Both the position numbers and the translations under genes were made by a program. Under the pieces are notes generated by a model. It was not told the origin of the DNA and searched no databases. It saw only the letters and a program-made list of their open reading frames with translations. DNA of 64,000 nucleotides. Origin: an uncultured Lachnospiraceae bacterium. Its GTDB lineage: Bacteria; Bacillota; Clostridia; Lachnospirales; Lachnospiraceae. The stretch spans positions 20,671-84,670 of the forward strand of contig CALWLI010000003.1 in NCBI GenBank assembly GCA_944381485.1, in the 5' to 3' direction. Within the stretch, counting starts at the first letter, position 1; each line of letters begins with the position of its first letter. Shown piece by piece: positions 1 to 64,000 of the stretch.

Positions 1-1367
1 AACAGCCTCTCGTTTTCTGTAATACTGTCTTCGCTCAAGCTGTCATTTGCGCCGAGAAGAATGGAGATCATTGAATCTCCGTCTCTTTGGACGAAAATGT
101 AAGCCTGGCCTGTCTGCTTTCCTTGGCATCTCTTCAGACCGACTGTATCTATTGAATAATCTTTAAGCAGATCATAGATTATGTCAGCATCAGCATCGTT
201 GCCTATATTTCCGATAATTGCAGCATTATGGCCCAGTTTAGCTACTCCTAAAGCTTCGTTCAGACATTTGCCTCCGGGATATTTTGAAGAGGAGGGTGTA
301 CTTACAGTTTTACCTGTATGAGGCAGAGTTTCAAAATTCAGATAATTGTCAATATTGATACTTCCGACCACGATCACTTTTTTTGAACGTGATATGTATG
401 GGATATCTATTGACAACTCGTTATCCAAGCTTACATCAATATCAGCACACAAGGAGCTGTAGTCGGAAGCTGCAGTCTTCTTTTTTTCTATTATATCTAC
501 CAAATGCTTCGCAATCTTTTTTCCGAATTCGCGGTGCGGTATTGTAAATGTAGATATGGGAGGGTAGTCGGATTTAATTCTTGTGTCATCTTTGAGAGAA
601 ACAATAGAAACATCATAGGGTGTACTATAATGAAGTTTGTCGAGATCTTCATAAATTTTTAATGCCAGACCATAATGTGAAATAACAAGTCCGCTTATTC
701 TGTGCCCTGTGATTTTTCCCATCGGAAAATTGTCGGTACAATCTCCGGCTATTTCTATTACAGATTCCTCATCAAAATTAACTCCATTTTCAAAAAGACA
801 TTTTTTGTATCCCTTAAGAAAACCGGAAGTTCTTATCCCGGGGCTGATCAGGCATGCTATGTCTTCATGGCCCTTATTTATAAGAGCCTCTGTCGCTTTG
901 TAGCCGATGTTCTCATAATTAATGTTTAAGGCTCCGGGGGCATCAAAGTTAATGATTTGATAGGGTACAGATGACGAACTCAGTTTTTTTTCATTGTCGA
1001 GATCTACAGGTTCCCACAGTATCCCGTCAACATTTTTGGAACTTAATACTGATATGTTTTTCAGCTCGGCTTCCGGGGAGTTTTTGCTTTCGCAAATGAC
1101 AACAGAGTATCCCAATTCTCCTGCAGTATCCAGAATGCCGGTCAAAGTCATAGATATATCAAAAGTATTTCTGAATATTACTCCTATGGACAAAGATTTG
1201 GTGCCGGAAGAGATCATGGAAGAGTAGGGTGTGTAATTGTATTCCTTTGCTATCTTAAGCACATGCTCTCTTGTCTCGGCGCTAATGCTGTCATCCTTTT
1301 TATTCATTATTTTTGAAACTGTGGAAGCGGATACGCCGGCAAGCTTTGCTATTTCTTTAATAGTCAT
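1..1367 (-). CDS. LacI-type repressor fused to a PfkB/ribokinase domain (3' end outside window)
   Basis: The minus-strand frame is open from the ATG at 1367 to the window edge (455 codons), so the gene is partial. The start has a GAGGG ribosome site. Residues 1-50 are a LacI helix-turn-helix (TIKEIAKLAGVSASTVSKIM), and about 60-320 resemble the LacI sugar-binding core. From about residue 330 the protein becomes a ribokinase: VIVVGSINID, then the PGGKCLNEA sugar-binding motif, IIGNIGNDAD and ILLGAND. The catalytic DTxxAGD segment would lie beyond the edge. It is divergent from the nup operon, so it probably represses it. The domains are seen directly; a role as a ribose-sensing and ribose-phosphorylating regulator is inference. 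Confidence 0.9.
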   Translation of the reverse strand, partial: MTIKEIAKLAGVSASTVSKIMNKKDDSISAETREHVLKIAKEYNYTPYSSMISSGTKSLSIGVIFRNTFDISMTLTGILDTAGELGYSVVICESKNSPEAELKNISVLSSKNVDGILWEPVDLDNEKKLSSSSVPYQIINFDAPGALNINYENIGYKATEALINKGHEDIACLISPGIRTSGFLKGYKKCLFENGVNFDEESVIEIAGDCTDNFPMGKITGHRISGLVISHYGLALKIYEDLDKLHYSTPYDVSIVSLKDDTRIKSDYPPISTFTIPHREFGKKIAKHLVDIIEKKKTAASDYSSLCADIDVSLDNELSIDIPYISRSKKVIVVGSINIDNYLNFETLPHTGKTVSTPSSSKYPGGKCLNEALGVAKLGHNAAIIGNIGNDADADIIYDLLKDYSIDTVGLKRCQGKQTGQAYIFVQRDGDSMISILLGANDSLSEDSITENERL

Positions 1368-1398
1368 ATTTTCCCTCAAAAACTTTGATTTTGATGAT

Positions 1399-1427
1399 AT
1401 TATATAGCATTAAGAAAAAAAAAGAAA
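1399..1427 (-). promoter_or_regulatory. Putative promoter of the LacI-ribokinase gene
   Basis: On the minus strand TATAAT (1399-1404) lies 17 nt from a weak -35 TTTCTT (1422-1427), about 32 nt upstream of the ATG. The -10 is perfect and the -35 poor, as might suit a regulator expressed at low level. Confidence 0.45.
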
Positions 1428-1509
1428 TAGTGAAAAACATAGTGCACAAAAAGGATAGATTGATTTTATTGAAATATCACAAAATTATACACCACCCCAT
1501 CTATTAAAG

Positions 1510-1539
1510 TTGACAAATGCGGTTTATCCTATATATAAT
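1510..1539 (+). promoter_or_regulatory. Promoter of the nup operon
   Basis: TTGACA (1510-1515), an 18-nt spacer and TATAAT (1534-1539) match the sigma-A consensus completely. The transcript would start near 1546, giving a 5' UTR of about 57 nt. No riboswitch-like structure is visible in it. Confidence 0.8.
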
Positions 1540-1555
1540 TAGAATAAGAAAAATG

Positions 1556-1572
1556 TTTCGGAAAATATTTTC
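1556..1572 (+). promoter_or_regulatory. Candidate operator downstream of the nup promoter
   Basis: TTTCGGAAA (1556-1564) is symmetric about a G, and the adjacent GAAAATATTTTC (1561-1572) is a perfect 12-bp palindrome. Both lie just downstream of the predicted start site, where LacI-type repressors often bind. AT-rich palindromes arise easily by chance, so this is only a candidate. Confidence 0.35.
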
Positions 1573-1602
1573 TTAACAAAAACACACAAAGGGAGGTTGA
1601 AT

Positions 1603-2733
1603 ATGTTTAAGAAAAAACTTAGCGCATTTTTAGCACTGGCACTTGCATCCGCAATGCTTGTAGGATGCGGAGCGTCAGGAAACGACAGCGCACAGGCTGA
1701 GGGAGCGGCTGAGACTGATGACAGCAAGCCCTCGTTCGTGTTTGTCTGCACAGGTCAGCTTGGAGACAAATCTTTCAATGACTCTGCGAATGCAGGAATA
1801 GAGGAGATAGCAGCTTCTCTCGGATGTGAAACCAGAGTTATAGAGGTAGGAAGAGACCAGACTAAATGGGAACCCACCTTCCAGGATCTTGCTGAAGAGG
1901 GAGAATATGATGTAATTATTTCAAACGGTTCTTCTTCGATAGAGACTATTCAGAAGGTTGCGGAGGAATTCCCTGAGCAGAAGTTCGTTGCATTTGACTG
2001 CACTATAGAGAATGATAAGTACCCTAATTTGTATGCTATAAGCTACAAGCAGAATGAGGGTTCATATCTTGCAGGTGTTCTTGCAGCTCTTGTAACCAAG
2101 TCAGATATGGAGAATGCCAATGCTGATAACAAGATAGGATTTATTGGAGGATCAGAGCATCCTATTATAACAGACTTCCTTGTAGGATACATTGCCGGAG
2201 CTAAGTCCGTTGACCCTGATATAAAGGTTTATGTGTCATACATAGGCTCATGGGATGATACCGCAAAAGGTAAGGAAACAGCGATCGCACAGTATAATCA
2301 GGGTGTTGACATTATATTCCCCGCAGCTGAGCAGGCAGGTCTCGGATGTGTAGAGGCGGCAGTTGAGATGGACAAGTACATCATCGGAGTTGATTCTGAT
2401 CAGTCAATGCTCTTTGCCGGAGTTGATGAGGATAAGGCGAACGTTATTCTTACATCAGTTCTCAAGAATGTCGGTGATTCACTTGTCAGAATGGCAAATA
2501 TGGAGATTGAGGGAACCGTGCCTTGGGGAAGCTATGAGGAACTCGGAATAGCTGAGAACGGAGCAGGCATTGCTGATAATGAGTATTTCCAGAAGAATGT
2601 ACCTGACGATATCAAGTCAGTTATTGAGGAGAAGAAGCAGGAAGTTATAGACGGAAATGTAGAGATACCTACAGCACTTGGCGATGCTGATCAGGCTGAG
2701 GTTCAGGCTCTTATTGATTCTGTAGCACCGTAA
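1603..2733 (+). CDS. nupN: BMP-family nucleoside-binding lipoprotein of an ABC importer
   Basis: 376 aa. A lipoprotein signal peptide (MFKKKLSAFLALALASA) ends in the lipobox LVGC, with Cys22 the lipidated residue, followed by a low-complexity linker. The mature part matches the BmpA/PnrA family: GQLGDKSFNDSA near the N-terminus, then IGFIGG and FPAAEQAG. This family binds purine and pyrimidine nucleosides outside the membrane (B. subtilis NupN, T. pallidum PnrA). The ATG at 1603 was preferred to the in-frame TTG at 1597 because GGGAGG (1591-1596) lies 6 nt upstream of the ATG. It is the first gene of the nup operon. The exact nucleoside cannot be told from the sequence. Confidence 0.93.
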   Translation: MFKKKLSAFLALALASAMLVGCGASGNDSAQAEGAAETDDSKPSFVFVCTGQLGDKSFNDSANAGIEEIAASLGCETRVIEVGRDQTKWEPTFQDLAEEGEYDVIISNGSSSIETIQKVAEEFPEQKFVAFDCTIENDKYPNLYAISYKQNEGSYLAGVLAALVTKSDMENANADNKIGFIGGSEHPIITDFLVGYIAGAKSVDPDIKVYVSYIGSWDDTAKGKETAIAQYNQGVDIIFPAAEQAGLGCVEAAVEMDKYIIGVDSDQSMLFAGVDEDKANVILTSVLKNVGDSLVRMANMEIEGTVPWGSYEELGIAENGAGIADNEYFQKNVPDDIKSVIEEKKQEVIDGNVEIPTALGDADQAEVQALIDSVAP

Positions 2734-2775
2734 ATATAATCAGCAGGTTTTCAGTTTAATAATGAAACTAAAACT

Positions 2776-2826
2776 GCAGGCGCCGGGGGGCTGCTTTCGG
2801 ACAGCCCTTCGGCACCTGCTTTTTTT
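2776..2826 (+). terminator. Hairpin with T-run between nupN and nupO (attenuator)
   Basis: GCAGG (2776-2780) pairs with CCTGC (2815-2819), with GC-rich inner pairing, followed by seven Ts. Such a partial terminator after a binding-protein gene usually keeps the lipoprotein more abundant than the ATPase and permeases. Confidence 0.75.
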
Positions 2827-2861
2827 ATAGGCTAAATGTATAGAGTAACGGAGAGTTGACT

Positions 2862-4394
2862 ATGGAAAATGAAATTTTACGAATGGAGCATATAACTAAA
2901 GTATATCCAAACGGTGTCATGGCCAACAAGGATGTAAATCTCAGTGTTAAAGAGGGGGAGATACATGCCCTGATGGGAGAAAACGGTGCGGGAAAAAGTA
3001 CCTTGATGAAGATACTGTTTGGTGACGAAGAGGCCACAGAAGGAAAAGTTTGGTATAAAGGCGAAGAACTTAAGGTAAAAAATGCTTCCGATGCTATTAA
3101 AAAAGGGATTGGAATGGTGCATCAGCATTTCATGCTTGTAGATTCTCTTCGCGTATACGAAAATGTTGTCCTGGGTATGGAACCTAAAAAAGGTATAATG
3201 ACAGATTCTAAGGAAGCGATCCGCTTGGTGCAAGAAACCGCGGATAAGTACAACCTTAAAGTAGATCCGATGGCTGTGGTAGGGGACATATCTGTAGGAC
3301 AAAAACAGAAAGTAGAGATATTGAAGGTCCTTTTGAGAGGAGCAAAGCTCCTTATACTTGATGAGCCGACAGCCGTCCTCACTCCCCAAGAGACGCAGGA
3401 ATTGTTTGAACAGCTCCTCATGCTTAAGAAAAACGGACATACAATTATATTTATATCGCACAAAATTCGTGAGGTAATGCAGATATGCGACAATCTTACA
3501 GTTCTCAGAGGAGGAAAGACAGTTGGATCCATGGAAGTGAGAAATGCCACAGAAGAGGGTATCTCACATTTCATGGTAGGTAGAGACGTAGTCTTAAGGG
3601 TGAACAAGAAGCCTGCCGAATTTGGAGACGTTCTACTAAATGTAAAAAATCTTAATTATACTAATAAAGAGGGACGAAAGCTCCTTGACAATGTCAGCTT
3701 TAAGATAAGAAAAGGCCAGATCCTTGGCGTGGCAGGAGTTGAGGGAAATGGCCAGAATGAATTGGCCGAAGCTATATTCGGCTTTTATCCCGATGCAACA
3801 GGCAGCATAATGTTTGAGGGAAATGAGCTTCTGGGGAAGAGTATTAAAATGATAAGGAAAAACGGGCTTTCTTATATTCCTGAGGACAGGATAAAAACAG
3901 GAGCTGCCGGGAACCTTCCTATCTGGGCAAATTTGATTGCAGATACTATAGACACAAACGAACTTAAGAAAAACGGACTGTTGGATTACAAGAAAATACA
4001 TGAGAGAGGCAAGGAGCTTATCGAAGACTTTGCTATTCTTTGCAAGAATGATGAACAGCTTGCGGGAATGCTTTCAGGCGGTAACATGCAGAAAGTGGTA
4101 GTGGCAAGAGAATTTTCGTCAGATCCTAAGCTTTTGATAGCAAATCAGCCAACAAGAGGAATAGATGTCGGAGCTAATGAATTTATATGGAAAAAGATAG
4201 TTGAACAAAGAGACGCAGGAAAGGGAGTAATGTTGGTTTCGGCTGATTTGAACGAGATTATGGAACTTTCAGACAGTATTTTAGTAATGTGTGACGGACA
4301 TGTTGCTGCATACTTTGAGGATGCGTCTTCAGTAACAGAATTTGAACTTGGAAATTATATGCTGGGACTTAAGAGACAGGAGGATGTTGAATAA
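2862..4394 (+). CDS. nupO: Nucleoside ABC importer ATPase (duplicated ABC domains)
   Basis: 510 aa with two fused ABC domains, as in RbsA/NupO. The first has Walker A GENGAGKST, signature ISVGQKQ and Walker B LLILDEPTAVL. The second has a divergent P-loop (GVEGNGQNEL), which is normal for the second domain of this family, and signature LSGGNMQK. It energises uptake through NupP/NupQ on the cytoplasmic face. The ATG at 2862 was chosen over the TTG at 2856 because of spacing to the GGAGAG ribosome site. The stop overlaps the nupP start as TAATG, indicating translational coupling. Confidence 0.93.
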   Translation: MENEILRMEHITKVYPNGVMANKDVNLSVKEGEIHALMGENGAGKSTLMKILFGDEEATEGKVWYKGEELKVKNASDAIKKGIGMVHQHFMLVDSLRVYENVVLGMEPKKGIMTDSKEAIRLVQETADKYNLKVDPMAVVGDISVGQKQKVEILKVLLRGAKLLILDEPTAVLTPQETQELFEQLLMLKKNGHTIIFISHKIREVMQICDNLTVLRGGKTVGSMEVRNATEEGISHFMVGRDVVLRVNKKPAEFGDVLLNVKNLNYTNKEGRKLLDNVSFKIRKGQILGVAGVEGNGQNELAEAIFGFYPDATGSIMFEGNELLGKSIKMIRKNGLSYIPEDRIKTGAAGNLPIWANLIADTIDTNELKKNGLLDYKKIHERGKELIEDFAILCKNDEQLAGMLSGGNMQKVVVAREFSSDPKLLIANQPTRGIDVGANEFIWKKIVEQRDAGKGVMLVSADLNEIMELSDSILVMCDGHVAAYFEDASSVTEFELGNYMLGLKRQEDVE

Positions 4395-5476
4395 TGAAAA
4401 ACAAGAAACCTCTATCCGGTTATATAGAAATGTTCAGAATGATGCTTGCAATTTTTATCTCTTTGTTGATAGTATTTGCCATCATTTTGCTTATAAGTGA
4501 AGAGCCTTTGGATGCTCTTGGAGATTTTGTTTTCGGACCTTTAACAAGCCTGAGACGTTTTGGAAATGTTATAGAGGGAATGACACCTCTTATGTTTACG
4601 GGACTTGCTGTAATTATCCTCTTCAAACCGGGACTTTTCAACCTTTCTATGGAGGGTTCATTCTTTATGGGAATGGTTGCAGCTTGCGGAGCATCTCTTG
4701 TTTTCGGCCTTCCCGGAAAGATCAACCTTATTGCAGCTATGGCTTTTGCAGCCTTAGTAGGTGGAGTTGTTTGCCTTATACCGGGTGTGCTTAAGGTAAA
4801 AGCGCATGCCAACGAGCTTGTTACCTCCCTCATGATAAACTACATATGTTTGTACTTCGGATTATACGTAATAAACGAGTTTTTCTATGATCCTACACAG
4901 AACTCCAGCTATTCATATAAGTTTCCTGAAGGAACAGTGCTGGAGAATATAATTGACGGAACAAGAGTAAATCAGGGAACGATTCTTGCTATAATCACGG
5001 TTGTGCTGATTTGGTTTTTGGTAAACAAGACCTCATTCGGATTCAAGGCTAATTTGGTCGGTGAGAATAATAATATGGCTGATTACTGTGGTGTAAAATC
5101 GGGAAAGATTATTATTATCACTCAGTTTGTGGGAGGCATCTTGGCAGGATTCGGAGGAGCGGCACATCTTTTCGGTATGTTTGAAAGATTCCAGTATTCA
5201 GCACTCCCCGGATACGGATGGGATGGAGTGCTCATTGCGATAGTTGCAAAACATAAAGTTCAATATGTTCCTTTTGCAGCTCTGTTCCTCTCATATTTGA
5301 GGATCGGTGCGGATATAATGTCAAGGAATTCGAACATTCCTTTCGAGATAGTCAATATCATTCAGGCGGTAATGGTTCTTCTGATCTCAGCAACAGCGAT
5401 ACTGAGCGGTGTTAAGAAGAAACTGATAATCAAAGAGACCAGGGCCCTGGAAGCTGCGAAGGAAGGAGGAAGATAA
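4394..5476 (+). CDS. nupP: Nucleoside ABC importer permease 1
   Basis: 360 aa, highly hydrophobic, with about eight to ten membrane segments of the BPD_transp_2 type used by RbsC and NupP. Typical stretches are GLAVIILFKPGLFNLSMEG and the coupling region NMADYCGVKSGKI. NupP proteins are longer than NupQ and have an extracellular insertion (here around NEFFYDPTQNSSYSYKF), which fits. It overlaps nupO by 1 nt, and nupQ follows one base after its stop. It should form a heterodimeric membrane channel with NupQ. Confidence 0.92.
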   Translation: MKNKKPLSGYIEMFRMMLAIFISLLIVFAIILLISEEPLDALGDFVFGPLTSLRRFGNVIEGMTPLMFTGLAVIILFKPGLFNLSMEGSFFMGMVAACGASLVFGLPGKINLIAAMAFAALVGGVVCLIPGVLKVKAHANELVTSLMINYICLYFGLYVINEFFYDPTQNSSYSYKFPEGTVLENIIDGTRVNQGTILAIITVVLIWFLVNKTSFGFKANLVGENNNMADYCGVKSGKIIIITQFVGGILAGFGGAAHLFGMFERFQYSALPGYGWDGVLIAIVAKHKVQYVPFAALFLSYLRIGADIMSRNSNIPFEIVNIIQAVMVLLISATAILSGVKKKLIIKETRALEAAKEGGR

Positions 5477-5477
5477 T

Positions 5478-6398
5478 ATGAGTATTTTAGAAATCATTTT
5501 TTCAAGTGACTTTTTCTTTACTTCCATAAGGCTGATGACCCCGATATTATTTGCCGCTTTGGCATGTATGACCTTCTCTAAAGGAGGAATAGACCCGATA
5601 GGAACAGAGGGTATAATGCTTCTGTGTGCCTTGGCAGGCCCTGTAGGTGGATATTTTACAGGCAATGCTGTTGGTGGAGTTCTGACGGCTATGGTTGTTG
5701 GTGTTCTGATGGCCTTTGTGTTTGGTTATTTCACATTGATATTGGACACAAACCCTGTACTTGCAGGTATAGCACTTAATACCTTTTCAGGAGGATTGAC
5801 GATATTCCTGACTTATTACTTGACAGGCAACAAAGGATCAACTCAGAGCCTCAACAGCCCTGTTGTACCTAATATCGATATTCCTCTTATAGAGAATATA
5901 CCTGTTGTAGGTGCAATAGTATCGGGACACAGTATACTGACTTATGTAAGTTTGATACTTGTTGTGCTTCTTACATTATTCTTCTGGAAAACCCCTTATG
6001 GAGTACGAATAAGGGCGGTTGGAGAAAACGAAAAGTCGGCAGCTTCTGTCGGTGTTAATATAATGAAATATAAGTACATATCGCTGCTTATTGCAGGATG
6101 TCTGGCAGGGCTTGGCGGAGCTTATATGTCTATGAGCTATGTATCTATGTTTTCAAGAGATATGATAGCAGGCCGTGGTTGGATCGGTATGGCTGCAGAA
6201 TCCATGGGATTCGGAATTCCTTGGAGAATTACGGGAAGCGTATTTATCTTCGGTATGGCAGATTCACTTGCCATAAGACTCCAGATGCTTAATCTGCCTA
6301 CTCAGCTTATATCATGCATACCCTATGTTGTGACAATAATAGCCATATCCATATATTCATGGCAGAGAAGCAAGGTAAAGAAGAAAAAGGCAGAGTAA
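5478..6398 (+). CDS. nupQ: Nucleoside ABC importer permease 2
   Basis: 306 aa, BPD_transp_2 permease and partner of NupP. Family marks are KGGIDPIGTEGIML near the N-terminus, the long hydrophobic segments, and GVRIRAVGENEKSAASVGV, the cytoplasmic coupling helix that contacts the ATPase. The C-terminus is basic (SKVKKKK). It completes the NupNOPQ set, so the importer looks intact. The next gene begins after 27 nt with its own AAGGAG ribosome site, which suggests one transcript. Confidence 0.92.
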   Translation: MSILEIIFSSDFFFTSIRLMTPILFAALACMTFSKGGIDPIGTEGIMLLCALAGPVGGYFTGNAVGGVLTAMVVGVLMAFVFGYFTLILDTNPVLAGIALNTFSGGLTIFLTYYLTGNKGSTQSLNSPVVPNIDIPLIENIPVVGAIVSGHSILTYVSLILVVLLTLFFWKTPYGVRIRAVGENEKSAASVGVNIMKYKYISLLIAGCLAGLGGAYMSMSYVSMFSRDMIAGRGWIGMAAESMGFGIPWRITGSVFIFGMADSLAIRLQMLNLPTQLISCIPYVVTIIAISIYSWQRSKVKKKKAE

Positions 6399-6425
6399 AG
6401 TTTAACTGAAAGGAGCTTTATAAAT

Positions 6426-7850
6426 ATGAAAGCGTGGATGTACGAGAGAGAATTGACAGATAATGCAGTTCCACCGGAGCCCTCAGAAGACAATGAAGAG
6501 GCTTGGGACAGCTATGTGAGAGAGGGAAGGGCTTCAGACAACAAGCTTTTTAATGATTGGATAAGTGAGGTACCCGGGTCTAAAGCTCCCTGCGATGTAG
6601 TCACAGCCGCTGTTCAAAGCATGTATAACAGAGGATATGATGTATCTGAAGCTGAAAAATATCTGGATGAGGGGCTTAAGGCGGCACGAGAGAAAAACGG
6701 TGCTGCGCTTCAAGTACTGACTGCAAAGGTATACAAAGCCCTGAACAACGCAAAAAAGAGAGTCGGAAATCAGTATGATAATTTTACTGAATATAGAGAC
6801 TTTTCTCAGATAAAGGAATCAATGAACTTTCCTGAGCCTTGTAATTATGATGTGGATTCAGATGACTTCAGAGAGAAAATTAAGGCAGGATGGTGGGGAC
6901 AACTTATAGGCGGATGCCTTGGTACGCAGATAGAGGGATACACAACCAAAAAGATAAGAGAGAAATTTGGAGATGTCAGAGAATATCTCAGAAAGCCTGA
7001 AACATATAATGACGATATAACATATGAACTGGCTTATTTGGATGTATTTGTAAATAAGGGATATTCAGTTACTTCAGAGGATGTGGCTTTTGCTTGGCTG
7101 GAGCTTATATCCGACGGATATTCAGCGGAGAGGACTGCGCTTGAAAATCTCAGAAAAGGTATAATGCCCCCTGAAAGCGGCAGGTTTTGTAATTATTTCA
7201 GTGATTGGATAGGAGCCCAGATGCGCACACCTATTCATGGAATGTTAGCTCCGGGAAATCCGATACTTGCTGCAAGACTTGCGGCGGATGATAGCGTGGT
7301 ATCCCATTCCAACAATGGCGTTTTAGGAGGGGTCTTTAATGCTCTGTTGACTTCTCTTGCCTTCACTGAAAAAGATATCAGAACTTTGCTTACGAAAGCT
7401 ATAGAAATGCTTCCTCATGACAGTGAATACTATGAAGTAGTAAGCAGCACTCTTCATATGTGTAAATCCGGCGATAACTGGGAGGATGTATGGAGAGAGT
7501 GCGAGGACAAATACAAGGAATATAATTGGATTCACGCGTATCCTAACGCAGCGGCAGAGGTGATAGCTCTATGGTACGGCAATATGGATTTTAATGAGAC
7601 TTGTAGAATAATTGCTACAGAAGGACAGGATGTTGATTGCTCGGCCGCTCCGATTTTAAATGCACTTGCTATAATTATCGGTCTTGATAAAATTGAAGAG
7701 AGGTGGATAAAACCTATAGGAGATGTTGTGCTCACTACAATGCGCAGGATGCAGGAGATCAAAATAGAGGAGCTTTGTGAGATGACAACAGAATCTGTTC
7801 GCAGTGCGCTCAAAAAATCAGGTAAGAAAGGCGTGTTTGAGTTATGTTAA
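6426..7850 (+). CDS. ADP-ribosylglycohydrolase (ARH)-family protein with N-terminal extension
   Basis: 474 aa. The ARH fold begins at about residue 150 with KAGWWGQLIGGCLG. The metal-site motifs are present: NDD at 195-197 (usually TDD) and DVD at 402-404 within EGQDVDCSAAP (usually GxDxDT), plus SHSNNGVLGG. ARH enzymes use two Mg ions to cleave ribosyl bonds. The first 150 residues are acidic and helical and not part of the ARH core; I do not recognise them. The gene overlaps ribokinase by 7 nt and follows nupQ. Family is firm; a role in cleaving imported nucleosides or ADP-ribose-like compounds is inference. Confidence 0.85.
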   Translation: MKAWMYERELTDNAVPPEPSEDNEEAWDSYVREGRASDNKLFNDWISEVPGSKAPCDVVTAAVQSMYNRGYDVSEAEKYLDEGLKAAREKNGAALQVLTAKVYKALNNAKKRVGNQYDNFTEYRDFSQIKESMNFPEPCNYDVDSDDFREKIKAGWWGQLIGGCLGTQIEGYTTKKIREKFGDVREYLRKPETYNDDITYELAYLDVFVNKGYSVTSEDVAFAWLELISDGYSAERTALENLRKGIMPPESGRFCNYFSDWIGAQMRTPIHGMLAPGNPILAARLAADDSVVSHSNNGVLGGVFNALLTSLAFTEKDIRTLLTKAIEMLPHDSEYYEVVSSTLHMCKSGDNWEDVWRECEDKYKEYNWIHAYPNAAAEVIALWYGNMDFNETCRIIATEGQDVDCSAAPILNALAIIIGLDKIEERWIKPIGDVVLTTMRRMQEIKIEELCEMTTESVRSALKKSGKKGVFELC

Positions 7851-8737
7851 AAATACTGAATTTCGGCTCATTAAACATAGACTACACATACAAAGTTCCT
7901 CATTTTGTCCGGAAGGGTGAGACTATTTCATCCAAGGGCCTCAGTTTGTCTACGGGTGGAAAAGGACTTAACCAATCTGTTGCTCTGGGAAAGGCGGGAG
8001 CAAAAGTTTACCATGCGGGATGTATCGGGACAGACGGAGAATTTCTTCTCGATGTTATGAAAGATGCAGGGGTCAATACGGATTTTGTTTATGTCAATAA
8101 GGATGTTCGCACCGGAAATGCAATAATACAAAATGATGACGATGGCGATAACTGTATCATTCTATACGGGGGAGCAAACCAATCCATAGAAAAGGGGCAG
8201 ATCGATAAAGTCCTTGAGAACTTTGGTGAAGGGGATTATCTGGTACTCCAAAATGAGATCAATAATATAAGCTATATTATCGATAAAGCTCATGAAAAAA
8301 ACATGACAATAGTGCTTAATCCTTCTCCAATGGATGAGAAAATAGAAGAACTCCCTCTTGAAAAGATCAACTGGTTTGTTTTGAATGAGATTGAGGCCTC
8401 ACAATTTACAGGAGTTGATGCATCTGACAAGGACAGGCTTGTTGAAGAAATGCACAAAAGATTCCCGAAAGCGAAATTCGTTTTGACCTTCGGCTCCGAG
8501 GGAGCTTGCTGTTTTGAGGGGACAAAGACAGTTATACAGAAGGCTTATATTACAAAAGCTGTGGATACTACAGCTGCAGGGGACACTTTTGAAGGTTATT
8601 TTTTGGCCGGAATAGTAAAGTCTATTCCTGTGGAAGAAGCCCTCAAACTTGCATCCAAGGCGGCATCGATAGCTGTGTCGAGGCCGGGAGCGGCTTTTTC
8701 CATTCCTACAATTGAAGAGGTAGAAAGAGCCTTTTAA
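7844..8737 (+). CDS. rbsK: Ribokinase (PfkB family)
   Basis: 297 aa, the usual ribokinase length. It shows NFGSLNIDYTY at the N-terminus, STGGKGLNQSVALGKAG (first PfkB signature, sugar binding), the NPSPMDEK segment, FVLNEIEAS, and DTTAAGDTFEGYF (second signature, with the catalytic Asp in AAGD). It phosphorylates ribose at O5 with ATP, feeding the pentose phosphate route. The ATG lies inside the end of the ARH gene (7-nt overlap), so the two are translationally coupled, which fits ribose release followed by phosphorylation. Another PfkB sugar substrate cannot be excluded. Confidence 0.88.
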   Translation: MLKILNFGSLNIDYTYKVPHFVRKGETISSKGLSLSTGGKGLNQSVALGKAGAKVYHAGCIGTDGEFLLDVMKDAGVNTDFVYVNKDVRTGNAIIQNDDDGDNCIILYGGANQSIEKGQIDKVLENFGEGDYLVLQNEINNISYIIDKAHEKNMTIVLNPSPMDEKIEELPLEKINWFVLNEIEASQFTGVDASDKDRLVEEMHKRFPKAKFVLTFGSEGACCFEGTKTVIQKAYITKAVDTTAAGDTFEGYFLAGIVKSIPVEEALKLASKAASIAVSRPGAAFSIPTIEEVERAF

Positions 8738-8766
8738 TAAAGAACTGACAGGAGGCGTAATTCGGA

Positions 8767-9471
8767 ATGCTTAAGCAGGAGACTGTAAGGATAGATGAAG
8801 CCAAATATATATACAGAGTCAGCCATAGGATCATGGAGGGAGACTGTCAAATGGATCATGGCCCCAAGCTTGTAAAGGTGGGGCCTATAGAAGCGGATAT
8901 CTATTGCGTGACCAATGGAATGTACTATGAGTTTTTACAAGAAAGCGGCTATAGACCCTATGATAATTCGGGTTTTTTGAGACATTGGAACGCAGGCATT
9001 TACCCTGAGGGTTATGAGGACCTGCCTGTTGTCTGGGTAAGTCAGGATGATGCCAAGGCCTATGCTTCGTTTTATGGCAAGAGACTACCCACAGAAGAGG
9101 AATGGCAGTACCTTGCTGCGGGCCCTGAAAAGTTAAAATGGCCTTGGGGATATAAAAAGGACTACAGACTTTGCAATGTATTCGGAGAAGGACCTGAACC
9201 TGTAAATTCTCATCCTGAAGGAAGATCTCCATTCGGATTGTTCAACATGTGCGGCAATGTGTGGGAATACACAACAGAAAGAATAGAGGAAAAGGATGGC
9301 TCCCACAGCTTTATTACTCTTAGAGGCGGAAGCTATTATACAGCTCATTATTATTGGCATTCGGAGAGCGGTGCCATGCGCAACAGCAGCCATTTGAAGG
9401 TTCACTTAATGGGCGGAGCTATGGACAGATATGCTACAGTCGGTTTTCGCTGTGTAAAGGAGGTTATTTAG
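8767..9471 (+). CDS. Formylglycine-generating-enzyme-like (FGE-sulfatase fold) protein
   Basis: 234 aa. Fold hallmarks are LPVVWVSQDDAKAYASFYG, RLPTEEEWQYLA, NMCGNVWEYT, LRGGSYY and the terminal VGFRC. True FGE carries two copper-binding cysteines between the RGGS and GFRC motifs; this protein has none there, so it should not convert a sulfatase cysteine. No sulfatase gene is present in the window. It sits in the nup operon between rbsK and a glycoside-hydrolase-like gene, with the latter starting right after its stop. The family also includes EgtB- and PvdO-like proteins. Its reaction is unknown. Confidence 0.8.
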   Translation: MLKQETVRIDEAKYIYRVSHRIMEGDCQMDHGPKLVKVGPIEADIYCVTNGMYYEFLQESGYRPYDNSGFLRHWNAGIYPEGYEDLPVVWVSQDDAKAYASFYGKRLPTEEEWQYLAAGPEKLKWPWGYKKDYRLCNVFGEGPEPVNSHPEGRSPFGLFNMCGNVWEYTTERIEEKDGSHSFITLRGGSYYTAHYYWHSESGAMRNSSHLKVHLMGGAMDRYATVGFRCVKEVI

Positions 9472-11292
9472 ATGAATGAGGAAAAGAAATTCTCCATTGA
9501 CACAGGTAGCATTTTGTTGAAACTTGACTTTTCTAAAGAAGAACCCTTTGTTTGTCTCAAACATAAGTCTGCAGGTGTTGTATCTAACAGTAACAGGGAC
9601 TTGTTTCAGATAAAGATTTATGAGGAAATATTGGGAAGCAGAGATTTTGTTCTTGAGGAAGTCCGTATAGATGATGATCAAACAGAAAACATAATATCGG
9701 CTCACTATAAAAGAAAAGAAGATCTTCTTGAAGTAAAGGTGTTTTTTATATGGAATAAGAGAAGCAGCGCCGACAGCTCCCTTCGGATATTATATCAGGT
9801 ATATGACGGATATAAATATGGGGTAACTTATGATTCCTTTATAAGAATTCCCTTTATCTCTGAAATGGAATTTAGCGGAGACGGAAAAGACCGGTTGCTG
9901 CCTCCGGGATGCCAATTCAGAAATTCCTCAGGAAAACCTTCGATAATACCTATGTCAGGAAAGGAATTCAGTTCTGATATAAGGCTTCCCATGGTTGTAT
10001 TGGGAGAGGACAGGAGACATGGATACAGTATTACATTCCCCAATTACTCGGACCTGGAGAATGAAGGCTGTGTGCAAAATCAGAGTAAATTCTTCGCTAT
10101 GATGGATTCGGAATCCTCCGTAAGGGAGGGATTCGTAAGAATGGCTCCAGATAAGTCTTTTAATGATACTGTTGAGATTAAGCTGTGCGCTGTCGATCGA
10201 GGATGGCCTGAAGCCTTCAGCAGATACAGAGATGAGTGGAGATCTGAATACGACTTTTCAGAATACAGCAGAGAAGATCTTCAATGGATCAAGGAAACTG
10301 CGGTTCACAGCTTTTTGTTTCTTTACGGAAATGAAGGCTTTAACCACAAAGCGGGAAAATTTGATGTAAGTAAAGTCTTAAAGACCGGAAAAGAATTCGG
10401 GGGATTTGATACTGTGACATTGTGGAACCAGTATCCCAGACTCGGTGTTGACGAAAGAAATCAGTGGGATTTCCATTTGGACTTTCCGGGAGGGAAAAAT
10501 GCCCTGAAGGAAGCGGTGACCGAATTCCATAAGAATAAAGTTAAAGTACTTCTTCCGTTTATTCCTTGGGACAGAGGATATAATGAATCCACAAACAGCA
10601 TGGGAACTGAACTTGCTGAGCTGATAAGAGATACTGATGCTGACGGATATCAAATGGATACCATGTACAGCGCTCCTTTTTCATTCAGGAAAAAGCTTGA
10701 CAAAATTAAAAAGGGAGTGTTGCTTCAATCACAGTTCCATCCTGTAAAGAATCATCCTACAGAGTTTATCACCTCGTCATGGGATGAATACTGGAGCCAC
10801 AAAGCAATGCCTGAGGTAGATGTGTTCAGATTTATGCTTCCTGAACATATTGCACCTATGGTATCAAGATGGCAGCGTTTTGAAGGTAAGACGGAACTGA
10901 TCAACAGGGCAATATTCGGTGCTGCTCCTATAATTATATGGACAGACATATTCGGCCGAATTATGGACTACTCTGAAGAACAAAAGAAGAGGATATGTGA
11001 GTGGAAAGCCACATATATGAAATACAGAGAGATATTTCAAGGAAAAGCTTCTATTCCTGTTTATTATAAAGGGGACAATGGCCTGTACTGTAATCTCTTT
11101 TCGGATGGAGGACTTCAGAGTATATATTCGTTTTATAATGAAGGATGCAAAAACATTACGGATGAGATAGATTTATGGCAAGATGCATCAGAGGCTACGG
11201 TTATTATAGGAAATGGCATTTCAGAGCTTAAAGGTGATAAAATCAAGATAACATTACCTCCTGAAACCGTAGTACAAATACTGGTAAAATAG
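9472..11292 (+). CDS. Glycoside-hydrolase-like TIM-barrel protein, family uncertain
   Basis: 606 aa without a signal peptide, so cytoplasmic. Residues 1-250 appear to be a beta-sandwich. The middle part looks like a TIM barrel: TVTLWNQYPRLG, KVKVLLPFIPWDRG, DTDADGYQMDTMYSAP (an Asp-rich strand end like a catalytic nucleophile site) and FITSSWDEYWSH. The last 80 residues look like a beta domain. It resembles alpha-galactosidase-clan or DUF6259-type proteins, but I cannot assign a family with confidence. It is the last gene of the operon, before a strong terminator, so it may act on a glycoside imported along with nucleosides. Confidence 0.6.
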   Translation: MNEEKKFSIDTGSILLKLDFSKEEPFVCLKHKSAGVVSNSNRDLFQIKIYEEILGSRDFVLEEVRIDDDQTENIISAHYKRKEDLLEVKVFFIWNKRSSADSSLRILYQVYDGYKYGVTYDSFIRIPFISEMEFSGDGKDRLLPPGCQFRNSSGKPSIIPMSGKEFSSDIRLPMVVLGEDRRHGYSITFPNYSDLENEGCVQNQSKFFAMMDSESSVREGFVRMAPDKSFNDTVEIKLCAVDRGWPEAFSRYRDEWRSEYDFSEYSREDLQWIKETAVHSFLFLYGNEGFNHKAGKFDVSKVLKTGKEFGGFDTVTLWNQYPRLGVDERNQWDFHLDFPGGKNALKEAVTEFHKNKVKVLLPFIPWDRGYNESTNSMGTELAELIRDTDADGYQMDTMYSAPFSFRKKLDKIKKGVLLQSQFHPVKNHPTEFITSSWDEYWSHKAMPEVDVFRFMLPEHIAPMVSRWQRFEGKTELINRAIFGAAPIIIWTDIFGRIMDYSEEQKKRICEWKATYMKYREIFQGKASIPVYYKGDNGLYCNLFSDGGLQSIYSFYNEGCKNITDEIDLWQDASEATVIIGNGISELKGDKIKITLPPETVVQILVK

Positions 11293-11304
11293 AATTAAAA
11301 AAAG

Positions 11305-11352
11305 GCTGTTGTAACTAAAAAATCTTTTTTGTTACAACAGCTTGTTTGTTTA
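11305..11352. terminator. Bidirectional terminator between the nup operon and the desulfidase gene
   Basis: GCTGTTGTAAC (11305-11315) pairs perfectly with GTTACAACAGC (11331-11341), extended inward by A/T pairs. The plus side is followed by a T-rich tail. The minus side runs into TTTTTTT, so it serves both convergent units. Confidence 0.88.
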
Positions 11353-11364
11353 TTCGGAAATTTA

Positions 11365-11922
11365 TTATGATATTATATTAAGACATTTCTCAGGCTCCGG
11401 GGCATAGAGCGAGGTCAGCTTTACCTTATCCTCAAGGCCCTCCTCCCTAAGCATCTCTTTGAGCACATCCATAAAAATTCCGCTCTTTTTTATAAGCTTG
11501 CAGGAGGAGAGGGTATCCTCCAAGCCCTGTCTGCACTCAAAGGAACCGTACCAGTCGGCAAAACAGGTATAGTCCACGCCGCAGCTGGGACTTCCGTCTA
11601 TACCAACAATCCCTAAGACCTCAAAAAAATCTTCATTAGCAAGGTACTCCTTCAGCTGGTCTATTATTGGAGTGAGTATTTTTTTGCAGTGCTTCATGAA
11701 GAAGGTATTGTCAAACTGATTAGAGGTGTGTCCCCATCTTCTGGGCCCGTATAAGGTGAACTCAGGGCATGGAAGCTGTATTATTTGGATACCTTCGGAT
11801 ATGGCCTTATTCAAGAATTTAAGGCGAAGCTCTTCCTCGGCTTCTATTTCATCTTTATTATAAAGAACCACTTTTGAAGCTGTATTAAGGATACAGTGCG
11901 AAACAAATAATATTTTTTTCAT
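11365..11922 (-). CDS. TudS-related putative desulfidase (DUF523-like)
   Basis: 185 aa. Three cysteines in family motifs are visible: Cys10 in SHCILN, Cys52 in LPCPEF and Cys114 in GIDGSPSCG. In TudS (thiouracil desulfidase) three such cysteines hold an iron-sulfur cluster that removes sulfur from thiolated bases. The protein resembles the C. difficile CD3072-type relatives of TudS, which I recall being found beside an ECF S component of the CD3073 type, the same arrangement as here. It is divergent from the GntR/ECF operon. A role in desulfurising thio-nucleobases during salvage is inference from family and context. Confidence 0.8.
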   Translation of the reverse strand: MKKILFVSHCILNTASKVVLYNKDEIEAEEELRLKFLNKAISEGIQIIQLPCPEFTLYGPRRWGHTSNQFDNTFFMKHCKKILTPIIDQLKEYLANEDFFEVLGIVGIDGSPSCGVDYTCFADWYGSFECRQGLEDTLSSCKLIKKSGIFMDVLKEMLREEGLEDKVKLTSLYAPEPEKCLNIIS

Positions 11923-11952
11923 TGCAGGACTTTCCCCTTTCCTTTTTATTTA

Positions 11953-11981
11953 AGAATAGATTTTTAAATGTAGGAATTCAA
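11953..11981 (-). promoter_or_regulatory. Putative promoter of the TudS-related gene
   Basis: On the minus strand TTGAAT (11976-11981), a 17-nt spacer and TATTCT (11953-11958) give a reasonable sigma-A promoter about 31 nt upstream of the ATG. It abuts the large palindrome at 11989-12021. Confidence 0.5.
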
Positions 11982-11988
11982 TAGATAT

Positions 11989-12021
11989 ATTACCTAAATT
12001 TGTTCAACAAATTTAGGTAAT
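11989..12021. promoter_or_regulatory. 33-bp perfect palindrome between divergent promoters (candidate GntR operator)
   Basis: The 16-nt arms (ATTACCTAAATTTGTT at 11989-12004 and its exact complement at 12006-12021) flank a single C. The palindrome lies between the -35 boxes of the desulfidase and gntR promoters. The central TTTGTTCAACAAA has the GT...AC symmetry common in GntR/HutC sites. No T-run follows, so it is not a terminator. Confidence 0.6.
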
Positions 12022-12055
12022 TATTAATGAAAATAAGACAACCGGTAAATTTTAC

Positions 12056-12085
12056 TTGCCATTATGGGGGGTTAAAGACTATAAT
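12056..12085 (+). promoter_or_regulatory. Promoter of the gntR-ECF operon
   Basis: TTGCCA (12056-12061), an 18-nt spacer and TATAAT (12080-12085). Predicted start near 12092, leaving a 5' UTR of about 54 nt. Confidence 0.6.
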
Positions 12086-12145
12086 TTATAAATATTAATA
12101 GTTTTTTTATAAAAAATGTGATAAAAATGTGGAATATACATAAAA

Positions 12146-12898
12146 ATGAATGAGATCAACAAGACAAAACTTAAACATAATCAGCCAAAGTATATTGAGA
12201 CATACAGAGAACTGGCAAAGCTTATAGAAAAGCTTAAGCCGGGGGATAAGCTCCCTACAGAGGAGGAGCTCACCCGAAGGTTCGGTGTATCCAGAAACAC
12301 TCTCAGACAAGCCCTACAGGTTCTTCACGAGGACAAGGTCATCTATAAGAGGAAGGGTGCGGGTACCTATGTATCAGGAACACCTTATCTCAGCAGACTT
12401 GATATATCCTACTACAGTGACACAGAGACTATACTGAAGCAGCTGGGCTTTGATGTGGAGGCTGAGGAGCTGGCTATCACATTTGAGGATGCGGACTGCC
12501 TGGTAAAGGATCTGCTCAGTCCCAGTGAGTTTTCTTCAATATTTTATATTTCCAGAACTTATGTTGACAAAAAGGATCACAATATAAAGTATTGCTTTTG
12601 TGAGGACTACATTCCTGTAACTGTCGAATTAGGGATAGACGTAAATAAGACCGATAAAAAAAGCTTCATTGAGGCATATGAAAGGATAGGCAGGGCCTCG
12701 ATATGCAATATTACAGCGGTTCCTGCAGGAAAATTCTACTCTGCAAAGCTGAACATTGAGAGCAAAGATCCCGTTCTTGTTTTACAGCAGGTCGTTTTGG
12801 ACGAAACCGGCAGAAGATGCTACATCAATAAGACTTATATGAATACCAATATTACAGAGTATTCCATCTTGGTAAACAGAAGAGAAGAAAAAAGATGA
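12146..12898 (+). CDS. GntR-family (HutC-type) transcriptional regulator
   Basis: 250 aa. Residues about 13-78 are a GntR winged helix: KLIEKLKPGDKLPTEEELTR, FGVSRNTLRQALQVL and YKRKGAGTYV. Residues about 95-245 form a UTRA ligand-binding domain (FYISRTYV, DPVLVLQQVV). Such proteins are usually repressors released by a small metabolite of the pathway they control. The ATG at 12146 has only a weak ribosome site, but a stop codon just upstream leaves no alternative. It is the first gene before ECF cassette 1 and next to the 33-bp palindrome. The ligand is probably a nucleoside, ribose phosphate or nucleobase derivative (inference). Confidence 0.9.
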   Translation: MNEINKTKLKHNQPKYIETYRELAKLIEKLKPGDKLPTEEELTRRFGVSRNTLRQALQVLHEDKVIYKRKGAGTYVSGTPYLSRLDISYYSDTETILKQLGFDVEAEELAITFEDADCLVKDLLSPSEFSSIFYISRTYVDKKDHNIKYCFCEDYIPVTVELGIDVNKTDKKSFIEAYERIGRASICNITAVPAGKFYSAKLNIESKDPVLVLQQVVLDETGRRCYINKTYMNTNITEYSILVNRREEKR

Positions 12899-12985
12899 TG
12901 TGAGTACTGAATAAGTAAAAAAGTTTAGAGTTTTGATGGGGAACTTTGAACTGAAAATATATAAATAAACAAAGGAGAAAGAAGT

Positions 12986-13582
12986 ATGGAAAAGAAACAT
13001 TCAATAAAAGATGATTTTAACATGTTGGCATTATTGATCATACCTGTTGCGGTTGCTGTAAACTTCGTTGGAGGACAGTTGGCTTCACTTCTTAAGCTTC
13101 CCATGTATCTTGATACCATAGGAACAATATTTGCAGGTATGCTTTGCGGACCTTGGGTAGGCGCTGTTGCCGGTGGTCTTACCAATGTTGTTACAGGTAT
13201 AGCAAACCCTGTAAACTTTGCTTTCATACCGGTCAACATTATTGCCGGACTTGTTGTCGGCGGTCTTGCCGTTCACAACATGTTTGAAAACTGGTGGAAG
13301 GCATTTATATCAACCATAATAATGGCTGTAATTTCCATCATCGTATCAGCTCCCATAGTAGTGCTTGTTTTCGGTGGAGTTACAGGAGGCGGTACCTCAT
13401 TGATCACAGCTGCAGCTATGGCGGCAGGTGCAAATATATGGGCTGCATTCTTTGGAACAGAGGGTATCTTCACAGTTTTGGACAGAATCATATCTTGCGT
13501 TATAAGCTATCTTGTAATCAAGGTTATTCCCCCTCGTACACTTGTTAAGTTCAGGTGCGGAAGCTGCTATATAAAAAAATAA
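12986..13582 (+). CDS. ECF transporter substrate-binding (S) component, cassette 1
   Basis: 198 aa with about six membrane segments. The start has a good AAAGGAG site. The sequence has the S-component style of small residues and a conserved N-terminal core, NFVGGQLASLLKLPMYLDT, that recurs almost unchanged in the cassette 2 S component (20577). It resembles the C. difficile CD3073-type putative S component. Within the membrane it captures the substrate for the EcfT-EcfA-EcfA' module encoded directly downstream. Neighbouring uridine phosphorylase and nucleoside hydrolase suggest a nucleoside-like substrate (inference). About 100 nt separate it from the T gene. Confidence 0.87.
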   Translation: MEKKHSIKDDFNMLALLIIPVAVAVNFVGGQLASLLKLPMYLDTIGTIFAGMLCGPWVGAVAGGLTNVVTGIANPVNFAFIPVNIIAGLVVGGLAVHNMFENWWKAFISTIIMAVISIIVSAPIVVLVFGGVTGGGTSLITAAAMAAGANIWAAFFGTEGIFTVLDRIISCVISYLVIKVIPPRTLVKFRCGSCYIKK

Positions 13583-13681
13583 TAGGAAATTAAATACAGA
13601 TAGTATTCCCCATTTAATTACTCTGAATGATGACATAGGCTGTCATAAAAAGGAAATTCTTTGAAAGATAAGGTGACATCC

Positions 13682-14488
13682 ATGGAAAAAACATATACTG
13701 AAAAAATTCAAATTCATAAGAAAAATAAGCTTGCAGGACTTTATCCTTCTGTAAAGGCTCTGGTGGTCTTGCTGTACGCTATATGCTGCTTTATTTTGAG
13801 CACTGTAAAGCTTACAGAATATGAGCTGGCTTTGCTTCTTATCCCATGGTTTCTTGTGATCCCTGTATTGTGTGCGGCAAGCGGTGCCTTCAATAAGTGC
13901 TTGAAGGCATTCAGGGCTGTATCTATAGTTGCGTTGGTTATTTTTCTTGCCCAGTCCTTACTGATACCGGGCGGAGAAACTGTACTTAAACTTGGCTTTC
14001 TGAAGGTAAGAGAGCAGGGCCTTCGTACGGCAATAACCCTCAGCTTTATGGTTATGGATATTGCAGGCATATTCGTCTGGATGTTCCAAACAACTGAAAA
14101 TAAAGAATTTTCCAGAGCTTTGGAGAATTCGGGTATGAATTACAAGGCAACATATGTATTCATATCGACTCTTCAGATGATAGAAATATTGGGTAAGAAC
14201 AGCAAGACTATAATGAATGCTCAGAGAGCAAGAGGAGTTGAGACTGAGGGTAATGTCATTGTCAGAATGAAGGCCTTCTTCCCCTCATTGGTTCCTCTTG
14301 TGCTCGGAGCAGTAATAAGCTCTGAGGAGAGAGTCCTTACTCTTGAGGCCAGAGGCTTCGACGTGGCTTGTGAAAAAACACACCTTTTCAACCTGGAAAA
14401 ATCAGGGATCGAGAAGCAGGTTACATTTATTGCAGTACTGATGACAATAGTTTTACTGGTATGGAGGATTTATTTATGGATTGCGTAA
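13682..14488 (+). CDS. ecfT: ECF transporter T component (EcfT), cassette 1
   Basis: 268 aa from the ATG at 13682, which follows AAGGTGA at 5 nt. An in-frame TTG at 13661 with AAGGA upstream is an alternative start. The N-terminal half is membrane-embedded. The cytoplasmic coupling helices carry the two EcfT motifs, NAQRARGVETEGN and LEARGFDVA, whose Ala-Arg-Gly triplets dock into the two ATPases. It overlaps the first ATPase gene by 13 nt. It links the S component to ATP hydrolysis. Confidence 0.9.
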   Translation: MEKTYTEKIQIHKKNKLAGLYPSVKALVVLLYAICCFILSTVKLTEYELALLLIPWFLVIPVLCAASGAFNKCLKAFRAVSIVALVIFLAQSLLIPGGETVLKLGFLKVREQGLRTAITLSFMVMDIAGIFVWMFQTTENKEFSRALENSGMNYKATYVFISTLQMIEILGKNSKTIMNAQRARGVETEGNVIVRMKAFFPSLVPLVLGAVISSEERVLTLEARGFDVACEKTHLFNLEKSGIEKQVTFIAVLMTIVLLVWRIYLWIA

Positions 14489-15333
14489 TAGAGCTTAAAA
14501 ATGTCACATACTCATATCCTCTTACAACTGTACCTGCAATAAAGGATCTGAGTGTGAAGATAGAAAAGGGAAAGTTTTACGGAGTTATAGGAGAAAACGG
14601 TTCAGGAAAAACCACATTCTGTGCTCTTTTAAGGGGATTTGCACCGAGCTTTTATAAAGGTGATCTGAGCGGCGAGGTCCTGGTTGAAGGTAGATCCACC
14701 CTTGAATATGGGCCTGGAGAGCTGGCCTCAAAAATAGGCTTTGTATTCCAGAATCCCTTCACCCAGATAAGTGGTGTAAAGGACACTGTTTTTGAGGAGG
14801 TGGCCTACGGCTTGGAAAACTTCGGCGTGCCTGTCGATGAGATAGAAAGAAGGGTAGTAGAGGTCATGAAGCTTACGGACATTGAGTCACTGGCTGAAAA
14901 GAACCCCTTCGATCTGTCGGGAGGACAGATGCAGAGGGTTGCGCTGGCGTCAGTCCTTGTAATTGAGCCTGAAATATTGGTTATAGATGAGCCTACAAGC
15001 CAGCTTGACCCTGAAGGCACAGAGAGCGTATTTAAGATAATAAGCAAGCTCAAGGAGAAGAAGAAAACTGTCATACTCGTGGAGCACAAAATCGACCTTA
15101 TTGCGGAGTACGCTGACGAAGTACTGGTATTTAAGGACGGAAGCCTTGTGGCCGCAGGAGACAAGCAGGAGATCTTGAGCGATATGTCACTTCTTGAAAA
15201 GGGCGTGGCTCTCCCTCAGGTCGCAATACTTGGAAACACATTAAAGGAAGAAGGTATTCCTCTGAAATACATACCTGTAACTGAAAAACAGGCAGAGGAA
15301 GTCTTTTCTGAATTGATAACGGGAAAGGAGTAA
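14476..15333 (+). CDS. ecfA1: ECF transporter ATPase A1 (canonical signature), cassette 1
   Basis: 285 aa. Walker A GENGSGKTT, Q-loop FQNPFTQ, signature LSGGQMQRVALA, Walker B ILVIDEPTSQLD and H-loop VEHK are all intact. The ATG at 14476 is preferred over that at 14461 because GGAGG lies 8 nt before it. The start lies inside the ecfT coding end (13-nt overlap), so the two are coupled. It pairs with the next gene product to form the ATPase heterodimer; its intact signature completes the ATP site formed by the partner's Walker A. Confidence 0.92.
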   Translation: MDCVIELKNVTYSYPLTTVPAIKDLSVKIEKGKFYGVIGENGSGKTTFCALLRGFAPSFYKGDLSGEVLVEGRSTLEYGPGELASKIGFVFQNPFTQISGVKDTVFEEVAYGLENFGVPVDEIERRVVEVMKLTDIESLAEKNPFDLSGGQMQRVALASVLVIEPEILVIDEPTSQLDPEGTESVFKIISKLKEKKKTVILVEHKIDLIAEYADEVLVFKDGSLVAAGDKQEILSDMSLLEKGVALPQVAILGNTLKEEGIPLKYIPVTEKQAEEVFSELITGKE

Positions 15334-15337
15334 AGGA

Positions 15338-16156
15338 ATGAAGGACTTAATACTTAAAGATGTGAGCTTCTCCTATCCCGGAGGATTTTTGGCGGTGGAC
15401 AATATAAACATGACTATAAAGTCAGGTGAAAATGTCGCCATAGTCGGACAGAACGGGGCAGGAAAGACGACCACAGTTAAAATGATGAATGGGCTTTTGA
15501 GACCTACCTCAGGGGATGTGATAATAGGGGATATGAATACAAAGGACTATACTACAGCTCAGGTTTCAAGAGTTGTAGGCTATGTCTTCCAGAACCCTGA
15601 TGATCAGATATTCCACTCCACTGTTGAGAGTGAGGTACGTTTCGGACCTGAAATGGCAAAGCTTTCAAATGAGGAGGTAGACAGCAGGGTAGAGTACGCC
15701 TTAAAAATAACAGGAATGGACAAGTTTAAGGAGGAAAACCCCTATAACCTACCTCTATCAATGCGAAAATTTGTAACCATTGCCGCGGTTATAGCGATGG
15801 ATACAGATGTTTTGATATTTGATGAGCCTACAGCGGGCCAGGATCTTGAGGGAAATAAGAGACTTTCCGAGATACTTAAAGAGCTCCATGAAAAGGGAAA
15901 AACCGTAATCACTATATCTCATGATATGGAATTTGTAGCCTCTAACTTTGAGAGAGTTATAGTAATGGCTAAGAAGAAGGTAGTTACCATGGGTACGCCT
16001 GAGGAAGTATTTTGGAATTTTGAGGCTCTGGAGAAGGCTATGCTTAAGCAGCCCTATGTCAGCAGGGTATGCAGGGCCCTGGGAGCCAAAGGCGAAATCA
16101 TAAGCATGGATGAAGCGGTAAATTTTTTAAAAAGCAGGTTAAAGAGGAATGCGTAA
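15338..16156 (+). CDS. ecfA2: ECF transporter ATPase A2 with degenerate signature, cassette 1
   Basis: 272 aa. Walker A GQNGAGKTT, Q-loop FQNPDDQ, Walker B VLIFDEPTAGQD and H-loop ISHD are present. Where LSGGQ is expected, the sequence reads NLPLSMRKFVTIA, so both signature glycines are gone. The same position is altered in the paralogue at 22909 (EIPYTIRKFVTIA), so this is an inherited trait and not a sequencing error. In an ABC dimer this would disable one of two ATP sites. It begins 4 nt after A1 and overlaps the MFS gene by 8 nt. Confidence 0.92.
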   Translation: MKDLILKDVSFSYPGGFLAVDNINMTIKSGENVAIVGQNGAGKTTTVKMMNGLLRPTSGDVIIGDMNTKDYTTAQVSRVVGYVFQNPDDQIFHSTVESEVRFGPEMAKLSNEEVDSRVEYALKITGMDKFKEENPYNLPLSMRKFVTIAAVIAMDTDVLIFDEPTAGQDLEGNKRLSEILKELHEKGKTVITISHDMEFVASNFERVIVMAKKKVVTMGTPEEVFWNFEALEKAMLKQPYVSRVCRALGAKGEIISMDEAVNFLKSRLKRNA

Positions 16157-17333
16157 TACTAACTACAAATTGATTGCTTTTTTGGCGTTTGCAATGTATT
16201 TTCTCACAGGTGCGGCGTGTATGCTTGTAGGAAGCAGCCTGCCGCAGCTCGTGGAAATGTACGGAAAACCGACAGAGACAGTAGTTCTTTTAGGCTCTGC
16301 CTATGCTCTGGGAAGAGTGTCGACAGCCTATATCATGGGAAGACTGGTTGAAAAGATAGGTCCTATCAAGGTTTTGCTCTGCGGAATTATTTTTGTATCA
16401 GTTTACTTTATAGGAGTACCTTCCATACATATATTCTTTGTAGGCATGATCTCCGCCTTTTTCGGAGGAGCGGGAATGGCCACTCAGGATACAGTTTGCC
16501 CTGTGCTTCTCAGCACTGCCTTCAAGAATAACTACGCAGGCTCTCTGAGCGCGGGCCAGGCACTTTTCGGCTTGGGAAATTTCGCCACACCCTTTATTAT
16601 CGGTGTGCTGCTCTCATCAGGCACAGAGTTTTTCTATGGGTATTATCTTTTGCTTTTAATACCGATAATCATGCTGATCTGCCTTCCCTTTGTTAAGCTT
16701 GACATGTCGGATCATGCAGCTGCCAAGGAGGAGGGGGTAAAGCCTCTGTATGCAAAAAATACTAAAACAGTGATCATCGCAGCCTTTGTTATCTGCGTTG
16801 TATACAGCGCTACGGTGAATGCCATCGGCCTTTATACTTCAAGCTATGCCCTTAGCATAGGAGTCTCTGAAGCCTCATCCGCATTTATGCTTACAGCTTA
16901 CAATATAGGGTGTACAGTAGGCTCCTTTGCATTTGTGATAATTCTTAGGAAAGTAAAGGCAAGGATCGTGCTTATAGCAAACAATGTTATGGCCCTTGTG
17001 GCCATTGTTGCGGCTCTTGCCCTCAACAACGTAACAATGTATTTTATTCTCCTTTTCTGTGCAGGATTCTTTTTGGGTGTCCTCTTCAGTGTCATTGTCA
17101 CTATCGGTACCAGGATAGGTTATAAGCGTATCAGCGTGGCAAGCTCACTGATCGCAATTGCCAGCGGCTTTTCAGATATTCTGACACCCATAGTTACAGG
17201 AAGGGCAATAGCGGTATTCGGGATAGGTTTTTCCTATCTGTATGTCATTATTATGATAGTACTTTGCATAGTTGCCGGAGTAATTTTGAAGATGAATACC
17301 ACTGAGGTAAGGCCGGCAGGACCGGAGGATTAA
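16149..17333 (+). CDS. Major facilitator superfamily transporter
   Basis: 394 aa with about twelve hydrophobic segments. The MFS loop 2-3 motif region appears as GSAYALGRVSTAYIMGRLVE, followed by KIGPIKVLL. A cytoplasmic loop near residue 190 (DHAAAKEEG) divides the two halves. The start overlaps the end of ecfA2 by 8 nt, so it is in the same operon as an ECF transporter and nucleoside enzymes. It could import a second nucleoside-like substrate or export a nucleobase or base-derived waste left after cleavage (inference). The direction and substrate cannot be read from sequence. Confidence 0.85.
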   Translation: MRNTNYKLIAFLAFAMYFLTGAACMLVGSSLPQLVEMYGKPTETVVLLGSAYALGRVSTAYIMGRLVEKIGPIKVLLCGIIFVSVYFIGVPSIHIFFVGMISAFFGGAGMATQDTVCPVLLSTAFKNNYAGSLSAGQALFGLGNFATPFIIGVLLSSGTEFFYGYYLLLLIPIIMLICLPFVKLDMSDHAAAKEEGVKPLYAKNTKTVIIAAFVICVVYSATVNAIGLYTSSYALSIGVSEASSAFMLTAYNIGCTVGSFAFVIILRKVKARIVLIANNVMALVAIVAALALNNVTMYFILLFCAGFFLGVLFSVIVTIGTRIGYKRISVASSLIAIASGFSDILTPIVTGRAIAVFGIGFSYLYVIIMIVLCIVAGVILKMNTTEVRPAGPED

Positions 17334-17349
17334 ACAAGGAGGAAACACT

Positions 17350-18108
17350 ATGGCGATTCAGAGCAAGGAAGTAACTAACAGCGAAGGAAAGCAATATCAT
17401 ATTTGCTGTGGAAAGGGTGATGTGGGAAGATACGTACTGCTTCCCGGAGATCCCTTCAGAACTGATATAATAGCAAAGCATTTAGATAACCCTGTACTTG
17501 TTGCCCACAACAGGGAGCACAAGACCTGGACAGGAAGCTTAAACGGAGTGAAGGTTTCCGTGACAAGTACGGGAATGGGCTGCCCTTCAACAGCTATAGC
17601 TTTGGAGGAGCTGATACACTGCGGAGCCGATACATTTATCAGAGTAGGCACCTGCGGACGTGTATGCCCCGAGAGCTATAACGAGGATCTGGAGGGCTGT
17701 ATTATCACAGGAGCTGTAAGGGATGAGGGAACAACAGTGCATTATGTTCCCATAGAGTATCCTGCCATGGCGGACAGACATGTGACAGACGCTCTGGCTA
17801 AGGCCTGCGAGGCAAAGGGTTACAATTTTGCGGAGGGTATAGCCCAGTCAAAGGATTCCTTCTATGGACAGCACGATCCTGACAGCATGCCTGCAAGTGA
17901 CAGGCTTCATGAGAGATGGAAGGCTTGGGAGAAGAGCGGTGTCATGGCCTCGGAGATGGAGACCGCAGCTCTTTTCATAATATCCTCCATAAGGGGAGCA
18001 AGAGCAGGCGCCATCATGGCATATGGAAGCATGAACGACCATACTATAGATCTGGCTTGCGATGCCATAAAAATATTGATTGAAAACGATAAGAAATCCG
18101 GCAAATAA
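17350..18108 (+). CDS. udp: Uridine phosphorylase (NP-I family)
   Basis: 252 aa, the length typical of uridine phosphorylase. Motifs: VLLPGDPFRTDIIA (phosphate site), STGMGCPSTAIALEEL, RVGTCGRV, the Udp-type KDSFYGQHDP, and the ribose-binding SEMETAALF. It reversibly splits uridine with phosphate into uracil and ribose 1-phosphate in the cytoplasm. A good AAGGAGG ribosome site lies upstream of the ATG. It is in the ECF1 operon, supporting nucleoside as transported substrate. A somewhat broader pyrimidine nucleoside range is possible. Confidence 0.9.
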   Translation: MAIQSKEVTNSEGKQYHICCGKGDVGRYVLLPGDPFRTDIIAKHLDNPVLVAHNREHKTWTGSLNGVKVSVTSTGMGCPSTAIALEELIHCGADTFIRVGTCGRVCPESYNEDLEGCIITGAVRDEGTTVHYVPIEYPAMADRHVTDALAKACEAKGYNFAEGIAQSKDSFYGQHDPDSMPASDRLHERWKAWEKSGVMASEMETAALFIISSIRGARAGAIMAYGSMNDHTIDLACDAIKILIENDKKSGK

Positions 18109-18150
18109 AGTAAGTTTAAATATAGTGAGCCTGATTTTAGGGAGAACAAA

Positions 18151-19101
18151 ATGGAAGCGAGAAAAAAGATTATAATCGATACTGACTGTGGCTCGGATGA
18201 TGCGATGGCCATTGCAATGGCCCTCAATGATCCCCATTATGAAATCCTTTTTTTTACAACGGTTTCAGGAAATGTTGAAGCTGCACAGGCGACAATAAAT
18301 ACACTTACAACCATAGAATATGCACAGAGCTATGAGCCCCCTGTATATATGGGTGCGAGAAAGCCCCTTCTTAAAAAACTTGAGTGCGCTCATGAGACTC
18401 ACGGAGAGGACGGAATGGGCGACATAGGCTTGGTTCCGAAGAGACTTAAAGCGAGACCTGAAAACGGCATACTGAAGCTTCTGGAGGCCCTCAGAGAGAG
18501 CAAACCGGGGGAGATAGACATCATTGCCCTGGGACCTCTCACAAATATTGCCATAGCTTTAAGGCTTGACGAAGAAGCTGTAAAAAAGGCCGGAAGGATA
18601 GTTGTCATGGGGACCGCAGGACTGGGAACAGGAAATGTCAGTCCGGTAGCCGAATTCAATATATGGCAGGATGCGGAGGCGGCAAAGCTTGTGACAGAGT
18701 CAGGCCTTGAGAACCTTATATATGTGGGCTGGGACGCTTGCCTTGAGGAGAGCATGCTTTCTCCTGATGAGATAAAAAAGATAAGAGAGAGCGGAAGTAT
18801 AGGAAAATTTGCAATAGACTGCAACAGAGTGCTTATGGAGATGAATAAGGACAGGTTCGGAGATTATTATCTGGACATGGCTGACCCTGCGGCTATGGCT
18901 GCCGCTCTGTATCCGGATTGCATTGAAGCCTGCGACAAGTATTACTGTGAGGTGGATGTGTCTGCGGGGCCTTCCTACGGAGGCGTCTTGGTTGACAAAT
19001 ACTATTTTTCAGGCAAGGAGCCCAATGCCTATATATGCAGCAAGCTCAAGGCAGACAAGTACAAGGAGTATATTTATAAAACTCTTAAGGTGGAGGATTA
19101 A
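18151..19101 (+). CDS. Nucleoside hydrolase (inosine/uridine-preferring type)
   Basis: 316 aa. The calcium-binding Asp cluster is intact at the N-terminus: IIIDTDCGSDDAMA. Further marks are MGARKPLL, HGEDGMGD, ALGPLTNIAIAL and VVMGTAGL. The enzyme hydrolyses ribonucleosides to free ribose and base. Having both this and a phosphorylase in one operon gives two ways to open the bond: one yields ribose for a ribokinase, the other ribose 1-phosphate. It could instead act on a modified nucleoside. The family is certain; the base preference is not. Confidence 0.9.
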   Translation: MEARKKIIIDTDCGSDDAMAIAMALNDPHYEILFFTTVSGNVEAAQATINTLTTIEYAQSYEPPVYMGARKPLLKKLECAHETHGEDGMGDIGLVPKRLKARPENGILKLLEALRESKPGEIDIIALGPLTNIAIALRLDEEAVKKAGRIVVMGTAGLGTGNVSPVAEFNIWQDAEAAKLVTESGLENLIYVGWDACLEESMLSPDEIKKIRESGSIGKFAIDCNRVLMEMNKDRFGDYYLDMADPAAMAAALYPDCIEACDKYYCEVDVSAGPSYGGVLVDKYYFSGKEPNAYICSKLKADKYKEYIYKTLKVED

Positions 19102-19124
19102 CAGCATACAGGAGGTGTTTTCAT

Positions 19125-20324
19125 ATGGGAACAGTTAAAGCTAAGTATTTGGTGGGACCTGCAGAGTGCAATGATTGCCATTCCGCACACATTTACAGCA
19201 CGGATTTTATCAATGCGGTAAGCAATGTTTTGGGTGAAACCATAGAGTGGGGAGAGATAGAGGATGTACAGAAACAGTCGCTTTCACTGTTTTTCATCGC
19301 CTCGGGAGGATCAGAGCAGTCATTCCTTAAGATATTCAGAGATTTTAAGGAGCCCTATATACTCATGACAACACCCGGCTACAACTCTCTGGCCGCATCA
19401 ATGGAGATAATGGGGTATCTGGAAGAAAACGGATATAAGGGTGAGATCCTGCATGGCACCCCTGAGGCCGTTGCAAAAAGGCTGGCTGAGCTTAAGAGGA
19501 TAGCTGACGCCAAGGTAAAGCTCTCCAAAATGAGGCTCGGATGCATAGGAGAGCCCGGAGGACTTATAGCCAGCGATGCAGACGGGGATAAATTGCGGGA
19601 AAAAACCGGAATGAGTCTTGTTCCTGTTGACATCAATGAGCTCATAAGTGAGTACGGAAAGGGAGGATATCCCGAGAATAAATATACCGAGGAACTGAAG
19701 AAAAAGGGATATAAGCCTGAGGAGACGGAGAAGGCTTTGGCGGTATATGGCGCTCTCAAGCGTCTGATAGAGAAGTACAGCCTGGATGCGGTGACTGTCA
19801 GATGCTTTGATCTTCTTGATGCTATCCATACGACAGGATGTCTTGGTCTTGCTATCTTAAATGCTGAAGGTATCCCTGCAGCCTGTGAGGGAGATAAGAA
19901 GAGCATGATAAGCATGTGTGTGCTGAATGCGCTCACAGGGGGATCTTCATTTATGGCAAATCCCAGCTGTATGGACCCGGAGAAGAATGAGATAATATTC
20001 GCCCACTGCACTTTGCCCATAGACATGCCCGACAGCTACAGTCTCACCACTCATTTTGAGTCAGGAATAGGTGTGGCTGTCACCTGCGACATAGCGCCTC
20101 AACCCATGACTGTGTTTAAGTGTGACGACAAGCTTGAAAGGCATTATGCGGGAAGGGCACAGCTTATAGAGACCATGCACAGGGATAATCTCTGCCGCAC
20201 CCAGATGAAGCTTAAGCTTGAAGAGGGCACAAAATACTTTGCTTCGGCCCCTATAAGCAACCACCATATGATCTGTAAGGGTGATTATAAGGAACTTATA
20301 GACGAGTTTTTCAACAGTTTATAA
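19125..20324 (+). CDS. L-fucose/L-arabinose isomerase-like protein
   Basis: 399 aa. The C-terminal half matches the sugar-isomerase (COG2407-like) family: AACEGDKKSMISMCVLNAL, with the Glu of CEGD as likely metal ligand, then ALTGGSSFMANPS and IIFAHCTLP with a His ligand. The usual Asp in the GGxxFxxD segment is replaced (FMANPS). The N-terminal region (LFFIASGGSEQSF) is more divergent. Known members interconvert aldoses and ketoses in the cytoplasm using Mn. As the last gene of the operon it may act on the pentose released from nucleosides (inference). The ribosome site AGGAGGTG is strong. Confidence 0.72.
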   Translation: MGTVKAKYLVGPAECNDCHSAHIYSTDFINAVSNVLGETIEWGEIEDVQKQSLSLFFIASGGSEQSFLKIFRDFKEPYILMTTPGYNSLAASMEIMGYLEENGYKGEILHGTPEAVAKRLAELKRIADAKVKLSKMRLGCIGEPGGLIASDADGDKLREKTGMSLVPVDINELISEYGKGGYPENKYTEELKKKGYKPEETEKALAVYGALKRLIEKYSLDAVTVRCFDLLDAIHTTGCLGLAILNAEGIPAACEGDKKSMISMCVLNALTGGSSFMANPSCMDPEKNEIIFAHCTLPIDMPDSYSLTTHFESGIGVAVTCDIAPQPMTVFKCDDKLERHYAGRAQLIETMHRDNLCRTQMKLKLEEGTKYFASAPISNHHMICKGDYKELIDEFFNSL

Positions 20325-20346
20325 ATAGGATAGTAAAAAAAAGAAT

Positions 20347-20375
20347 GCTTCCCGGCTAAGGCCGGGAAGCTTTTT
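20347..20375 (+). terminator. Terminator of the gntR-ECF1 operon
   Basis: GCTTCCCGGC pairs with GCCGGGAAGC around a short loop (TAAG) and is followed by TTTTT, a textbook intrinsic terminator. Confidence 0.92.
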
Positions 20376-20493
20376 ATGTGATAAATAAAACGATTAACTA
20401 TAATTGAAGACAAAGCTGATATTTGTCTTAAAAACGCTTAAATCAGGTAAATATATACAAAATTATCGAATTATTATTAGCAATATAAGCTAA

Positions 20494-20522
20494 TTGTCTA
20501 AATATATATATGGTTGTATAAT
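20494..20522 (+). promoter_or_regulatory. Promoter of the ECF2 operon
   Basis: TTGTCT (20494-20499), a 17-nt spacer and TATAAT (20517-20522). The transcript would start near 20529, about 48 nt before the S-component ATG. This placement argues against the upstream TTG at 20514 as a start codon. Confidence 0.72.
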
Positions 20523-20576
20523 AAAAACATCAGATTGGTAAAACGTTTATCCAATAGAAAAGAGGAGGGTTTTAGT

Positions 20577-21164
20577 ATGAAACAATGGAATAAGCTTACA
20601 ATTTTCTTGCTTCCCATCGGTATTGCTGTCAATGTGGTGGGCGGCCAGCTGGCAATTATGCTGAAGCTGCCTGTTTATCTGGATTGTATAGGTACATTCA
20701 TAGTGGGTTCGCTGTGCGGAATCGTTCCCGGACTTATAGTGGCTGTCCTTACTCAGATACTTAATTCCATCACTTTGCCTACAAATCTTTTGTATATCGA
20801 GATAGGTATGCTTTTTGCGGTACTTGCACATTTCTTTGCAAAGTACGAACGTTTCAAGACGATCCCGAGAACTATATTGAACGGAATCCTTGTGGCCTGT
20901 GTCAGCTGCTGTCTTGCGGTACCCACTACAGCATTTTTGCTTGGCGGTTTCGTAGGTACAGGCGCATCAGCTATAGTTACTGCCCTTATGGCGGCAGGAT
21001 GGTCGGTTTTACCTGCAACCTTTGTCAGTGAGTTGGTTACCGAGATGATGGATAAGGTCATCTGCATGATCATTATATTCTTCATTTTGAAATCAATACC
21101 TGAGAGATTAATAGTAAAGCTTCCGAATGCAAAATTCTTTGTTAAGGATCTTGAAGAAGAATAA
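20577..21164 (+). CDS. ECF transporter S component, cassette 2
   Basis: 195 aa with about six membrane segments. It is a paralogue of the cassette 1 S component: compare NVVGGQLAIMLKLPVYLDC here with NFVGGQLASLLKLPMYLDT there. The ATG at 20577 follows GAGGAGGG; an in-frame TTG at 20514 overlaps the -10 box and is rejected. The loops differ from cassette 1, which suggests a related but different ligand. A terminator-like hairpin follows it, so it may be made in excess over the T and A subunits. Confidence 0.87.
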   Translation: MKQWNKLTIFLLPIGIAVNVVGGQLAIMLKLPVYLDCIGTFIVGSLCGIVPGLIVAVLTQILNSITLPTNLLYIEIGMLFAVLAHFFAKYERFKTIPRTILNGILVACVSCCLAVPTTAFLLGGFVGTGASAIVTALMAAGWSVLPATFVSELVTEMMDKVICMIIIFFILKSIPERLIVKLPNAKFFVKDLEEE

Positions 21165-21168
21165 TATG

Positions 21169-21202
21169 AAGGCAAGGGGGCAGATGCTTCCTTGCCTTTT
21201 TA
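21169..21202 (+). terminator. Hairpin with T-run between S2 and ecfT2 (attenuator)
   Basis: AAGGCAAGG (21169-21177) pairs with CCTTGCCTT (21190-21198), followed by a T-rich tail. It probably reduces expression of the downstream T and A genes relative to the S component. Confidence 0.75.
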
Positions 21203-21261
21203 AGTCTTATACTGCATAAGGAGGAAAAGGGATTTCCCGAAGGGAGATACCGAGGATAATA

Positions 21262-22059
21262 ATGGATAATATTACATTTGCTAATCAGTTTTTAAATCCG
21301 AGAAAATACGGCAATATTATTTTGGACCTTAATCCTATCAACAGGCTGAATATTTTTGTGGCTCTCGGCATCAGTACCTTTTTTGTGAACAACTATTGGT
21401 ATGGCTTTGCCCTTGTGCTTTTGTTTTTTGTTATAGCTGCGGTTGCGGGAAGACTTAAGAGATATTTCTCAGTATATTGGAAGGTCCTCTTGCTTTTCGG
21501 ATTGTTTTTGTTTGTCATAAAGGCGGCGTTCTCGCCGGGAGAGCATATGATATTTCAGCTTGCGGGAATACATATCTCTACTGAGAGCATAAACTCAGCC
21601 TTAAGCCTTATCTCAAAGGTGCTTTCTTTTTCGGGAGCCATAGTTTTGTTTGTCCAGACGACCGAGTGGGAGGATTTCACCTATGCTTTGGAACACGCGG
21701 GAGTCCCACATGTGGTTTCCTTTGTGGTACTCTCCTCATTTCAGACTATCTCTGATCTGGGAAAGAGCGCTCAGGTCATTATGGAGTCTCAGAAAGCCAG
21801 AGGAATAGAGACCGACGGCAATCTCGTAAAGCGCGCAAAGGCATATATACCTGTAATGGGTCCCCTGGTATTGAACGCTATATCAAGCGTGGAGGAAAAA
21901 TCCATAGCCATGGATGCCAGAGCTTTCTCCGCGCCGGTGGCCCATACACATTTGATGGAGCTTCCGGAAGTTACGAAGTCAGAGAAGGCCTTTGTTGTCT
22001 TTATTGATCTGCTGCTTCTTGCAACAATTATCGGGAGGATCGTTATATGGCTTTTATAG
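21262..22059 (+). CDS. ecfT: ECF transporter T component (EcfT), cassette 2
   Basis: 265 aa. It has a membrane-embedded N-terminal half and the two EcfT coupling motifs, ESQKARGIETDGN and MDARAFSAP; the second carries Ala-Arg-Ala in place of Ala-Arg-Gly. Start ATG with CGAGG at 6 nt. It overlaps the ATPase gene by 13 nt, exactly the overlap seen in cassette 1, so the two cassettes share organisation as well as sequence. Confidence 0.9.
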   Translation: MDNITFANQFLNPRKYGNIILDLNPINRLNIFVALGISTFFVNNYWYGFALVLLFFVIAAVAGRLKRYFSVYWKVLLLFGLFLFVIKAAFSPGEHMIFQLAGIHISTESINSALSLISKVLSFSGAIVLFVQTTEWEDFTYALEHAGVPHVVSFVVLSSFQTISDLGKSAQVIMESQKARGIETDGNLVKRAKAYIPVMGPLVLNAISSVEEKSIAMDARAFSAPVAHTHLMELPEVTKSEKAFVVFIDLLLLATIIGRIVIWLL

Positions 22060-22892
22060 AATTGAATGATGTTACTTACACGTATCCGCTGATGAAGGAA
22101 GCGGCTCTTAAAAATATAAGTTACAAATTTGAAAAGGGAAAGTTTTACGGTGTAATAGGAGAGAATGCGGGAGGAAAGACGACTCTCTGCAACCTGCTCA
22201 GGGGTTTGGTTCCCCATTTCTATAAGGGGAAGCTTAAAGGCAGTGCAACTATCAACGGAGAAGATATAAAAACAATAGATGTGGACAAACTGTCCACTCA
22301 GATCGGATACATTTTTCAGAATCCCTTTACCCAGATAAGCGGAGTAAAAAAATCCGTGTTTGAGGAGATAGCCATTGGACTTGAAAATCTGGGAGTTGAA
22401 AAGGGAGAGATAATTGAGAGGGTTTTAAAAATAGCAAAGCTTGTAAATATAGAGAGTCTGCTACAGAAGAATCCCAACGAGCTTTCGGGAGGTCAGAGAC
22501 AGAGGGTGGCCTTTGCCTCGGTAATCGCCATGGACACAGATACCTTCGTCATAGATGAGCCCACGTCACAGCTTGACCCTGACGGTACGGAAGCGATCTT
22601 TGAGATAATACACACCCTGAAGGAACAGGGAAAGACCATAGTCTTGGTAGAACACAAAGTGGATCTTTTGGCCGAGTATGCGGATGAAATGCTGGTCATG
22701 AACAAGGGGAATTTGATAGCAGGAGGCCCTACCAAGGAAGTTCTAAGCGATCTTTCTCTTCTTGAAAAGGGTGCAATGCTTCCTCACACAGTGCTTTTCA
22801 ACCACGAGCTGAAGCTTAAGGGCGTGGAATTGGAACATGTTCCTGTGACAAAAGAGGACTGTATTTCACAGCTTAAGCTGAGGATGAAGTAA
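22047..22892 (+). CDS. ecfA1: ECF transporter ATPase A1 (canonical signature), cassette 2
   Basis: 281 aa. Walker A GENAGGKTT, Q-loop FQNPFTQ, signature LSGGQRQRVAFA, Walker B FVIDEPTSQLD and H-loop VEHK are intact. GGGAGG lies 9 nt before the ATG. It is the orthologue-like counterpart of the gene at 14476: both contain VFEE(V/I)A and FTQISGVK. It pairs with the signature-defective partner encoded next. Confidence 0.92.
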   Translation: MAFIELNDVTYTYPLMKEAALKNISYKFEKGKFYGVIGENAGGKTTLCNLLRGLVPHFYKGKLKGSATINGEDIKTIDVDKLSTQIGYIFQNPFTQISGVKKSVFEEIAIGLENLGVEKGEIIERVLKIAKLVNIESLLQKNPNELSGGQRQRVAFASVIAMDTDTFVIDEPTSQLDPDGTEAIFEIIHTLKEQGKTIVLVEHKVDLLAEYADEMLVMNKGNLIAGGPTKEVLSDLSLLEKGAMLPHTVLFNHELKLKGVELEHVPVTKEDCISQLKLRMK

Positions 22893-22908
22893 TTAAGGGA
22901 GGAAGACT

Positions 22909-23718
22909 ATGAATCAAATTCTTTTGGAAAATGTGAGCTTTCGCTATCCCAACGGCTTTCTCGCCAATGAAAATCTGAACCTTGCCATAGGTCAGGATGA
23001 ATGTGTGGCCATAGTCGGACAAAACGGAGCCGGGAAGACCACGGCGGTAAAGCTTATGAACGGCTTAAACAAGCCTACTGAGGGCAATGTGCTTGTCAAC
23101 GGCATGAACACAAAGGACTACACTACAGCTCAGATAGCCAAATATGTGGGTTATGTATTTCAGAATCCTGACGATCAGATATTTAACCAGAGCGTATACG
23201 ATGAGATCGCATACATGCCCAGGTATTACAAAAAATCTGAAAAGGAGATCAAAAAGAGCGTCGAGGAAGCTGCGGACATTATGAATATTCGCGTCTTTTT
23301 GAAGAGCAACCCCTTTGAGATACCCTATACCATAAGAAAATTTGTCACCATTGCCGCCATACTTGTGACTGAGCCTCAGTATATGATACTGGATGAGCCC
23401 ACAGCGGGACAGGACCTCAACGGGACAAAGACACTTTCGGATCTTTTGACTGTTCTTCATGACAAGAATATCGGTGTGATCACAATAACTCACGACATGG
23501 AGTTCGTGGCTGACAATTTTAAGAGAGTGATAGCCATGGCCCACAAGCACATAATTGCGGACGGAAGTGCAAAGGATATTTTCTCTGACGATGAGGTTAT
23601 AAAAGAGAGCAAGATAAAGAGGACGGATATGGGTATCATAGGCTCGGAGCTGGGCCTTGGAAAGGATATCCTAAATGCTCGGGAGCTTGTCTCTGCTTTA
23701 GACGGAAAGATAAATTAG
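22909..23718 (+). CDS. ecfA2: ECF transporter ATPase A2 with degenerate signature, cassette 2
   Basis: 269 aa. Walker A GQNGAGKTT, Q-loop FQNPDDQ, Walker B YMILDEPTAGQD and H-loop ITHD are present, but the ABC signature reads EIPYTIRKFVTIA instead of LSGGQxxRVxIA. This matches the loss in the paralogue at 15338, with a different replacement at the lost positions and the same RKFVTIA after them. A strong GGGAGG ribosome site precedes it. It forms the ATPase heterodimer with the product of 22047, presumably with a single competent ATP site. Confidence 0.92.
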   Translation: MNQILLENVSFRYPNGFLANENLNLAIGQDECVAIVGQNGAGKTTAVKLMNGLNKPTEGNVLVNGMNTKDYTTAQIAKYVGYVFQNPDDQIFNQSVYDEIAYMPRYYKKSEKEIKKSVEEAADIMNIRVFLKSNPFEIPYTIRKFVTIAAILVTEPQYMILDEPTAGQDLNGTKTLSDLLTVLHDKNIGVITITHDMEFVADNFKRVIAMAHKHIIADGSAKDIFSDDEVIKESKIKRTDMGIIGSELGLGKDILNARELVSALDGKIN

Positions 23719-23730
23719 GAGGAAGCGTAT

Positions 23731-25014
23731 ATGGAAAAGGACAGAAGCTGGATACGGGAGACGATAGAAAAGAACAAAGAAAAATATATTGATTGTCTTC
23801 TCAAACTCGCCTCCATAGATACTCATGACATAGGTCATGGAATAGAGGGAGGACTGGAGGCCGCAGGGCAGGAGTACCTTATAGAGCTATTTAAGGAGAT
23901 GAAGGCCGACAGCATAGAGAGAGATCCTCTTAAGGAGGAGAGCATACTGAAGTGCAAAGAGCTGTACCGCGAGGGGAATACAGGACATAATTACGACAAT
24001 CGTTTCAATGTCTATGCTCAGCTAAAGGGCAAAAGTGAAAAGTCTATTCTGTTTAACGGACATATAGACCATATGCCTGCAGACAATCTGAAGGCCTGGA
24101 GCATAGATCCTCTCAAGCCTGAGGTTATTGAAAACAGGATAACAGGCCTTGGTGTGGCCGATATGAAGTCGGGGCTTATGGCTTCCATAATGGCCTCCAT
24201 GGTATTCAGGGATGCCGGAAAGGATTTCCCCATAACCGTAAAATATGCGGCGGTATGTGATGAGGAGGGAGGCGGAAACGGATCTCTCTGTGCTGCCATG
24301 AGCGGTGTGAAGGCTGATGCGGTAGTAGTGTGCGAGCCTACAAATTATGAGCTTATAGCCGCCCACATGGGATGGGTATTCTTCCAAGTTGAAGTGGACG
24401 GAATAGCAGTACATTCAGGACTTAAGCTTAAAGGTGTGAACGCCATAGAGAAGGCATACCTTCTCATGGAGGCAATAGATGAGCTGGAGCACAGATGGCT
24501 TTTAAAGTACAAGCATCAGCTGCTTCCGCCGCCCTCCAGCAATGTGGGTGTGATATACGGAGGCGAGGCCGGATCCACCATTCCCGATTACTGCTGCTTT
24601 AAGACCTGCGTCCACTATCTACCCGGTCTCATGGATCATGATCAGGTAGTAAAGGAATATACGGATGCCATCTTAAAGCGCTGCGAGGGCGATGAATGGC
24701 TCAGCGAGCACAAGCCTAAAATAAGTATATATCAGACGGGAAATCCTTTTGAGATGGACCTTGATCATCCCTTCGTGGATGCGTTTAAGACAGCTTACGA
24801 CAAGGCCATGGGACATCCTGTAAAGATCGTAGGCTCTCCTGCGGGATGCGATTCCAGGACCTGGAGAAACATAGTAAAATGCCCTACTCTTCAATACGGA
24901 CCCGGATCCTTGGAACAGTGCCACGCTGTGGATGAATATGTCACTGTGGAACAATATTTGGACGCTATCAATATTTACGTCAACCTGATCCTTGAGTGGG
25001 CTGAGAAAGAATAA
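23731..25014 (+). CDS. M20-family metallohydrolase (ArgE/DapE/Acy1-like)
   Basis: 427 aa. Metal and catalytic residues of the M20 family are visible: H111 and D113 in FNGHIDHM, bridging D144 in VADMKSG, the catalytic Glu pair E178-E179 in CDEEGGG, EPT, and the late His in EQCHAVDEY. Family members cleave amide or ureido bonds (deacylases, N-carbamoyl-amino-acid amidases, ureidopropionase relatives). It ends in TAATG with the amidohydrolase gene, so the two are co-translated. Together they resemble a ring-opening plus ureide-cleaving pair (inference). It is not an exopeptidase with a signal peptide; it is cytoplasmic. Confidence 0.85.
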   Translation: MEKDRSWIRETIEKNKEKYIDCLLKLASIDTHDIGHGIEGGLEAAGQEYLIELFKEMKADSIERDPLKEESILKCKELYREGNTGHNYDNRFNVYAQLKGKSEKSILFNGHIDHMPADNLKAWSIDPLKPEVIENRITGLGVADMKSGLMASIMASMVFRDAGKDFPITVKYAAVCDEEGGGNGSLCAAMSGVKADAVVVCEPTNYELIAAHMGWVFFQVEVDGIAVHSGLKLKGVNAIEKAYLLMEAIDELEHRWLLKYKHQLLPPPSSNVGVIYGGEAGSTIPDYCCFKTCVHYLPGLMDHDQVVKEYTDAILKRCEGDEWLSEHKPKISIYQTGNPFEMDLDHPFVDAFKTAYDKAMGHPVKIVGSPAGCDSRTWRNIVKCPTLQYGPGSLEQCHAVDEYVTVEQYLDAINIYVNLILEWAEKE

Positions 25015-26273
25015 TGGGAAACATTATATTAAGGGGAGGCTACCTTATTGACCCCTCGGAGAATATATGCGGAGAGAGAGACCTTCTGATATCAGACGGG
25101 CATATAGAGGAAGTAGGCTTCGACATACAGGCTGAAAAAGGTGACCGGGTGATCGACTGCTCTCATTATGAGCTGTGGCCCGGTCTGGTGGATATGCATC
25201 TGCATGTGGCGGATCTGTTTGAGATAAGCACAAACACAGTCTACTGCGCAGCTCAGGACGGCGTGACTACAGCCCTGTCTCCCGGGGCAGGGAACACCTT
25301 TATGGCTCCTGCTCTTTTGGGAGCTGAGACAGACAGAGGATTGCCCATAAATGTCGGCGTATATCTGGGAGCGCTCAATGTCTTGGGCTCACAGCTTGAT
25401 GATGAGGAGCTTATAGCCCTATTTAAAGGGGAACTTAAGGACGAGCTGAAATGGGAAAAGCTTTCCCACAACAGATTTACCAATTCCTTTGCCCAATACT
25501 GCATAGGCCTTAAGGAACATATGGGGCATTTCCTGCTGACTGATGAGCAGATAGAGAGACTGTATCATATCACCTCTGAATCAGGCCTTGTATTTATGTC
25601 ACATACGCAGGATCCTGAACACTCGGCCCGTCTGGTTGAGCTTTCAAAGGGAAGACAAATACATCTGGGCCATACAAACGCGGCAGGCTGCGGCACTCAC
25701 GCCGAGGCTGAAGAGGGGATGAAGGCTGTGATCGGCCTATGCAAACACCCCAATGTCACAGGCGAGTTTGTGACTACCATGCTGAGGAGAGGTCTGGGGA
25801 ATCTTGAGGGACTTAAGATGACAAAGGCTTCAAGGCAAAGGGCATTGGACGCACTAAACGAAAAGATTGTGGACATACTTGTATCTGACGGACAGAACCA
25901 GTCCACCATGAAAGGCTTTGGGGATACGAGAGACAATATTCCATGCATATTGGAGCTGGTTGAGGAAGGTGTACTTGATAAGTCGGCCGCAGTTGCAGCT
26001 ATGACTTCAAATCCCTGCAGGTACTTGGCTGAAGTAACCGGCTGCGATGAATGGAAGTGTAAATATGGAACCCTGAGGGAGGGGGCCTACGCCAATATTT
26101 TGATAGTCGATACGGAAAACAAGAGAGCTTCCTACACTATAACCAACGGAGAGCCGGTTTCCTTTGAGGGAAGATACATAAGAGGACACGGATACGCCGG
26201 AAACTGGGTGAGCAGGTTCGGAACATCAAGAACGGGTGTGGGCGATGCACCTATGTATTCAACTGACAATTGA
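25014..26273 (+). CDS. Amidohydrolase of the dihydroorotase/hydantoinase type
   Basis: 419 aa. The metal site is recognisable: H62 and H64 in DMHLHV, a lysine in GLKEHMG at the place where dihydroorotase-type enzymes carry carboxylated Lys, His in FMSHTQD and in LGHTNA, and Asp in VSDGQNQ. Such enzymes open cyclic amides such as dihydropyrimidines and hydantoins. The start overlaps the M20 stop by 1 nt. The PyrC/AllB/HyuA branch cannot be chosen by eye; the SD(H)xP motif of those enzymes is altered, so a new substrate is possible. Confidence 0.82.
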   Translation: MGNIILRGGYLIDPSENICGERDLLISDGHIEEVGFDIQAEKGDRVIDCSHYELWPGLVDMHLHVADLFEISTNTVYCAAQDGVTTALSPGAGNTFMAPALLGAETDRGLPINVGVYLGALNVLGSQLDDEELIALFKGELKDELKWEKLSHNRFTNSFAQYCIGLKEHMGHFLLTDEQIERLYHITSESGLVFMSHTQDPEHSARLVELSKGRQIHLGHTNAAGCGTHAEAEEGMKAVIGLCKHPNVTGEFVTTMLRRGLGNLEGLKMTKASRQRALDALNEKIVDILVSDGQNQSTMKGFGDTRDNIPCILELVEEGVLDKSAAVAAMTSNPCRYLAEVTGCDEWKCKYGTLREGAYANILIVDTENKRASYTITNGEPVSFEGRYIRGHGYAGNWVSRFGTSRTGVGDAPMYSTDN

Positions 26274-26324
26274 TTTATCGTCATAATGACATATATAAAA
26301 GATTATTTGCTAAGGAGAAAAAAG

Positions 26325-27071
26325 ATGAAAAAAGTATTATTGGCCGGAGAATCATGGATGAGCTATACAACTCACGTTAAAGGCTTTGACAGCTTCTACA
26401 CATCTGTCTATGAGACAGGAGAAAAATGGCTTGTTAAGGCCCTCAAAAACGGAGGATATGATGTGACCTTTATGCCAAACCATATCGCTCCTGAGGAATT
26501 CCCCTTTGAGGTGGAGGAGCTTAACAAATATGACTGTGTCATACTCTCGGACATAGGAGCCAACACACTGCTCCTTCCCCCTGCGACTTTCAGCAGAAGC
26601 GAAAAGATGCCTAACAGGGCAAAGACAATAAGGGACTATGTATTAAATGGAGGAAGTCTTCTTATGGTAGGCGGATACCTCACCTTCTCAGGAGTCGATG
26701 CAAAGGGAAAATGGCATGATACTGCAGTCCAGGATGTGCTTCCTGTCGAAGTCCTCACGGTCGATGACAGAATGGAGCGCTGTGAGGGAGTAAAGCCTGT
26801 GACTGTAAAGGAGCATGAGGCCCTTTCCGGCGTGACAGGTGAGTGGCCTGATGTGTTGGGCTATAACAAAACCGTGGCCAAACAGGATGCGGACGTTGTG
26901 GCGACAGTTGAGGGTAATCCCTTTATAGCCTTCGGAAGCTACGGAAAAGGCAGAAGCGCGGTATTTACGACAGACTGTGCTCCTCACTGGGCTCCTCCGG
27001 AGTTCTGCGAGTGGGAGTGCTATGACAGACTTTGGCAGGGTATCGTTGACTGGCTGACGAAAGACAGATAA
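26325..27071 (+). CDS. GATase1-like protein without the catalytic cysteine
   Basis: 248 aa from the ATG at 26325, preceded by AAGGAG at 7 nt; an ATG at 26286 lacks a ribosome site. The fold is that of class I amidotransferase-like proteins: N-terminal KKVLLAGESWM, YDCVILSDIGAN, and DYVLNGGSLLMVGGYLTF. In active amidotransferases the elbow after GG is a Cys; here it is GGYL, so glutaminase activity is unlikely. A second region, FGSYGKGRSAVFTTDC, resembles the trimerisation-type domains of beta-galactosidases. It ends the ECF2 operon. Function unknown. Confidence 0.7.
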   Translation: MKKVLLAGESWMSYTTHVKGFDSFYTSVYETGEKWLVKALKNGGYDVTFMPNHIAPEEFPFEVEELNKYDCVILSDIGANTLLLPPATFSRSEKMPNRAKTIRDYVLNGGSLLMVGGYLTFSGVDAKGKWHDTAVQDVLPVEVLTVDDRMERCEGVKPVTVKEHEALSGVTGEWPDVLGYNKTVAKQDADVVATVEGNPFIAFGSYGKGRSAVFTTDCAPHWAPPEFCEWECYDRLWQGIVDWLTKDR

Positions 27072-27152
27072 GCTCCCCTTATGGGATTAGTTAAAAAGTC
27101 CTTCTCAATCGACGGAAAGATAAATTTAGTGTGGATTTTGGGGGGTTTCATT

Positions 27153-27181
27153 TTGACTGAATGCTCAAATACGGATATACT
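27153..27181 (+). promoter_or_regulatory. Promoter of the lacI-rbsK-yjjG unit
   Basis: TTGACT (27153-27158), a 17-nt spacer and TATACT (27176-27181), about 75 nt before the start codon. No clear terminator separates it from the upstream ECF2 operon, so some read-through is possible. Confidence 0.68.
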
Positions 27182-27255
27182 TAATAGTAACTGAAGCGCG
27201 CATAGATTTGAGACAGACTCCATTAAAATAACAAATTTAACCGGAGGCCGATACT

Positions 27256-28278
27256 TTGAGAACGACAATTAAAGACATTGCAAATTACACAGGCTTTTCT
27301 GTGGCGACTATTTCACTTGTCCTTAACAACAAAGCTGAGAAGATTCCGGATAGTACGAAGAAAAAGATAAAGGATGCAGCCAAGGAATTAAACTATCACC
27401 CCAATCAGGTGGCCATAGGTCTGGTGAAGAAGAGGACTCAGACCATAGGGCTTGTAATCTCGGATGTGAGCAATACCTTTTTCTCCATGCTGACCAAGGG
27501 GGTGGAGGACACCTGCAGGCAGCAGGGGTGGAACCTGATTTTGTGCAATACAAATGACGACCATGAAAGAGAACTTTCCTACATACAGGTATTGGCTGAC
27601 CAGGGGGCGGATGGTATACTGTTTTGTATGTCAAAAGACAGTGATAAAAAGAAGACACAGGAGAGCCTGCAGCTTTTAAAAAGTCTTAAGATGCCTTTCA
27701 TAATGATAGACAGGTATATAGAGAACGCAAACTGCAGTTCTGTGGTCGTGGATCATATGAAAGGCGGATATATTGCCACCGAATATCTTTTGGAGTCCGG
27801 TCACAGAAGGATAGGCTGTATAACAGGACCCAACAATCTGGAAGACTCTATGGAGAGACTGAGAGGCCATCAGAAAGCTCTTTGGAAATATGGTGTACCC
27901 TACGATGAGAGATTGATCTTTGAGGGGAAATATGACAGGGAGAGCGGAGAGAGGGCTGTAAAGTATTTTCTCTCAAAAAATATAACAGCTATATTCTCCT
28001 TTAATGACATGTCGGCATATGGGGCTTACCATGAATTAAAAAAGCACAAGATAAAAATACCGAATGAGATCTCGCTTATAGGATATGATGATATATTCTT
28101 TTCCGAGATATTGGATGTACCTCTTACGACTGTGAGGCAGCCTGTCTATGATATGGGGGTTGCCGGAGCAAAGCAGCTTATAGAGGAACTGGATAATAAG
28201 ACCGAGAGCTACAGGAAGATCCTGTTTCAACCGAAACTCATTATAAGAGACAGCGTCGCAGATCTTTTGCATACATAA
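27256..28278 (+). CDS. LacI-family transcriptional regulator (RbsR-like), TTG start
   Basis: 340 aa. N-terminal helix-turn-helix TIKDIANYTGFSVATISLVL, hinge region KELNYHPNQVA, then a periplasmic-binding-like core (IGLVISDVSNTFF, GADGILFCM, LIGYDD, TTVRQPVYDMG). The start is TTG, supported by GGAGG 9 nt upstream and by the family N-terminus. LacI members next to ribokinase typically bind ribose or a related effector. Unlike the regulator at 1-1367 it has no kinase domain, so two different architectures of ribose-type repressor are present within 30 kb. Confidence 0.9.
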   Translation: MRTTIKDIANYTGFSVATISLVLNNKAEKIPDSTKKKIKDAAKELNYHPNQVAIGLVKKRTQTIGLVISDVSNTFFSMLTKGVEDTCRQQGWNLILCNTNDDHERELSYIQVLADQGADGILFCMSKDSDKKKTQESLQLLKSLKMPFIMIDRYIENANCSSVVVDHMKGGYIATEYLLESGHRRIGCITGPNNLEDSMERLRGHQKALWKYGVPYDERLIFEGKYDRESGERAVKYFLSKNITAIFSFNDMSAYGAYHELKKHKIKIPNEISLIGYDDIFFSEILDVPLTTVRQPVYDMGVAGAKQLIEELDNKTESYRKILFQPKLIIRDSVADLLHT

Positions 28279-28335
28279 ATAAACTTACATAGGTTTTTTG
28301 GACTTGAAAAATAAAAGGTGGAGGTGTTTGCTGTA

Positions 28336-29265
28336 ATGAAGATCCTTAATTTCGGCTCATTAAATATTGACTATGTCTACAGACTGGATCACATAGTAAA
28401 GAAGGGGGAGACAATATCTTCCGAATCTCTCAATGTTTATTCCGGAGGAAAGGGCCTCAATCAGTCTGTTGCCTTGGGAAAGGCGGGGGCAGAGGTCTAT
28501 CATGCCGGCGCCATCGGAGATGACGGAAAGCTTTTGACAGAGGTGCTGAGGGCTGCCGGAGTAAATACTGATCATATCAAGGTGCTCACAGAGGTCAGGA
28601 CCGGAAATGCTATCATTCAAAACGACAAGGAGGGCGACAACTGCATAATCCTCTACGGCGGTGCCAATCAGGCTATAACCGAAGAGTATGTGGATTCTGT
28701 GCTTTCAGACTTCGGCAAGGGTGATTATATAATCCTTCAAAACGAGATCAACAACATGGATTATATAGTTAAAAAGGCTCACGACGTAGGGATGAAGACT
28801 GTTCTCAATCCCTCTCCTATGAATGAGAAGATCCTAAAGCTGCCGTTAGAGTATATTGACTATTTTATCTTAAACGAGATAGAGGCGGTACAGATATTGG
28901 GACTTTCTGAGAGTGAGGCAGCTGAACCTGACGGAGAAAAGCTTATAAAAATGCTGGGGGAGAAATATCCGGGGGCATGCATAGTGCTGACCTTAGGGGC
29001 GGCAGGCTCTGTCTACACCGACGGAAGCGTGGTGATTAAACAGCCTATATTTAAGGTTAAGACTGTGGACACCACCGCTGCAGGAGATACTTTTACAGGA
29101 TATTTCTTTTCTGAGATCACGAAAAACGGAAATGATAGCGAAAGCGTTAAAGAAGCCATGAAAAAGGCGGCCGCAGCCTCAGCCATCGCTGTATCAAGGC
29201 CCGGAGCAGCTCCGTCTATCCCCGAACCTGACGAGGTAAGAGAATTCTTGTATGAAAAACTTTGA
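28336..29265 (+). CDS. rbsK: Ribokinase (PfkB family), second copy
   Basis: 309 aa from the ATG at 28336 (AGGTGGAGGTG upstream; an in-frame GTG at 28318 is less likely because the ATG aligns with the other ribokinase). Motifs: NFGSLNIDY, YSGGKGLNQSVALGKAG, NPSPMNEK, FILNEIEA and the catalytic DTTAAGDTFTGYF. It is closely similar to the copy at 7844, more than expected for distant PfkB enzymes, and probably a paralogue from duplication. The 3' end overlaps yjjG by 14 nt. Confidence 0.88.
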   Translation: MKILNFGSLNIDYVYRLDHIVKKGETISSESLNVYSGGKGLNQSVALGKAGAEVYHAGAIGDDGKLLTEVLRAAGVNTDHIKVLTEVRTGNAIIQNDKEGDNCIILYGGANQAITEEYVDSVLSDFGKGDYIILQNEINNMDYIVKKAHDVGMKTVLNPSPMNEKILKLPLEYIDYFILNEIEAVQILGLSESEAAEPDGEKLIKMLGEKYPGACIVLTLGAAGSVYTDGSVVIKQPIFKVKTVDTTAAGDTFTGYFFSEITKNGNDSESVKEAMKKAAAASAIAVSRPGAAPSIPEPDEVREFLYEKL

Positions 29266-29941
29266 TGTATTGCTTTGGGATGTGGATGGGACCCTTCTTG
29301 ACTTTCAAGCCGCGGAGAGGGCAGCCATAAGAAGCCTGTTTCATGAGTTCGGAATAGGCGAGTGCAGCGACAGTATGCTTTCGGAGTACTCCATGATAAA
29401 TAAGAAATACTGGGAGATGCTTGAGCGAGGGGAGAGGACAAAGAAGGAGATCCTTGTCGGAAGATTTAAGGAATTCTTTGACCGGGAAGGCATTGACAGC
29501 TCCATATCCTCAGATTTTAACGACAGATACCAGCTGAGTCTTGGGGATACTGTGGCCTACTGCGATAACAGCTATGAGCTTGTTTCATCCCTCAAGGGAC
29601 TTATCCCCCAGTATGTGGTTTCAAATGGGACAGTGATCGCCCAGACTAAAAAGCTCAGGACATCAGGCTTTGACAAGCTTGTGGACGGAGTCTTCCTCTC
29701 TGAGGATCTGGGCTTTGAAAAACCGAGAAGAGAATTCTTTGACATAGTCATGGAGAGTATAGGACAGCCTTCAAGAGACAGGGTACTTGTGGTGGGGGAT
29801 TCCCTCACAAGCGATATTTTAGGCGGAAACAATGCCGAGATAAAGACCTGTTTTTATAATCCCTTGAGGGAGCCGAACAGGACCGGCGCCATACCTGATT
29901 ATGAGATAAGGGATCTCAATGAAATCCTTGGCATTTTATAG
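29252..29941 (+). CDS. yjjG: HAD-family pyrimidine 5'-nucleotidase (YjjG type)
   Basis: 229 aa. HAD motif I is DVDGTLLDF, motif II VVSNGT, motif III Lys in LGFEKPRREFF, and motif IV VVGDSLTSDILGG. The TLLDFQAAE stretch after motif I is characteristic of YjjG. YjjG dephosphorylates non-canonical and excess pyrimidine nucleotides such as dUMP and its halogenated analogues. It follows ribokinase with a 14-nt overlap. Position in a nucleoside-salvage island fits a clean-up role for wrongly phosphorylated imported analogues (inference). Confidence 0.87.
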   Translation: MKNFDVLLWDVDGTLLDFQAAERAAIRSLFHEFGIGECSDSMLSEYSMINKKYWEMLERGERTKKEILVGRFKEFFDREGIDSSISSDFNDRYQLSLGDTVAYCDNSYELVSSLKGLIPQYVVSNGTVIAQTKKLRTSGFDKLVDGVFLSEDLGFEKPRREFFDIVMESIGQPSRDRVLVVGDSLTSDILGGNNAEIKTCFYNPLREPNRTGAIPDYEIRDLNEILGIL

Positions 29942-29996
29942 GATATATTTATGCTTTGCAGGCTTTTAACGCTCATTTTTTGATCAGTTTGTTCTA

Positions 29997-30025
29997 TTGA
30001 CATTCACTGACACTGTTAATATAAT
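29997..30025 (+). promoter_or_regulatory. Promoter of thrS (consensus)
   Basis: TTGACA (29997-30002), a 17-nt spacer and TATAAT (30020-30025): a perfect sigma-A promoter. The start would be near 30032, at the beginning of the T-box leader. Confidence 0.88.
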
Positions 30026-30031
30026 AAAAAT

Positions 30032-30275
30032 CGTAATCAAACATTTCTAAAGCGTTGATGAGGACAGTAGCACTGCGGATTGCCACAGAGAGAGATGCCT
30101 TAGGCTGAGAGCATCTTACATGAAGCTTTGTGAAGACCACCTCGGAGCGTCCCTTAATCGGGAACGGTGATTCCGTTATAATCATAATGAGAGGCGCAAT
30201 GATTTTTTTGCGCAATAAGGGTGGAACCGCGATATTTATCGTCCCTTACTACTTAACCGTAGTAGGGGACTTTTT
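30032..30275 (+). promoter_or_regulatory. T-box leader of thrS (threonine-specific)
   Basis: The T-box element AAGGGTGGAACCGCG occurs at 30217-30231, and a terminator follows: GTCCCTTACTAC paired with GTAGTAGGGGAC (30241-30270) then TTTTT. Upstream is a long Stem I region with GATGAGGACAG. The likely specifier is the Thr codon ACC at 30136-30138 (a second ACC overlaps at 30139-30141). Uncharged tRNA-Thr would favour the antiterminator and switch thrS on. Confidence 0.92.
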
Positions 30276-30361
30276 GTATTACCGGGGTCATGAGTTTAAG
30301 AGCCCCAAGGTACACAAAGTCCCCGAGGAAAAGAGAAGATCAAAAATCGGAGGAAAAACAA

Positions 30362-32137
30362 ATGGAAATGAAGAAATTGACCATGCATGACGGCAGCATC
30401 AAGGAGATAGCAGAGGATGATCCTTTATATCTCAGCACCTTGAGACACAGCTGCTCACATATCCTTGCACAGGCTGTAAAGAGACTTTGGCCTGAGACAA
30501 AGCTTGCTATAGGTCCCTCTATAGCTGACGGCTTTTACTATGACCTTGACTTCAAGGAGCCCATATCAGAAAATGACCTCGGAAAGATAGAGACCGAGAT
30601 GAGAAAGATAGTAAAGGAAAACCTCAAGATAGAGTATTTTACACTTGAGAGAGCTGAGGCAATAAAGCTCATGGAGGAAAGACAGGAGCCCTACAAGGTG
30701 GAGCTTATAAATGACCTTCCTGAGGGAGAGCTCATAAGCTTCTTTAAGCAGGGAGAGTTCACAGATCTCTGTGCAGGACCTCATCTTCAGACAACGAGAG
30801 AGGTGGGTAAGGCCTTCAAGCTCCAGTCCCTTGCGGGAGCTTACTGGAGAGGCTCTGAGAAGAACAAGATGCTTACCCGCATTTACGGAACAGCTTTTGC
30901 CTCAAAGGAGGAGCTTGAGAAATACCTTGTCATGCTGGAGGAGGCAAAGAAGAGAGATCACAGAAAGATAGGAAAGGAGCTTGGACTCTTTATGTTCCAT
31001 GAGGCAGGCCCCGGATTCCCCTTCTTCCTGCCCAACGGAATGACATTAAAGAATGCCCTTATAGATTACTGGAGAGAGGTCCATCACAAGAACGGATACG
31101 TTGAGGTATCCACCCCTATAATCCTTAACAGAAAGCTTTGGGAGACCTCCGGACACTGGGATCACTATAAGGAGAATATGTATACGACTGTTATAGATGA
31201 CGAGGACTATGCCGTAAAGCCTATGAACTGCCCCGGAGGAGTCCTCATATATGCATCCGAGCCCCGCTCATACAGAGACCTGCCTATGCGCGTGGGAGAG
31301 TTGGGACTTGTACACAGACATGAGAAGTCGGGACAGCTTCACGGTCTTTTCAGAGTTCGCTGCTTCACTCAGGACGATGCACATATCTTTATGATGCCTG
31401 AGCAGATAAAGGATGAGATACTGGGAGTAATAAAGATGATAGATGATCTTTATTCCCTTCTTGGATTCAAATATAAGGTAGAGCTCTCCACAAGACCTGA
31501 GGATTCCATGGGATCCGATGAGGACTGGGAGCTTGCGACAAACGGACTTAAGGGAGCTCTTGAGGCTGCAGGCATCGACTATGTCATAAATGAGGGAGAT
31601 GGAGCATTCTACGGTCCCAAGATAGACTTCCACCTTATCGATGCCATAGGAAGAGAGTGGCAGTGCGGAACCATTCAGCTTGACTTCCAGCTTCCCCAGA
31701 GATTCGAGCTTGAGTATACAGGTGCTGACGGAGAGAAGCACAGGCCCATCATGATACACCGTGTTATCTTCGGCTCAATAGAGAGATTCATAGGCATACT
31801 CACCGAGCACTTTGCAGGAGCATTCCCCGCATGGCTTGCACCTGTTCAGGCAAAGATACTTCCCATCTCAGACAAGTATCTTGACTACGCCGAGAAGCTC
31901 TACAAGGAGCTTGACGATGCGGGTATCCGTGTTGCTGTTGACCGCAGAGCCGAGAAGATAGGCTACAAGATCAGAGAGGCTCAGAAGGAAAAGGTTCCTT
32001 ACATGCTGATCGTCGGCGAGAAGGAGGAAGCTGACGGAACTGTCTCTGTCAGAAAGAGAGGCGAGGGCGACGTGGGCGCAAGACCTGTGGCTGATTTCAT
32101 TGCCGATCTCAAGAAAGAGATAGCTGAAAAAAGGTAA
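30362..32137 (+). CDS. thrS: Threonyl-tRNA synthetase lacking the N-terminal TGS domain
   Basis: 591 aa from the ATG at 30362 (CGGAGG at 8 nt). Usual ThrRS is about 635-645 aa. The missing part is the N-terminal TGS domain: the protein starts almost directly with the editing domain, H29 and H33 in HSCSH plus TDLCAGPH. Class II catalytic motifs follow: the motif 2 region VHRHEKSGQLHGLFRVRCF, CPGG zinc-site Cys, and the anticodon-binding C-terminus (QAKILPISDKY). It charges tRNA-Thr. Regulated by the T-box. Starts further upstream in frame lack ribosome sites and do not encode a TGS. Confidence 0.95.
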   Translation: MEMKKLTMHDGSIKEIAEDDPLYLSTLRHSCSHILAQAVKRLWPETKLAIGPSIADGFYYDLDFKEPISENDLGKIETEMRKIVKENLKIEYFTLERAEAIKLMEERQEPYKVELINDLPEGELISFFKQGEFTDLCAGPHLQTTREVGKAFKLQSLAGAYWRGSEKNKMLTRIYGTAFASKEELEKYLVMLEEAKKRDHRKIGKELGLFMFHEAGPGFPFFLPNGMTLKNALIDYWREVHHKNGYVEVSTPIILNRKLWETSGHWDHYKENMYTTVIDDEDYAVKPMNCPGGVLIYASEPRSYRDLPMRVGELGLVHRHEKSGQLHGLFRVRCFTQDDAHIFMMPEQIKDEILGVIKMIDDLYSLLGFKYKVELSTRPEDSMGSDEDWELATNGLKGALEAAGIDYVINEGDGAFYGPKIDFHLIDAIGREWQCGTIQLDFQLPQRFELEYTGADGEKHRPIMIHRVIFGSIERFIGILTEHFAGAFPAWLAPVQAKILPISDKYLDYAEKLYKELDDAGIRVAVDRRAEKIGYKIREAQKEKVPYMLIVGEKEEADGTVSVRKRGEGDVGARPVADFIADLKKEIAEKR

Positions 32138-32150
32138 AAAACAATCTTAA

Positions 32151-32327
32151 AATAATCAAAGCTTTTTCTGTTAAAGCCACTGCGTTCGCATTTGCCTTTT
32201 AACTTACCTCACTTTTTCAAAACTCGGAAACCGAAGGTTTCCTCAAACAATTGAAAAAGCTCGAAGTTAATAAGGTTCACGCTCACTCCGTAAACGGCTT
32301 AATTCATAGAAAAAGTCTTTGATTATT
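32151..32327. repeat. 177-nt imperfect palindrome of unknown type (MITE-like or structured RNA)
   Basis: The ends are perfectly complementary: AATAATCAAAG (32151-32161) with CTTTGATTATT (32317-32327), continued by CTTTTTCT with AGAAAAAG. Inside are three nested stems: TTAACTT with AAGTTAA, CTTTTTCAA with TTGAAAAAG, and GGAAACC with GGTTTCC (32226-32242). There is no coding frame and no T-run after it on the plus strand. It lies between thrS and the infC promoter. Confidence 0.7.
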
Positions 32328-32338
32328 GTAAAAAGTAA

Positions 32339-32367
32339 TTGACTTTTGCCTTGAGATATAGTAGAGT
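32339..32367 (+). promoter_or_regulatory. Promoter of the infC-rpmI-rplT operon
   Basis: TTGACT (32339-32344), a 17-nt spacer and TAGAGT (32362-32367), 250 nt before the infC start codon. Confidence 0.6.
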
Positions 32368-32373
32368 ATTTAT

Positions 32374-32530
32374 GTTTTGAAAACAACAAAGAAGACTTTC
32401 CGTCTCACCTTTGAGCGCAGGGCGCTCGGGTAAATAGTGATTTTATCAATCGGAAAAGGGTCTCAGTGAGCCCTCCGATGAAAATAGGCACTTTAGAGCG
32501 GATATGTCTGTATCCGCTCTTTCTTATTAT
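32374..32530 (+). promoter_or_regulatory. Structured 5' leader of infC with intrinsic terminator
   Basis: Several stems are visible: GAGCGC/GCGCTC near 32425, ATCGGA...AGGG with CCCTCCGAT (about 32448-32480), and a 10-bp perfect stem AGAGCGGATA/TATCCGCTCT (32495-32520) followed by a T-rich tail. This layout fits autoregulation of the operon by L20, as known in Bacillus; no antiterminator is proven here. Confidence 0.6.
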
Positions 32531-32616
32531 TTATCGACTTTGTCAGACTGAATATGAGAAATGCAGCGGTCCTCAAACCGATAGCCGTGTATTTTATTTA
32601 AGGGAGGTGTGTTAAT

Positions 32617-33129
32617 ATCAGCGATATCAATGTACAAATCAACGAGCAGATAAGGGACAAGGAAGTCAGAGTCATCGGAGAAAACGGTGAGCAGCTCGGG
32701 ATCATGTCATCTCAGGAGGCTATGAAGCTTGCCTACGACGCGGAGCTCGATCTTGTTAAGATTGCCCCTACAGCCAATCCGCCTGTTGTAAAGATCATCG
32801 ACTTCTCAAAGTATCGCTATGAGCTTAAGAGAAGAGAGAAAGAACAGAAAAAGAAGCAGAAAACAATAGAGGTCAAGGAAGTACGTTTATCACCTAATAT
32901 TGACACTAATGACCTTAATACAAAGGTATCGGCAGCGAGAAAATTTCTTGAGAAGGGAAATAAGGTAAAGGTTAATCTGAGATTCAGAGGAAGAGAGATG
33001 GCCAGAATGAACCAGTCCAAGTATATCCTTGAGGATATAGCCGAGAAGCTCTCTGACATAGCTCAGATAGATAAGCCCGCAAAGGCTGAGGGCAGAAGCC
33101 TTGTACTTATTTTGTCCGCGAAGAAGTAA
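32617..33129 (+). CDS. infC: Translation initiation factor IF-3, ATC start codon
   Basis: 170 aa when started at ATC (32617), which lies 9 nt after GGAGG. The first ATG (32704) would remove the conserved N-terminus (INEQIRDKEVRVIGENGEQ) and leave only 141 aa, while IF-3 is about 165-180 aa. No ATG, GTG or TTG lies in frame at the right place. IF-3 rejects non-standard start codons, and infC genes commonly use AUU/AUC-type starts to autoregulate. It binds the 30S subunit and checks start codon pairing. Followed by rpmI after 23 nt. Confidence 0.93.
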   Translation: MSDINVQINEQIRDKEVRVIGENGEQLGIMSSQEAMKLAYDAELDLVKIAPTANPPVVKIIDFSKYRYELKRREKEQKKKQKTIEVKEVRLSPNIDTNDLNTKVSAARKFLEKGNKVKVNLRFRGREMARMNQSKYILEDIAEKLSDIAQIDKPAKAEGRSLVLILSAKK

Positions 33130-33152
33130 ATAATCATTAGGAGGATATAGAA

Positions 33153-33353
33153 ATGTCAGTTAAGTTAAAGACAAAGAGAGCTGCAGCAAAGCGCTTTAAG
33201 AAAACAGGAACCGGTAAATTAGTAAGACATAAAGCTTACAAGTCACACATCCTTACCAAGAAGACAACAAAGAGAAAGAGAAATCTTCGTAAGGCAACAA
33301 CTGTTGACTCTACAAATGTAGCAGCAATGAAAAAGGTACTGCCTTATCTGTAA
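33153..33353 (+). CDS. rpmI: Ribosomal protein L35
   Basis: 66 aa, highly basic: [30 protein letters not shown] and [10 protein letters not shown] are L35 family features. AGGAGGATA ribosome site upstream. It is a component of the 50S subunit and lies in the usual order infC-rpmI-rplT. Confidence 0.98.
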
Positions 33354-33383
33354 GTCGTATTTTTTGGAAGGAGGAAGAGAACA

Positions 33384-33743
33384 ATGGCAAGAATCAAGGG
33401 CGGTTTAAACGCAAAGAAGAAACATAACAGAGTACTTAAGATGGCTAAGGGCTACAGAGGTGCGCGTTCAAAGCAGTATCGCGTTGCCAAGCAGTCTGTG
33501 ATGAGGGCTCTGGCTAATGCATACAGAGGACGTAAGGAGAAGAAGAGACAGTATCGTGCTCTTTGGATAACACGTATAAATGCAGCTGCAAGAATGAACG
33601 GAATCAGCTATTCACAGCTTATGCACGGTCTCAAGACAGCAGGAGTTGACATCAACCGTAAGATGCTCTCAGAGCTTGCTGTTTCTGATGCTCAGGGCTT
33701 TGCAAAGCTTGCTGAGATGGCTAAGTCAAGCCTTAACAAGTAA
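33384..33743 (+). CDS. rplT: Ribosomal protein L20
   Basis: 119 aa: [31 protein letters not shown] and [11 protein letters not shown] are L20 hallmarks. L20 starts 50S assembly by binding 23S rRNA and in Bacillus also represses its own operon through the leader, which would fit the structured leader at 32374. Followed by a terminator. Confidence 0.98.
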
Positions 33744-33750
33744 TTAACAA

Positions 33751-33799
33751 GGGCTGTGGTAAGAAGGGATGACCTTTTTGCAACAGCTCTTTGATTTTT
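33751..33799 (+). terminator. Terminator after rplT
   Basis: GGGCTGT (33751-33757) pairs with ACAGCTC (33783-33789, one G-U), followed by TTTGATTTTT. Confidence 0.72.
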
Positions 33800-33825
33800 A
33801 AATAATACTTTGAGGTTGAGGGGAA

Positions 33826-34782
33826 ATGGGAGAAAAGACAGAGCTTGAGAACAGCTCGGCAACGCCAAGGAATAAGAAGATAGATGACGCCTATGCGGCC
33901 TATGTGGCCGAGCAGAACAATATGCGCATCAAGGCTGATGCGAAATCCCTGATCTTTGTGATCATAGCAAGTGCTGTAATGGCGGCAAATATTCAGTATT
34001 TTATAAACCAGGGAGGCCTTTTGCCGGGAGGAGCCAGCGGAGTTGCAATACTCCTGCAGAGGATAGCCGCCAGGTTTTTCGGTGTGGAGATACCCTTTTT
34101 TATATTGAGCTTTATCATAAACTCTATACCTGCTTATCTGGCATTTAAGACTGTGGGAAAGAAGTTTACAGGCTACTCATGCATATGCATAGTCCTTATG
34201 TCCCTTCTTACGGATCTCATTCCGGCTCCCTCCGCGCCTGTGACTGATGACAGGCTTCTGATAGCTGTATTCGGAGGAATTATAAACGGAGGAGCTCTCA
34301 GCATGATATTGAACAGCGGAGCATCTTCCGGAGGCTCGGACTTTGTGGCTATGTATTTTTCTGTGAAGAAAGGTATAGCCACATGGAATTATGTGCTGAT
34401 GTTTAATGCCGTACTTATACTTATATCAGGTATTATCTTCGGCATGGATGGGGCTCTGTATACTATAATTTTCCAGTTCTGTCAGACCCAGATGCTCAAC
34501 ACTTTCTACAAAAAATACTCAAAGAAGACTGTGTTTATAATTACAGACAAGCCGGAGTCGGTAGCTGAGGAGATCATGTCTGTGACCCATCATTCAGCCA
34601 CACTTTTTAAGGCTCAGGGTGCCTACACTCACAAGGACCACTATGTAGTTTACACCATACTCCCTGCGGATGAGCTTCATCACATAAGAAGGTGCATCAG
34701 GAGCGTGGACGCAAAGGCCTTTATCAATGTAATGAATTCAGAGAATGTCTTCGGAAACTTTTTCATTAAACCTCTTGAATAG
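33826..34782 (+). CDS. YitT-family membrane protein
   Basis: 318 aa. A charged cytoplasmic N-terminus of about 40 residues is followed by about five membrane helices; the family motifs FINQGGLLPGGASGVAILLQ and LNSGASSGGSDF are present. The last 90 residues form the soluble YitT C-terminal (DUF2179-like) domain: KKTVFIITDKPESVAEEIM. The role of the family is not established. It stands alone between the rplT terminator and the tRNA genes. Confidence 0.87.
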   Translation: MGEKTELENSSATPRNKKIDDAYAAYVAEQNNMRIKADAKSLIFVIIASAVMAANIQYFINQGGLLPGGASGVAILLQRIAARFFGVEIPFFILSFIINSIPAYLAFKTVGKKFTGYSCICIVLMSLLTDLIPAPSAPVTDDRLLIAVFGGIINGGALSMILNSGASSGGSDFVAMYFSVKKGIATWNYVLMFNAVLILISGIIFGMDGALYTIIFQFCQTQMLNTFYKKYSKKTVFIITDKPESVAEEIMSVTHHSATLFKAQGAYTHKDHYVVYTILPADELHHIRRCIRSVDAKAFINVMNSENVFGNFFIKPLE

Positions 34783-34808
34783 CGGCTTGGATTTTTGCAA
34801 AAAAGGAC

Positions 34809-34837
34809 TTGCAAAATTTGATGAAATATTGTATTAT
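34809..34837 (+). promoter_or_regulatory. Promoter of the tRNA-Leu pair
   Basis: TTGCAA (34809-34814), a 17-nt spacer and TATTAT (34832-34837), 10 nt before the first tRNA. Confidence 0.62.
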
Positions 34838-34847
34838 TATCTGCGTT

Positions 34848-34932
34848 GCGGAAGTGTCGGAATTGGCAGACGAGCAAGACTAAGGATCTTGTGCCCGTTT
34901 AGGGCGTGTGAGTTCAAGTCTCATCTTCCGCA
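34848..34932 (+). tRNA. tRNA-Leu (anticodon AAG)
   Basis: Acceptor GCGGAAG pairs with CTTCCGC, discriminator A. Anticodon stem CAAGA/TCTTG encloses the loop CTAAGGA, anticodon AAG. A long variable arm and the GTTCAAGTC T-loop segment fit a class II leucine tRNA. CCA is not encoded. Confidence 0.95.
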
Positions 34933-34941
34933 TTCTTTTTT

Positions 34942-35025
34942 GCAGAAGTGGCGGAATTGGCAGACGCGCACGGTTCAGGTCCGTGTGACAGCAATGTCAT
35001 GAGGGTTCAAGTCCCTTCTTCTGCA
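34942..35025 (+). tRNA. tRNA-Leu (anticodon CAG)
   Basis: Acceptor GCAGAAG pairs with CTTCTGC, discriminator A. Anticodon stem CACGG/CCGTG with loop TTCAGGT, anticodon CAG. Long variable arm, class II. It lies 9 nt after the first tRNA-Leu and is probably cotranscribed. Confidence 0.95.
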
Positions 35026-35034
35026 TTGAGCTTC

Positions 35035-35064
35035 AGAGATCGTCAATATGACGGTCTCTTTTTG
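35035..35064 (+). terminator. Terminator of the tRNA-Leu pair
   Basis: AGAGATCGTCA pairs with TGACGGTCTCT (one G-U) around a 3-nt loop, followed by TTTTT. Confidence 0.88.
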
Positions 35065-35086
35065 TCGTAAAAATCTGTAATATAAT
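35058..35086 (+). promoter_or_regulatory. Putative promoter of the cell-wall-binding protein gene
   Basis: TATAAT (35081-35086) is clear; the -35 (TTTTTG at 35058-35063, 17-nt spacer) is weak and overlaps the terminator tail. Confidence 0.42.
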
Positions 35087-35156
35087 ATTCATATAAAGTT
35101 TATTGCTCCAAAGGCCCTTAACCTATATAATTTTAGTAGAAAGGAGAGGGGTGAAT

Positions 35157-36434
35157 ATGAGAAAAACTGTTAAAATATTAATAATGGCCTCAGCTTTTTC
35201 AGCACTGATGGCGACTACAGCCTTTGCCGCCAGGATCAACAGTGTTGATATCAAAGCTGTTGCCGACGACGATGCACCTTTGGAGGCAGGCAAATGTGTT
35301 GATCCCTATTTTTACACTAACAGTCACAATTACAGCATAAGCGGTGTTGAGGACCTGGATGCCGACAGCAGCCCCACACGTACTCACACCTACGAGATAA
35401 CACTTGACGCAAATGACGGCAATCGTTTCAGCGACAATGTGAATGTCACCTACAGCGGCGTAACTGAGGTTACGAGAAAAAGGGTGGAGGATGACGGCTA
35501 TACTCTTGAGCTGAGAGTTGAGGCCTATCCTTACTATATGTTCCCTGCGCCAGGAAATCTTCACCTGGATGAGGGCGAGGAGAGAGCAAAGTGGGACAGC
35601 GTTTCCAATGCGGACAGATATGAGTATGTAATAGACTGGACCGACAGAAACGGCGACGACAAGACAAAGCACGGTACCACTTCCTCGGAGAGAGTCGACA
35701 TTTCAAGTTACATAAGAAAGTACGATGATGACAGATATGATGACTGTGAGATAGTGGGAATGGCGGTTAGAGCCACCGGTGATGCGGGAAAGAACCCCAG
35801 AACAGCTGACGGAGAATGGGCCATAATAGGAGACGTTGATCTTGGAGATTACGATGATGACTATGACAGCTGGTCAGACGCCATAGGAAGGGAGAGCAAT
35901 ACCTCCGGAAGCACAGGCAGCTCAGGAAGCCCTTCACAGCCCTCAAATCAAAACGGCTGGATTCAGGACCTCAGAGGAGCATGGCATTGGAATACTCCCA
36001 ACGGCTACGCCACGGGCTGGATCCATGACGGATCAAACTGGTATTACTGCAATCAGTCAGGAACCATGCTTACAGGCTGGATAAATGACGGCAACGGATG
36101 GTATTACTGCGATGCATCGGGTAAGATGCTTACAGGCTGGGTAAATGACGGTTCAAATTGGTACTACTGTGACGTCTCAGGAAGAATGCAGGCAGGATGG
36201 CTTTTGGATGGAAGCAACTGGTTCTACTTAAACCCCATATCAGGGGCAGGAGGACAGCCCTACGGAGCAATGCTTACAGGATGGCAGGCTATTGACGGAA
36301 ATACTTATTACTTTAACCCTGTCTCAAACGGAACTCGGGGAGCCATGCTTGTCGGAAGCCATGTCATAGACGGGGTGGGATATTATTTCAACACAAACCA
36401 TGACGGAACCTATGGAAGGCTTATAACAGGCTGA
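35157..36434 (+). CDS. Secreted protein with C-terminal cell-wall (choline-type) binding repeats
   Basis: 425 aa from the ATG at 35157 (AGGAGAGGGG site; an upstream TTG frame extension is rejected). A signal peptide ends near MATTAFA. Residues about 25-255 form an acidic, beta-rich region with no motif I recognise, then a Ser/Gly/Pro linker. The last 140 residues carry about six repeats of roughly 20 aa of the GWxxDGSNWYYCxxSGxMxT type, typical of CW_binding_1 (choline-binding-like) modules. It probably sits on the cell wall or its teichoic acids. The N-terminal function is unknown. Confidence 0.88.
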   Translation: MRKTVKILIMASAFSALMATTAFAARINSVDIKAVADDDAPLEAGKCVDPYFYTNSHNYSISGVEDLDADSSPTRTHTYEITLDANDGNRFSDNVNVTYSGVTEVTRKRVEDDGYTLELRVEAYPYYMFPAPGNLHLDEGEERAKWDSVSNADRYEYVIDWTDRNGDDKTKHGTTSSERVDISSYIRKYDDDRYDDCEIVGMAVRATGDAGKNPRTADGEWAIIGDVDLGDYDDDYDSWSDAIGRESNTSGSTGSSGSPSQPSNQNGWIQDLRGAWHWNTPNGYATGWIHDGSNWYYCNQSGTMLTGWINDGNGWYYCDASGKMLTGWVNDGSNWYYCDVSGRMQAGWLLDGSNWFYLNPISGAGGQPYGAMLTGWQAIDGNTYYFNPVSNGTRGAMLVGSHVIDGVGYYFNTNHDGTYGRLITG

Positions 36435-36536
36435 TAGCTGCACTGATCCTTCATCAGACAATACCTATAAAAAACATGGGAAAATGTTTCCGGATTGCAA
36501 AAAATAATGCAAGTTTCATTATATTATGCTAAAATA

Positions 36537-36570
36537 AGCGCTGTGGGCAACACCACAGCGCTATTTTAAA
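36537..36570 (+). terminator. GC-rich hairpin before the suf pair
   Basis: AGCGCTGTGG pairs with CCACAGCGCT (36553-36562), followed by ATTTTAAAG. The T-tail is poor, so it may be a weak terminator or a 5' UTR structure of sufC. Confidence 0.45.
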
Positions 36571-36609
36571 GAGAGGAGTGCCGCATTCAAGGCGGCGTAT
36601 CTGTAATAA

Positions 36610-37353
36610 ATGCTGAAGCTTGAAAACATAAGATATGAGGTCGCGGACGAGAAGGGAAGCGACAAGGAGATTTTAAAGAACATTACTCTGGATATTCCTG
36701 ACGGAAAATTTGTAGTTATAACAGGACCCAACGGAGGGGGTAAATCCACCCTTGCGAAGCTGATAGCCGGTATATATAAGCCGGCAGACGGAAGGATACT
36801 CTTTGAAGGCAAGGACATAACCGAGAGCAGTATCACCGAGAGGGCTAATATGGGCATAAGCTTTGCTTTTCAGCAGCCGGTCAGATTCAAGGGCATAGAG
36901 GTACTTGACCTTATAAGACTTGCTGCAAATGACAAGAAGCTCACTCCCGCCGACGCCTGCAAATATCTGAGCGAGGTTGGACTTTGTGCCAGAGATTACA
37001 TAAATAGAGAGGTGGATGCCTCTCTTTCAGGAGGAGAGCTTAAGCGTATCGAGATCGCCACAGTTTTGGCAAGAAGATCAAGGCTCACAGTCTTTGACGA
37101 GCCTGAGGCCGGAATAGATCTCTGGAGCTTCCAAAACCTTATAAAGGTATTTGAGCACATTAAGGAGCTGACAAAGGGTACAGTCATAATAATAAGCCAT
37201 CAGGAGAGAATACTGGACATAGCTGATGAGATCATAGTCATTGAAAAGGGAGAGATAGCCGATAGGGGCAGCAAAGATGTCATACTTCCAAAGATACTGG
37301 GCTCGGATTCGGCGGTTTCCCTCTGTCAGGTTCAAAAGGATGCAATGAATTGA
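36610..37353 (+). CDS. sufC: SUF/SMS-type ATPase SufC
   Basis: 247 aa. Walker A GPNGGGKST, Q-loop AFQQPVRFKG, signature LSGGELKRIEIA, Walker B LTVFDEPEAGID and H-loop ISHQ. The LSGGExKR and DEPxAGxD forms are specific for SufC. It drives conformational change in the SufB scaffold during iron-sulfur cluster assembly in the cytoplasm. The ribosome site is weak. Only sufB follows; sufD, sufS and sufU are absent nearby. Confidence 0.9.
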   Translation: MLKLENIRYEVADEKGSDKEILKNITLDIPDGKFVVITGPNGGGKSTLAKLIAGIYKPADGRILFEGKDITESSITERANMGISFAFQQPVRFKGIEVLDLIRLAANDKKLTPADACKYLSEVGLCARDYINREVDASLSGGELKRIEIATVLARRSRLTVFDEPEAGIDLWSFQNLIKVFEHIKELTKGTVIIISHQERILDIADEIIVIEKGEIADRGSKDVILPKILGSDSAVSLCQVQKDAMN

Positions 37354-37407
37354 TTTCGGACCTGACTTTGTTTCATAAAAATTTCAGCAATTTTGGAGGA
37401 CTTTCTC

Positions 37408-38340
37408 ATGTTAGCTATAGATGATATAGAAAAGAGGATATTGGCCGAGGTGGCTGATATTCACAAGACTCCTACAGGAGCTTACAATATAAGATACAAT
37501 GGAGAGGCGCAGAGCCGAAACTCCACAGAGAATATAGAGATCACCTCTAAGGAGGACGGCACCGGCATAGATATAAGGATAAAGGACGGCACAGTAAATC
37601 AGTCCTGCTGCATACCTGTGGTCATAGCTAAGACAGGACTTAAGGATGTGGTGACCAATGACTTTTATGTGGGGGAGAACTGTGATGTGCAGATAGTTGC
37701 AGGCTGCGGTATACACAACTGCGGAGATCAGGACAGTCAGCATGACGGACTCCACAGATTCTTTATAGGCAAGAACTCAAAGGTAAAGTATGTTGAAAAG
37801 CATTACGGTGAGACTGATGACGGCACAAAGGGCGGAAATATCATGAACCCTGTGACGGAGATATACCTTGACGAGGGAGCATTTATGGAGATGGAGTCCA
37901 CCCAGATAAAGGGCATAGACTCCACAAACAGGATAACAAAGGCTGAGATAAAAAAGGACGCAAAGCTCATCGTCAGGGAGAGGCTTCTGACAAACGGCAC
38001 CCAGGAGGCGGAATCCAGGATAGATGCGGATCTTGTAGGTGATAATTCATCGGCAAATATCATAAGCCGTTCCGTGGCTACGGATAAATCAAAGAGCACT
38101 TTTTATTCCCATATTGTAGGAAAGGCAAGCTGCTCAGGACACAGCGAATGTGACGCCATAATCATGGATGAGGCGAAGGTGCTTGCTCTTCCGGGACTTG
38201 ATGCCCTTAGTCCCGATGCGGCCCTTATACATGAGGCTGCCATAGGAAAGATAGCAGGAGAGCAGCTTATAAAGCTTGAGACTCTTGGGCTCAGCCCCGA
38301 GGAGGCGGAAGCTGCAATAATAGACGGCTTCCTTAAATAG
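37408..38340 (+). CDS. sufB: SufB-type scaffold of a minimal SUF (SMS) system
   Basis: 310 aa from the ATG at 37408 (GGAGG at 8 nt), shorter than classic SufB (about 470). The C-terminal SufBD core is clear: CSGHSECDAIIMDEAKVLAL and HEAAIGKIAGEQL. A cysteine-rich stretch GCGIHNCGDQDSQHDGLH (near residue 100) is typical of the short SufB found as a two-gene SufC-SufB (SmsCB) pair in anaerobes and archaea. It probably forms a homodimeric scaffold with SufC instead of the SufB-SufD heterodimer. Assignment to SMS is from length and context. Confidence 0.87.
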   Translation: MLAIDDIEKRILAEVADIHKTPTGAYNIRYNGEAQSRNSTENIEITSKEDGTGIDIRIKDGTVNQSCCIPVVIAKTGLKDVVTNDFYVGENCDVQIVAGCGIHNCGDQDSQHDGLHRFFIGKNSKVKYVEKHYGETDDGTKGGNIMNPVTEIYLDEGAFMEMESTQIKGIDSTNRITKAEIKKDAKLIVRERLLTNGTQEAESRIDADLVGDNSSANIISRSVATDKSKSTFYSHIVGKASCSGHSECDAIIMDEAKVLALPGLDALSPDAALIHEAAIGKIAGEQLIKLETLGLSPEEAEAAIIDGFLK

Positions 38341-38354
38341 AAAGAGGAAAATAT

Positions 38355-39383
38355 ATGAGCGTAGGCACAGGCTACAGCTGTATACGAGAGATGCTTGAGG
38401 CCCGTGAGAGAGAAAGCCTCAGCAGATTCGCGGCCCTGTCATCCGAAAGCCTCGGCAGAGACAGGCCGGAGGAAAAATGTGATATAAGGACTTGTTACCA
38501 GAGGGACAGAGACAGGATACTTCACTCAAAATCCTTCAGGAGGATGAAGCATAAGACCCAGGTGTTCCTTGCCCCTGAGGGGGATCACTATAGGACCCGA
38601 CTTACTCACACTCTGGAGGTCGCACAGATAGCAAGGACTATTTCAAAGGCCCTGCTTCTCAACGATGATCTGACTGAGGCCATAGCTCTCGGGCATGACC
38701 TTGGACACACTCCCTTCGGACACAGCGGAGAGTCTGTGCTCAACAGGCTCTGCGAGGACGGCTTTGAGCACAGCGAACAGTCGGTGCGTGTAGTTGAGGT
38801 TTTGGAGAAGAACGGCAGAGGCCTTAACCTCACCAAGGAAGTGAGAGACGGTATACTCAATCACCAGACAAGCGGACATCCCTCCACCCTTGAGGGCCAG
38901 GTGGTAAGGCTCTCCGACAAGATAGCCTATATAAACCACGATATAGACGATGCCATAAGGGCGGGGCTCTTTGAGGAAAAGGATATACCTGAGGAGTATA
39001 CCGGAGTCCTGGGACACAGCGTAAATGTGAGGCTTGACAGGCTGGTGCACGATGTTATTGAGAACAGCTTTGACAGGCCTGAGATAAAAATGTCCGAGGG
39101 CATGGAAAAGACCATGAGAGGCCTTAGGACATGGATGTTCAACAATGTCTATATAGGAGGCAAGGCCAAGGAAGAGGAAGAGAAGGCTAAAAAGATGATA
39201 GAGCTTCTCTTCAAATACTATATGGAGCGTACAGAGGAGATGCCTGACGAGTTTGTCAGGATGTACAGAGAGGGAGAAAAGAGAGAGAGAGCTGTGTGTG
39301 ATTACATAGCCGGAATGACTGATAACTACGCCATTGAAAAATTTGAGGAGCTGTTTGTTCCTATAGGCTGGAGGCTTAGGTAG
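38355..39383 (+). CDS. dgt: dGTP triphosphohydrolase-like HD protein
   Basis: 342 aa. HD-domain residues are present: RTRLTHTLEVAQ, ALGHDLGHTPFGHSGE (the His-Asp pair) and SDKIAYINHDIDDA. The family cleaves dGTP (and often other dNTPs) to deoxynucleoside and triphosphate. It directly precedes dnaG (3 nt), a common neighbour order in Clostridia, which ties nucleotide pool control with replication. Start ATG with AGAGGAAA site. Confidence 0.9.
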   Translation: MSVGTGYSCIREMLEARERESLSRFAALSSESLGRDRPEEKCDIRTCYQRDRDRILHSKSFRRMKHKTQVFLAPEGDHYRTRLTHTLEVAQIARTISKALLLNDDLTEAIALGHDLGHTPFGHSGESVLNRLCEDGFEHSEQSVRVVEVLEKNGRGLNLTKEVRDGILNHQTSGHPSTLEGQVVRLSDKIAYINHDIDDAIRAGLFEEKDIPEEYTGVLGHSVNVRLDRLVHDVIENSFDRPEIKMSEGMEKTMRGLRTWMFNNVYIGGKAKEEEEKAKKMIELLFKYYMERTEEMPDEFVRMYREGEKRERAVCDYIAGMTDNYAIEKFEELFVPIGWRLR

Positions 39384-39385
39384 TT

Positions 39386-41206
39386 TTGTATTATTCTGAT
39401 GATATAATAGACAGAGTGCGTGACGCCAATGATATAGTTGAGATCATAGGTCAGTATGTTCAGCTCAAGAAAAGGGGAGGAACATATTTTGGCCTATGTC
39501 CTTTTCATGGGGAAAAAACCCCTTCCTTTTCCGTAAGTCCTTCAAAACAGATGTACTATTGTTTCGGCTGCGGAGCAGGAGGGAATGTATTCACTTTCTT
39601 GATGGAATATGAGAATTACAGCTTCTCGGACGCACTTAAGTATCTGGCAAAGAGAGCGGGAATAGCCCTGCCTGAGGCGTCGGAAAAAGCTCCGGGAGGA
39701 TATGACTCCAAGCTCAGAGACAGCCTGCTTGAAATACATAAAAAGGCGGCTGTGTTTTATCATGAAAAGCTGAAGTCGGAAAAGGGAAGACAGGGGCTTG
39801 AGTATTTTAAGGGAAAAAGACAGTTGTCAGACAGGACCATGACCCATTTCGGCCTCGGATATGCCGGAAAAAACTCATCCGAGCTGTACAGTTATTTGAA
39901 GGCCGAGGGCTACAGTGACGAGCTCTTAAGAGAGTCAGGCCTTGAGATAATTGAGGAGAGAGGTGCCCATGACAGATTTTGGAACAGGGTTATGTTTCCT
40001 ATAATGGATGTCAACAACAGAGTCGTGGGCTTCGGGGGAAGAGTTATGGGGGATGGTGAGCCTAAGTACCTCAACTCTCCGGAGACAAAGATATTTGATA
40101 AGAGCAAGAATCTCTACGGGCTTAATTTTGCCAGAAAATCAAGAAAAGACCACATACTTTTATGCGAGGGCTATATGGACGTGATAGCTCTCCACCAGTA
40201 TGGATTTACAAATGCGGTGGCCTCATTGGGAACCGCCTTTAATGAGAAACACGCAAAGCTTTTAAAGCGCTATACAAAAAAGGTCATTCTCACTCAGGAC
40301 AGCGACGAGGCGGGAATAAGAGCTAAGCTCAGAGCCCTGCCCATACTGAGAGCAGAGGGACTTTCCGTAAAGGTGCTTGACATGAGCCCATACAAGGATC
40401 CGGATGAGTTTCTCAAGGCTCTCGGCCCTGAGGCCTTTGAGGAGCGCATAAGAAAGGCAAAGAACTCCTTTCTTTTTGAGATAGATGTTTTAAAGAAATC
40501 CTATGACCTGACAGATCCTGAGGGGAAGACGGACTTCTATAATGCTGTCGCGGAAAAACTTGCGGAATTCAGCGAGGCTCTTGAACGAGACAACTACACA
40601 AGAACAGTGGCAAGGGATCACTTCATACCCTATGAGGAGCTTAAGAGGCTGGTAAACCAAAAGGGACTGAAAAGAGGCCTTTCCTCTGATCGGGTTTCAG
40701 GCAGCTATGGGGAACCTGAGAGGATGAGAGCTCCGAGAAAGAGAGAAGGAAAGGGGAGAGACACAGGACTCCTGAGATCGGAACGGATAGTTCTTACAGG
40801 GCTCTGTGAGCAGCCTGAGCTTTTTGAGAGGATAAGCTCTCAGCTTGTCCCTGAGGATTTTACAGACGAGCTCTACAGGGACATTGCAGCGGAGATATAC
40901 AAAAGATGCGGGGAAGGCAATTTTAATCCCGCTTCTCTTATAGACAGATACAGTCAGGACGAAGATACAAAAAAGAGGGTGGTGGAGATCATAAATGCAA
41001 AGCCCTTTATTCCGGAGAAGTCTTCCGATGGAGCGGATGGAGTTGAGGAGGAAGCTGAGGAGAAGGACTCAATGCTTAAATCTGTGGAGGATGCTTTGAG
41101 AAGGATAAGGCTCCACTCTCTGGAACAGAAAATGAATGCTGCCGTAGAGTCAGGGGATGCCCTGCTGCTGCAAAGGCTTATTGAGGAGAAAAATGGTATT
41201 ATCTGA
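39386..41206 (+). CDS. dnaG: DNA primase DnaG, TTG start
   Basis: 606 aa. CHC2 zinc finger: CPFHGEKTPSF and YYCFGCGAGGNVFTF near the N-terminus. The TOPRIM core has LCEGYMDVIAL and TQDSDEAG. The C-terminal 150 residues form the helicase-binding region. The start is TTG two bases after the dgt stop, with GGAGGC 10 nt upstream inside dgt; no ATG fits. The 3' end overlaps trmK by 14 nt. It makes RNA primers at the replication fork. Confidence 0.95.
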   Translation: MYYSDDIIDRVRDANDIVEIIGQYVQLKKRGGTYFGLCPFHGEKTPSFSVSPSKQMYYCFGCGAGGNVFTFLMEYENYSFSDALKYLAKRAGIALPEASEKAPGGYDSKLRDSLLEIHKKAAVFYHEKLKSEKGRQGLEYFKGKRQLSDRTMTHFGLGYAGKNSSELYSYLKAEGYSDELLRESGLEIIEERGAHDRFWNRVMFPIMDVNNRVVGFGGRVMGDGEPKYLNSPETKIFDKSKNLYGLNFARKSRKDHILLCEGYMDVIALHQYGFTNAVASLGTAFNEKHAKLLKRYTKKVILTQDSDEAGIRAKLRALPILRAEGLSVKVLDMSPYKDPDEFLKALGPEAFEERIRKAKNSFLFEIDVLKKSYDLTDPEGKTDFYNAVAEKLAEFSEALERDNYTRTVARDHFIPYEELKRLVNQKGLKRGLSSDRVSGSYGEPERMRAPRKREGKGRDTGLLRSERIVLTGLCEQPELFERISSQLVPEDFTDELYRDIAAEIYKRCGEGNFNPASLIDRYSQDEDTKKRVVEIINAKPFIPEKSSDGADGVEEEAEEKDSMLKSVEDALRRIRLHSLEQKMNAAVESGDALLLQRLIEEKNGII

Positions 41207-41936
41207 CAGACTTGAAAAAATAATTGAGGCTGTACCACGCTGTAAAAGTGTGGCTGATATAGGCTGCGATCACGGATATGTGTCGATGGAACTCATAAGG
41301 AGAGGAAAGGCCGATCATGCCGTGGCTGCGGACGTAAACGAAGGCCCTCTGTCCCGGGCAAAAAAAAATATAGAGGATGCAGGTCTTTCCGACAGGATAG
41401 AGATCGTGCTCAGCGACGGGCTTTTAAATATATCTGTGCCTGAGTGCATAGTCATTTCCGGTATGGGGGGAAGACTCATGCGGGATATACTTAACTTTAC
41501 TCCCACCACATCAGGCGCATACGAAAAAAACACATCCTCGTGCAGCCTTTCAGACTGCAGATGTCTGATTTTAAGCCCCCAGTCTGAGCCTGAGATACTT
41601 AGAAGCTTCATCCAGGAAGATTTGGGCTTTTATATAAGAGACGAATCCATGGTAAAGGATATGGGTAAGTATTATGTGATAATTACTGCACAGAACCCTA
41701 AATATATGGAAGCTGAGCTTTACACCGGTGACAGATATATCGAGGACGAAGATTTTATTTACGGAAAGAGGCTGATCCAAAAGAGGGATACTGTATTTCT
41801 TGAATATCTTAGGGACAGGCTTAAAAAGGACAAAATGATACTCTCAGAGCTTGAGAAAAACGGTCAATCCGAGGTGAGCTCGGAGAGGAAAAAAGAGATC
41901 TTAGGGAGAGATGAGTTCATAGAAAAGATTTTATAG
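41193..41936 (+). CDS. trmK: tRNA (adenine22-N1)-methyltransferase TrmK
   Basis: 247 aa from the ATG at 41193, with GAGGAG just upstream; an earlier in-frame start is unlikely because it lies deeper in dnaG. SAM motif I is VADIGCDHGYVSMEL, and the family motif ISGMGGRLMRDIL is present, together with LSPQSEPEILR. It methylates A22 of certain tRNAs. Its start lies within dnaG, leaving no space for the rpoD gene that normally sits between dnaG and trmK. Confidence 0.93.
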   Translation: MVLSDRLEKIIEAVPRCKSVADIGCDHGYVSMELIRRGKADHAVAADVNEGPLSRAKKNIEDAGLSDRIEIVLSDGLLNISVPECIVISGMGGRLMRDILNFTPTTSGAYEKNTSSCSLSDCRCLILSPQSEPEILRSFIQEDLGFYIRDESMVKDMGKYYVIITAQNPKYMEAELYTGDRYIEDEDFIYGKRLIQKRDTVFLEYLRDRLKKDKMILSELEKNGQSEVSSERKKEILGRDEFIEKIL

Positions 41937-41956
41937 AAAGTGAAAGGAAAAAGACC

Positions 41957-42871
41957 ATGAAAACGTATTCTATGGGAGAACTTATAGAGAAATTTGAGGA
42001 GCTGGCCCCCTCGTATCTTGCCTGCTCCTGGGACAATCCCGGGCTTATAACGGGCAGAAGGGGAAAAGATATAGGAAAGATCGCCATTGCCCTTGACGCC
42101 ACTGAAAATGTCATAGACGAAGCCATAAAGGCGGGGGCAGATCTTCTCCTCACTCATCACCCTATCATATTTAAACCGGTGGCAAAGCTTGACGAGGATG
42201 AGTCTTTAGGCAGAAAGCTTTCAAAGCTTATAAAAGCCGATATGTGCTGCTATGCCATGCACACAAACTTTGATGCCGCTCCGGGCTGTATGGCCGATAT
42301 AGTGGCGAAGATAATGGGTGTGGAAAACCGGATCCCGCTGGAGCCGGTGGAGGGACACGAGAATGAAGCCTTCGGTATAGGCTTTGTGGCAGATCTTAAG
42401 GAAGAGATGTATCCCAATGTGCTGGCTGATTATGTGAAGGAAAAGTTTAACCTCCCCTTTGTAATGTACTATGCCGGGGATGGAACGGTCGCTTCCACAC
42501 CGGAAAAAGACCTGCCTTTTATGAAAAAGCTTAAAAGGATAGCGGTTTGTCCCGGAAGCGGAAGAGGAATGCTTCAGAGAGCCCTGTCTCTCGGTGCCGA
42601 GGCCTTCGTAACAGGAGATATGGGGCACCACGAGGGACTTGACGCGGTTGATGCAGGCATGGCCCTTATTGACGCCGGCCACTATGGCCTTGAGAGAGTG
42701 TTTACAGGATTCATGGCTGACTTTATAGAAAAAAACGGCTATGGTGAAGTGGTACTTGTGAGAGGGGCTGATTTTCCCGCTCAGGCAGTCATAGACAGGG
42801 ACTATGCCGAAGGCGGATACCTTTCTTACAGGAGCAGGACTCTCAATGAGGGCAGAGAGCCGCTTTTTTGA
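41957..42871 (+). CDS. Nif3-like dinuclear metal protein
   Basis: 304 aa. Metal-site motifs of the Nif3 family: LLTHHPIIF, MHTNFDAAPG and TGDMGHHEGL. At 304 aa it appears to be a short form compared with members carrying a central PII-like insert (about 370 aa). The family is widely conserved beside trmK; its cellular role is still unclear (some members are annotated as GTP cyclohydrolase I type 2). AAAGGAAAA site upstream. Confidence 0.92.
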   Translation: MKTYSMGELIEKFEELAPSYLACSWDNPGLITGRRGKDIGKIAIALDATENVIDEAIKAGADLLLTHHPIIFKPVAKLDEDESLGRKLSKLIKADMCCYAMHTNFDAAPGCMADIVAKIMGVENRIPLEPVEGHENEAFGIGFVADLKEEMYPNVLADYVKEKFNLPFVMYYAGDGTVASTPEKDLPFMKKLKRIAVCPGSGRGMLQRALSLGAEAFVTGDMGHHEGLDAVDAGMALIDAGHYGLERVFTGFMADFIEKNGYGEVVLVRGADFPAQAVIDRDYAEGGYLSYRSRTLNEGREPLF

Positions 42872-42888
42872 CATCAGAGGAGAATGCT

Positions 42889-44553
42889 ATGTTTTATAAA
42901 GTAAGATGTGGAAACAGAGAGAGGGAATACGAGCAGGGAACTGCCTGGAAGGATATTGCCCGCGATTTTGCGGATCTCTACACCAATGATATACTTCTTG
43001 TTAGGGACGCGGGAGAAAACGCCCTACTTGAGCTCAACAAGAAACTTGAGAAGGATACAGACGCCCTATTTCTAACCTACAGTGACAAGGCGGGACAGAT
43101 GTGCTACGCCCGCTCCGCCATATTTATTATGCTTAAGGCCTTCTACAATATCCTGGGAAGTGAGAGGATAGATAAGATAGAGGTGCAGTTTACTATAGGC
43201 GGTAACTTCTTTATACTTCCGAGAGGAAGATTTACTCTTGACGAGGAACTGTTGGAGCGTGTCAGAGACAGGATGAAGGACTATATAAGAGCCGATCTTG
43301 TGTTTGAAAAGCTCAGCATCAGAGCTGATGAGGCTGTAGAGCGCTTTCACCGCTTCGGTATGTATGATAAAGAGAAATTGTTTAAGTTCAGGAGGGCCTC
43401 CAGGGTAAACATATACCGACTGGAAAAATTTGAGGACTATTACTATGGAGCGATGTGTCCCTCCACGGGCTATATAAAGTGCTTTGACCTTAAGCTCTAT
43501 CATGACGGAGTCGTACTGATGCTTCCTGAGGATGAGGATCCCATGAAGCTGAGGACCTTTTCACCCTCGGAGAAGCTCTTTGAGGTACAGTCGGAATCTT
43601 TCCGCTGGGCAGACAAGATAGGAGTGGATAATATAGCTTCCCTCAATCAGATGATATGTGAGGGAAAGGCAAATGACCTTATACTGACCCAGGAGGCCTT
43701 CTTTGAGAAAAAGATAGGAGAGATAGCAGGAAGGATATCAAAGGGAGACAAAAAGATAATACTTCTCGCAGGGCCTTCAAGCTCAGGAAAGACCTCTACA
43801 GCCCACAGACTGTCGATACAGCTGAGAGCCTACGGCATAAAGCCCCACACCATATCTGCAGACAATTATTTTAAAGATCTTGCCACCAGACCTGTGGGAA
43901 AGGACGGAAGACCTGACTTCGAGTCCATAAATGCTCTTGATGTAAAACAGTTCAATGAGGATATGAGAGGCCTCCTTTCCGGGGAGAAAGTGGAGATACC
44001 GAGATATAATTTTAAGACAGGTAAGCGGGAATATAAGGGGGATTTTACACAGCTTACAGACGACGACGTGCTTATAATCGAAGGGATACACTGCCTCAAT
44101 GAAGAGTTTTCAGGGGAGATCCCGGAATCCGGGAAGTTTAAGATCTATGTCTCCGCCCTTACACAGCTGAATATAGATGAACACAATAGGATACCCACTA
44201 CAGACTGCCGCCTCATAAGGCGCATGGTCAGAGACAGCTTTACGAGGGGATATACAGCGAGACAGACCATAAGCAGGTGGCCGGATGTGAGGAGAGGTGA
44301 GGAGGAAAATATCTTCCCCTACCAGGAAAATGCCGATGTCATATTCAACACCTCAATGATATATGAGCTTGCTGTGCTTAAGCTTTACGCGGAACCCCTT
44401 CTTTTCGGAGTTCCCAAGGAATGTGACGAGTACTTGGAGGCAAAAAGGCTTCTGAAATTCCTTGATTATGTACTGCCCCTAAGTCCTGAGATAATTCCGA
44501 AGACCTCCATAATAAGAGAGTTTATCGGCGGATCATGTCTTGATGTGGGATAA
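42889..44553 (+). CDS. Nucleoside kinase (uridine-kinase-like) with N-terminal TGS/ThrRS-type domains
   Basis: 554 aa from the ATG at 42889 (AGAGGAG at 6 nt). Residues 1-60 resemble a TGS domain and about 60-250 the ThrRS/AlaRS second additional domain (RRASRVNIYRLEKFEDYYYG). The C-terminal half is a P-loop kinase: GPSSSGKTSTAHRLS, SADNYFKDLATRP, PRYNFKTG and VLIIEGIHCLN, closest to uridine kinase. This fusion is common in Clostridia. It probably phosphorylates a nucleoside. The TGS/SAD portion is the very part partly missing from the ThrS in this window. Confidence 0.87.
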   Translation: MFYKVRCGNREREYEQGTAWKDIARDFADLYTNDILLVRDAGENALLELNKKLEKDTDALFLTYSDKAGQMCYARSAIFIMLKAFYNILGSERIDKIEVQFTIGGNFFILPRGRFTLDEELLERVRDRMKDYIRADLVFEKLSIRADEAVERFHRFGMYDKEKLFKFRRASRVNIYRLEKFEDYYYGAMCPSTGYIKCFDLKLYHDGVVLMLPEDEDPMKLRTFSPSEKLFEVQSESFRWADKIGVDNIASLNQMICEGKANDLILTQEAFFEKKIGEIAGRISKGDKKIILLAGPSSSGKTSTAHRLSIQLRAYGIKPHTISADNYFKDLATRPVGKDGRPDFESINALDVKQFNEDMRGLLSGEKVEIPRYNFKTGKREYKGDFTQLTDDDVLIIEGIHCLNEEFSGEIPESGKFKIYVSALTQLNIDEHNRIPTTDCRLIRRMVRDSFTRGYTARQTISRWPDVRRGEEENIFPYQENADVIFNTSMIYELAVLKLYAEPLLFGVPKECDEYLEAKRLLKFLDYVLPLSPEIIPKTSIIREFIGGSCLDVG

Positions 44554-44569
44554 GCTTTTGTGCTACAAT
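44540..44569 (+). promoter_or_regulatory. Putative promoter of the PBP gene
   Basis: TTGATG (44540-44545), an 18-nt spacer and TACAAT (44564-44569). It overlaps the end of the kinase gene. Confidence 0.4.
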
Positions 44570-44624
44570 AATATAGATTTTGCTTATCAGCTACACTTAC
44601 TTATGAGGAGAGTAAACAGCGCAT

Positions 44625-47318
44625 ATGACTGACTACAGCAGAGATGCGATAATCAATAAATTGGACGACATACTGGGAAGTGAGCAGAAGGATGAGAACA
44701 AGAGAGCCAACCTGATAAAAAAGACGCTTCTGCTTCTCCTCCTTTTTCTTGCGGTCTGCCTGAGCGCCTTTGGAATAGGTATGTTCAAGGGGATAATAGA
44801 CAATGCACCTGATGTGGATACACTTCAGTTCGGTCCCTCAGGCTTTGCCTCAAAGGCATATGACACCGAGGGAAATCTCATAGCCACTCTGGTTCAGGAG
44901 GGATCCAACAGAGAGGAGGCCACCTTTGAGGAGCTTCCCGAGGATCTGATAAACGCAGTCGTTGCCATAGAGGACCAGAGATTCTGGCAGCACAACGGAA
45001 TAGATCTCAAATCCATCACCAGAGCCGTGAGAGGAGTTATCACAGGAAACGATGCCGGAGGAGGCTCGACTCTTACCCAGCAGCTCATAAAGAACAATGT
45101 CTTTAAGGGCGGAATGGAGGAGGGCTTTGCCAGATATGAGAGAAAGTTTCAGGAGTGGTATCTTGCCCTGATGCTTGAAAATCAGCCCAATGTGGACAAG
45201 ACAGAGCTTAAGAAGGAGATAATAACAGATTATCTTAACACCATAAACCTGGGAAACAATACTCTGGGAGTGAAGGTGGCGGCGAGAAGATATTTCAACA
45301 AGGATGTAAGTGACCTTACTCTTTCAGAGTGTGCTGTGCTGGCTGCCATACCCCAGAACCCCACAAAGTATAATCCCCTAAAGAACCCTGAGGAAAATCA
45401 GAAAAGACGATCACAGGTCCTTTCTGATATGCTTGAACAGGGCTATATAGACGAGGATGAGTACAACAGGGCATTGTACGACAATGTATACGCCAGGATA
45501 AAGCTGGCGGATGCCCTCACATCTGATGAGGACAAGCCCTACTCATACTTTACAGACGCGCTTATAGAAAACTGCATAGAGGTGTTTACCGAGGAGTTGG
45601 GGCTTACCAACAAGCAGGCTCACGACCTTTTGTACTCGGGAGGACTTCGCATAGAGACTACCCAGGACCCGAAGCTTCAGGCTATAGTGGACGAGGAGGT
45701 AAACGATACTGACAATTATGATACCTTTAAATACTCCTTTACCTGGAGATGCTCTGTAAAGCATCCTGACGGAAGCATGACCCACTACAGTGAGCATGAC
45801 ATTGAGAGCTACAGCAAGAATGTCAAAAATGAAAGGAGCTACTCAGGGCTTTTCAGGACTGAGGAGGCTATAAATGACAGGATAGAAGAGTACAAGTCTA
45901 CAGTGATCACAGAGGGAGACGAGATCATAGCCGAGACTCTCGACACTACTCTCCAGCCTCAGCTCTCCTTTGTGCTTATGGACCAGAAGACCAAGGAGGT
46001 AAAGGCTCTCACAGGAGGAAGAGGAGAAAAGAAATATTCTCTTGGACTTAACAGAGCATCCAACGTGGTGAGACAGCCGGGATCGGTATTTAAGGTGGTT
46101 TCATCCTTTGCACCTGCCATAGAAGAGTGCGGGGCAACGCTGGGAACAGTTTACTATGACTCAGAGTACAGCATAGGCGAAAAGCAGTTCAGAAACTGGT
46201 GGACCGAGGGTAAGTATTTCGGTTACTCCTCCATAAGAGAAGGCATAGAGTACTCAATGAATATAGTTGCCATCAGATGTATGGTGGAGACAGTCACACC
46301 TGAGGTGGGAATAGAATTTGCCAAGAGACTGGGAATATCCACTCTCACTGAGGAGGATGTAAATCCTGCGGCTGCTCTGGGAGGACTTTATAACGGAGTC
46401 ACTAACCTTGAACTCACCAATGCCTTTGCCACCATAGCTGACGGAGGAGAGTACGGAAGGGCAAAGTTCTTTACAAAGATATATGACCATGACGGCAATA
46501 TACTTATAGATCTGACTGAGGAGGAGACCGAGAAGGTCATGAAGGATTCTACAGCCTTCCTTCTGACAGACGCCATGCGCGAGTCCATGATATATCAGCT
46601 CAAATGGGCATCCAACGGAGGAGTCAATACTACCTCCACAAGAGCTCATCTTGACAATATGAGCTGCGCCGGAAAATCCGGCACCACAACCAACAACGTG
46701 GACATTTGGTTTGTCGGCTTTACGCCTTATTACACTGCGGGAGTCTGGGGTGGCTGCGATGAAAATCAGTCTCTCTATGACAAGAACACCGGGGTCTACA
46801 ACGGAGGAACATCCTTCCACAAGGACATCTGGAGAAAGATAATGACAAGAGTCCATGAGGGCTTTGAGAATAAGGACTTTGAAAAGCCTGATTCGGTTGT
46901 GGAGGTTGAGATCTGCAGAAAATCAGGAAAGCTCCCTCATTCAGGATGCTACAGTGATTACAGAGCCGGAACAGACGCTGTCTATACAGAATATTTTGAT
47001 GTGGACAATGTACCCACAGAGACCTGTGAGATCCACACAAAGGGAGGAAGTATAGTACTTCCTGAAGGTGAGGAGGACAAGCGCACAGATGACAGCGGAC
47101 ACGCTTCAAACTACAGAGGATCATATTCAGGAGGATCTTTGTCTTCCTCATCAAACGATGCGGATACACCTGTAGCTACAGTCGTACCGGTAGATCCTGA
47201 CGGCCCTGCCCCTGTGGAGGAGCAGCCCACAGCGGCTCCCGAGCCTCAGCCTGTAGAGCCGGGACCTAACATAATTTATGATACACCTACCACCGCCGAG
47301 TACGGACCGGGGGTATAA
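44625..47318 (+). CDS. pbp1A: Class A penicillin-binding protein (GT51 plus transpeptidase)
   Basis: 897 aa. Membrane anchor at residues about 33-53. GT51 domain: catalytic Glu116 in AIEDQRFWQHNGID, and GGGSTLTQQLIKN at about 145-157. Transpeptidase: active Ser487 in RQPGSVFKVV, SMN in IEYSMNIVA, and KSGTT. The C-terminus has a Ser/Gly and Pro/Glu-rich tail outside the membrane (GSLSSSSNDAD, PVEEQPTAAPEPQ). It polymerises glycan strands and cross-links peptides. Followed by a strong hairpin shared with yigZ. Confidence 0.94.
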   Translation: MTDYSRDAIINKLDDILGSEQKDENKRANLIKKTLLLLLLFLAVCLSAFGIGMFKGIIDNAPDVDTLQFGPSGFASKAYDTEGNLIATLVQEGSNREEATFEELPEDLINAVVAIEDQRFWQHNGIDLKSITRAVRGVITGNDAGGGSTLTQQLIKNNVFKGGMEEGFARYERKFQEWYLALMLENQPNVDKTELKKEIITDYLNTINLGNNTLGVKVAARRYFNKDVSDLTLSECAVLAAIPQNPTKYNPLKNPEENQKRRSQVLSDMLEQGYIDEDEYNRALYDNVYARIKLADALTSDEDKPYSYFTDALIENCIEVFTEELGLTNKQAHDLLYSGGLRIETTQDPKLQAIVDEEVNDTDNYDTFKYSFTWRCSVKHPDGSMTHYSEHDIESYSKNVKNERSYSGLFRTEEAINDRIEEYKSTVITEGDEIIAETLDTTLQPQLSFVLMDQKTKEVKALTGGRGEKKYSLGLNRASNVVRQPGSVFKVVSSFAPAIEECGATLGTVYYDSEYSIGEKQFRNWWTEGKYFGYSSIREGIEYSMNIVAIRCMVETVTPEVGIEFAKRLGISTLTEEDVNPAAALGGLYNGVTNLELTNAFATIADGGEYGRAKFFTKIYDHDGNILIDLTEEETEKVMKDSTAFLLTDAMRESMIYQLKWASNGGVNTTSTRAHLDNMSCAGKSGTTTNNVDIWFVGFTPYYTAGVWGGCDENQSLYDKNTGVYNGGTSFHKDIWRKIMTRVHEGFENKDFEKPDSVVEVEICRKSGKLPHSGCYSDYRAGTDAVYTEYFDVDNVPTETCEIHTKGGSIVLPEGEEDKRTDDSGHASNYRGSYSGGSLSSSSNDADTPVATVVPVDPDGPAPVEEQPTAAPEPQPVEPGPNIIYDTPTTAEYGPGV

Positions 47319-47325
47319 TAAAAAA

Positions 47326-47360
47326 AGATCGTGATATACCGAATCAGTATATCACGATCT
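47326..47360. terminator. Perfect 14-bp hairpin shared by convergent genes
   Basis: AGATCGTGATATAC pairs perfectly with GTATATCACGATCT around a 7-nt loop. T-rich flanks lie on both sides, with a run of Ts on the minus side. The last codons of yigZ lie in the right arm and its stop in the loop. Confidence 0.88.
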
Positions 47361-48024
47361 CTTTATCTTCGTTAAATCCGTAGAGGACGATGTCACCGAG
47401 ATCCGTCTCAGCCCGGCCCCCGCTCATATCTGTAACTGACCGGACAAAATCTTCCGCCTCATTCTCGGGAACCACATAGCTGAGCTCACACTTTTCAAGG
47501 TATACCTCCTTATAGGGATAGAGAGATTTTCTCTCGGCATAAAACTTGATCTTATTTATAAAGCTGTAGTCGGAGCTTACGCTGACTATATGCCCCTTTG
47601 AGAGCGGGATGACAAGGCCTGAGGAATCGGCATTTGAAAGGGCGGCTTTCAGGGCGTCGGAATAAGCCCTTACAAGTCCTCCTGTCCCGAGAAGGGTTCC
47701 GCCGAAGTATCGGGTGACCACAGCGCAGATATCATAGAGGCCTGAGCCTCTAAGTATGTCAAGCATTGGCTTTCCCGCTGTACCCTGAGGCTCTCCGTCA
47801 TCGGAAAATTTATCCATGGGCCCTTTAGGCCTGCCGATACGCATGGCAAAGCAGTTATGCCTTGCATCAAAATGCTTTTTCTTTATGCTTTCGATAAATG
47901 CTCTTGCCTCATCTTCAGTCTTACATGGAGCTACTGCGGCGAGAAAACGGGATTTTTTTACTTCGATCTCGCCCTCTGCGACAGAGCTTAATATTTTAAA
48001 TTCATATGCATTTGTATTTTCCAT
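47344..48024 (-). CDS. yigZ: YigZ/IMPACT-family protein
   Basis: 226 aa. The UPF0029 motif is present: KKSRFLAAVAP, RHNCFAMRIG, DKFSDDGEPQGTAGKPML, and VVTRYFGGTLLGTGGLVRAY. A C-terminal domain of about 85 residues (DUF1949-like) follows. The eukaryotic relative IMPACT modulates translation control; bacterial function is uncertain. It reads toward the PBP gene and shares its terminator. Upstream on the minus strand AGGAGT lies before the ATG. Confidence 0.9.
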   Translation of the reverse strand: MENTNAYEFKILSSVAEGEIEVKKSRFLAAVAPCKTEDEARAFIESIKKKHFDARHNCFAMRIGRPKGPMDKFSDDGEPQGTAGKPMLDILRGSGLYDICAVVTRYFGGTLLGTGGLVRAYSDALKAALSNADSSGLVIPLSKGHIVSVSSDYSFINKIKFYAERKSLYPYKEVYLEKCELSYVVPENEAEDFVRSVTDMSGGRAETDLGDIVLYGFNEDKEIVIY

Positions 48025-48101
48025 AAGTAATACTCCTGACAGATCATGGGTATCATTTTAACACAGCTTAAGGCAGTGTTCAAGAAAGAGAAGCTTATTG
48101 C

Positions 48102-48131
48102 TTGACTTACAAAAGTAGGATTTGCTATAAT
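48102..48131 (+). promoter_or_regulatory. Promoter directly before the 52-aa ORF
   Basis: TTGACT (48102-48107), an 18-nt spacer and TATAAT (48126-48131). The ATG at 48140 is only 8 nt after the -10 box, so the RNA would begin at or within 1-3 nt of the start codon. Confidence 0.75.
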
Positions 48132-48139
48132 ACATAACT

Positions 48140-48298
48140 ATGATTAATTTTAATGAAGAAATCAAAAGATTTAAACCGAGCCTTGATGTGGAACACATCG
48201 AGGACGCCATCGCGAAGGCTGACCTGACAGACATGAATGACATTATGATGCAGCTTATTCAGGATGCACAGCGGGAAAAGAATAAGAATAATTTTTGA
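48140..48298 (+). CDS. 52-aa hypothetical protein, probably leaderless mRNA
   Basis: The frame is ATG at 48140 to TGA at 48298. The product begins MINFNEEIKRFKPSLDVEH and contains EDAIAKADLTDMND; it is acidic, charged and predicted helical, without a signal or membrane segment. No Shine-Dalgarno precedes it, but a strong promoter ends just upstream. The TPR gene starts 22 nt later, so they probably share the transcript. It is unlike any family I recognise; the real start could also be a downstream codon. Confidence 0.6.
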   Translation: MINFNEEIKRFKPSLDVEHIEDAIAKADLTDMNDIMMQLIQDAQREKNKNNF

Positions 48299-48319
48299 TT
48301 CGCGGAATAGGTAAAGACC

Positions 48320-49627
48320 ATGGTAAATTACAGTTTGACTATTCGCAGGATCGCAAATACTTATTACAATCTCGGGCTGGAGAGAGCAAAGTACAGGGAT
48401 CTGAGCGGAGCTGCCGAGCTATTGAAAAAGGCACTCAGGTTTAATAAATATCAGACAGACGCAAGGAATCTTTTGGGTCTGATCTATTATGAGATGGGTG
48501 AGGTAGGGGATGCGTTGATCCAATGGGTCATCAGCCTGAATCTTCAGCCGTCTGCTAATCGTGCTGATTACTATCTGGATAATATCCAGAGAAATAAGGT
48601 GAGCCTTGAGATATGCTCTCAGCAGGTAAAAAAGTTCAACCAGGCCCTCTATCAGGCTCAGCACGGAGGAGAGGATCTGGCGATTTTGCAGCTCAACAGG
48701 ATAATAGAGGAGACACCTCACTTTGTAAAGGCCCACATACTTCTCGCCCTTCTCTATATGCAGAAGGAGGACAATGTGAGGGCAGGACGTTCCCTCTACA
48801 AAGTCTTAAGGATAGACAGGAACAATCCAAAGGCTCTTGTTCTCATGCATGAGGTCAAAAAGAGGACAGGAAAGGCCGAGGTGGAGAGAAACAAGCTGAA
48901 AAATGCCTTCAGCCATCGACAGATGGAGGATGACGATGTAATACTTCCTGAGGTGAAGAAGCAGGCGACCGCAGGTCAGATGGTACTCTATATGTGTGCA
49001 GGCTTTATACTCTCTCTGCTTGCTTTCGTCATAATAATACTTCCCTCGGTAAGGCGGGAGATAAACGTCAACAACAATCAGGATATAGTTGATATATCAG
49101 GAGAGCTGTCGGAAAAAACAGCCAGGCTTAATGATTTGGAGGAGAGCTACGCAAGCCTTCAGTCTCAGTTCAATGATGTAAGCACCAGACTTAATGCCTA
49201 TGAGCAGGAGAATGCGGATTTCCTCAGTCTCTATCAGAAGCTCAACAGTATAACCGCAGCATACACAGACGGTGATATAGTGCAGGCCGCAAACGATTAT
49301 CTGTCCATAGATCCTGCAGGAGTCACCGAGGAGCCCATGAGCTCCATGTATAACGAGGTCATGAGATATATGCAGAGTGAGGGCTGGCAGAGGGTCTGCG
49401 AGCTGGGTACTCAATCTTGGAACGGGGGAGATATGACTCAGGCGGAGGCTTACTACAACCTTTCACTTCAATTAAGGCCTGATGAGCCGGAGACCATGTT
49501 CCTTTTGGGAAGGCTCTATCAGTCGCAGAACAGGACAGAAGAGGCCAATGCACTTTTTGACAAGATAGTTGGAGAACATCCGGAAAGCAGCTATGCGGAG
49601 AGGGCTCAGACAGCAAGAGGCTATTAA
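48320..49627 (+). CDS. TPR-repeat membrane protein
   Basis: 435 aa. N-terminal TPRs (residues about 10-190): LGLERAKYRDLSGAAELLKK, ARNLLGLIYYEMGEVGDA and AHILLALLYMQKEDNVRAGR. A single membrane helix (about 220-242, YMCAGFILSLLAFVIIILP) follows, then a coiled coil (SEKTARLNDLEESYASLQSQ) and C-terminal TPRs (ETMFLLGRLYQSQNRTEEA) on the other side. It probably scaffolds an envelope complex; partner unknown. Start ATG with a GGTAAAG site. Confidence 0.85.
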   Translation: MVNYSLTIRRIANTYYNLGLERAKYRDLSGAAELLKKALRFNKYQTDARNLLGLIYYEMGEVGDALIQWVISLNLQPSANRADYYLDNIQRNKVSLEICSQQVKKFNQALYQAQHGGEDLAILQLNRIIEETPHFVKAHILLALLYMQKEDNVRAGRSLYKVLRIDRNNPKALVLMHEVKKRTGKAEVERNKLKNAFSHRQMEDDDVILPEVKKQATAGQMVLYMCAGFILSLLAFVIIILPSVRREINVNNNQDIVDISGELSEKTARLNDLEESYASLQSQFNDVSTRLNAYEQENADFLSLYQKLNSITAAYTDGDIVQAANDYLSIDPAGVTEEPMSSMYNEVMRYMQSEGWQRVCELGTQSWNGGDMTQAEAYYNLSLQLRPDEPETMFLLGRLYQSQNRTEEANALFDKIVGEHPESSYAERAQTARGY

Positions 49628-49653
49628 GCTTAAATTTAATTAGCCTCTTTTAA

Positions 49654-49683
49654 TTGCCCGAAACAGCATTGTTCAAATATAAA
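49654..49683 (+). promoter_or_regulatory. Putative promoter of typA
   Basis: TTGCCC (49654-49659), an 18-nt spacer and TATAAA (49678-49683), 26 nt before the start codon. Confidence 0.42.
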
Positions 49684-49709
49684 AATCAAGAAGAAATCAG
49701 GGAAAGAAT

Positions 49710-51536
49710 ATGTTGCAGAAAAGAGAAGATGTAAGAAATGTAGCTATAATCGCCCATGTTGACCATGGAAAGACAACACTTGTAGACCAGCTTTTGAGGC
49801 AGACAGGTGTATTCAGAGCGAACCAGGAAGTGGTGGACAGGGTAATGGACTCAAACGCCATAGAGCGAGAGAGGGGCATAACCATACTCAGCAAGAACAC
49901 AGCTGTAAGCTATAAGGGAGTAAAGATAAATATTATAGACACCCCGGGACATGCGGACTTCGGAGGAGAGGTTGAGCGTGTTTTAAAGATGGTGGACGGA
50001 GTAATACTTGTAGTTGACGCCTTCGAGGGACCTATGCCCCAGACGAAATTCGTTTTGGGAAAGGCTATGGAGCTGTCTCTTCCGGTAATAGTATGTCTCA
50101 ACAAGATAGACAGACCTGAGGCACGCCCCAACGAGGTTGTGGATGAGGTGTTGGAGCTTCTTTTGGATCTTGGAGCCTCCGACGAGCAGATAGACTGCCC
50201 CTTCGTATATGCATCCGCAAGGGCAGGAGTAGCCTCATACGAGCCTGACACAGAGGGAAAGGACATGACTCCTCTTCTTGACACTATCATTGACTATATC
50301 CCTGCGCCCGAGGGGGATCCTGAGGCTCCCACTCAGATGCTTGTCTCAACCATTGATTACAACGAATTTGTGGGACGTATAGGCGTAGGCAAGGTCAGCA
50401 ACGGATCCATAAAGGTCAATCAGCAGGTCATCCTCTGCAACCACCACGACTCATCAAAGATGATAAAGACAAAGATCAGCAAGCTCTATGAGTTTGACGG
50501 ATTAAAGAGAGTAGAAGTTGACTCGGCCGAATTCGGCTCTGTGGTTGCCATAAGCGGTATACCTGAAATCCATATTGGGGATACCATCTGCTCACCTGAA
50601 AATGTGGAAGCTATCCCCTTCCAGAAGATATCAGAGCCTACTATAGCCATGTACTTTATGGTAAATGACTCTCCCCTTGCAGGGCAGGAGGGAAAGTATG
50701 TCACCTCAAGACATCTGAGGGACAGGCTCTACCGCGAGCTCAACACAGATGTTTCCCTGAGAGTGGAGGATACAGACTCGGCAGATTGCTTCAAGGTGTC
50801 GGGAAGAGGGGAACTCCATCTCTCGGTGCTCATAGAGAATATGAGAAGAGAGGGCTATGAATTCGCAGTTTCAAAGGCTGAGGTGCTCTACAAAACCGAC
50901 GAGAGAGGAAAGAAGCTTGAGCCCATGGAGATAGCCTACATTGACGTGCCTGAGGAATTCACAGGTACAGTCATACAAAAGCTTACCCAGAGAAAGGGAG
51001 AGCTGATGGGTATGACTCCCATGCAGGGCGGAAACACAAGGCTTGAGTTCAATATACCCTCAAGAGGCCTTATAGGCTACAGAGGTGAATTTATGACAGA
51101 CACTAAAGGAAACGGAGTCATAAACACAGCCTTTGAGGGCTATGGCCCCTACAAGGGAGATCTGAGCTACAGACCCACAGGCTCTCTTATAGCTTATGAG
51201 GCGGGAGAGGCCATAACCTACGGTCTCTTTAACGCACAGGAGAGAGGAATTCTGTTTATAGGGCCCGGAACAAAGGTCTACAGCGGAATGGTAGTAGGCC
51301 AGTCCCCCAAGACCGAGGACATAGAGCTCAACGTCTGCAAGACTAAAAAGCTTACAAACACCCGTTCATCTTCATCAGATGAGGCCTTAAGGCTTGTTCC
51401 TCCCAAGGTGATGAGCCTTGAGCAGTGCATGGATTTCATAGATACTGACGAGCTTCTGGAGATAACCCCCACAAGCCTCAGAATAAGAAAGAAGATACTT
51501 GATCCTCTCTTAAGAAAGAGAAGCAAGATGAAATAA
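49710..51536 (+). CDS. typA: Translational GTPase TypA/BipA
   Basis: 608 aa. G1 AHVDHGKTT, G2 RERGITI, G3 DTPGHADFGGEV, G4 NKIDR; then EF-G-like domains, including VSGRGELHLSVLIENMRREG, and a TypA-specific C-terminal part (GYRGEFMTDTKGNG). It acts on the ribosome, linked to assembly and stress or cold adaptation. Length matches the family. It is monocistronic with its own terminator. Confidence 0.97.
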   Translation: MLQKREDVRNVAIIAHVDHGKTTLVDQLLRQTGVFRANQEVVDRVMDSNAIERERGITILSKNTAVSYKGVKINIIDTPGHADFGGEVERVLKMVDGVILVVDAFEGPMPQTKFVLGKAMELSLPVIVCLNKIDRPEARPNEVVDEVLELLLDLGASDEQIDCPFVYASARAGVASYEPDTEGKDMTPLLDTIIDYIPAPEGDPEAPTQMLVSTIDYNEFVGRIGVGKVSNGSIKVNQQVILCNHHDSSKMIKTKISKLYEFDGLKRVEVDSAEFGSVVAISGIPEIHIGDTICSPENVEAIPFQKISEPTIAMYFMVNDSPLAGQEGKYVTSRHLRDRLYRELNTDVSLRVEDTDSADCFKVSGRGELHLSVLIENMRREGYEFAVSKAEVLYKTDERGKKLEPMEIAYIDVPEEFTGTVIQKLTQRKGELMGMTPMQGGNTRLEFNIPSRGLIGYRGEFMTDTKGNGVINTAFEGYGPYKGDLSYRPTGSLIAYEAGEAITYGLFNAQERGILFIGPGTKVYSGMVVGQSPKTEDIELNVCKTKKLTNTRSSSSDEALRLVPPKVMSLEQCMDFIDTDELLEITPTSLRIRKKILDPLLRKRSKMK

Positions 51537-51551
51537 GTGCATATAATAAAG

Positions 51552-51607
51552 CCCGGCTGCCACGTACTATGCTTTAAAGCACAGATTTACGGGGCAACGG
51601 GTTTTTA
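51552..51607 (+). terminator. Terminator after typA
   Basis: CCCG and TGCC (51552-51561) pair with GGCA and CGGG (51593-51601) around an inner hairpin GCTTTAAAGC, followed by TTTTTA. Confidence 0.72.
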
Positions 51608-51650
51608 TTGTAGGCTTTGATAAGGATATGAACTGAGGGGAGGCATGGGT

Positions 51651-52415
51651 ATGGAGGAGGAAAAACTTACGAGTATAAAAAGTGAAAATGAATCTTACAA
51701 GCCCGGGGCAGGCTACGGCATGCAGATAGGATATGCTTTGTTACTTGACTTTTTTCTGCCGGTTCAGACGGCTCTCATGTTTGCGGGGATTATTTCAGCG
51801 TCGGGAGAAGATGAGATCTCCTCGTTTCTTTTGAATTTGGCGGATCTTGCGGGGAAACTTTACGTCTGCATAGTGATAGTCTTCAGTATAGTAAATATAG
51901 TGAGATCGTTTAAGGCCTATAGGGAGAACTCTCCATCTTACTGCGTAAACAGCATGCTGATATTGAAGTATGGTCTTATTCCCTTCTTTATACAGGCATT
52001 TACAGTTACTGTTCTATTCATACTTATCTTTACCCTGGGAGGATTCGTGGCCTCAAGGGGCACTATAATATTTATGCTCATAGCCCTGTGGCCCCTGGCG
52101 CTTGCATGGGGCGTGGCTGTAGGCCTGATACTTACAGGCTTGACAATAATAATTCTTCTTCCGGGGGCGTTCTATGGCATCCAAGTTGTGAGATATACTC
52201 TCAAGGAGAAGAAAACGAGCTCGGGCTTTGCCGTCATGCATGGAATATTGCAGTTTGTCCCTTTTTTTGATAATTTGGACGCCATGTATCTGGATATAAA
52301 AAAGTGGAAGCTGGGAAAAAATAGCTCAACAGTCGTTGCGGCAGCATATATTTTATTGCTTTTATCGATAATAGCCTGCATAGTGCTTTTAGTAATAGCA
52401 CTGAGTAAAGTATAA
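51651..52415 (+). CDS. Integral membrane protein of unknown function
   Basis: 254 aa from the ATG at 51651 (GGGGAGG at 8 nt; the ATG at 51645 is too close to it). About five hydrophobic helices: residues 25-48, 60-85, 105-130, 133-170 and 225-250. A conserved-looking cytoplasmic stretch, HGILQFVPFFDNLDAMYLDI, precedes the last helix. I do not recognise a family with confidence; similar small polytopic proteins are common in Lachnospiraceae. The stop codon is part of the following terminator. Confidence 0.7.
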   Translation: MEEEKLTSIKSENESYKPGAGYGMQIGYALLLDFFLPVQTALMFAGIISASGEDEISSFLLNLADLAGKLYVCIVIVFSIVNIVRSFKAYRENSPSYCVNSMLILKYGLIPFFIQAFTVTVLFILIFTLGGFVASRGTIIFMLIALWPLALAWGVAVGLILTGLTIIILLPGAFYGIQVVRYTLKEKKTSSGFAVMHGILQFVPFFDNLDAMYLDIKKWKLGKNSSTVVAAAYILLLLSIIACIVLLVIALSKV

Positions 52416-52440
52416 GGCGGCCTGAAAAGACCGCCTTTTC
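52414..52440. terminator. Terminator between convergent membrane protein and CofE-like genes
   Basis: AAGGCGG (52414-52420) pairs with CCGCCTT (52431-52437), followed by TTTTC. It overlaps the TAA stop of the upstream gene. Confidence 0.75.
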
Positions 52441-52474
52441 TTATGTTTAATTTAATACAATACTCATGCAGCTG

Positions 52475-53665
52475 TTAATCCGCGTAGTTGTCGAAATAGC
52501 CCTGTATGAGGACTATGGGAGTTCCCTTGTCCCCGGAGCCTGAGGTCAGGTCGCACAGGGAGCCTATAAGGTCTGTAAGCCTTCTGGGAGTCGTTCCCTC
52601 GCTGTGCATTTTTCCCTTGAGGTCAGCGTCCTTTTTAAGGATGCTCTTTTTGATGGCATCGGAGAGTTCCTCGCCCTTGAGATCAGCGTAATCGTTGTCC
52701 GCAAGATATTTGAGCTTAAGTTCATTAGGGGTTCCCTCAAGACCGTCGGTATACGCAGGGCTTACCACGGGATCGGCAAGCTCCCATATCTTTCCTACCG
52801 GATCCTTGAAAGCACCGTCTCCGTATATCATGCACTGCATCTTTACTCCTGTAGCTTTTTCAAGGCTTATCTGAAGCTCATCCACAAAGCTCTTGCAGTC
52901 TCTGGGGAAAAGCTTAACTTTGTCCTCTGTAGACTTGTTTGAACCAAGAAGTCCGTAGTTCTCATTATAGCCGCTTCCGTTTACGGGAGCATTCATTATA
53001 TCGCTTAAAAGAAGGACTTTTTCAGCTCCTGCGGCGATAAGCCTTCTCTTGCTGCGCTCTCTTGTATGTATATCGCAGCAGAGAACGTTTTTGCAGTAGG
53101 GCAGTACAGCTCTGACATCGTTTGCGAATATAAATTCAGGCTCACAGCCCTCCGCTTTGAAAAGCTCTTTATAATACTCAACGTAATCGACACCTGTGAA
53201 GGTATGCTTTACATAGCCGAAGAGCTCTCTGTATTTCTTCTCATCAAGAACATCGCTGTAGGGATTTACAGACTTTTCATCCAACAGATCCTCGTCAAAA
53301 AGATGATTTCCCACCTCGTCTGAAGGGTAGCTCATAAGTATATATGCTTTTTTGAATGCTTTTGCTATACCTCTCAAGCATATGGCTATCCTGTTGCGGC
53401 TCATTATAGGGAAAGTAAGGGCGATAGTGTCAGTGCCGAATTTGTTTCTGCAGTCTGCGGCAATATCATCCACACTCGCATAGTTTCCCTGACATCTTGC
53501 AACGACAGCCTCGGTGACAGCTACCACATCCTTTTCGTGAAAGCTGAGCCCTTCCTCTCTGCCGCATGCAGCCACAGCCTCGGTGACGATACGGACGAGA
53601 TCATCTCCCTCTTTAACAACAGGGCAGCGAACTCCTCGTGATACAGTTCCCACAGTTCTCATCAT
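52475..53665 (-). CDS. Coenzyme F420-0:gamma-glutamyl ligase (CofE)-like protein
   Basis: 396 aa. The N-terminus shows the F420_ligase family start RTVGTVSRGVRCPVVKEGDD, then FHEKDVVAVTEAVVARCQG, FPIMSRNRIA, and MIYGDGAFKDPVGKIWELAD late in the protein. CofE (about 250 aa) adds glutamate to F420; this long variant lacks any F420 pathway genes nearby, so it probably glutamylates or ligates another acceptor. Two adjacent ATGs (53665 and 53662) follow a GAGAGG site. Divergent from azlC. Confidence 0.75.
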   Translation of the reverse strand: MMRTVGTVSRGVRCPVVKEGDDLVRIVTEAVAACGREEGLSFHEKDVVAVTEAVVARCQGNYASVDDIAADCRNKFGTDTIALTFPIMSRNRIAICLRGIAKAFKKAYILMSYPSDEVGNHLFDEDLLDEKSVNPYSDVLDEKKYRELFGYVKHTFTGVDYVEYYKELFKAEGCEPEFIFANDVRAVLPYCKNVLCCDIHTRERSKRRLIAAGAEKVLLLSDIMNAPVNGSGYNENYGLLGSNKSTEDKVKLFPRDCKSFVDELQISLEKATGVKMQCMIYGDGAFKDPVGKIWELADPVVSPAYTDGLEGTPNELKLKYLADNDYADLKGEELSDAIKKSILKKDADLKGKMHSEGTTPRRLTDLIGSLCDLTSGSGDKGTPIVLIQGYFDNYAD

Positions 53666-53842
53666 TAATTACCTCTCTATTCCTGTTTTGCTTTGGGATC
53701 CGCCGATTATCAGTTTTAAGCCTTCTCCAAGCCAATAAATATTATACTTAAAAAAACGGAAGTTTCAAGTTTTCACTTTATTAATCTTTGGAATTCTACT
53801 ATAATAACTCGGTGACATTTAGAGAACGATTGGAGTTTTGAC

Positions 53843-54613
53843 ATGGAAAACAGTGTTAAATCAAGCTCGGGCTACAGTTTGGCGAGAACTTTTCTGTATG
53901 CCTTTGCTCAGTCCTCGCCCATAATTTTTTCTTATCTGGTGGTGGGATTTGCCTTCGGAATAATGATGCAGGAGGCGGGATATACGCCCCTCCACGTCCT
54001 TTTATCCGGACTTTTCATTTACTCGGGCTCACTGCAGATAGCTATGGTGCCCCTGATAGTAGCTCATACGCCCCTTATTGTTATGGTCTTTGCCGCATTT
54101 ATAATAAATTCTCGCTATATGTTTTACGGCATAGGCTACACAGAGCGCTTCAAGCGCCAAGGTATACTATATCCCTATATGATCTTTGCCTTTCCCGATG
54201 AGGTCTACTGTGTATTCAGCGCAAATTCTTATCCCCACTATGTGGATCCTGTAAAGTGCGATCTATGGACAGCGATAATGTGCCATATGAGCTGGGTTTC
54301 AGGTGGACTATTGGGTGTGTTTTTAGGGGATGTCATAAGCTTTGACATGAGCGGAATAGATTTTGCGGCCACAGGGCTTTTTGTGTGCATCTGTGTAAAT
54401 CAGTGGAGAGAGTTTAAAAGCCATATCCCCATGTATATAGGACTTGTGTCCGCCTTTATCTGTCTCTTTATATTCGGAGCGGACAATTTTATGCTTCCCG
54501 CCCTGAGCTTAAGCCTTGTTATCTTAGTGGTTTTAAAGGAGAGAACAAAGAGAGCCATGGACAGGGGGACGGAAACTGATAAAAATCCGGAAGAGGTGAT
54601 TTTACATGAATGA
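53843..54613 (+). CDS. azlC: AzlC-family branched-chain amino acid exporter, large subunit
   Basis: 256 aa with about six to seven membrane helices. Family marks: SYLVVGFAFGIMMQEAGY, GLFIYSGSLQIAMVPL, INSRYMFYG and FPDEVYCVF. With AzlD it exports branched-chain amino acids or their analogues. The start is ATG after a weak ribosome site; a TATAAT box lies at 53800-53805. The 3' end overlaps azlD by 8 nt. Confidence 0.92.
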   Translation: MENSVKSSSGYSLARTFLYAFAQSSPIIFSYLVVGFAFGIMMQEAGYTPLHVLLSGLFIYSGSLQIAMVPLIVAHTPLIVMVFAAFIINSRYMFYGIGYTERFKRQGILYPYMIFAFPDEVYCVFSANSYPHYVDPVKCDLWTAIMCHMSWVSGGLLGVFLGDVISFDMSGIDFAATGLFVCICVNQWREFKSHIPMYIGLVSAFICLFIFGADNFMLPALSLSLVILVVLKERTKRAMDRGTETDKNPEEVILHE

Positions 54614-54932
54614 TCAGATATATGCTTTTGCGGTTATCGGAATATGTGCGGTGGTGACCATAATGATAAGAGCCCTTCCCTTTCTGGTTTTCGGCAGCAA
54701 AAAGCTCCCGGACACTGTGGATTATCTTGGGAAAGTGCTTCCGGGAGCTATAATGATAGTTCTGGTTGTATATTGTCTGAGAGGGATAAGCCTTACAAGT
54801 GCGCCCTACGGTGCCCCTGAGCTTATAAGCGTATTTCTCTGCGCCATACTGCAGCTCATACTTAAAAACAGCATACCTTCGATAGCTGTGAGCACGGCTG
54901 TCTATATGATGCTTATAAGAACCGTGTTTTAG
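54606..54932 (+). CDS. azlD: AzlD-family branched-chain amino acid exporter, small subunit
   Basis: 108 aa, four hydrophobic segments, with IMIRALPFLVFG and YLGKVLPGAIMIVLVVYCL typical of AzlD. The start overlaps azlC by 8 nt, so translation is coupled. Its end overlaps the convergent minus-strand gene by 4 nt. Confidence 0.92.
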   Translation: MNDQIYAFAVIGICAVVTIMIRALPFLVFGSKKLPDTVDYLGKVLPGAIMIVLVVYCLRGISLTSAPYGAPELISVFLCAILQLILKNSIPSIAVSTAVYMMLIRTVF

Positions 54933-55177
54933 TTTCTGTCCCTTTTTTTCGTGTAATCAAAATAGATGCGTATGCCGTAAAACACGCAGGGGAAAACTAT
55001 AAGAGCAAAGAGAAGGGCGAGAGTGATGCCCGGATCACCGCCTGCAAACACATTTATAATGAGAGCGGTTATCAGAAAAAGAATCAGTGCCAGAGCGGCG
55101 CGAGCAGCGTATATTTGCGTTTTTGTGTAGGAGGGGGGAGTCTTTCCCCTCTCCTCATTTTTTTCTGTATTATTCAT
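54929..55177 (-). CDS. Small two-helix membrane protein, hypothetical
   Basis: 82 aa. A polar N-terminus (NNTEKNEERGKTPPSYTKTQ) is followed by two hydrophobic helices (about 27-45 and 50-70) and a basic end (DYTKKRDRN). GAGGAA lies 8 nt before its ATG. It starts 5 nt after the ABC-F stop on the same strand, so they are likely cotranscribed. No family recognised. Confidence 0.72.
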   Translation of the reverse strand: MNNTEKNEERGKTPPSYTKTQIYAARAALALILFLITALIINVFAGGDPGITLALLFALIVFPCVFYGIRIYFDYTKKRDRN

Positions 55178-55182
55178 AGTAT

Positions 55183-57177
55183 TTATTCCTCGTTTTCAGC
55201 CTCATCAAGCCTTATGGAGAGCTCCTCCCATTTTTGATACAGCTCCTGAAGCCGGGAAGCTATATCATTTTTCTCTGCGGTAAGTTCGTTTAACTTTGCC
55301 GAGTTGGTGGACACCTCAGGATAGGACATAATATCGTCTATCTCAAAATCTCTCTGCTCAAGGGAAGAGATCCTCTTTTCACAGTCCTTCAGCTCATTTT
55401 TCAGCTTTGAAAGCTTGGCCTTTCTTTCCTTCTGCTGCTGCCAGTTAAGCTTTGAGCGGCTCTCCTCCGTATTTATATATTCCTTTACTTTAAGTACAGT
55501 TTCATCCGCTTTGGCCTTAGGAGATGAGAGCTTACCGGTTACTGCCTTGTCGCTGTCAAAGGAAGGATCCGCCTTTTTTTCAAGATAATAATCATAGTTT
55601 CCGAGATAATTCACGAAGTGCTTTGCGCTCAGCTCAAGTATCCTTGTGGCTGTCTTGTTTATAAAATATCTGTCGTGGGACACATATATGACCGTGCCCT
55701 CATAATTTCTCACAGCTTCCTCCAATATCTCCTTTGACGTAATGTCAAGGTGATTTGTGGGCTCATCAAGAAGCAGAAGATTGGCTTTGCTGAGCATAAG
55801 CTTTGCAAGGGACAGTCTTCCCTTTTCTCCGCCGGAGAGATCCTTTATCTGCTTAAAGACATCATCCCCGGTAAAGAGAAAGGCAGCCAGAAGACTGCGG
55901 ATCTCCGTGTTATTCATATCGGGATAGGCGTCTGATATCTCCATAAAAACTGTATTTTCAGGGTCAAGCACATGGTGCTCCTGATCATAATAGCCCTTTT
56001 CCACCTTGGAGCCGAATTTGATGCTTCCGGAATCCGGCTCCAAAATACCGTCGATGATTTTAAGCAAGGTGGTCTTACCGGTGCCGTTAGGGCCTATTAT
56101 CGCTATTTTTTCCCCTCTTTTTACATCAAGCCCCACACCTGAAAAGAGAGTATTCCCGTCATAGGACTTGCTGAGATCCTCGGCAAAGAGCACATCATTT
56201 CCCGATATTACGGATGGGGTGAAGTGAAGCTTCATGGCATCGTCTATATCAAAGGGCTTTTCAACTCTCTCCATTTTTTGGAGCATTTTTTCCCTGGACT
56301 CGGCTCTCTTTATGGATTTTTCGCGGTTAAAGGACTTGAGCTTCTCTATGACCTCCTGCTGGTGCTTTATCTCAGCCTGATTGTTGAGATATGCTTTTAT
56401 CATATCCTTTCTGAGAGCGGCCTTCTTCTCGGAGAAGACTGAATAATTGCCGAGATAGGTCCTTGCCTTGGCATTTTCTATGTCAATTACCTTTTCGACT
56501 ATGCGGTCAAGGAAATATCTGTCATGGGAGACTATTATAACAGCTCCTCTGTAGTTTTTGAGAAAGCCCTCAAGCCAGGATACGGAAAGTATGTCCAGAT
56601 GGTTTGTGGGCTCATCCAAAAGGAGCACATCAGGCTGGGACAAGAGGAGCTTTGACAAGGCAAGTCTTGTCTTTTGACCTCCTGAGAGGGTTGAGACCTT
56701 TTTGTCGAAATCCTTCTCATCAAAGCCCAGACCCTTAAGCACACCTGTTATATTGGAAGAGAGGGCATATCCGTCAGCCTCACGGAATTCAAAGCTCAAT
56801 TTCTCGTAGCGATCAAGTATAGCAGCCAACTTTTCCTCGTCTCCGGAGAGCTCTGAGATCTCATTTTCAAGCCTTCTGAGCTCAGCTTCCTTTTTCACCA
56901 GGTCCGCCTTTACCTCAAGTACCTCCTCGTATATAGTCTTTTCAGAATTCTCCGAGGGATTCTGTTCAAGGTATGCCAGGCTTTTGTCTCTGCTGAGAGT
57001 GACGATACCCGAGTCGGGCTCCTCGACTCCGGCGATTATCTTTAAGAGGGTGGATTTTCCTGCCCCGTTTATTCCTGTTATGGCACATTTTTCATGCTCT
57101 TCTATATGGAAAGAAATATCCTTCAGTACCTCTTGTTTGTCATATGTTTTTGAAACATTACTTACCTGTAAAATCAC
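55183..57177 (-). CDS. ABC-F family ATPase (YdiF/Uup-like)
   Basis: 664 aa. Two ABC domains: first GINGAGKST, signature LSGGQKTRLALS, Walker B VLLLDEPTNHLD; second GPNGTGKTT, LSGGEKGRLSLA, LLLLDEPTNHLD. The linker between domains is charged and helical (KHQQEVIEKLKSFNREKSIK), and the last 120 residues form a coiled coil (KLSKLKNELKDCEKRISSLE). No membrane domain, so it acts on the ribosome, perhaps in relieving stalled translation. Reads leftward from the rex intergenic region. Confidence 0.93.
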   Translation of the reverse strand: MILQVSNVSKTYDKQEVLKDISFHIEEHEKCAITGINGAGKSTLLKIIAGVEEPDSGIVTLSRDKSLAYLEQNPSENSEKTIYEEVLEVKADLVKKEAELRRLENEISELSGDEEKLAAILDRYEKLSFEFREADGYALSSNITGVLKGLGFDEKDFDKKVSTLSGGQKTRLALSKLLLSQPDVLLLDEPTNHLDILSVSWLEGFLKNYRGAVIIVSHDRYFLDRIVEKVIDIENAKARTYLGNYSVFSEKKAALRKDMIKAYLNNQAEIKHQQEVIEKLKSFNREKSIKRAESREKMLQKMERVEKPFDIDDAMKLHFTPSVISGNDVLFAEDLSKSYDGNTLFSGVGLDVKRGEKIAIIGPNGTGKTTLLKIIDGILEPDSGSIKFGSKVEKGYYDQEHHVLDPENTVFMEISDAYPDMNNTEIRSLLAAFLFTGDDVFKQIKDLSGGEKGRLSLAKLMLSKANLLLLDEPTNHLDITSKEILEEAVRNYEGTVIYVSHDRYFINKTATRILELSAKHFVNYLGNYDYYLEKKADPSFDSDKAVTGKLSSPKAKADETVLKVKEYINTEESRSKLNWQQQKERKAKLSKLKNELKDCEKRISSLEQRDFEIDDIMSYPEVSTNSAKLNELTAEKNDIASRLQELYQKWEELSIRLDEAENEE

Positions 57178-57260
57178 TTTATCAATCCTCCAAGCAATTA
57201 AGTATAATATATAGAGCGCTTTTTTTCAATTGCACAGGCCTAAAAACAGATATTCTGCAA

Positions 57261-57289
57261 TTGACTTCTATATTACAACCGGCTATAAT
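57261..57289 (+). promoter_or_regulatory. Promoter of rex
   Basis: TTGACT (57261-57266), a 17-nt spacer and TATAAT (57284-57289), 78 nt before the start codon. Confidence 0.75.
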
Positions 57290-57325
57290 AATTCTGTCTT
57301 AAAAAAATTTAACATTGTTTTTATG

Positions 57326-57347
57326 ATTTTACTGCACAAAGTAAAAT
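57326..57347. promoter_or_regulatory. Inverted repeat in the rex 5' UTR (candidate operator)
   Basis: ATTTTACT and AGTAAAAT are exact complements separated by GCACAA. It sits downstream of the rex promoter and could be an autoregulatory site, though it differs from the usual Rex motif (TTGTTAA, 4 nt, TTAACAA). Confidence 0.4.
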
Positions 57348-57367
57348 GATTCAGGGGAAGTGCAAGA

Positions 57368-58012
57368 ATGGAACAGAAAACTATTTCACAGGCAATAATA
57401 AAAAGATTGCCCAGATACTACAGGTATTTGGGAGAGCTGAGAGCTCAGGGAATAGAGAGGATATCCTCAAATGATTTTTCAAAGCTGATGGGGGTCACAG
57501 CTTCACAGATTAGACAGGACCTCAACAACTTCGGAGGCTTCGGACAGCAGGGCTATGGCTATAATGTCAAGAATCTTTACACAGAGATAGGAAAGATACT
57601 TGGAATTGACAAGATACATAATATCATAGTCATAGGAGCAGGTAACTTCGGTTCTGCACTGGCGGGATATTCTGATTTTGAGCGTAGAGGCTTCAGGATA
57701 AAGGCCCTTTTTGACAGGGACAAGAATAAAGTGGGAAAAGAGATAAACGGTATAAAGGTCTATCCCATGGACGAACTGAGGCAGTTCATAAAAGATAATA
57801 ATATTGAGATAGTCACACTCACCATACCCAAGACAGCAGCCATAGAGGTGGCTAAAAGCATTGCCGATACGGGAATCAAGGGAATATGGAATTTTGCCCA
57901 TACGGATCTGAATCTCCCTGAGAACATCGCTGTTGAAAATGTCCACCTTTCAGAGAGCTTGATGAGGCTTTCCTACAATATAGTAAACCCTGATAAAAGA
58001 GGAAAGAGATAG
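57368..58012 (+). CDS. rex: Redox-sensing transcriptional repressor Rex
   Basis: 214 aa. N-terminal winged helix: RLPRYYRYLGEL, ISSNDFSKLMGVTASQIRQD and GGFGQQGYGY. A Rossmann fold follows with the NADH motif VIGAGNFGSALAGY, and AIEVAKSIADTGIKGIWNFA near the C-terminus. Rex senses the NADH/NAD ratio and represses fermentation genes. Length and motifs match the family. acpS follows 8 nt later. Confidence 0.97.
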   Translation: MEQKTISQAIIKRLPRYYRYLGELRAQGIERISSNDFSKLMGVTASQIRQDLNNFGGFGQQGYGYNVKNLYTEIGKILGIDKIHNIIVIGAGNFGSALAGYSDFERRGFRIKALFDRDKNKVGKEINGIKVYPMDELRQFIKDNNIEIVTLTIPKTAAIEVAKSIADTGIKGIWNFAHTDLNLPENIAVENVHLSESLMRLSYNIVNPDKRGKR

Positions 58013-58020
58013 GACCTTAC

Positions 58021-58413
58021 ATGATATATGGAATAGGTACTGACATCTGTGAGATCGATAGGATAAAAAGGGCGTGTGAGAGAGAAACTTTTCTAAAAAG
58101 GACTTTTTCAGACGAGGAACGCCGGCAGGCTTTAGGAAGCTTTTCCAAACTTGCCGGTGATTTTGCGGTTAAAGAGGCTGTGGCCAAAGCTATGGGTACA
58201 GGCATCGTTTTTTCCCCAACAGAGATAGAGTGCCTGAGAGAGAAGAACGGCAGACCATACGTGAGAATTACAGGTGAGGCCGAGAGGATAATAAACTCCG
58301 CTTCGGAATCACTCGGGGAGTCCCATACAAAAAAAATACATGTGAGCATCAGCAACACAGACAAAGTGGCAATTGCTTTGGCTGTTTTGGAATTTATCAG
58401 AGATGATGCCTGA
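58021..58413 (+). CDS. acpS: Holo-[acyl-carrier-protein] synthase
   Basis: 130 aa. IYGIGTDICEIDRI at the N-terminus (Mg-binding Asp) and FAVKEAVAKAMGTG (the conserved FxxKEAxxKAxGTG motif with Glu). It transfers 4'-phosphopantetheine from CoA to ACP. The weak ribosome site GGACCTT suggests partial coupling to rex, 8 nt upstream. The usual neighbour alr follows. Confidence 0.97.
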   Translation: MIYGIGTDICEIDRIKRACERETFLKRTFSDEERRQALGSFSKLAGDFAVKEAVAKAMGTGIVFSPTEIECLREKNGRPYVRITGEAERIINSASESLGESHTKKIHVSISNTDKVAIALAVLEFIRDDA

Positions 58414-58471
58414 AAAGTTATGCTGACACTATAACTGACAAAACAGAGACATATACGATTTGAGAGAAAAA

Positions 58472-59719
58472 ATGAAAAATATAAAAAAGTACAGATTTGA
58501 AAAAAAGGAAATAAACGAATATTTAAACAAATTTAAATATAAGCGCAATCATGCGGAGATAGATCTGGATGCACTGAGAGAGAATCTTAAGTCTATAGCG
58601 GGATTAGTACCTGACGGGGTGTCTCTGTGTGCTGTAGTAAAGGCTGATGCCTACGGACACGGTGCTGTTGCTGTAGCGAGAGCCTGCGAAGAGCAGGTTA
58701 GCATGTACGCTGTAGCCACAGCAGAGGAGGCTTTCCAGCTTGTTAAGCATGAAGTAAAGAAGCCCGTCCTTATACTTGGCCCCGTGCATGAGCTCTATAA
58801 TCAGGAGATTATAGATAAGGATATAAGATCTGTGATCTTTACAAGGGAGGAGGCAAAAAAGCTTTCCGACGCCGCCCTGAAAAAGGGTAAAAAAGCTATA
58901 GTGCATGTTGCTGTGGACACCGGCATGCACAGGATAGGACTTGATGCGGATGAAAGCGGCCTTTGCGAGCTTAAATATATATATGAGCTTCCGGGGCTTT
59001 ATGTAGAGGGACTCTTCACACACTTTTCGAAGGCGGACGAGACCGACAAGACATATACCGAGAAGCAGTCTGAGGCCTTCAGGCGCTTTGTCAGTCTTAT
59101 TGAGAAGGAGGGCATAAGCATACCTGTAAAGCACGTGGCCAACTCAGCGGCTATCATAGATGAAGTAAAGCCGGAGTATGATATGATGAGAGCGGGCATT
59201 GCCATGTACGGCATATATCCTTCGGATGAGGTAAAAAAGGAAAATTTGAGTCTTAAGCCTGTACTTTCTCTCATATCTTCCATAACCTTCATAAAAAAGC
59301 TCAAAAAGGGTGAATGTATAAGCTATGGCGGTATATATACAGCTGACAGGGATATAACGGTAGCTACAGTAAATGTGGGATACGCTGACGGCTATCCCAG
59401 AGGCTTGAGCAATAGGGGAGATGTGCTCATAAGGGGAAAGAGATGCCCCATAGTCGGACGTATATGTATGGATCAGATGATGGTGGATATCAGTAATGTC
59501 CCGGAGGCGGAGTGCTTTGATCCGGTCACACTTATCGGAGCAGACGGGGATGAGTATATAGGAATCGATGAGATCGCAGAACGCTCAGGAGGATTCAATT
59601 ATGAGCTTCTCTGTCTCATAACAAAGAGAGTGCCCCGAATTTACATAAAAAATAACGTTCCAATAGGAAAAAAGGATTGGAATGATGATGAATATGAAGA
59701 ATTTCAGGAGCAGTTTTAA
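58472..59719 (+). CDS. alr: Alanine racemase
   Basis: 415 aa from the ATG at 58472 (an in-frame TTG at 58460 is possible; both ribosome sites are weak). The PLP lysine is K57 in AVVKADAYGHGA. Other motifs: HVAVDTGMHRIG, HVANSAAI, MRAGIAMYGIYP and GRICMDQMMVDIS (catalytic region). About 25 lysine-rich N-terminal residues precede the family core. It makes D-alanine for peptidoglycan. MATE gene follows 3 nt later. Confidence 0.95.
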   Translation: MKNIKKYRFEKKEINEYLNKFKYKRNHAEIDLDALRENLKSIAGLVPDGVSLCAVVKADAYGHGAVAVARACEEQVSMYAVATAEEAFQLVKHEVKKPVLILGPVHELYNQEIIDKDIRSVIFTREEAKKLSDAALKKGKKAIVHVAVDTGMHRIGLDADESGLCELKYIYELPGLYVEGLFTHFSKADETDKTYTEKQSEAFRRFVSLIEKEGISIPVKHVANSAAIIDEVKPEYDMMRAGIAMYGIYPSDEVKKENLSLKPVLSLISSITFIKKLKKGECISYGGIYTADRDITVATVNVGYADGYPRGLSNRGDVLIRGKRCPIVGRICMDQMMVDISNVPEAECFDPVTLIGADGDEYIGIDEIAERSGGFNYELLCLITKRVPRIYIKNNVPIGKKDWNDDEYEEFQEQF

Positions 59720-59722
59720 AAT

Positions 59723-61099
59723 ATGGGTATAACAGAAAATATCAGAGCGACATTTTCTGACAGAGAGTTTTTAAAGAAAGCCTTCATGCTCGCCTTCCCT
59801 GTGGCCATGCAGAATATGCTTAACACCATCATAAATCTGGTGGATACCATGATGATAGGTAAGCTTGGTTCTGTATCCATCGCAGCAGTCGGGCTTGCCA
59901 ACAAATATTATTTTGTCTTTAACCTTTTTATATTCGGAATATGTTCCGGCGCAAGTGTTCTGGCGGCTCAGTACTGGGGAGGTAACGACCGAAAGAGCAT
60001 ACGCAAGGTAATGGGATTTTCAATGCTTTTGGCATTTCTGGGAGCCTGTGTGTTTTTCATACCGGCTCTTTTGTTTCCCGGTGTGGTGATGAGCATATTC
60101 ACAAACTCGGAGGCCTCCGTGGAAGTGGGTATGCGCTATCTGAGGATCGCCTGCCTTACCTATCCTCTCCTGGCCTTGAGTAATGTTATAGTTTCGATGC
60201 TGAGAGCCGTGAACAGGGTAAAGATACCTGTAATAACCTCATCTCTGGCCATAGGGATAAATGTTTTTTTCAACTACTGCCTCATATTCGGTAATTTCGG
60301 ATTTCCGGAGCTTGGCGTAGAGGGCGCCGCACTGGCAACTCTTATTGCAAGGGGAGTGGAATTATTTCTCCTTTTTATAGTGTTTACAAGGAAGAACAGC
60401 CCGTTGGCAGCCCCTTTTTCGGAGTTTTTCAACTACAATGCCGCCTTCCTCTCAAAGTTTTTCTCCACAGCGCTTCCTGTAATACTCAACGAGTTTATGT
60501 GGGGTCTGGGGACGACGCTGTACTCGGTGGCCTACGGAAGGATGGGAGACGACGCAGTTGCCGCCATAACCATAGCGACCACAATCCAGGACATAGTTAC
60601 AGTGGTATGGGCCGGGCTGTCAGCGGCTACAGCAGTTATACTTGGAAATGAGCTGGGAGCCGACAGACTCAAAAAGGCCGAGGATTACTCGAAAAAATTC
60701 TTTACTGTGTCCTTTGTCCTCACATTTTTGTGTATGCTTCTTATATATGTTATAAAGCTCCCTATAATATCTCAGTACAGCATATCTGAGGCTACAGCTG
60801 ATGACGTTTCAAGGTGCCTGAATGTGTTTATACTGTACATGATACCCAAAATGTACAACTATGTGCTTGTGGTGGGAGTTTTGCGAAGCGGGGGAGACAC
60901 AAAGATGTGCCTTTTCCTGGACACCTCAGGTGTCTGGCTCTTCGGGGTTCCCTTGGCCTTTGCCGGAGCACTGATATTCAGATTTCCTATATATGTGGTT
61001 TACGCCATGGTAATGTTTGAGGAAGTATATAAGATGATCCTGGGAACTATGCGTTACAGGCAGAAAAAATGGCTCAGAAATATAACCGCAGAGCTGTGA
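59723..61099 (+). CDS. MATE-family efflux transporter
   Basis: 458 aa with about twelve membrane helices in two halves; MATE features include AFPVAMQNMLNTIINLVDTM and LANKYYFVFNLFIFGI in the first half and ALPVILNEFMWGLGTTLYS in the second. It is a cation-coupled exporter, substrate unknown. Its ATG overlaps closely with alr (3-nt gap) without a clear ribosome site, so it may be translated by coupling. Confidence 0.9.
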   Translation: MGITENIRATFSDREFLKKAFMLAFPVAMQNMLNTIINLVDTMMIGKLGSVSIAAVGLANKYYFVFNLFIFGICSGASVLAAQYWGGNDRKSIRKVMGFSMLLAFLGACVFFIPALLFPGVVMSIFTNSEASVEVGMRYLRIACLTYPLLALSNVIVSMLRAVNRVKIPVITSSLAIGINVFFNYCLIFGNFGFPELGVEGAALATLIARGVELFLLFIVFTRKNSPLAAPFSEFFNYNAAFLSKFFSTALPVILNEFMWGLGTTLYSVAYGRMGDDAVAAITIATTIQDIVTVVWAGLSAATAVILGNELGADRLKKAEDYSKKFFTVSFVLTFLCMLLIYVIKLPIISQYSISEATADDVSRCLNVFILYMIPKMYNYVLVVGVLRSGGDTKMCLFLDTSGVWLFGVPLAFAGALIFRFPIYVVYAMVMFEEVYKMILGTMRYRQKKWLRNITAEL

Positions 61100-61137
61100 T
61101 CACTTTAAATTATGACTGTATATAGGCTTGCTGAGCC

Positions 61138-61166
61138 TTGAAAGTTTGATATTTTAGTGATAGAAT
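61138..61166 (+). promoter_or_regulatory. Promoter of yebC
   Basis: TTGAAA (61138-61143), a 17-nt spacer and TAGAAT (61161-61166), 57 nt before the start. Confidence 0.6.
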
Positions 61167-61223
61167 TAATCGGATTGCCTAATCAATAAAAAGTATTTTG
61201 TGTTTTAAAGAGGAGAAAAAATT

Positions 61224-61955
61224 ATGTCAGGACATTCAAAATTTGCAAATATCAGAGCGAAAAAAGAAAAAAATGACGCGGCAAAAGGCAAGATCTATAC
61301 AGTAATAGGACGTGAGATCGCCATAGCCGTAAAGGAAGGCGGTCCTGACCCTAATAATAATTTCAAGCTTAAGTTTGTAATACAGAAGGCAAAGGCCGCA
61401 AATATGCCCAACGACACCATTGAGAGAGGCATAAAGAAGGCTGCCGGCGGAAATGAAGGGGTGGACTATCAGAAGCTTACTTATGAGGGCTACGGTCCTA
61501 ACGGTGTAGCTATTATAGTCAATACCCTCACAGACAATAAAAACAGGACAGCTGCAAATGTGAAATCGGCCTTCACTAAGGGACATGGCTCAATCGGAAC
61601 TCCCGGCTCAGTCTCATTCATGTTTGATGAAAAGGGACAGATCATTATAGACAAGGAGGAGTGTGAAAAGACTGCCGATGAGCTTATGGAGCTTGCTCTT
61701 GAGGCGGGAGCTGAGGATTTCAAAGAGGAGGAAGACAGCTTTGAGATAATCACCGCCCCCGAGGATTTTGATTCGGTAAGGAATGCTCTTTCTGATGCGC
61801 AGATCCCTATGGTAGAGGCGGAGATATCAATGATCCCTCAAAACTATGTGTCGGTTACAGATCCTGAGGCTGTAAAAGGACTTAGAAGGACTCTTGATCT
61901 TCTTGACGAGGATGACGACGTGCAGAACTATTACACAAACTGGGAAGAGGAATAA
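61224..61955 (+). CDS. yebC: YebC/PmpR-family protein
   Basis: 243 aa. N-terminus MSGHSKFANIRAKKEKNDAA, then RGIKKAAGG, YEGYGPNGVAIIV, DNKNRTAANVKSAF and FMFDEKGQI: all typical. The usual start is MSGHSKWANI; here Trp is Phe. The family is described as DNA-binding regulators, and more recently as factors aiding translation of proline-rich stretches. Length is standard. A terminator follows. Confidence 0.95.
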   Translation: MSGHSKFANIRAKKEKNDAAKGKIYTVIGREIAIAVKEGGPDPNNNFKLKFVIQKAKAANMPNDTIERGIKKAAGGNEGVDYQKLTYEGYGPNGVAIIVNTLTDNKNRTAANVKSAFTKGHGSIGTPGSVSFMFDEKGQIIIDKEECEKTADELMELALEAGAEDFKEEEDSFEIITAPEDFDSVRNALSDAQIPMVEAEISMIPQNYVSVTDPEAVKGLRRTLDLLDEDDDVQNYYTNWEEE

Positions 61956-61979
61956 AGGAATAAGAGAATATGCGAACAT

Positions 61980-62010
61980 AAGGCGGCGGATATTTATCTG
62001 CCGCCTTTTC
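61980..62010 (+). terminator. Terminator after yebC
   Basis: AAGGCGGC (61980-61987) pairs with GCCGCCTT (62000-62007), followed by TTTC. Good intrinsic terminator. Confidence 0.88.
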
Positions 62011-62033
62011 AGACGAATTAAAGGAGACTGAAA

Positions 62034-63119
62034 ATGGACATAGCGATTATAGGAGCGGGAAACGCGGGAAAGGCTACAGCTGCATACCTTCTGTCAAACA
62101 TAAAAAAGTCATTCAATTATAATACTGATGACATACATGACACCTCATATCAGGTCAGACTTGTAACAGGAGACGCTAAAAAGGCTGATGAAACAGAGAA
62201 AAAGGGAATTACAGCATCAGGACTGATAACAGGAAGCTTCAGACCTATGATAGAGTATTCTCCCTACGGCACGGGTAAAATCGAAGCCTCAAAGGCTGAT
62301 GTTATTATCGTTCAAACTGTGTCAGGCGGTCACAGAGACGTTGCCGAGAGGCTAAAGGGGCGGCTCGGAAATAATCAGATGATAATAATATTTAACGGCA
62401 ACTGGGGAGCGGCTGAGTTTGACTCTGTGCTCGGAAAAGAGGCTCAGGAAAAGAATACTCTCATCTGTGAGACTGCAGCGCAGCTCTTCATTTGCTCATC
62501 TCCCGGAATCAATTCGGTAAATATTACAGGAATAAAGGATTCTGTGGGATTTGCCGTATCCGATATGAAAAGGATCAGGGAAGCATATGAGAGGGCAGCA
62601 TTACTTTTCCCGGGACTTAAGGCTTCGGGAAATATAATCGATACCTCAGCTAACAGCTCAAATCCCATTATACACGGCCCTATAGCCGCCTTTAATATTA
62701 CAAGGCTTGAAAACGGAGAAGACTATACCTTGTTTGGAACAGCGCTTCCTGAAAAGCTTATAAGATACATAGAAAAGGCCGACCTTGAAAGATGCGCTGT
62801 CATTGAGGCTTTGGGGACAGAGGCGAGTGGAGTCCTTGATATACTTAACAGCTTTTGGCCTGTGAAAAGGAAAAGCCTCAGAGATGCCCTCAAGGAAAAT
62901 GAAGCATACAGAGATATTAAAGGGCCTAAGACAACTATTCACAGGTATATAGAGGAGGACATTCCGTATGGGCTTGTCCCTTTGTCGATTCTCGGAAAAA
63001 AGCTTGGTGTTTCAACGCCCTATATAGATTCTGTGATAAACAGTCTTTCTCTCTACCTTGATAGAGATTTTATGAAGGAGGGCCCTTCTTTTGAGGCTCT
63101 TTTACGGAATCGGGTGTAA
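62034..63119 (+). CDS. Octopine/nopaline (opine) dehydrogenase-family protein
   Basis: 361 aa. N-terminal Rossmann motif AIIGAGNAGKATAAYL; central NPIIHGPIAAFNITRLE, where the His after NPxxH is the family's catalytic residue; C-terminal helical domain (GLVPLSILGKKLGVSTPYID). These enzymes reductively join an amino acid to a keto acid with NAD(P)H, or run in reverse. Neither substrate can be read from sequence. GGAGA ribosome site upstream; no metallophore genes nearby. Confidence 0.85.
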   Translation: MDIAIIGAGNAGKATAAYLLSNIKKSFNYNTDDIHDTSYQVRLVTGDAKKADETEKKGITASGLITGSFRPMIEYSPYGTGKIEASKADVIIVQTVSGGHRDVAERLKGRLGNNQMIIIFNGNWGAAEFDSVLGKEAQEKNTLICETAAQLFICSSPGINSVNITGIKDSVGFAVSDMKRIREAYERAALLFPGLKASGNIIDTSANSSNPIIHGPIAAFNITRLENGEDYTLFGTALPEKLIRYIEKADLERCAVIEALGTEASGVLDILNSFWPVKRKSLRDALKENEAYRDIKGPKTTIHRYIEEDIPYGLVPLSILGKKLGVSTPYIDSVINSLSLYLDRDFMKEGPSFEALLRNRV

Positions 63120-63214
63120 AAAAGATTTATAAATCTCATAAGACAATTTAAGGAAACCAAGGCAGAATATGAACGAGACAATACCTGACAAACTTAAAAG
63201 GAGAAGGCGCATAT

Positions 63215-63685
63215 ATGATAAGGATAGATATACCCGGGAGGGAAAGGGAACTTATACTGGAGAAGCTTGTACTTGACTATAATGGAACCATAGCCGCTGA
63301 CGGCAGGCTGATAGAAGAGGACAGAGAGCTGATAAAAAAGCTTGCTGAAAGCCTTGAGGTATACGTTTTGACAGCCGACACCTACGGAACAGTAGAGAAA
63401 GAGTGCGAAGGCCTTGGCGTTACAGTAAAGACCTTTCCCCGTGAAGGGGCGGGAATTTTCAAGGAGAAGATAGTAAAAGAGATAGACGGGGGAGTATGCG
63501 CAGTAGGAAACGGCTTTAATGACACAGCCATGTGCAAGGCGGCGGATCTCTCCATTGCTGTACTTGACGAGGAAGGACTTTGCCCCGAGCTCCTGAAATG
63601 GGCTGACATACTTGTAAGAAGCTCTGCAGATGCTCTAAAGCTACTCTTAAAGCCTGACAGGATCAGAGCAACTTTGAGGAATTGA
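63215..63685 (+). CDS. Small HAD-family phosphatase-like protein (soluble P-type-ATPase-like)
   Basis: 156 aa. HAD motif I reads DYNGTIAADG (second Asp replaced by Asn, as in soluble P-type-ATPase-like HADs); motif II VLTADT; motif III Lys in FKEKIVKEI; motif IV VGNGFNDTAMC. No cap domain. A good AAGGAGAAGG site precedes the ATG. It lies between the opine dehydrogenase gene and rnpB. Substrate unknown. Confidence 0.82.
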   Translation: MIRIDIPGRERELILEKLVLDYNGTIAADGRLIEEDRELIKKLAESLEVYVLTADTYGTVEKECEGLGVTVKTFPREGAGIFKEKIVKEIDGGVCAVGNGFNDTAMCKAADLSIAVLDEEGLCPELLKWADILVRSSADALKLLLKPDRIRATLRN

Positions 63686-63708
63686 CAGCTTAATTTTGAC
63701 AAATACGC

Positions 63709-63737
63709 TTGTAAATTTCCAAGGCTTTTATTATTAT
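63709..63737 (+). promoter_or_regulatory. Putative promoter of rnpB
   Basis: TTGTAA (63709-63714), a 17-nt spacer and TATTAT (63732-63737), just upstream of the RNase P RNA. Confidence 0.5.
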
Positions 63738-63743
63738 ATAAAG

Positions 63744-64000
63744 GCTGCAAGTAGTATGAATGGTCGCTGCCGCATATGCGGGAGAGGAAAGTCCGGGCTT
63801 CACAGGGCAGGGTGCCTGATAACGTCAGGCTGAGGTGACTCACGGGACAGTGCAACAGAAAATAACCGCCGCAAAAGCGGTAAGGGTGAAAAGGCAGTGT
63901 AAGAGACTACCGGCTGTATGGTAACATGCAGGCCGTGTAAACCCCACTCGAAGCAAGACCAAACAGAAGGCATAAGGCGGCCCGTCTGCCTTCGGGTAGG
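63744..64000 (+). ncRNA. rnpB: RNase P RNA (5' part, cut by window end)
   Basis: The hallmark GAGGAAAGTCCGGGCT occurs at about 63783-63798, followed by CACAGGGCAGGGTGCC, a GGTAAGGGTGAAA segment and GTGTAAACCCCACTCGAAGCAAG, all conserved in bacterial RNase P RNA. The 5' end is estimated from the promoter. The 3' half, with the pairing partner of P1, lies beyond the window. It is the ribozyme that trims tRNA 5' ends. Confidence 0.93.

Follow-up and report, generated by a model that had tools for sequence, protein, structure and literature searches.

ECF transporters are known mainly for the uptake of trace vitamins and metals, and a locus at which two complete transporters of this type stand in tandem, each with its own enzymes, raises the question of what they import. 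We analysed a stretch of 64,000 nucleotides (the window, to which all positions refer) from an uncultured, gut-type Lachnospiraceae bacterium, and open frames and profile searches placed both S-T-A-A' sets and their enzymes on the plus strand between positions 12146 and 27071. On balance, we favour the reading that cassette 1 acts as a dedicated group I ECF importer whose cargo is pyrimidine nucleosides, thio-modified ones from tRNA turnover probably among them. Cassette 2 would then be a further dedicated ECF importer, with an S of the same wider family and a cargo that probably bears an amide.

The gene order of the two sets is identical, and every gene named in an earlier, sequence-only reading of this DNA was recovered as an open frame where it had been placed, the enzymes of both cassettes included. 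Cassette 1 starts with a GntR/UTRA protein, its probable regulator (12146-12898; PF00392, PF07702), followed by the substrate-binding component S1 (12986-13582), the transmembrane coupling component T1 (13661-14488), the ATPases A1 (14461-15333, with a possible start at 14476) and A1' (15338-16156), an MFS transporter (16149-17333; PF07690, 86 bits), a uridine-phosphorylase-type enzyme (17350-18108), a nucleoside hydrolase (18151-19101; PF01156, 264.8 bits, cut-off 34.2) and a sugar isomerase fold protein (19125-20324). Cassette 2 consists of S2 (20514-21164), T2 (21262-22059), A2 (22047-22892), A2' (22909-23718), an M20 deacylase of the ArgE/DapE type (23731-25014; TIGR01910, 239 bits, cut-off 217.6), an amidohydrolase (25014-26273; PF01979, 49.7 bits) and a GATase1_like protein (26286-27071; PF07090, 353.6 bits). 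To the genes already listed we added the MFS transporter, a TudS-related desulfidase of the CD3072 family on the minus strand (11365-11922; NF045597, 169.9 bits, cut-off 130) and three plus-strand genes downstream of cassette 2. These are a LacI/RbsR-like protein, the probable cassette 2 regulator (27256-28278; NF047341, 271.8 bits, under the cut-off of 382), and two genes with which the cassette 1/2 unit ends, a ribokinase-like PfkB kinase (28318-29265; TIGR02152, 235.2 bits, under the cut-off of 299.65) and a YjjG-type noncanonical pyrimidine nucleotidase (29252-29941; TIGR02254, 189.4 bits, cut-off 159.9). Equal T/A overlaps of 13 nucleotides had also been proposed. This was correct for cassette 2 (22047-22059), but in cassette 1 the overlap amounts to 28 nucleotides when A1 is read from its first ATG (14461). 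Equality thus hinges on the A1 start: from the in-frame ATG at 14476, which judged by eye aligns better with A2, the overlap is 13 nucleotides.

S1 passed the cut-off of PF12822 (35.8 vs. 30.7 bits). For its predicted structure (pLDDT 82.7), Foldseek ranks 1-16 were ECF S subunits at E-values of 0.02-0.22, none of them at E <= 0.001, and the model has the ECF S fold. The predicted S identity of S2 is based on its NF045596 match (91.7 bits) and its place in the operon, since PF12822 yielded only 19.9 bits against 30.7. NF045596 (CD3073 family) was the sole NCBIfam S model matched by S1 (126.2 bits) and S2, and both missed its cut-off of 180 bits. In each cassette, the S gene is encoded together with a dedicated T component (PF02361, 66.5 bits for T1 and 98.3 bits for T2) and two ECF-type ATPases, which is the composition of group I ECF transporters. 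All four ATPases matched PF00005, and their best NCBIfam matches, each under the model cut-off, were TIGR04520 (A1 237.1 and A2 222.7 bits, cut-off 315) or TIGR04521 (A1' 239.2 and A2' 204.5 bits, cut-off 330).

Searches for signs of vitamin transport were negative. At E <= 0.01, neither S1 nor S2 gave a match to any vitamin S model of NCBIfam; some of their relatives gave weak folate-family S matches (18.9-26 bits, sub-threshold at a cut-off of 60). Nothing reached the gathering threshold in either cassette, vitamin riboswitches included, and a permissive RNA search of the cassettes returned four sub-threshold sRNA matches and no vitamin riboswitch. For lack of a riboswitch match in the cassettes, vitamin transport signalled by such an element was dropped. 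A non-vitamin cargo of S1 and S2 is indirectly suggested by these profiles.

To compare gene neighbourhoods, we scored 79 S1-like loci (32 close relatives of S1 and 47 more distant ones) within a radius of 6 kb. S-like domains that formed part of long open frames (roughly 570-1,630 residues) were excluded from the transporter counts. A nucleoside hydrolase or phosphorylase was located at a distance of at most 6 kb in 67 of the 79 loci, a count that overstates independence because many loci are near-copies. The 67 loci include Lachnospiraceae, Spirochaetota, Erysipelotrichaceae, Bacillales, Enterococcus and Chloroflexota; both enzymes were absent from the other 12, five of which are on contigs of 3-8 kb. 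As control we used 55 other ECF loci, chosen by their T component from 40 genomes of the family. Here, four of five loci with an S1-like S carried one of these enzymes (the exception being L185) compared with none of the 50 without such an S. The sequence-only reading had proposed nucleoside uptake by cassette 1 and had staked it on co-occurrence with nucleoside enzymes in other genomes. Such co-occurrence is what these loci display, and the predicted uptake is well supported by context. S1 relatives from diverse bacteria and from some archaea usually have enzymes that cleave nucleosides as neighbours, which makes nucleosides a more probable cargo than vitamins.

Cassette 1 was also seen in further genera (e.g., L039, L040, L057 and L064), one culturable carrier being Diplocloster agilis (L069), and cassette 2 in a single other genus (L043), so that the grouping of genes within the cassettes exceeds chance. 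Variants of the arrangement were also seen. Locus L037 has the order deoC, phosphorylase relative (63%), A, A', S, T. An annotated plasmid of Enterococcus raffinosus carries S-T-A-A'-nucleoside hydrolase and one of Haladaptatus caseinilyticus carries hydrolase, T, ATPase, hydrolase and S, the plasmid examples being drawn from 3 of 48 records examined. Among the 32 close S1 relatives, a CRP-type gene occurred within 6 kb of S in 18 and an MFS gene was likewise present in 18. The MFS gene of the cassette 1 operon could itself carry nucleosides.

An import of nucleobases, free pentoses or a vitamin-like nucleoside (nicotinamide riboside), with the adjoining enzymes handling downstream products only, would agree with the ribokinase-like genes that accompany 20 of the 47 more distant loci and with a related group of S genes that have a 3H-domain (NiaR-like) regulator, a phosphorylase or both as neighbours. 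However, the substrates of hydrolase and phosphorylase are intact nucleosides, and thus base- or pentose-only import would leave both enzymes without a role. Moreover, the 3H-associated S genes form a separate 13-row clade (100/100). We consider this alternative unlikely.

For nucleoside import by cassette 1, the following sequence of events may be envisaged. S1 would capture the nucleoside outside the cell and, by analogy with ECF transporters in general, T1 and the A1/A1' ATPases would power its import. The phosphorylase, for which uridine phosphorylase 3qpb was the best PDB match (248.5 bits) and which missed the TIGR01718 uridine phosphorylase cut-off (243.3 vs. 280.3 bits), is predicted to convert the nucleoside to the base and ribose-1-phosphate. 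Alternatively, the hydrolase would release the base and a free pentose, which the isomerase-fold protein may pass onward. The ribokinase-like gene and the YjjG-type pyrimidine nucleotidase at the end of the unit also speak for this reading. The isomerase-fold protein matched no Pfam family, and its model (pLDDT 89.3) resembled the L-arabinose/L-fucose isomerase fold; with L-arabinose isomerase, Foldseek gave an E-value of 1.9e-18 and a TMq of 0.82. Its relatives in 291 genomes of the class amounted to 13 non-self matches (seven at 36-41% identity, six weaker). As a clue it was discarded: six of the seven best relatives were examined (L133-L138), and none had an S, hydrolase or phosphorylase marker.

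The desulfidase adds a possible further step. Of the 32 close S1 relatives, 22 had a TudS-related gene no more than 6 kb from S; none of the 47 more distant ones had such a neighbour. Conversely, 299 genomes contained 23 TudS-family genes, at least nine of which were within 2 kb of an S1-type S; seven of the remaining 14 were examined (L220-L226) and had no S nearby. When the window copy was aligned with 23 copies from S1-like loci, Cys10, Cys52, Glu54, Ser111, Ser113 and Cys114 were conserved in 24 of 24 sequences. By spacing only, the cluster cysteines and the proposed catalytic Glu/Ser correspond to TudS residues described in PMC10611767; against PDB sequences the window protein matched nothing at E <= 1. 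The frequency of this neighbour among close S1 relatives suggests thiolated pyrimidine nucleosides as cargo, and the TudS-related enzyme is predicted to remove the sulfur of thiopyrimidines. A 2-thio specificity is weakened by the kinetics in that paper, according to which the TudS enzymes studied favour 4-thio-UMP and do not specifically bind 2-thio compounds. Ten relatives of cassette 1 are accompanied by a TenA-like enzyme in which the base-contact Asp is replaced by Asn, a change that could suit a 4-oxo pyrimidine with an aminomethyl group at position 5. TenA was not found in the source genome (91% complete), which ruled it out for the window's own pathway.

In a midpoint-rooted S tree, from which four loci with long-frame S-like domains (L148-L151) were kept out, S1 and S2, with G117 copies (L038_9326, L038_16854) as stand-ins, fell into separate clades. 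This split and the identity of about 32-34% between the two proteins ruled out a recent tandem duplication of the cassettes. Six solo S relatives lie between a hydrolase gene and a small gene that is the same in all six. QueK belongs to the nucleoside hydrolase family, and the order of these six loci equals the published queK-qrtT-queL order of the queuosine system. By this analogy, we infer that they encode QrtT, which in Clostridioides difficile takes up preQ1, Q and queuine, as stated in PMC11477304. The S1 family might then import queuosine or another 7-deazaguanine with a QueK-like hydrolase, but several findings make this highly improbable. The presumed QrtT rows, assigned by inference, form their own 8-row clade under midpoint rooting (support 100/99; about 99 bits to NF045596), and a QueL-type gene, searched with a profile from one presumed QueL (L141), was near none of the 79 S1-like loci. 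The assignment of this third gene is weak as well, since it scored 43.6 bits on a radical SAM model (cut-off 212.15) and matched no Pfam family, and cassette 1 encodes a uridine-phosphorylase-type enzyme and matched no preQ1 riboswitch.

Cassette 2 is rare, and its S belongs to another clade than S1. Within the S2 clade, L043, L185 and L047 lack hydrolase and phosphorylase, and L185 and L047 have PfkB-type kinases. At E <= 1e-30, the amidohydrolase was detected in 2 of 391 genomes of the class, the source genome included, and besides these in L043. In L043, a 62% relative of the amidohydrolase shares an operon with an M20 gene, and a 71% identical copy of the LacI/RbsR-like gene lies beside this cassette 2 relative; in L132 an amidohydrolase relative (59%) adjoins an M20 gene and a PucR-type regulator. 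These arrangements, together with amidohydrolase N-terminal matches of the dihydroorotase/hydantoinase-like type, would be consistent with uptake of a hydantoin or dihydropyrimidine through cassette 2, in line with the sequence-only reading; the amidohydrolase would open the ring and the M20 enzyme would complete the pathway. However, all 25 NCBIfam amidohydrolase matches shown were far under cut-off and nearly all spanned only about the first 120 residues, the M20 protein exceeded the cut-off of a deacylase model, and the amidohydrolase is rare. We regard this pathway as improbable, and a base-derived cyclic amide as cargo gained no independent support, given this rarity and enzymes that indicate no single substrate. 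For the probably amide-bearing cargo that we favour, the M20 enzyme and the amidohydrolase are predicted to act as hydrolases.

A segment from about 13.2 to 30.1 kb of the window is 98-100% identical to another species, the flanks of which are far more divergent; this reflects either a recent exchange or an assembly artefact. More broadly, and with considerable doubt, one may envisage a widespread branch of dedicated ECF transporters that serves nucleosides and spans several bacterial phyla as well as the haloarchaea. Cassette 1 and its orthologues would then be specialised for modified pyrimidine nucleosides released when tRNA is degraded, with a desulfidase for thio groups and, in 10 relatives, the TenA-like enzyme, and both cassettes would travel between species together, in a single block of about 17 kb. 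No precedent for a nucleoside ECF transporter was found in the open PMC literature, judged by titles and abstract beginnings. If true, many genes annotated merely as ECF transporter S component would thereby gain a role, carriers of the predicted branch would have a high-affinity nucleoside route, and there would be a candidate path from external thio-nucleosides to plain uracil. The substrate question could be addressed with a single S protein and a handful of nucleosides.

Compared with the vitamin ECF transporters RibU, ThiT, BioY, FolT and PanT, the cassettes share the S fold (S1 model) and the S-T-A-A' plan but lack vitamin S model matches and vitamin riboswitches. With the families NF045596 (CD3073) and NF045597 (CD3072) the locus has in common an S gene close to a TudS-related gene; in contrast, TudS-only S genes of the NF045596 clade (e.g., L032, L034-L036, L213, L215, L216 and L219) have neither a T component nor a nucleoside enzyme in the surrounding 6 kb. 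The putative window desulfidase has three cysteines, a Glu and two Ser in common (by spacing) with the TudS thiouracil/4-thio-UMP desulfidase, but it belongs to the separate CD3072 family and by residue number carries Lys17 and Val18 in place of Arg17 and Tyr18 of TudS_A. QrtT, which was placed in the S tree via presumed rows identified by gene order, resembles the present system in that an S component gene lies beside a nucleoside hydrolase gene. However, QrtT is a solo S that uses a shared module and has a lyase partner, whereas S1 and S2, without such a partner, are each encoded with a dedicated T-A-A' module.

Family assignment with Pfam and NCBIfam recovered two ECF transporters side by side in the window (12146-27071), each with a full gene set, and thus the sequence-only reading, which had described a complete S-T-A-A' set (substrate-binding component, coupling component, two ATPases) twice with different enzyme cargo, was confirmed. 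Cassette 1 comprises, in this order, a GntR regulator, S1, T1, A1, A1', an MFS protein, a uridine-phosphorylase-type enzyme, a nucleoside hydrolase and an isomerase-fold protein. Cassette 2 comprises S2, T2, A2, A2', an M20 deacylase, an amidohydrolase and a GATase1_like protein. A CD3072-family TudS-related desulfidase lies to the left on the opposite strand, and the genes to the right encode LacI, a kinase resembling ribokinase and a noncanonical pyrimidine nucleotidase of YjjG type. The equal 13-nt T/A overlaps described earlier are exact in cassette 2, but cassette 1 requires the second ATG of A1 (14476). The nearest match of the phosphorylase was uridine phosphorylase 3qpb, and the isomerase-fold protein resembled L-arabinose isomerase (model pLDDT 89.3, TMq 0.82).

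Among the NCBIfam S models, NF045596 ('CD3073 family putative ECF transporter S component') was the only one to match S1 and S2 at E <= 0.01, in both cases with a score under the cut-off. When the predicted S1 structure (59-row alignment, pLDDT 82.7) was searched with Foldseek, ranks 1-16 were ECF S subunits (E 0.02-0.22, probability 0.94-1.00), among which 4huq_S bears only the title 'a transporter'. The LxLPxxLDxIGT pattern was invariant or nearly so across 30 aligned S proteins. In the S tree (120 rows, midpoint root, program warning on long branches meeting), the close relatives of S1 formed, with a small sister group, a 36-row clade (100/96), Chloroflexota rows their own clade (100/99) and the presumed QrtT rows an 8-row clade (100/99). 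S2 clustered on long branches with L043, L185 and L047 (99/90), and the deeper position of this group was weakly supported (80/19). The best class matches of S2 (L207-L209 in genomes G557, G406 and G560) have a hydrolase, and each of them is placed on the S1 side of the tree.

To explore the conserved neighbourhood, as had been proposed, named genomes were scanned with an 11-protein S alignment. The best 80 of 533 confirmed S1-like loci were used, 79 of which were scorable (the S of L085 dropped out at ORF selection). Marker profiles were made from proteins of these same loci, initially picked by BLAST to the window's enzymes. The counts contain many near-copies, and several genomes overlap the family sample (L052 is the congener G117; L068 and L040 share one contig). 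Within 6 kb of S, 27/32 close relatives (identity >= 59%) carried hydrolase (24/32) and/or phosphorylase (24/32); of the same 32, TudS-related genes were found in 22, CRP-type in 18, isomerase in 11 and TenA in 10. Among the distant relatives (<50% identity, 47 of 48 loci), either enzyme was found in 40/47 (hydrolase 40, phosphorylase 7), ribokinase in 20, LacI in 13 and TudS in none. Both enzymes were absent from this range in 12/79 loci (L054, L059, L061, L066, L077, L106, L107, L109, L111, L116, L126, L131), of which L059, L061, L077, L111 and L131 are contigs of 3-8 kb; of the remainder, L106 has deoC, L116 a gene of the ADP-ribosylglycohydrolase family and L126 SIS/PfkB/BtpA genes.

For a control, 92 places with a T component (PF02361) were collected from 40 family genomes, including the window's own, and 55 were fetched, leaving out the window's two and 35 of the 36 scoring >=155.9 bits, which we take to be housekeeping modules. 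An S1-like S was present at 5/55 (L180, L181, L185, L186, L187). Four of these five had hydrolase or phosphorylase in the stretch and the fifth, L185, a PfkB kinase, and neither enzyme was detected at the 50 control loci without S1-like S. The calculated probability of all four positives landing in those five by chance is 5/341055 (~1.5e-5), the four being places already found by the separate, earlier S search. Because of its hydrolase and phosphorylase neighbours, cassette 1 is likely to be a nucleoside importer.

Some relatives have other partners. L037 has a single run of deoC, a phosphorylase relative (63%), A, A', S and T. Matches were present in 48 plasmid records, three of which were inspected: an annotated Enterococcus raffinosus plasmid carries S-T-A-A'-nucleoside hydrolase, and one of Haladaptatus caseinilyticus has the order hydrolase, T, ATPase, hydrolase, S; in Haladaptatus pallidirubidus, two nucleoside deoxyribosyltransferases lie near S and no annotated T was found there. 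Further cargo in L042 and L126 consists of SIS, PfkB, BtpA and amidohydrolase genes beside S-T-A-A'. In L098 and L103 (Bacillaceae), S-T-A-A' is accompanied by nucleoside hydrolase, amidohydrolase and an Asp/Glu/hydantoin-racemase-family gene and, on visual inspection, by genes resembling sugar-acid-type kinases and aldolases, so that the substrate may be an unusual nucleoside-like compound. In L048-L051, L140, L143, L180 and L218, operons of S, T and a fused ATPase also contain a 3H-domain (NiaR-like) regulator, a gene similar to nucleoside phosphorylases, or both; they possibly serve nicotinamide riboside or niacin uptake. S1-like domains also occurred within open frames of ~570-1,630 residues (L148-L151 and other long matches), which may be the S-fold receptor type treated in PMC11109136 or other fusions.

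Cassette 2 is rare. Its S2-T2-A-A'-M20-amidohydrolase-GATase-LacI set recurs in L043, where an SGNH hydrolase and a second M20 accompany it, and is common to the window and G117 at the DNA level. Its amidohydrolase had a relative (E <= 1e-30) in one other of 391 class genomes, adjoining a PucR-type regulator and M20; the fetched stretch around it gave no S marker match.

Window 13200-30100 was 98-100% identical to G117 (500-base bins). At the left edge, the 13000 bin reached 97% and the 100-base bins of 12900-13200 91-96%; the flanks reached 69-76% (left) and 63-93% (right; 500-base bins, aligned bases only). A T-box leader ahead of thrS (30046-30249) lies at the right edge. Among 25 genus genomes (16 >=90% complete and <=5% contaminated), both S genes occurred only in these two, and one further genome had a CD3073-type S. 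When thrS was sought in seven other congeners (L234-L240), a gene presumably of engB type directly preceded it in four (L235-L238), where G117 carries the island; in L239 and L240 the sole match was a thrS relative at 45-47%. The near-identity reflects either a recent transfer of the entire unit between the two genomes or a chimeric metagenome assembly. Divergence of up to 2% within the block speaks for two real copies.

The TenA-like proteins of ten S1 relatives (one also aligned in a second, separate alignment) keep the Cys135 and Glu205 equivalents, and Asn replaces B. subtilis TenA Asp44 in 10/10; TenA was not found in the window's own genome. According to PMC5623701, the thiaminase Asp touches the ligand's amino groups and D44A reduces activity. 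We suggest a 4-oxo, 5-aminomethyl pyrimidine as candidate substrate.

Comparison with TudS, a thiouracil/4-thio-UMP desulfidase, indicated that the residues specified in PMC10611767, matched by spacing, are retained in the window's TudS-related protein. Among the S matches listed, all five S genes above the CD3073 cut-off have a TudS-related neighbour; a sixth S over this cut-off is in G695. A set of 299 genomes contained 23 TudS-family genes; at least 9 sit within 2 kb of a listed S, and no S was nearby at the 7 fetched of the other 14. Cassette 1 is possibly specialised for thio-nucleosides. The desulfidase family has additional partners, since in L220, L222 and L223 it adjoins sugar-type ABC transporter genes without an S component. 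Six solo S genes (L046, L141, L146, L210, L212, L214) have hydrolase on one side and an identical-type small gene on the other. The L141 small-gene protein, run alone, scored 43.6 bits against the RaSEA model, whose cut-off is 212.15, and matched no Pfam family, which suggests a radical-SAM-like protein. As this likeness comes from a weak match, the link to QrtT, the queuosine-precursor S component of Clostridioides difficile, is presumed; the likelihood of nucleoside import by cassette 1 is unchanged by this. The order hydrolase-S-small gene matches queK-qrtT-queL, as published in PMC11477304.
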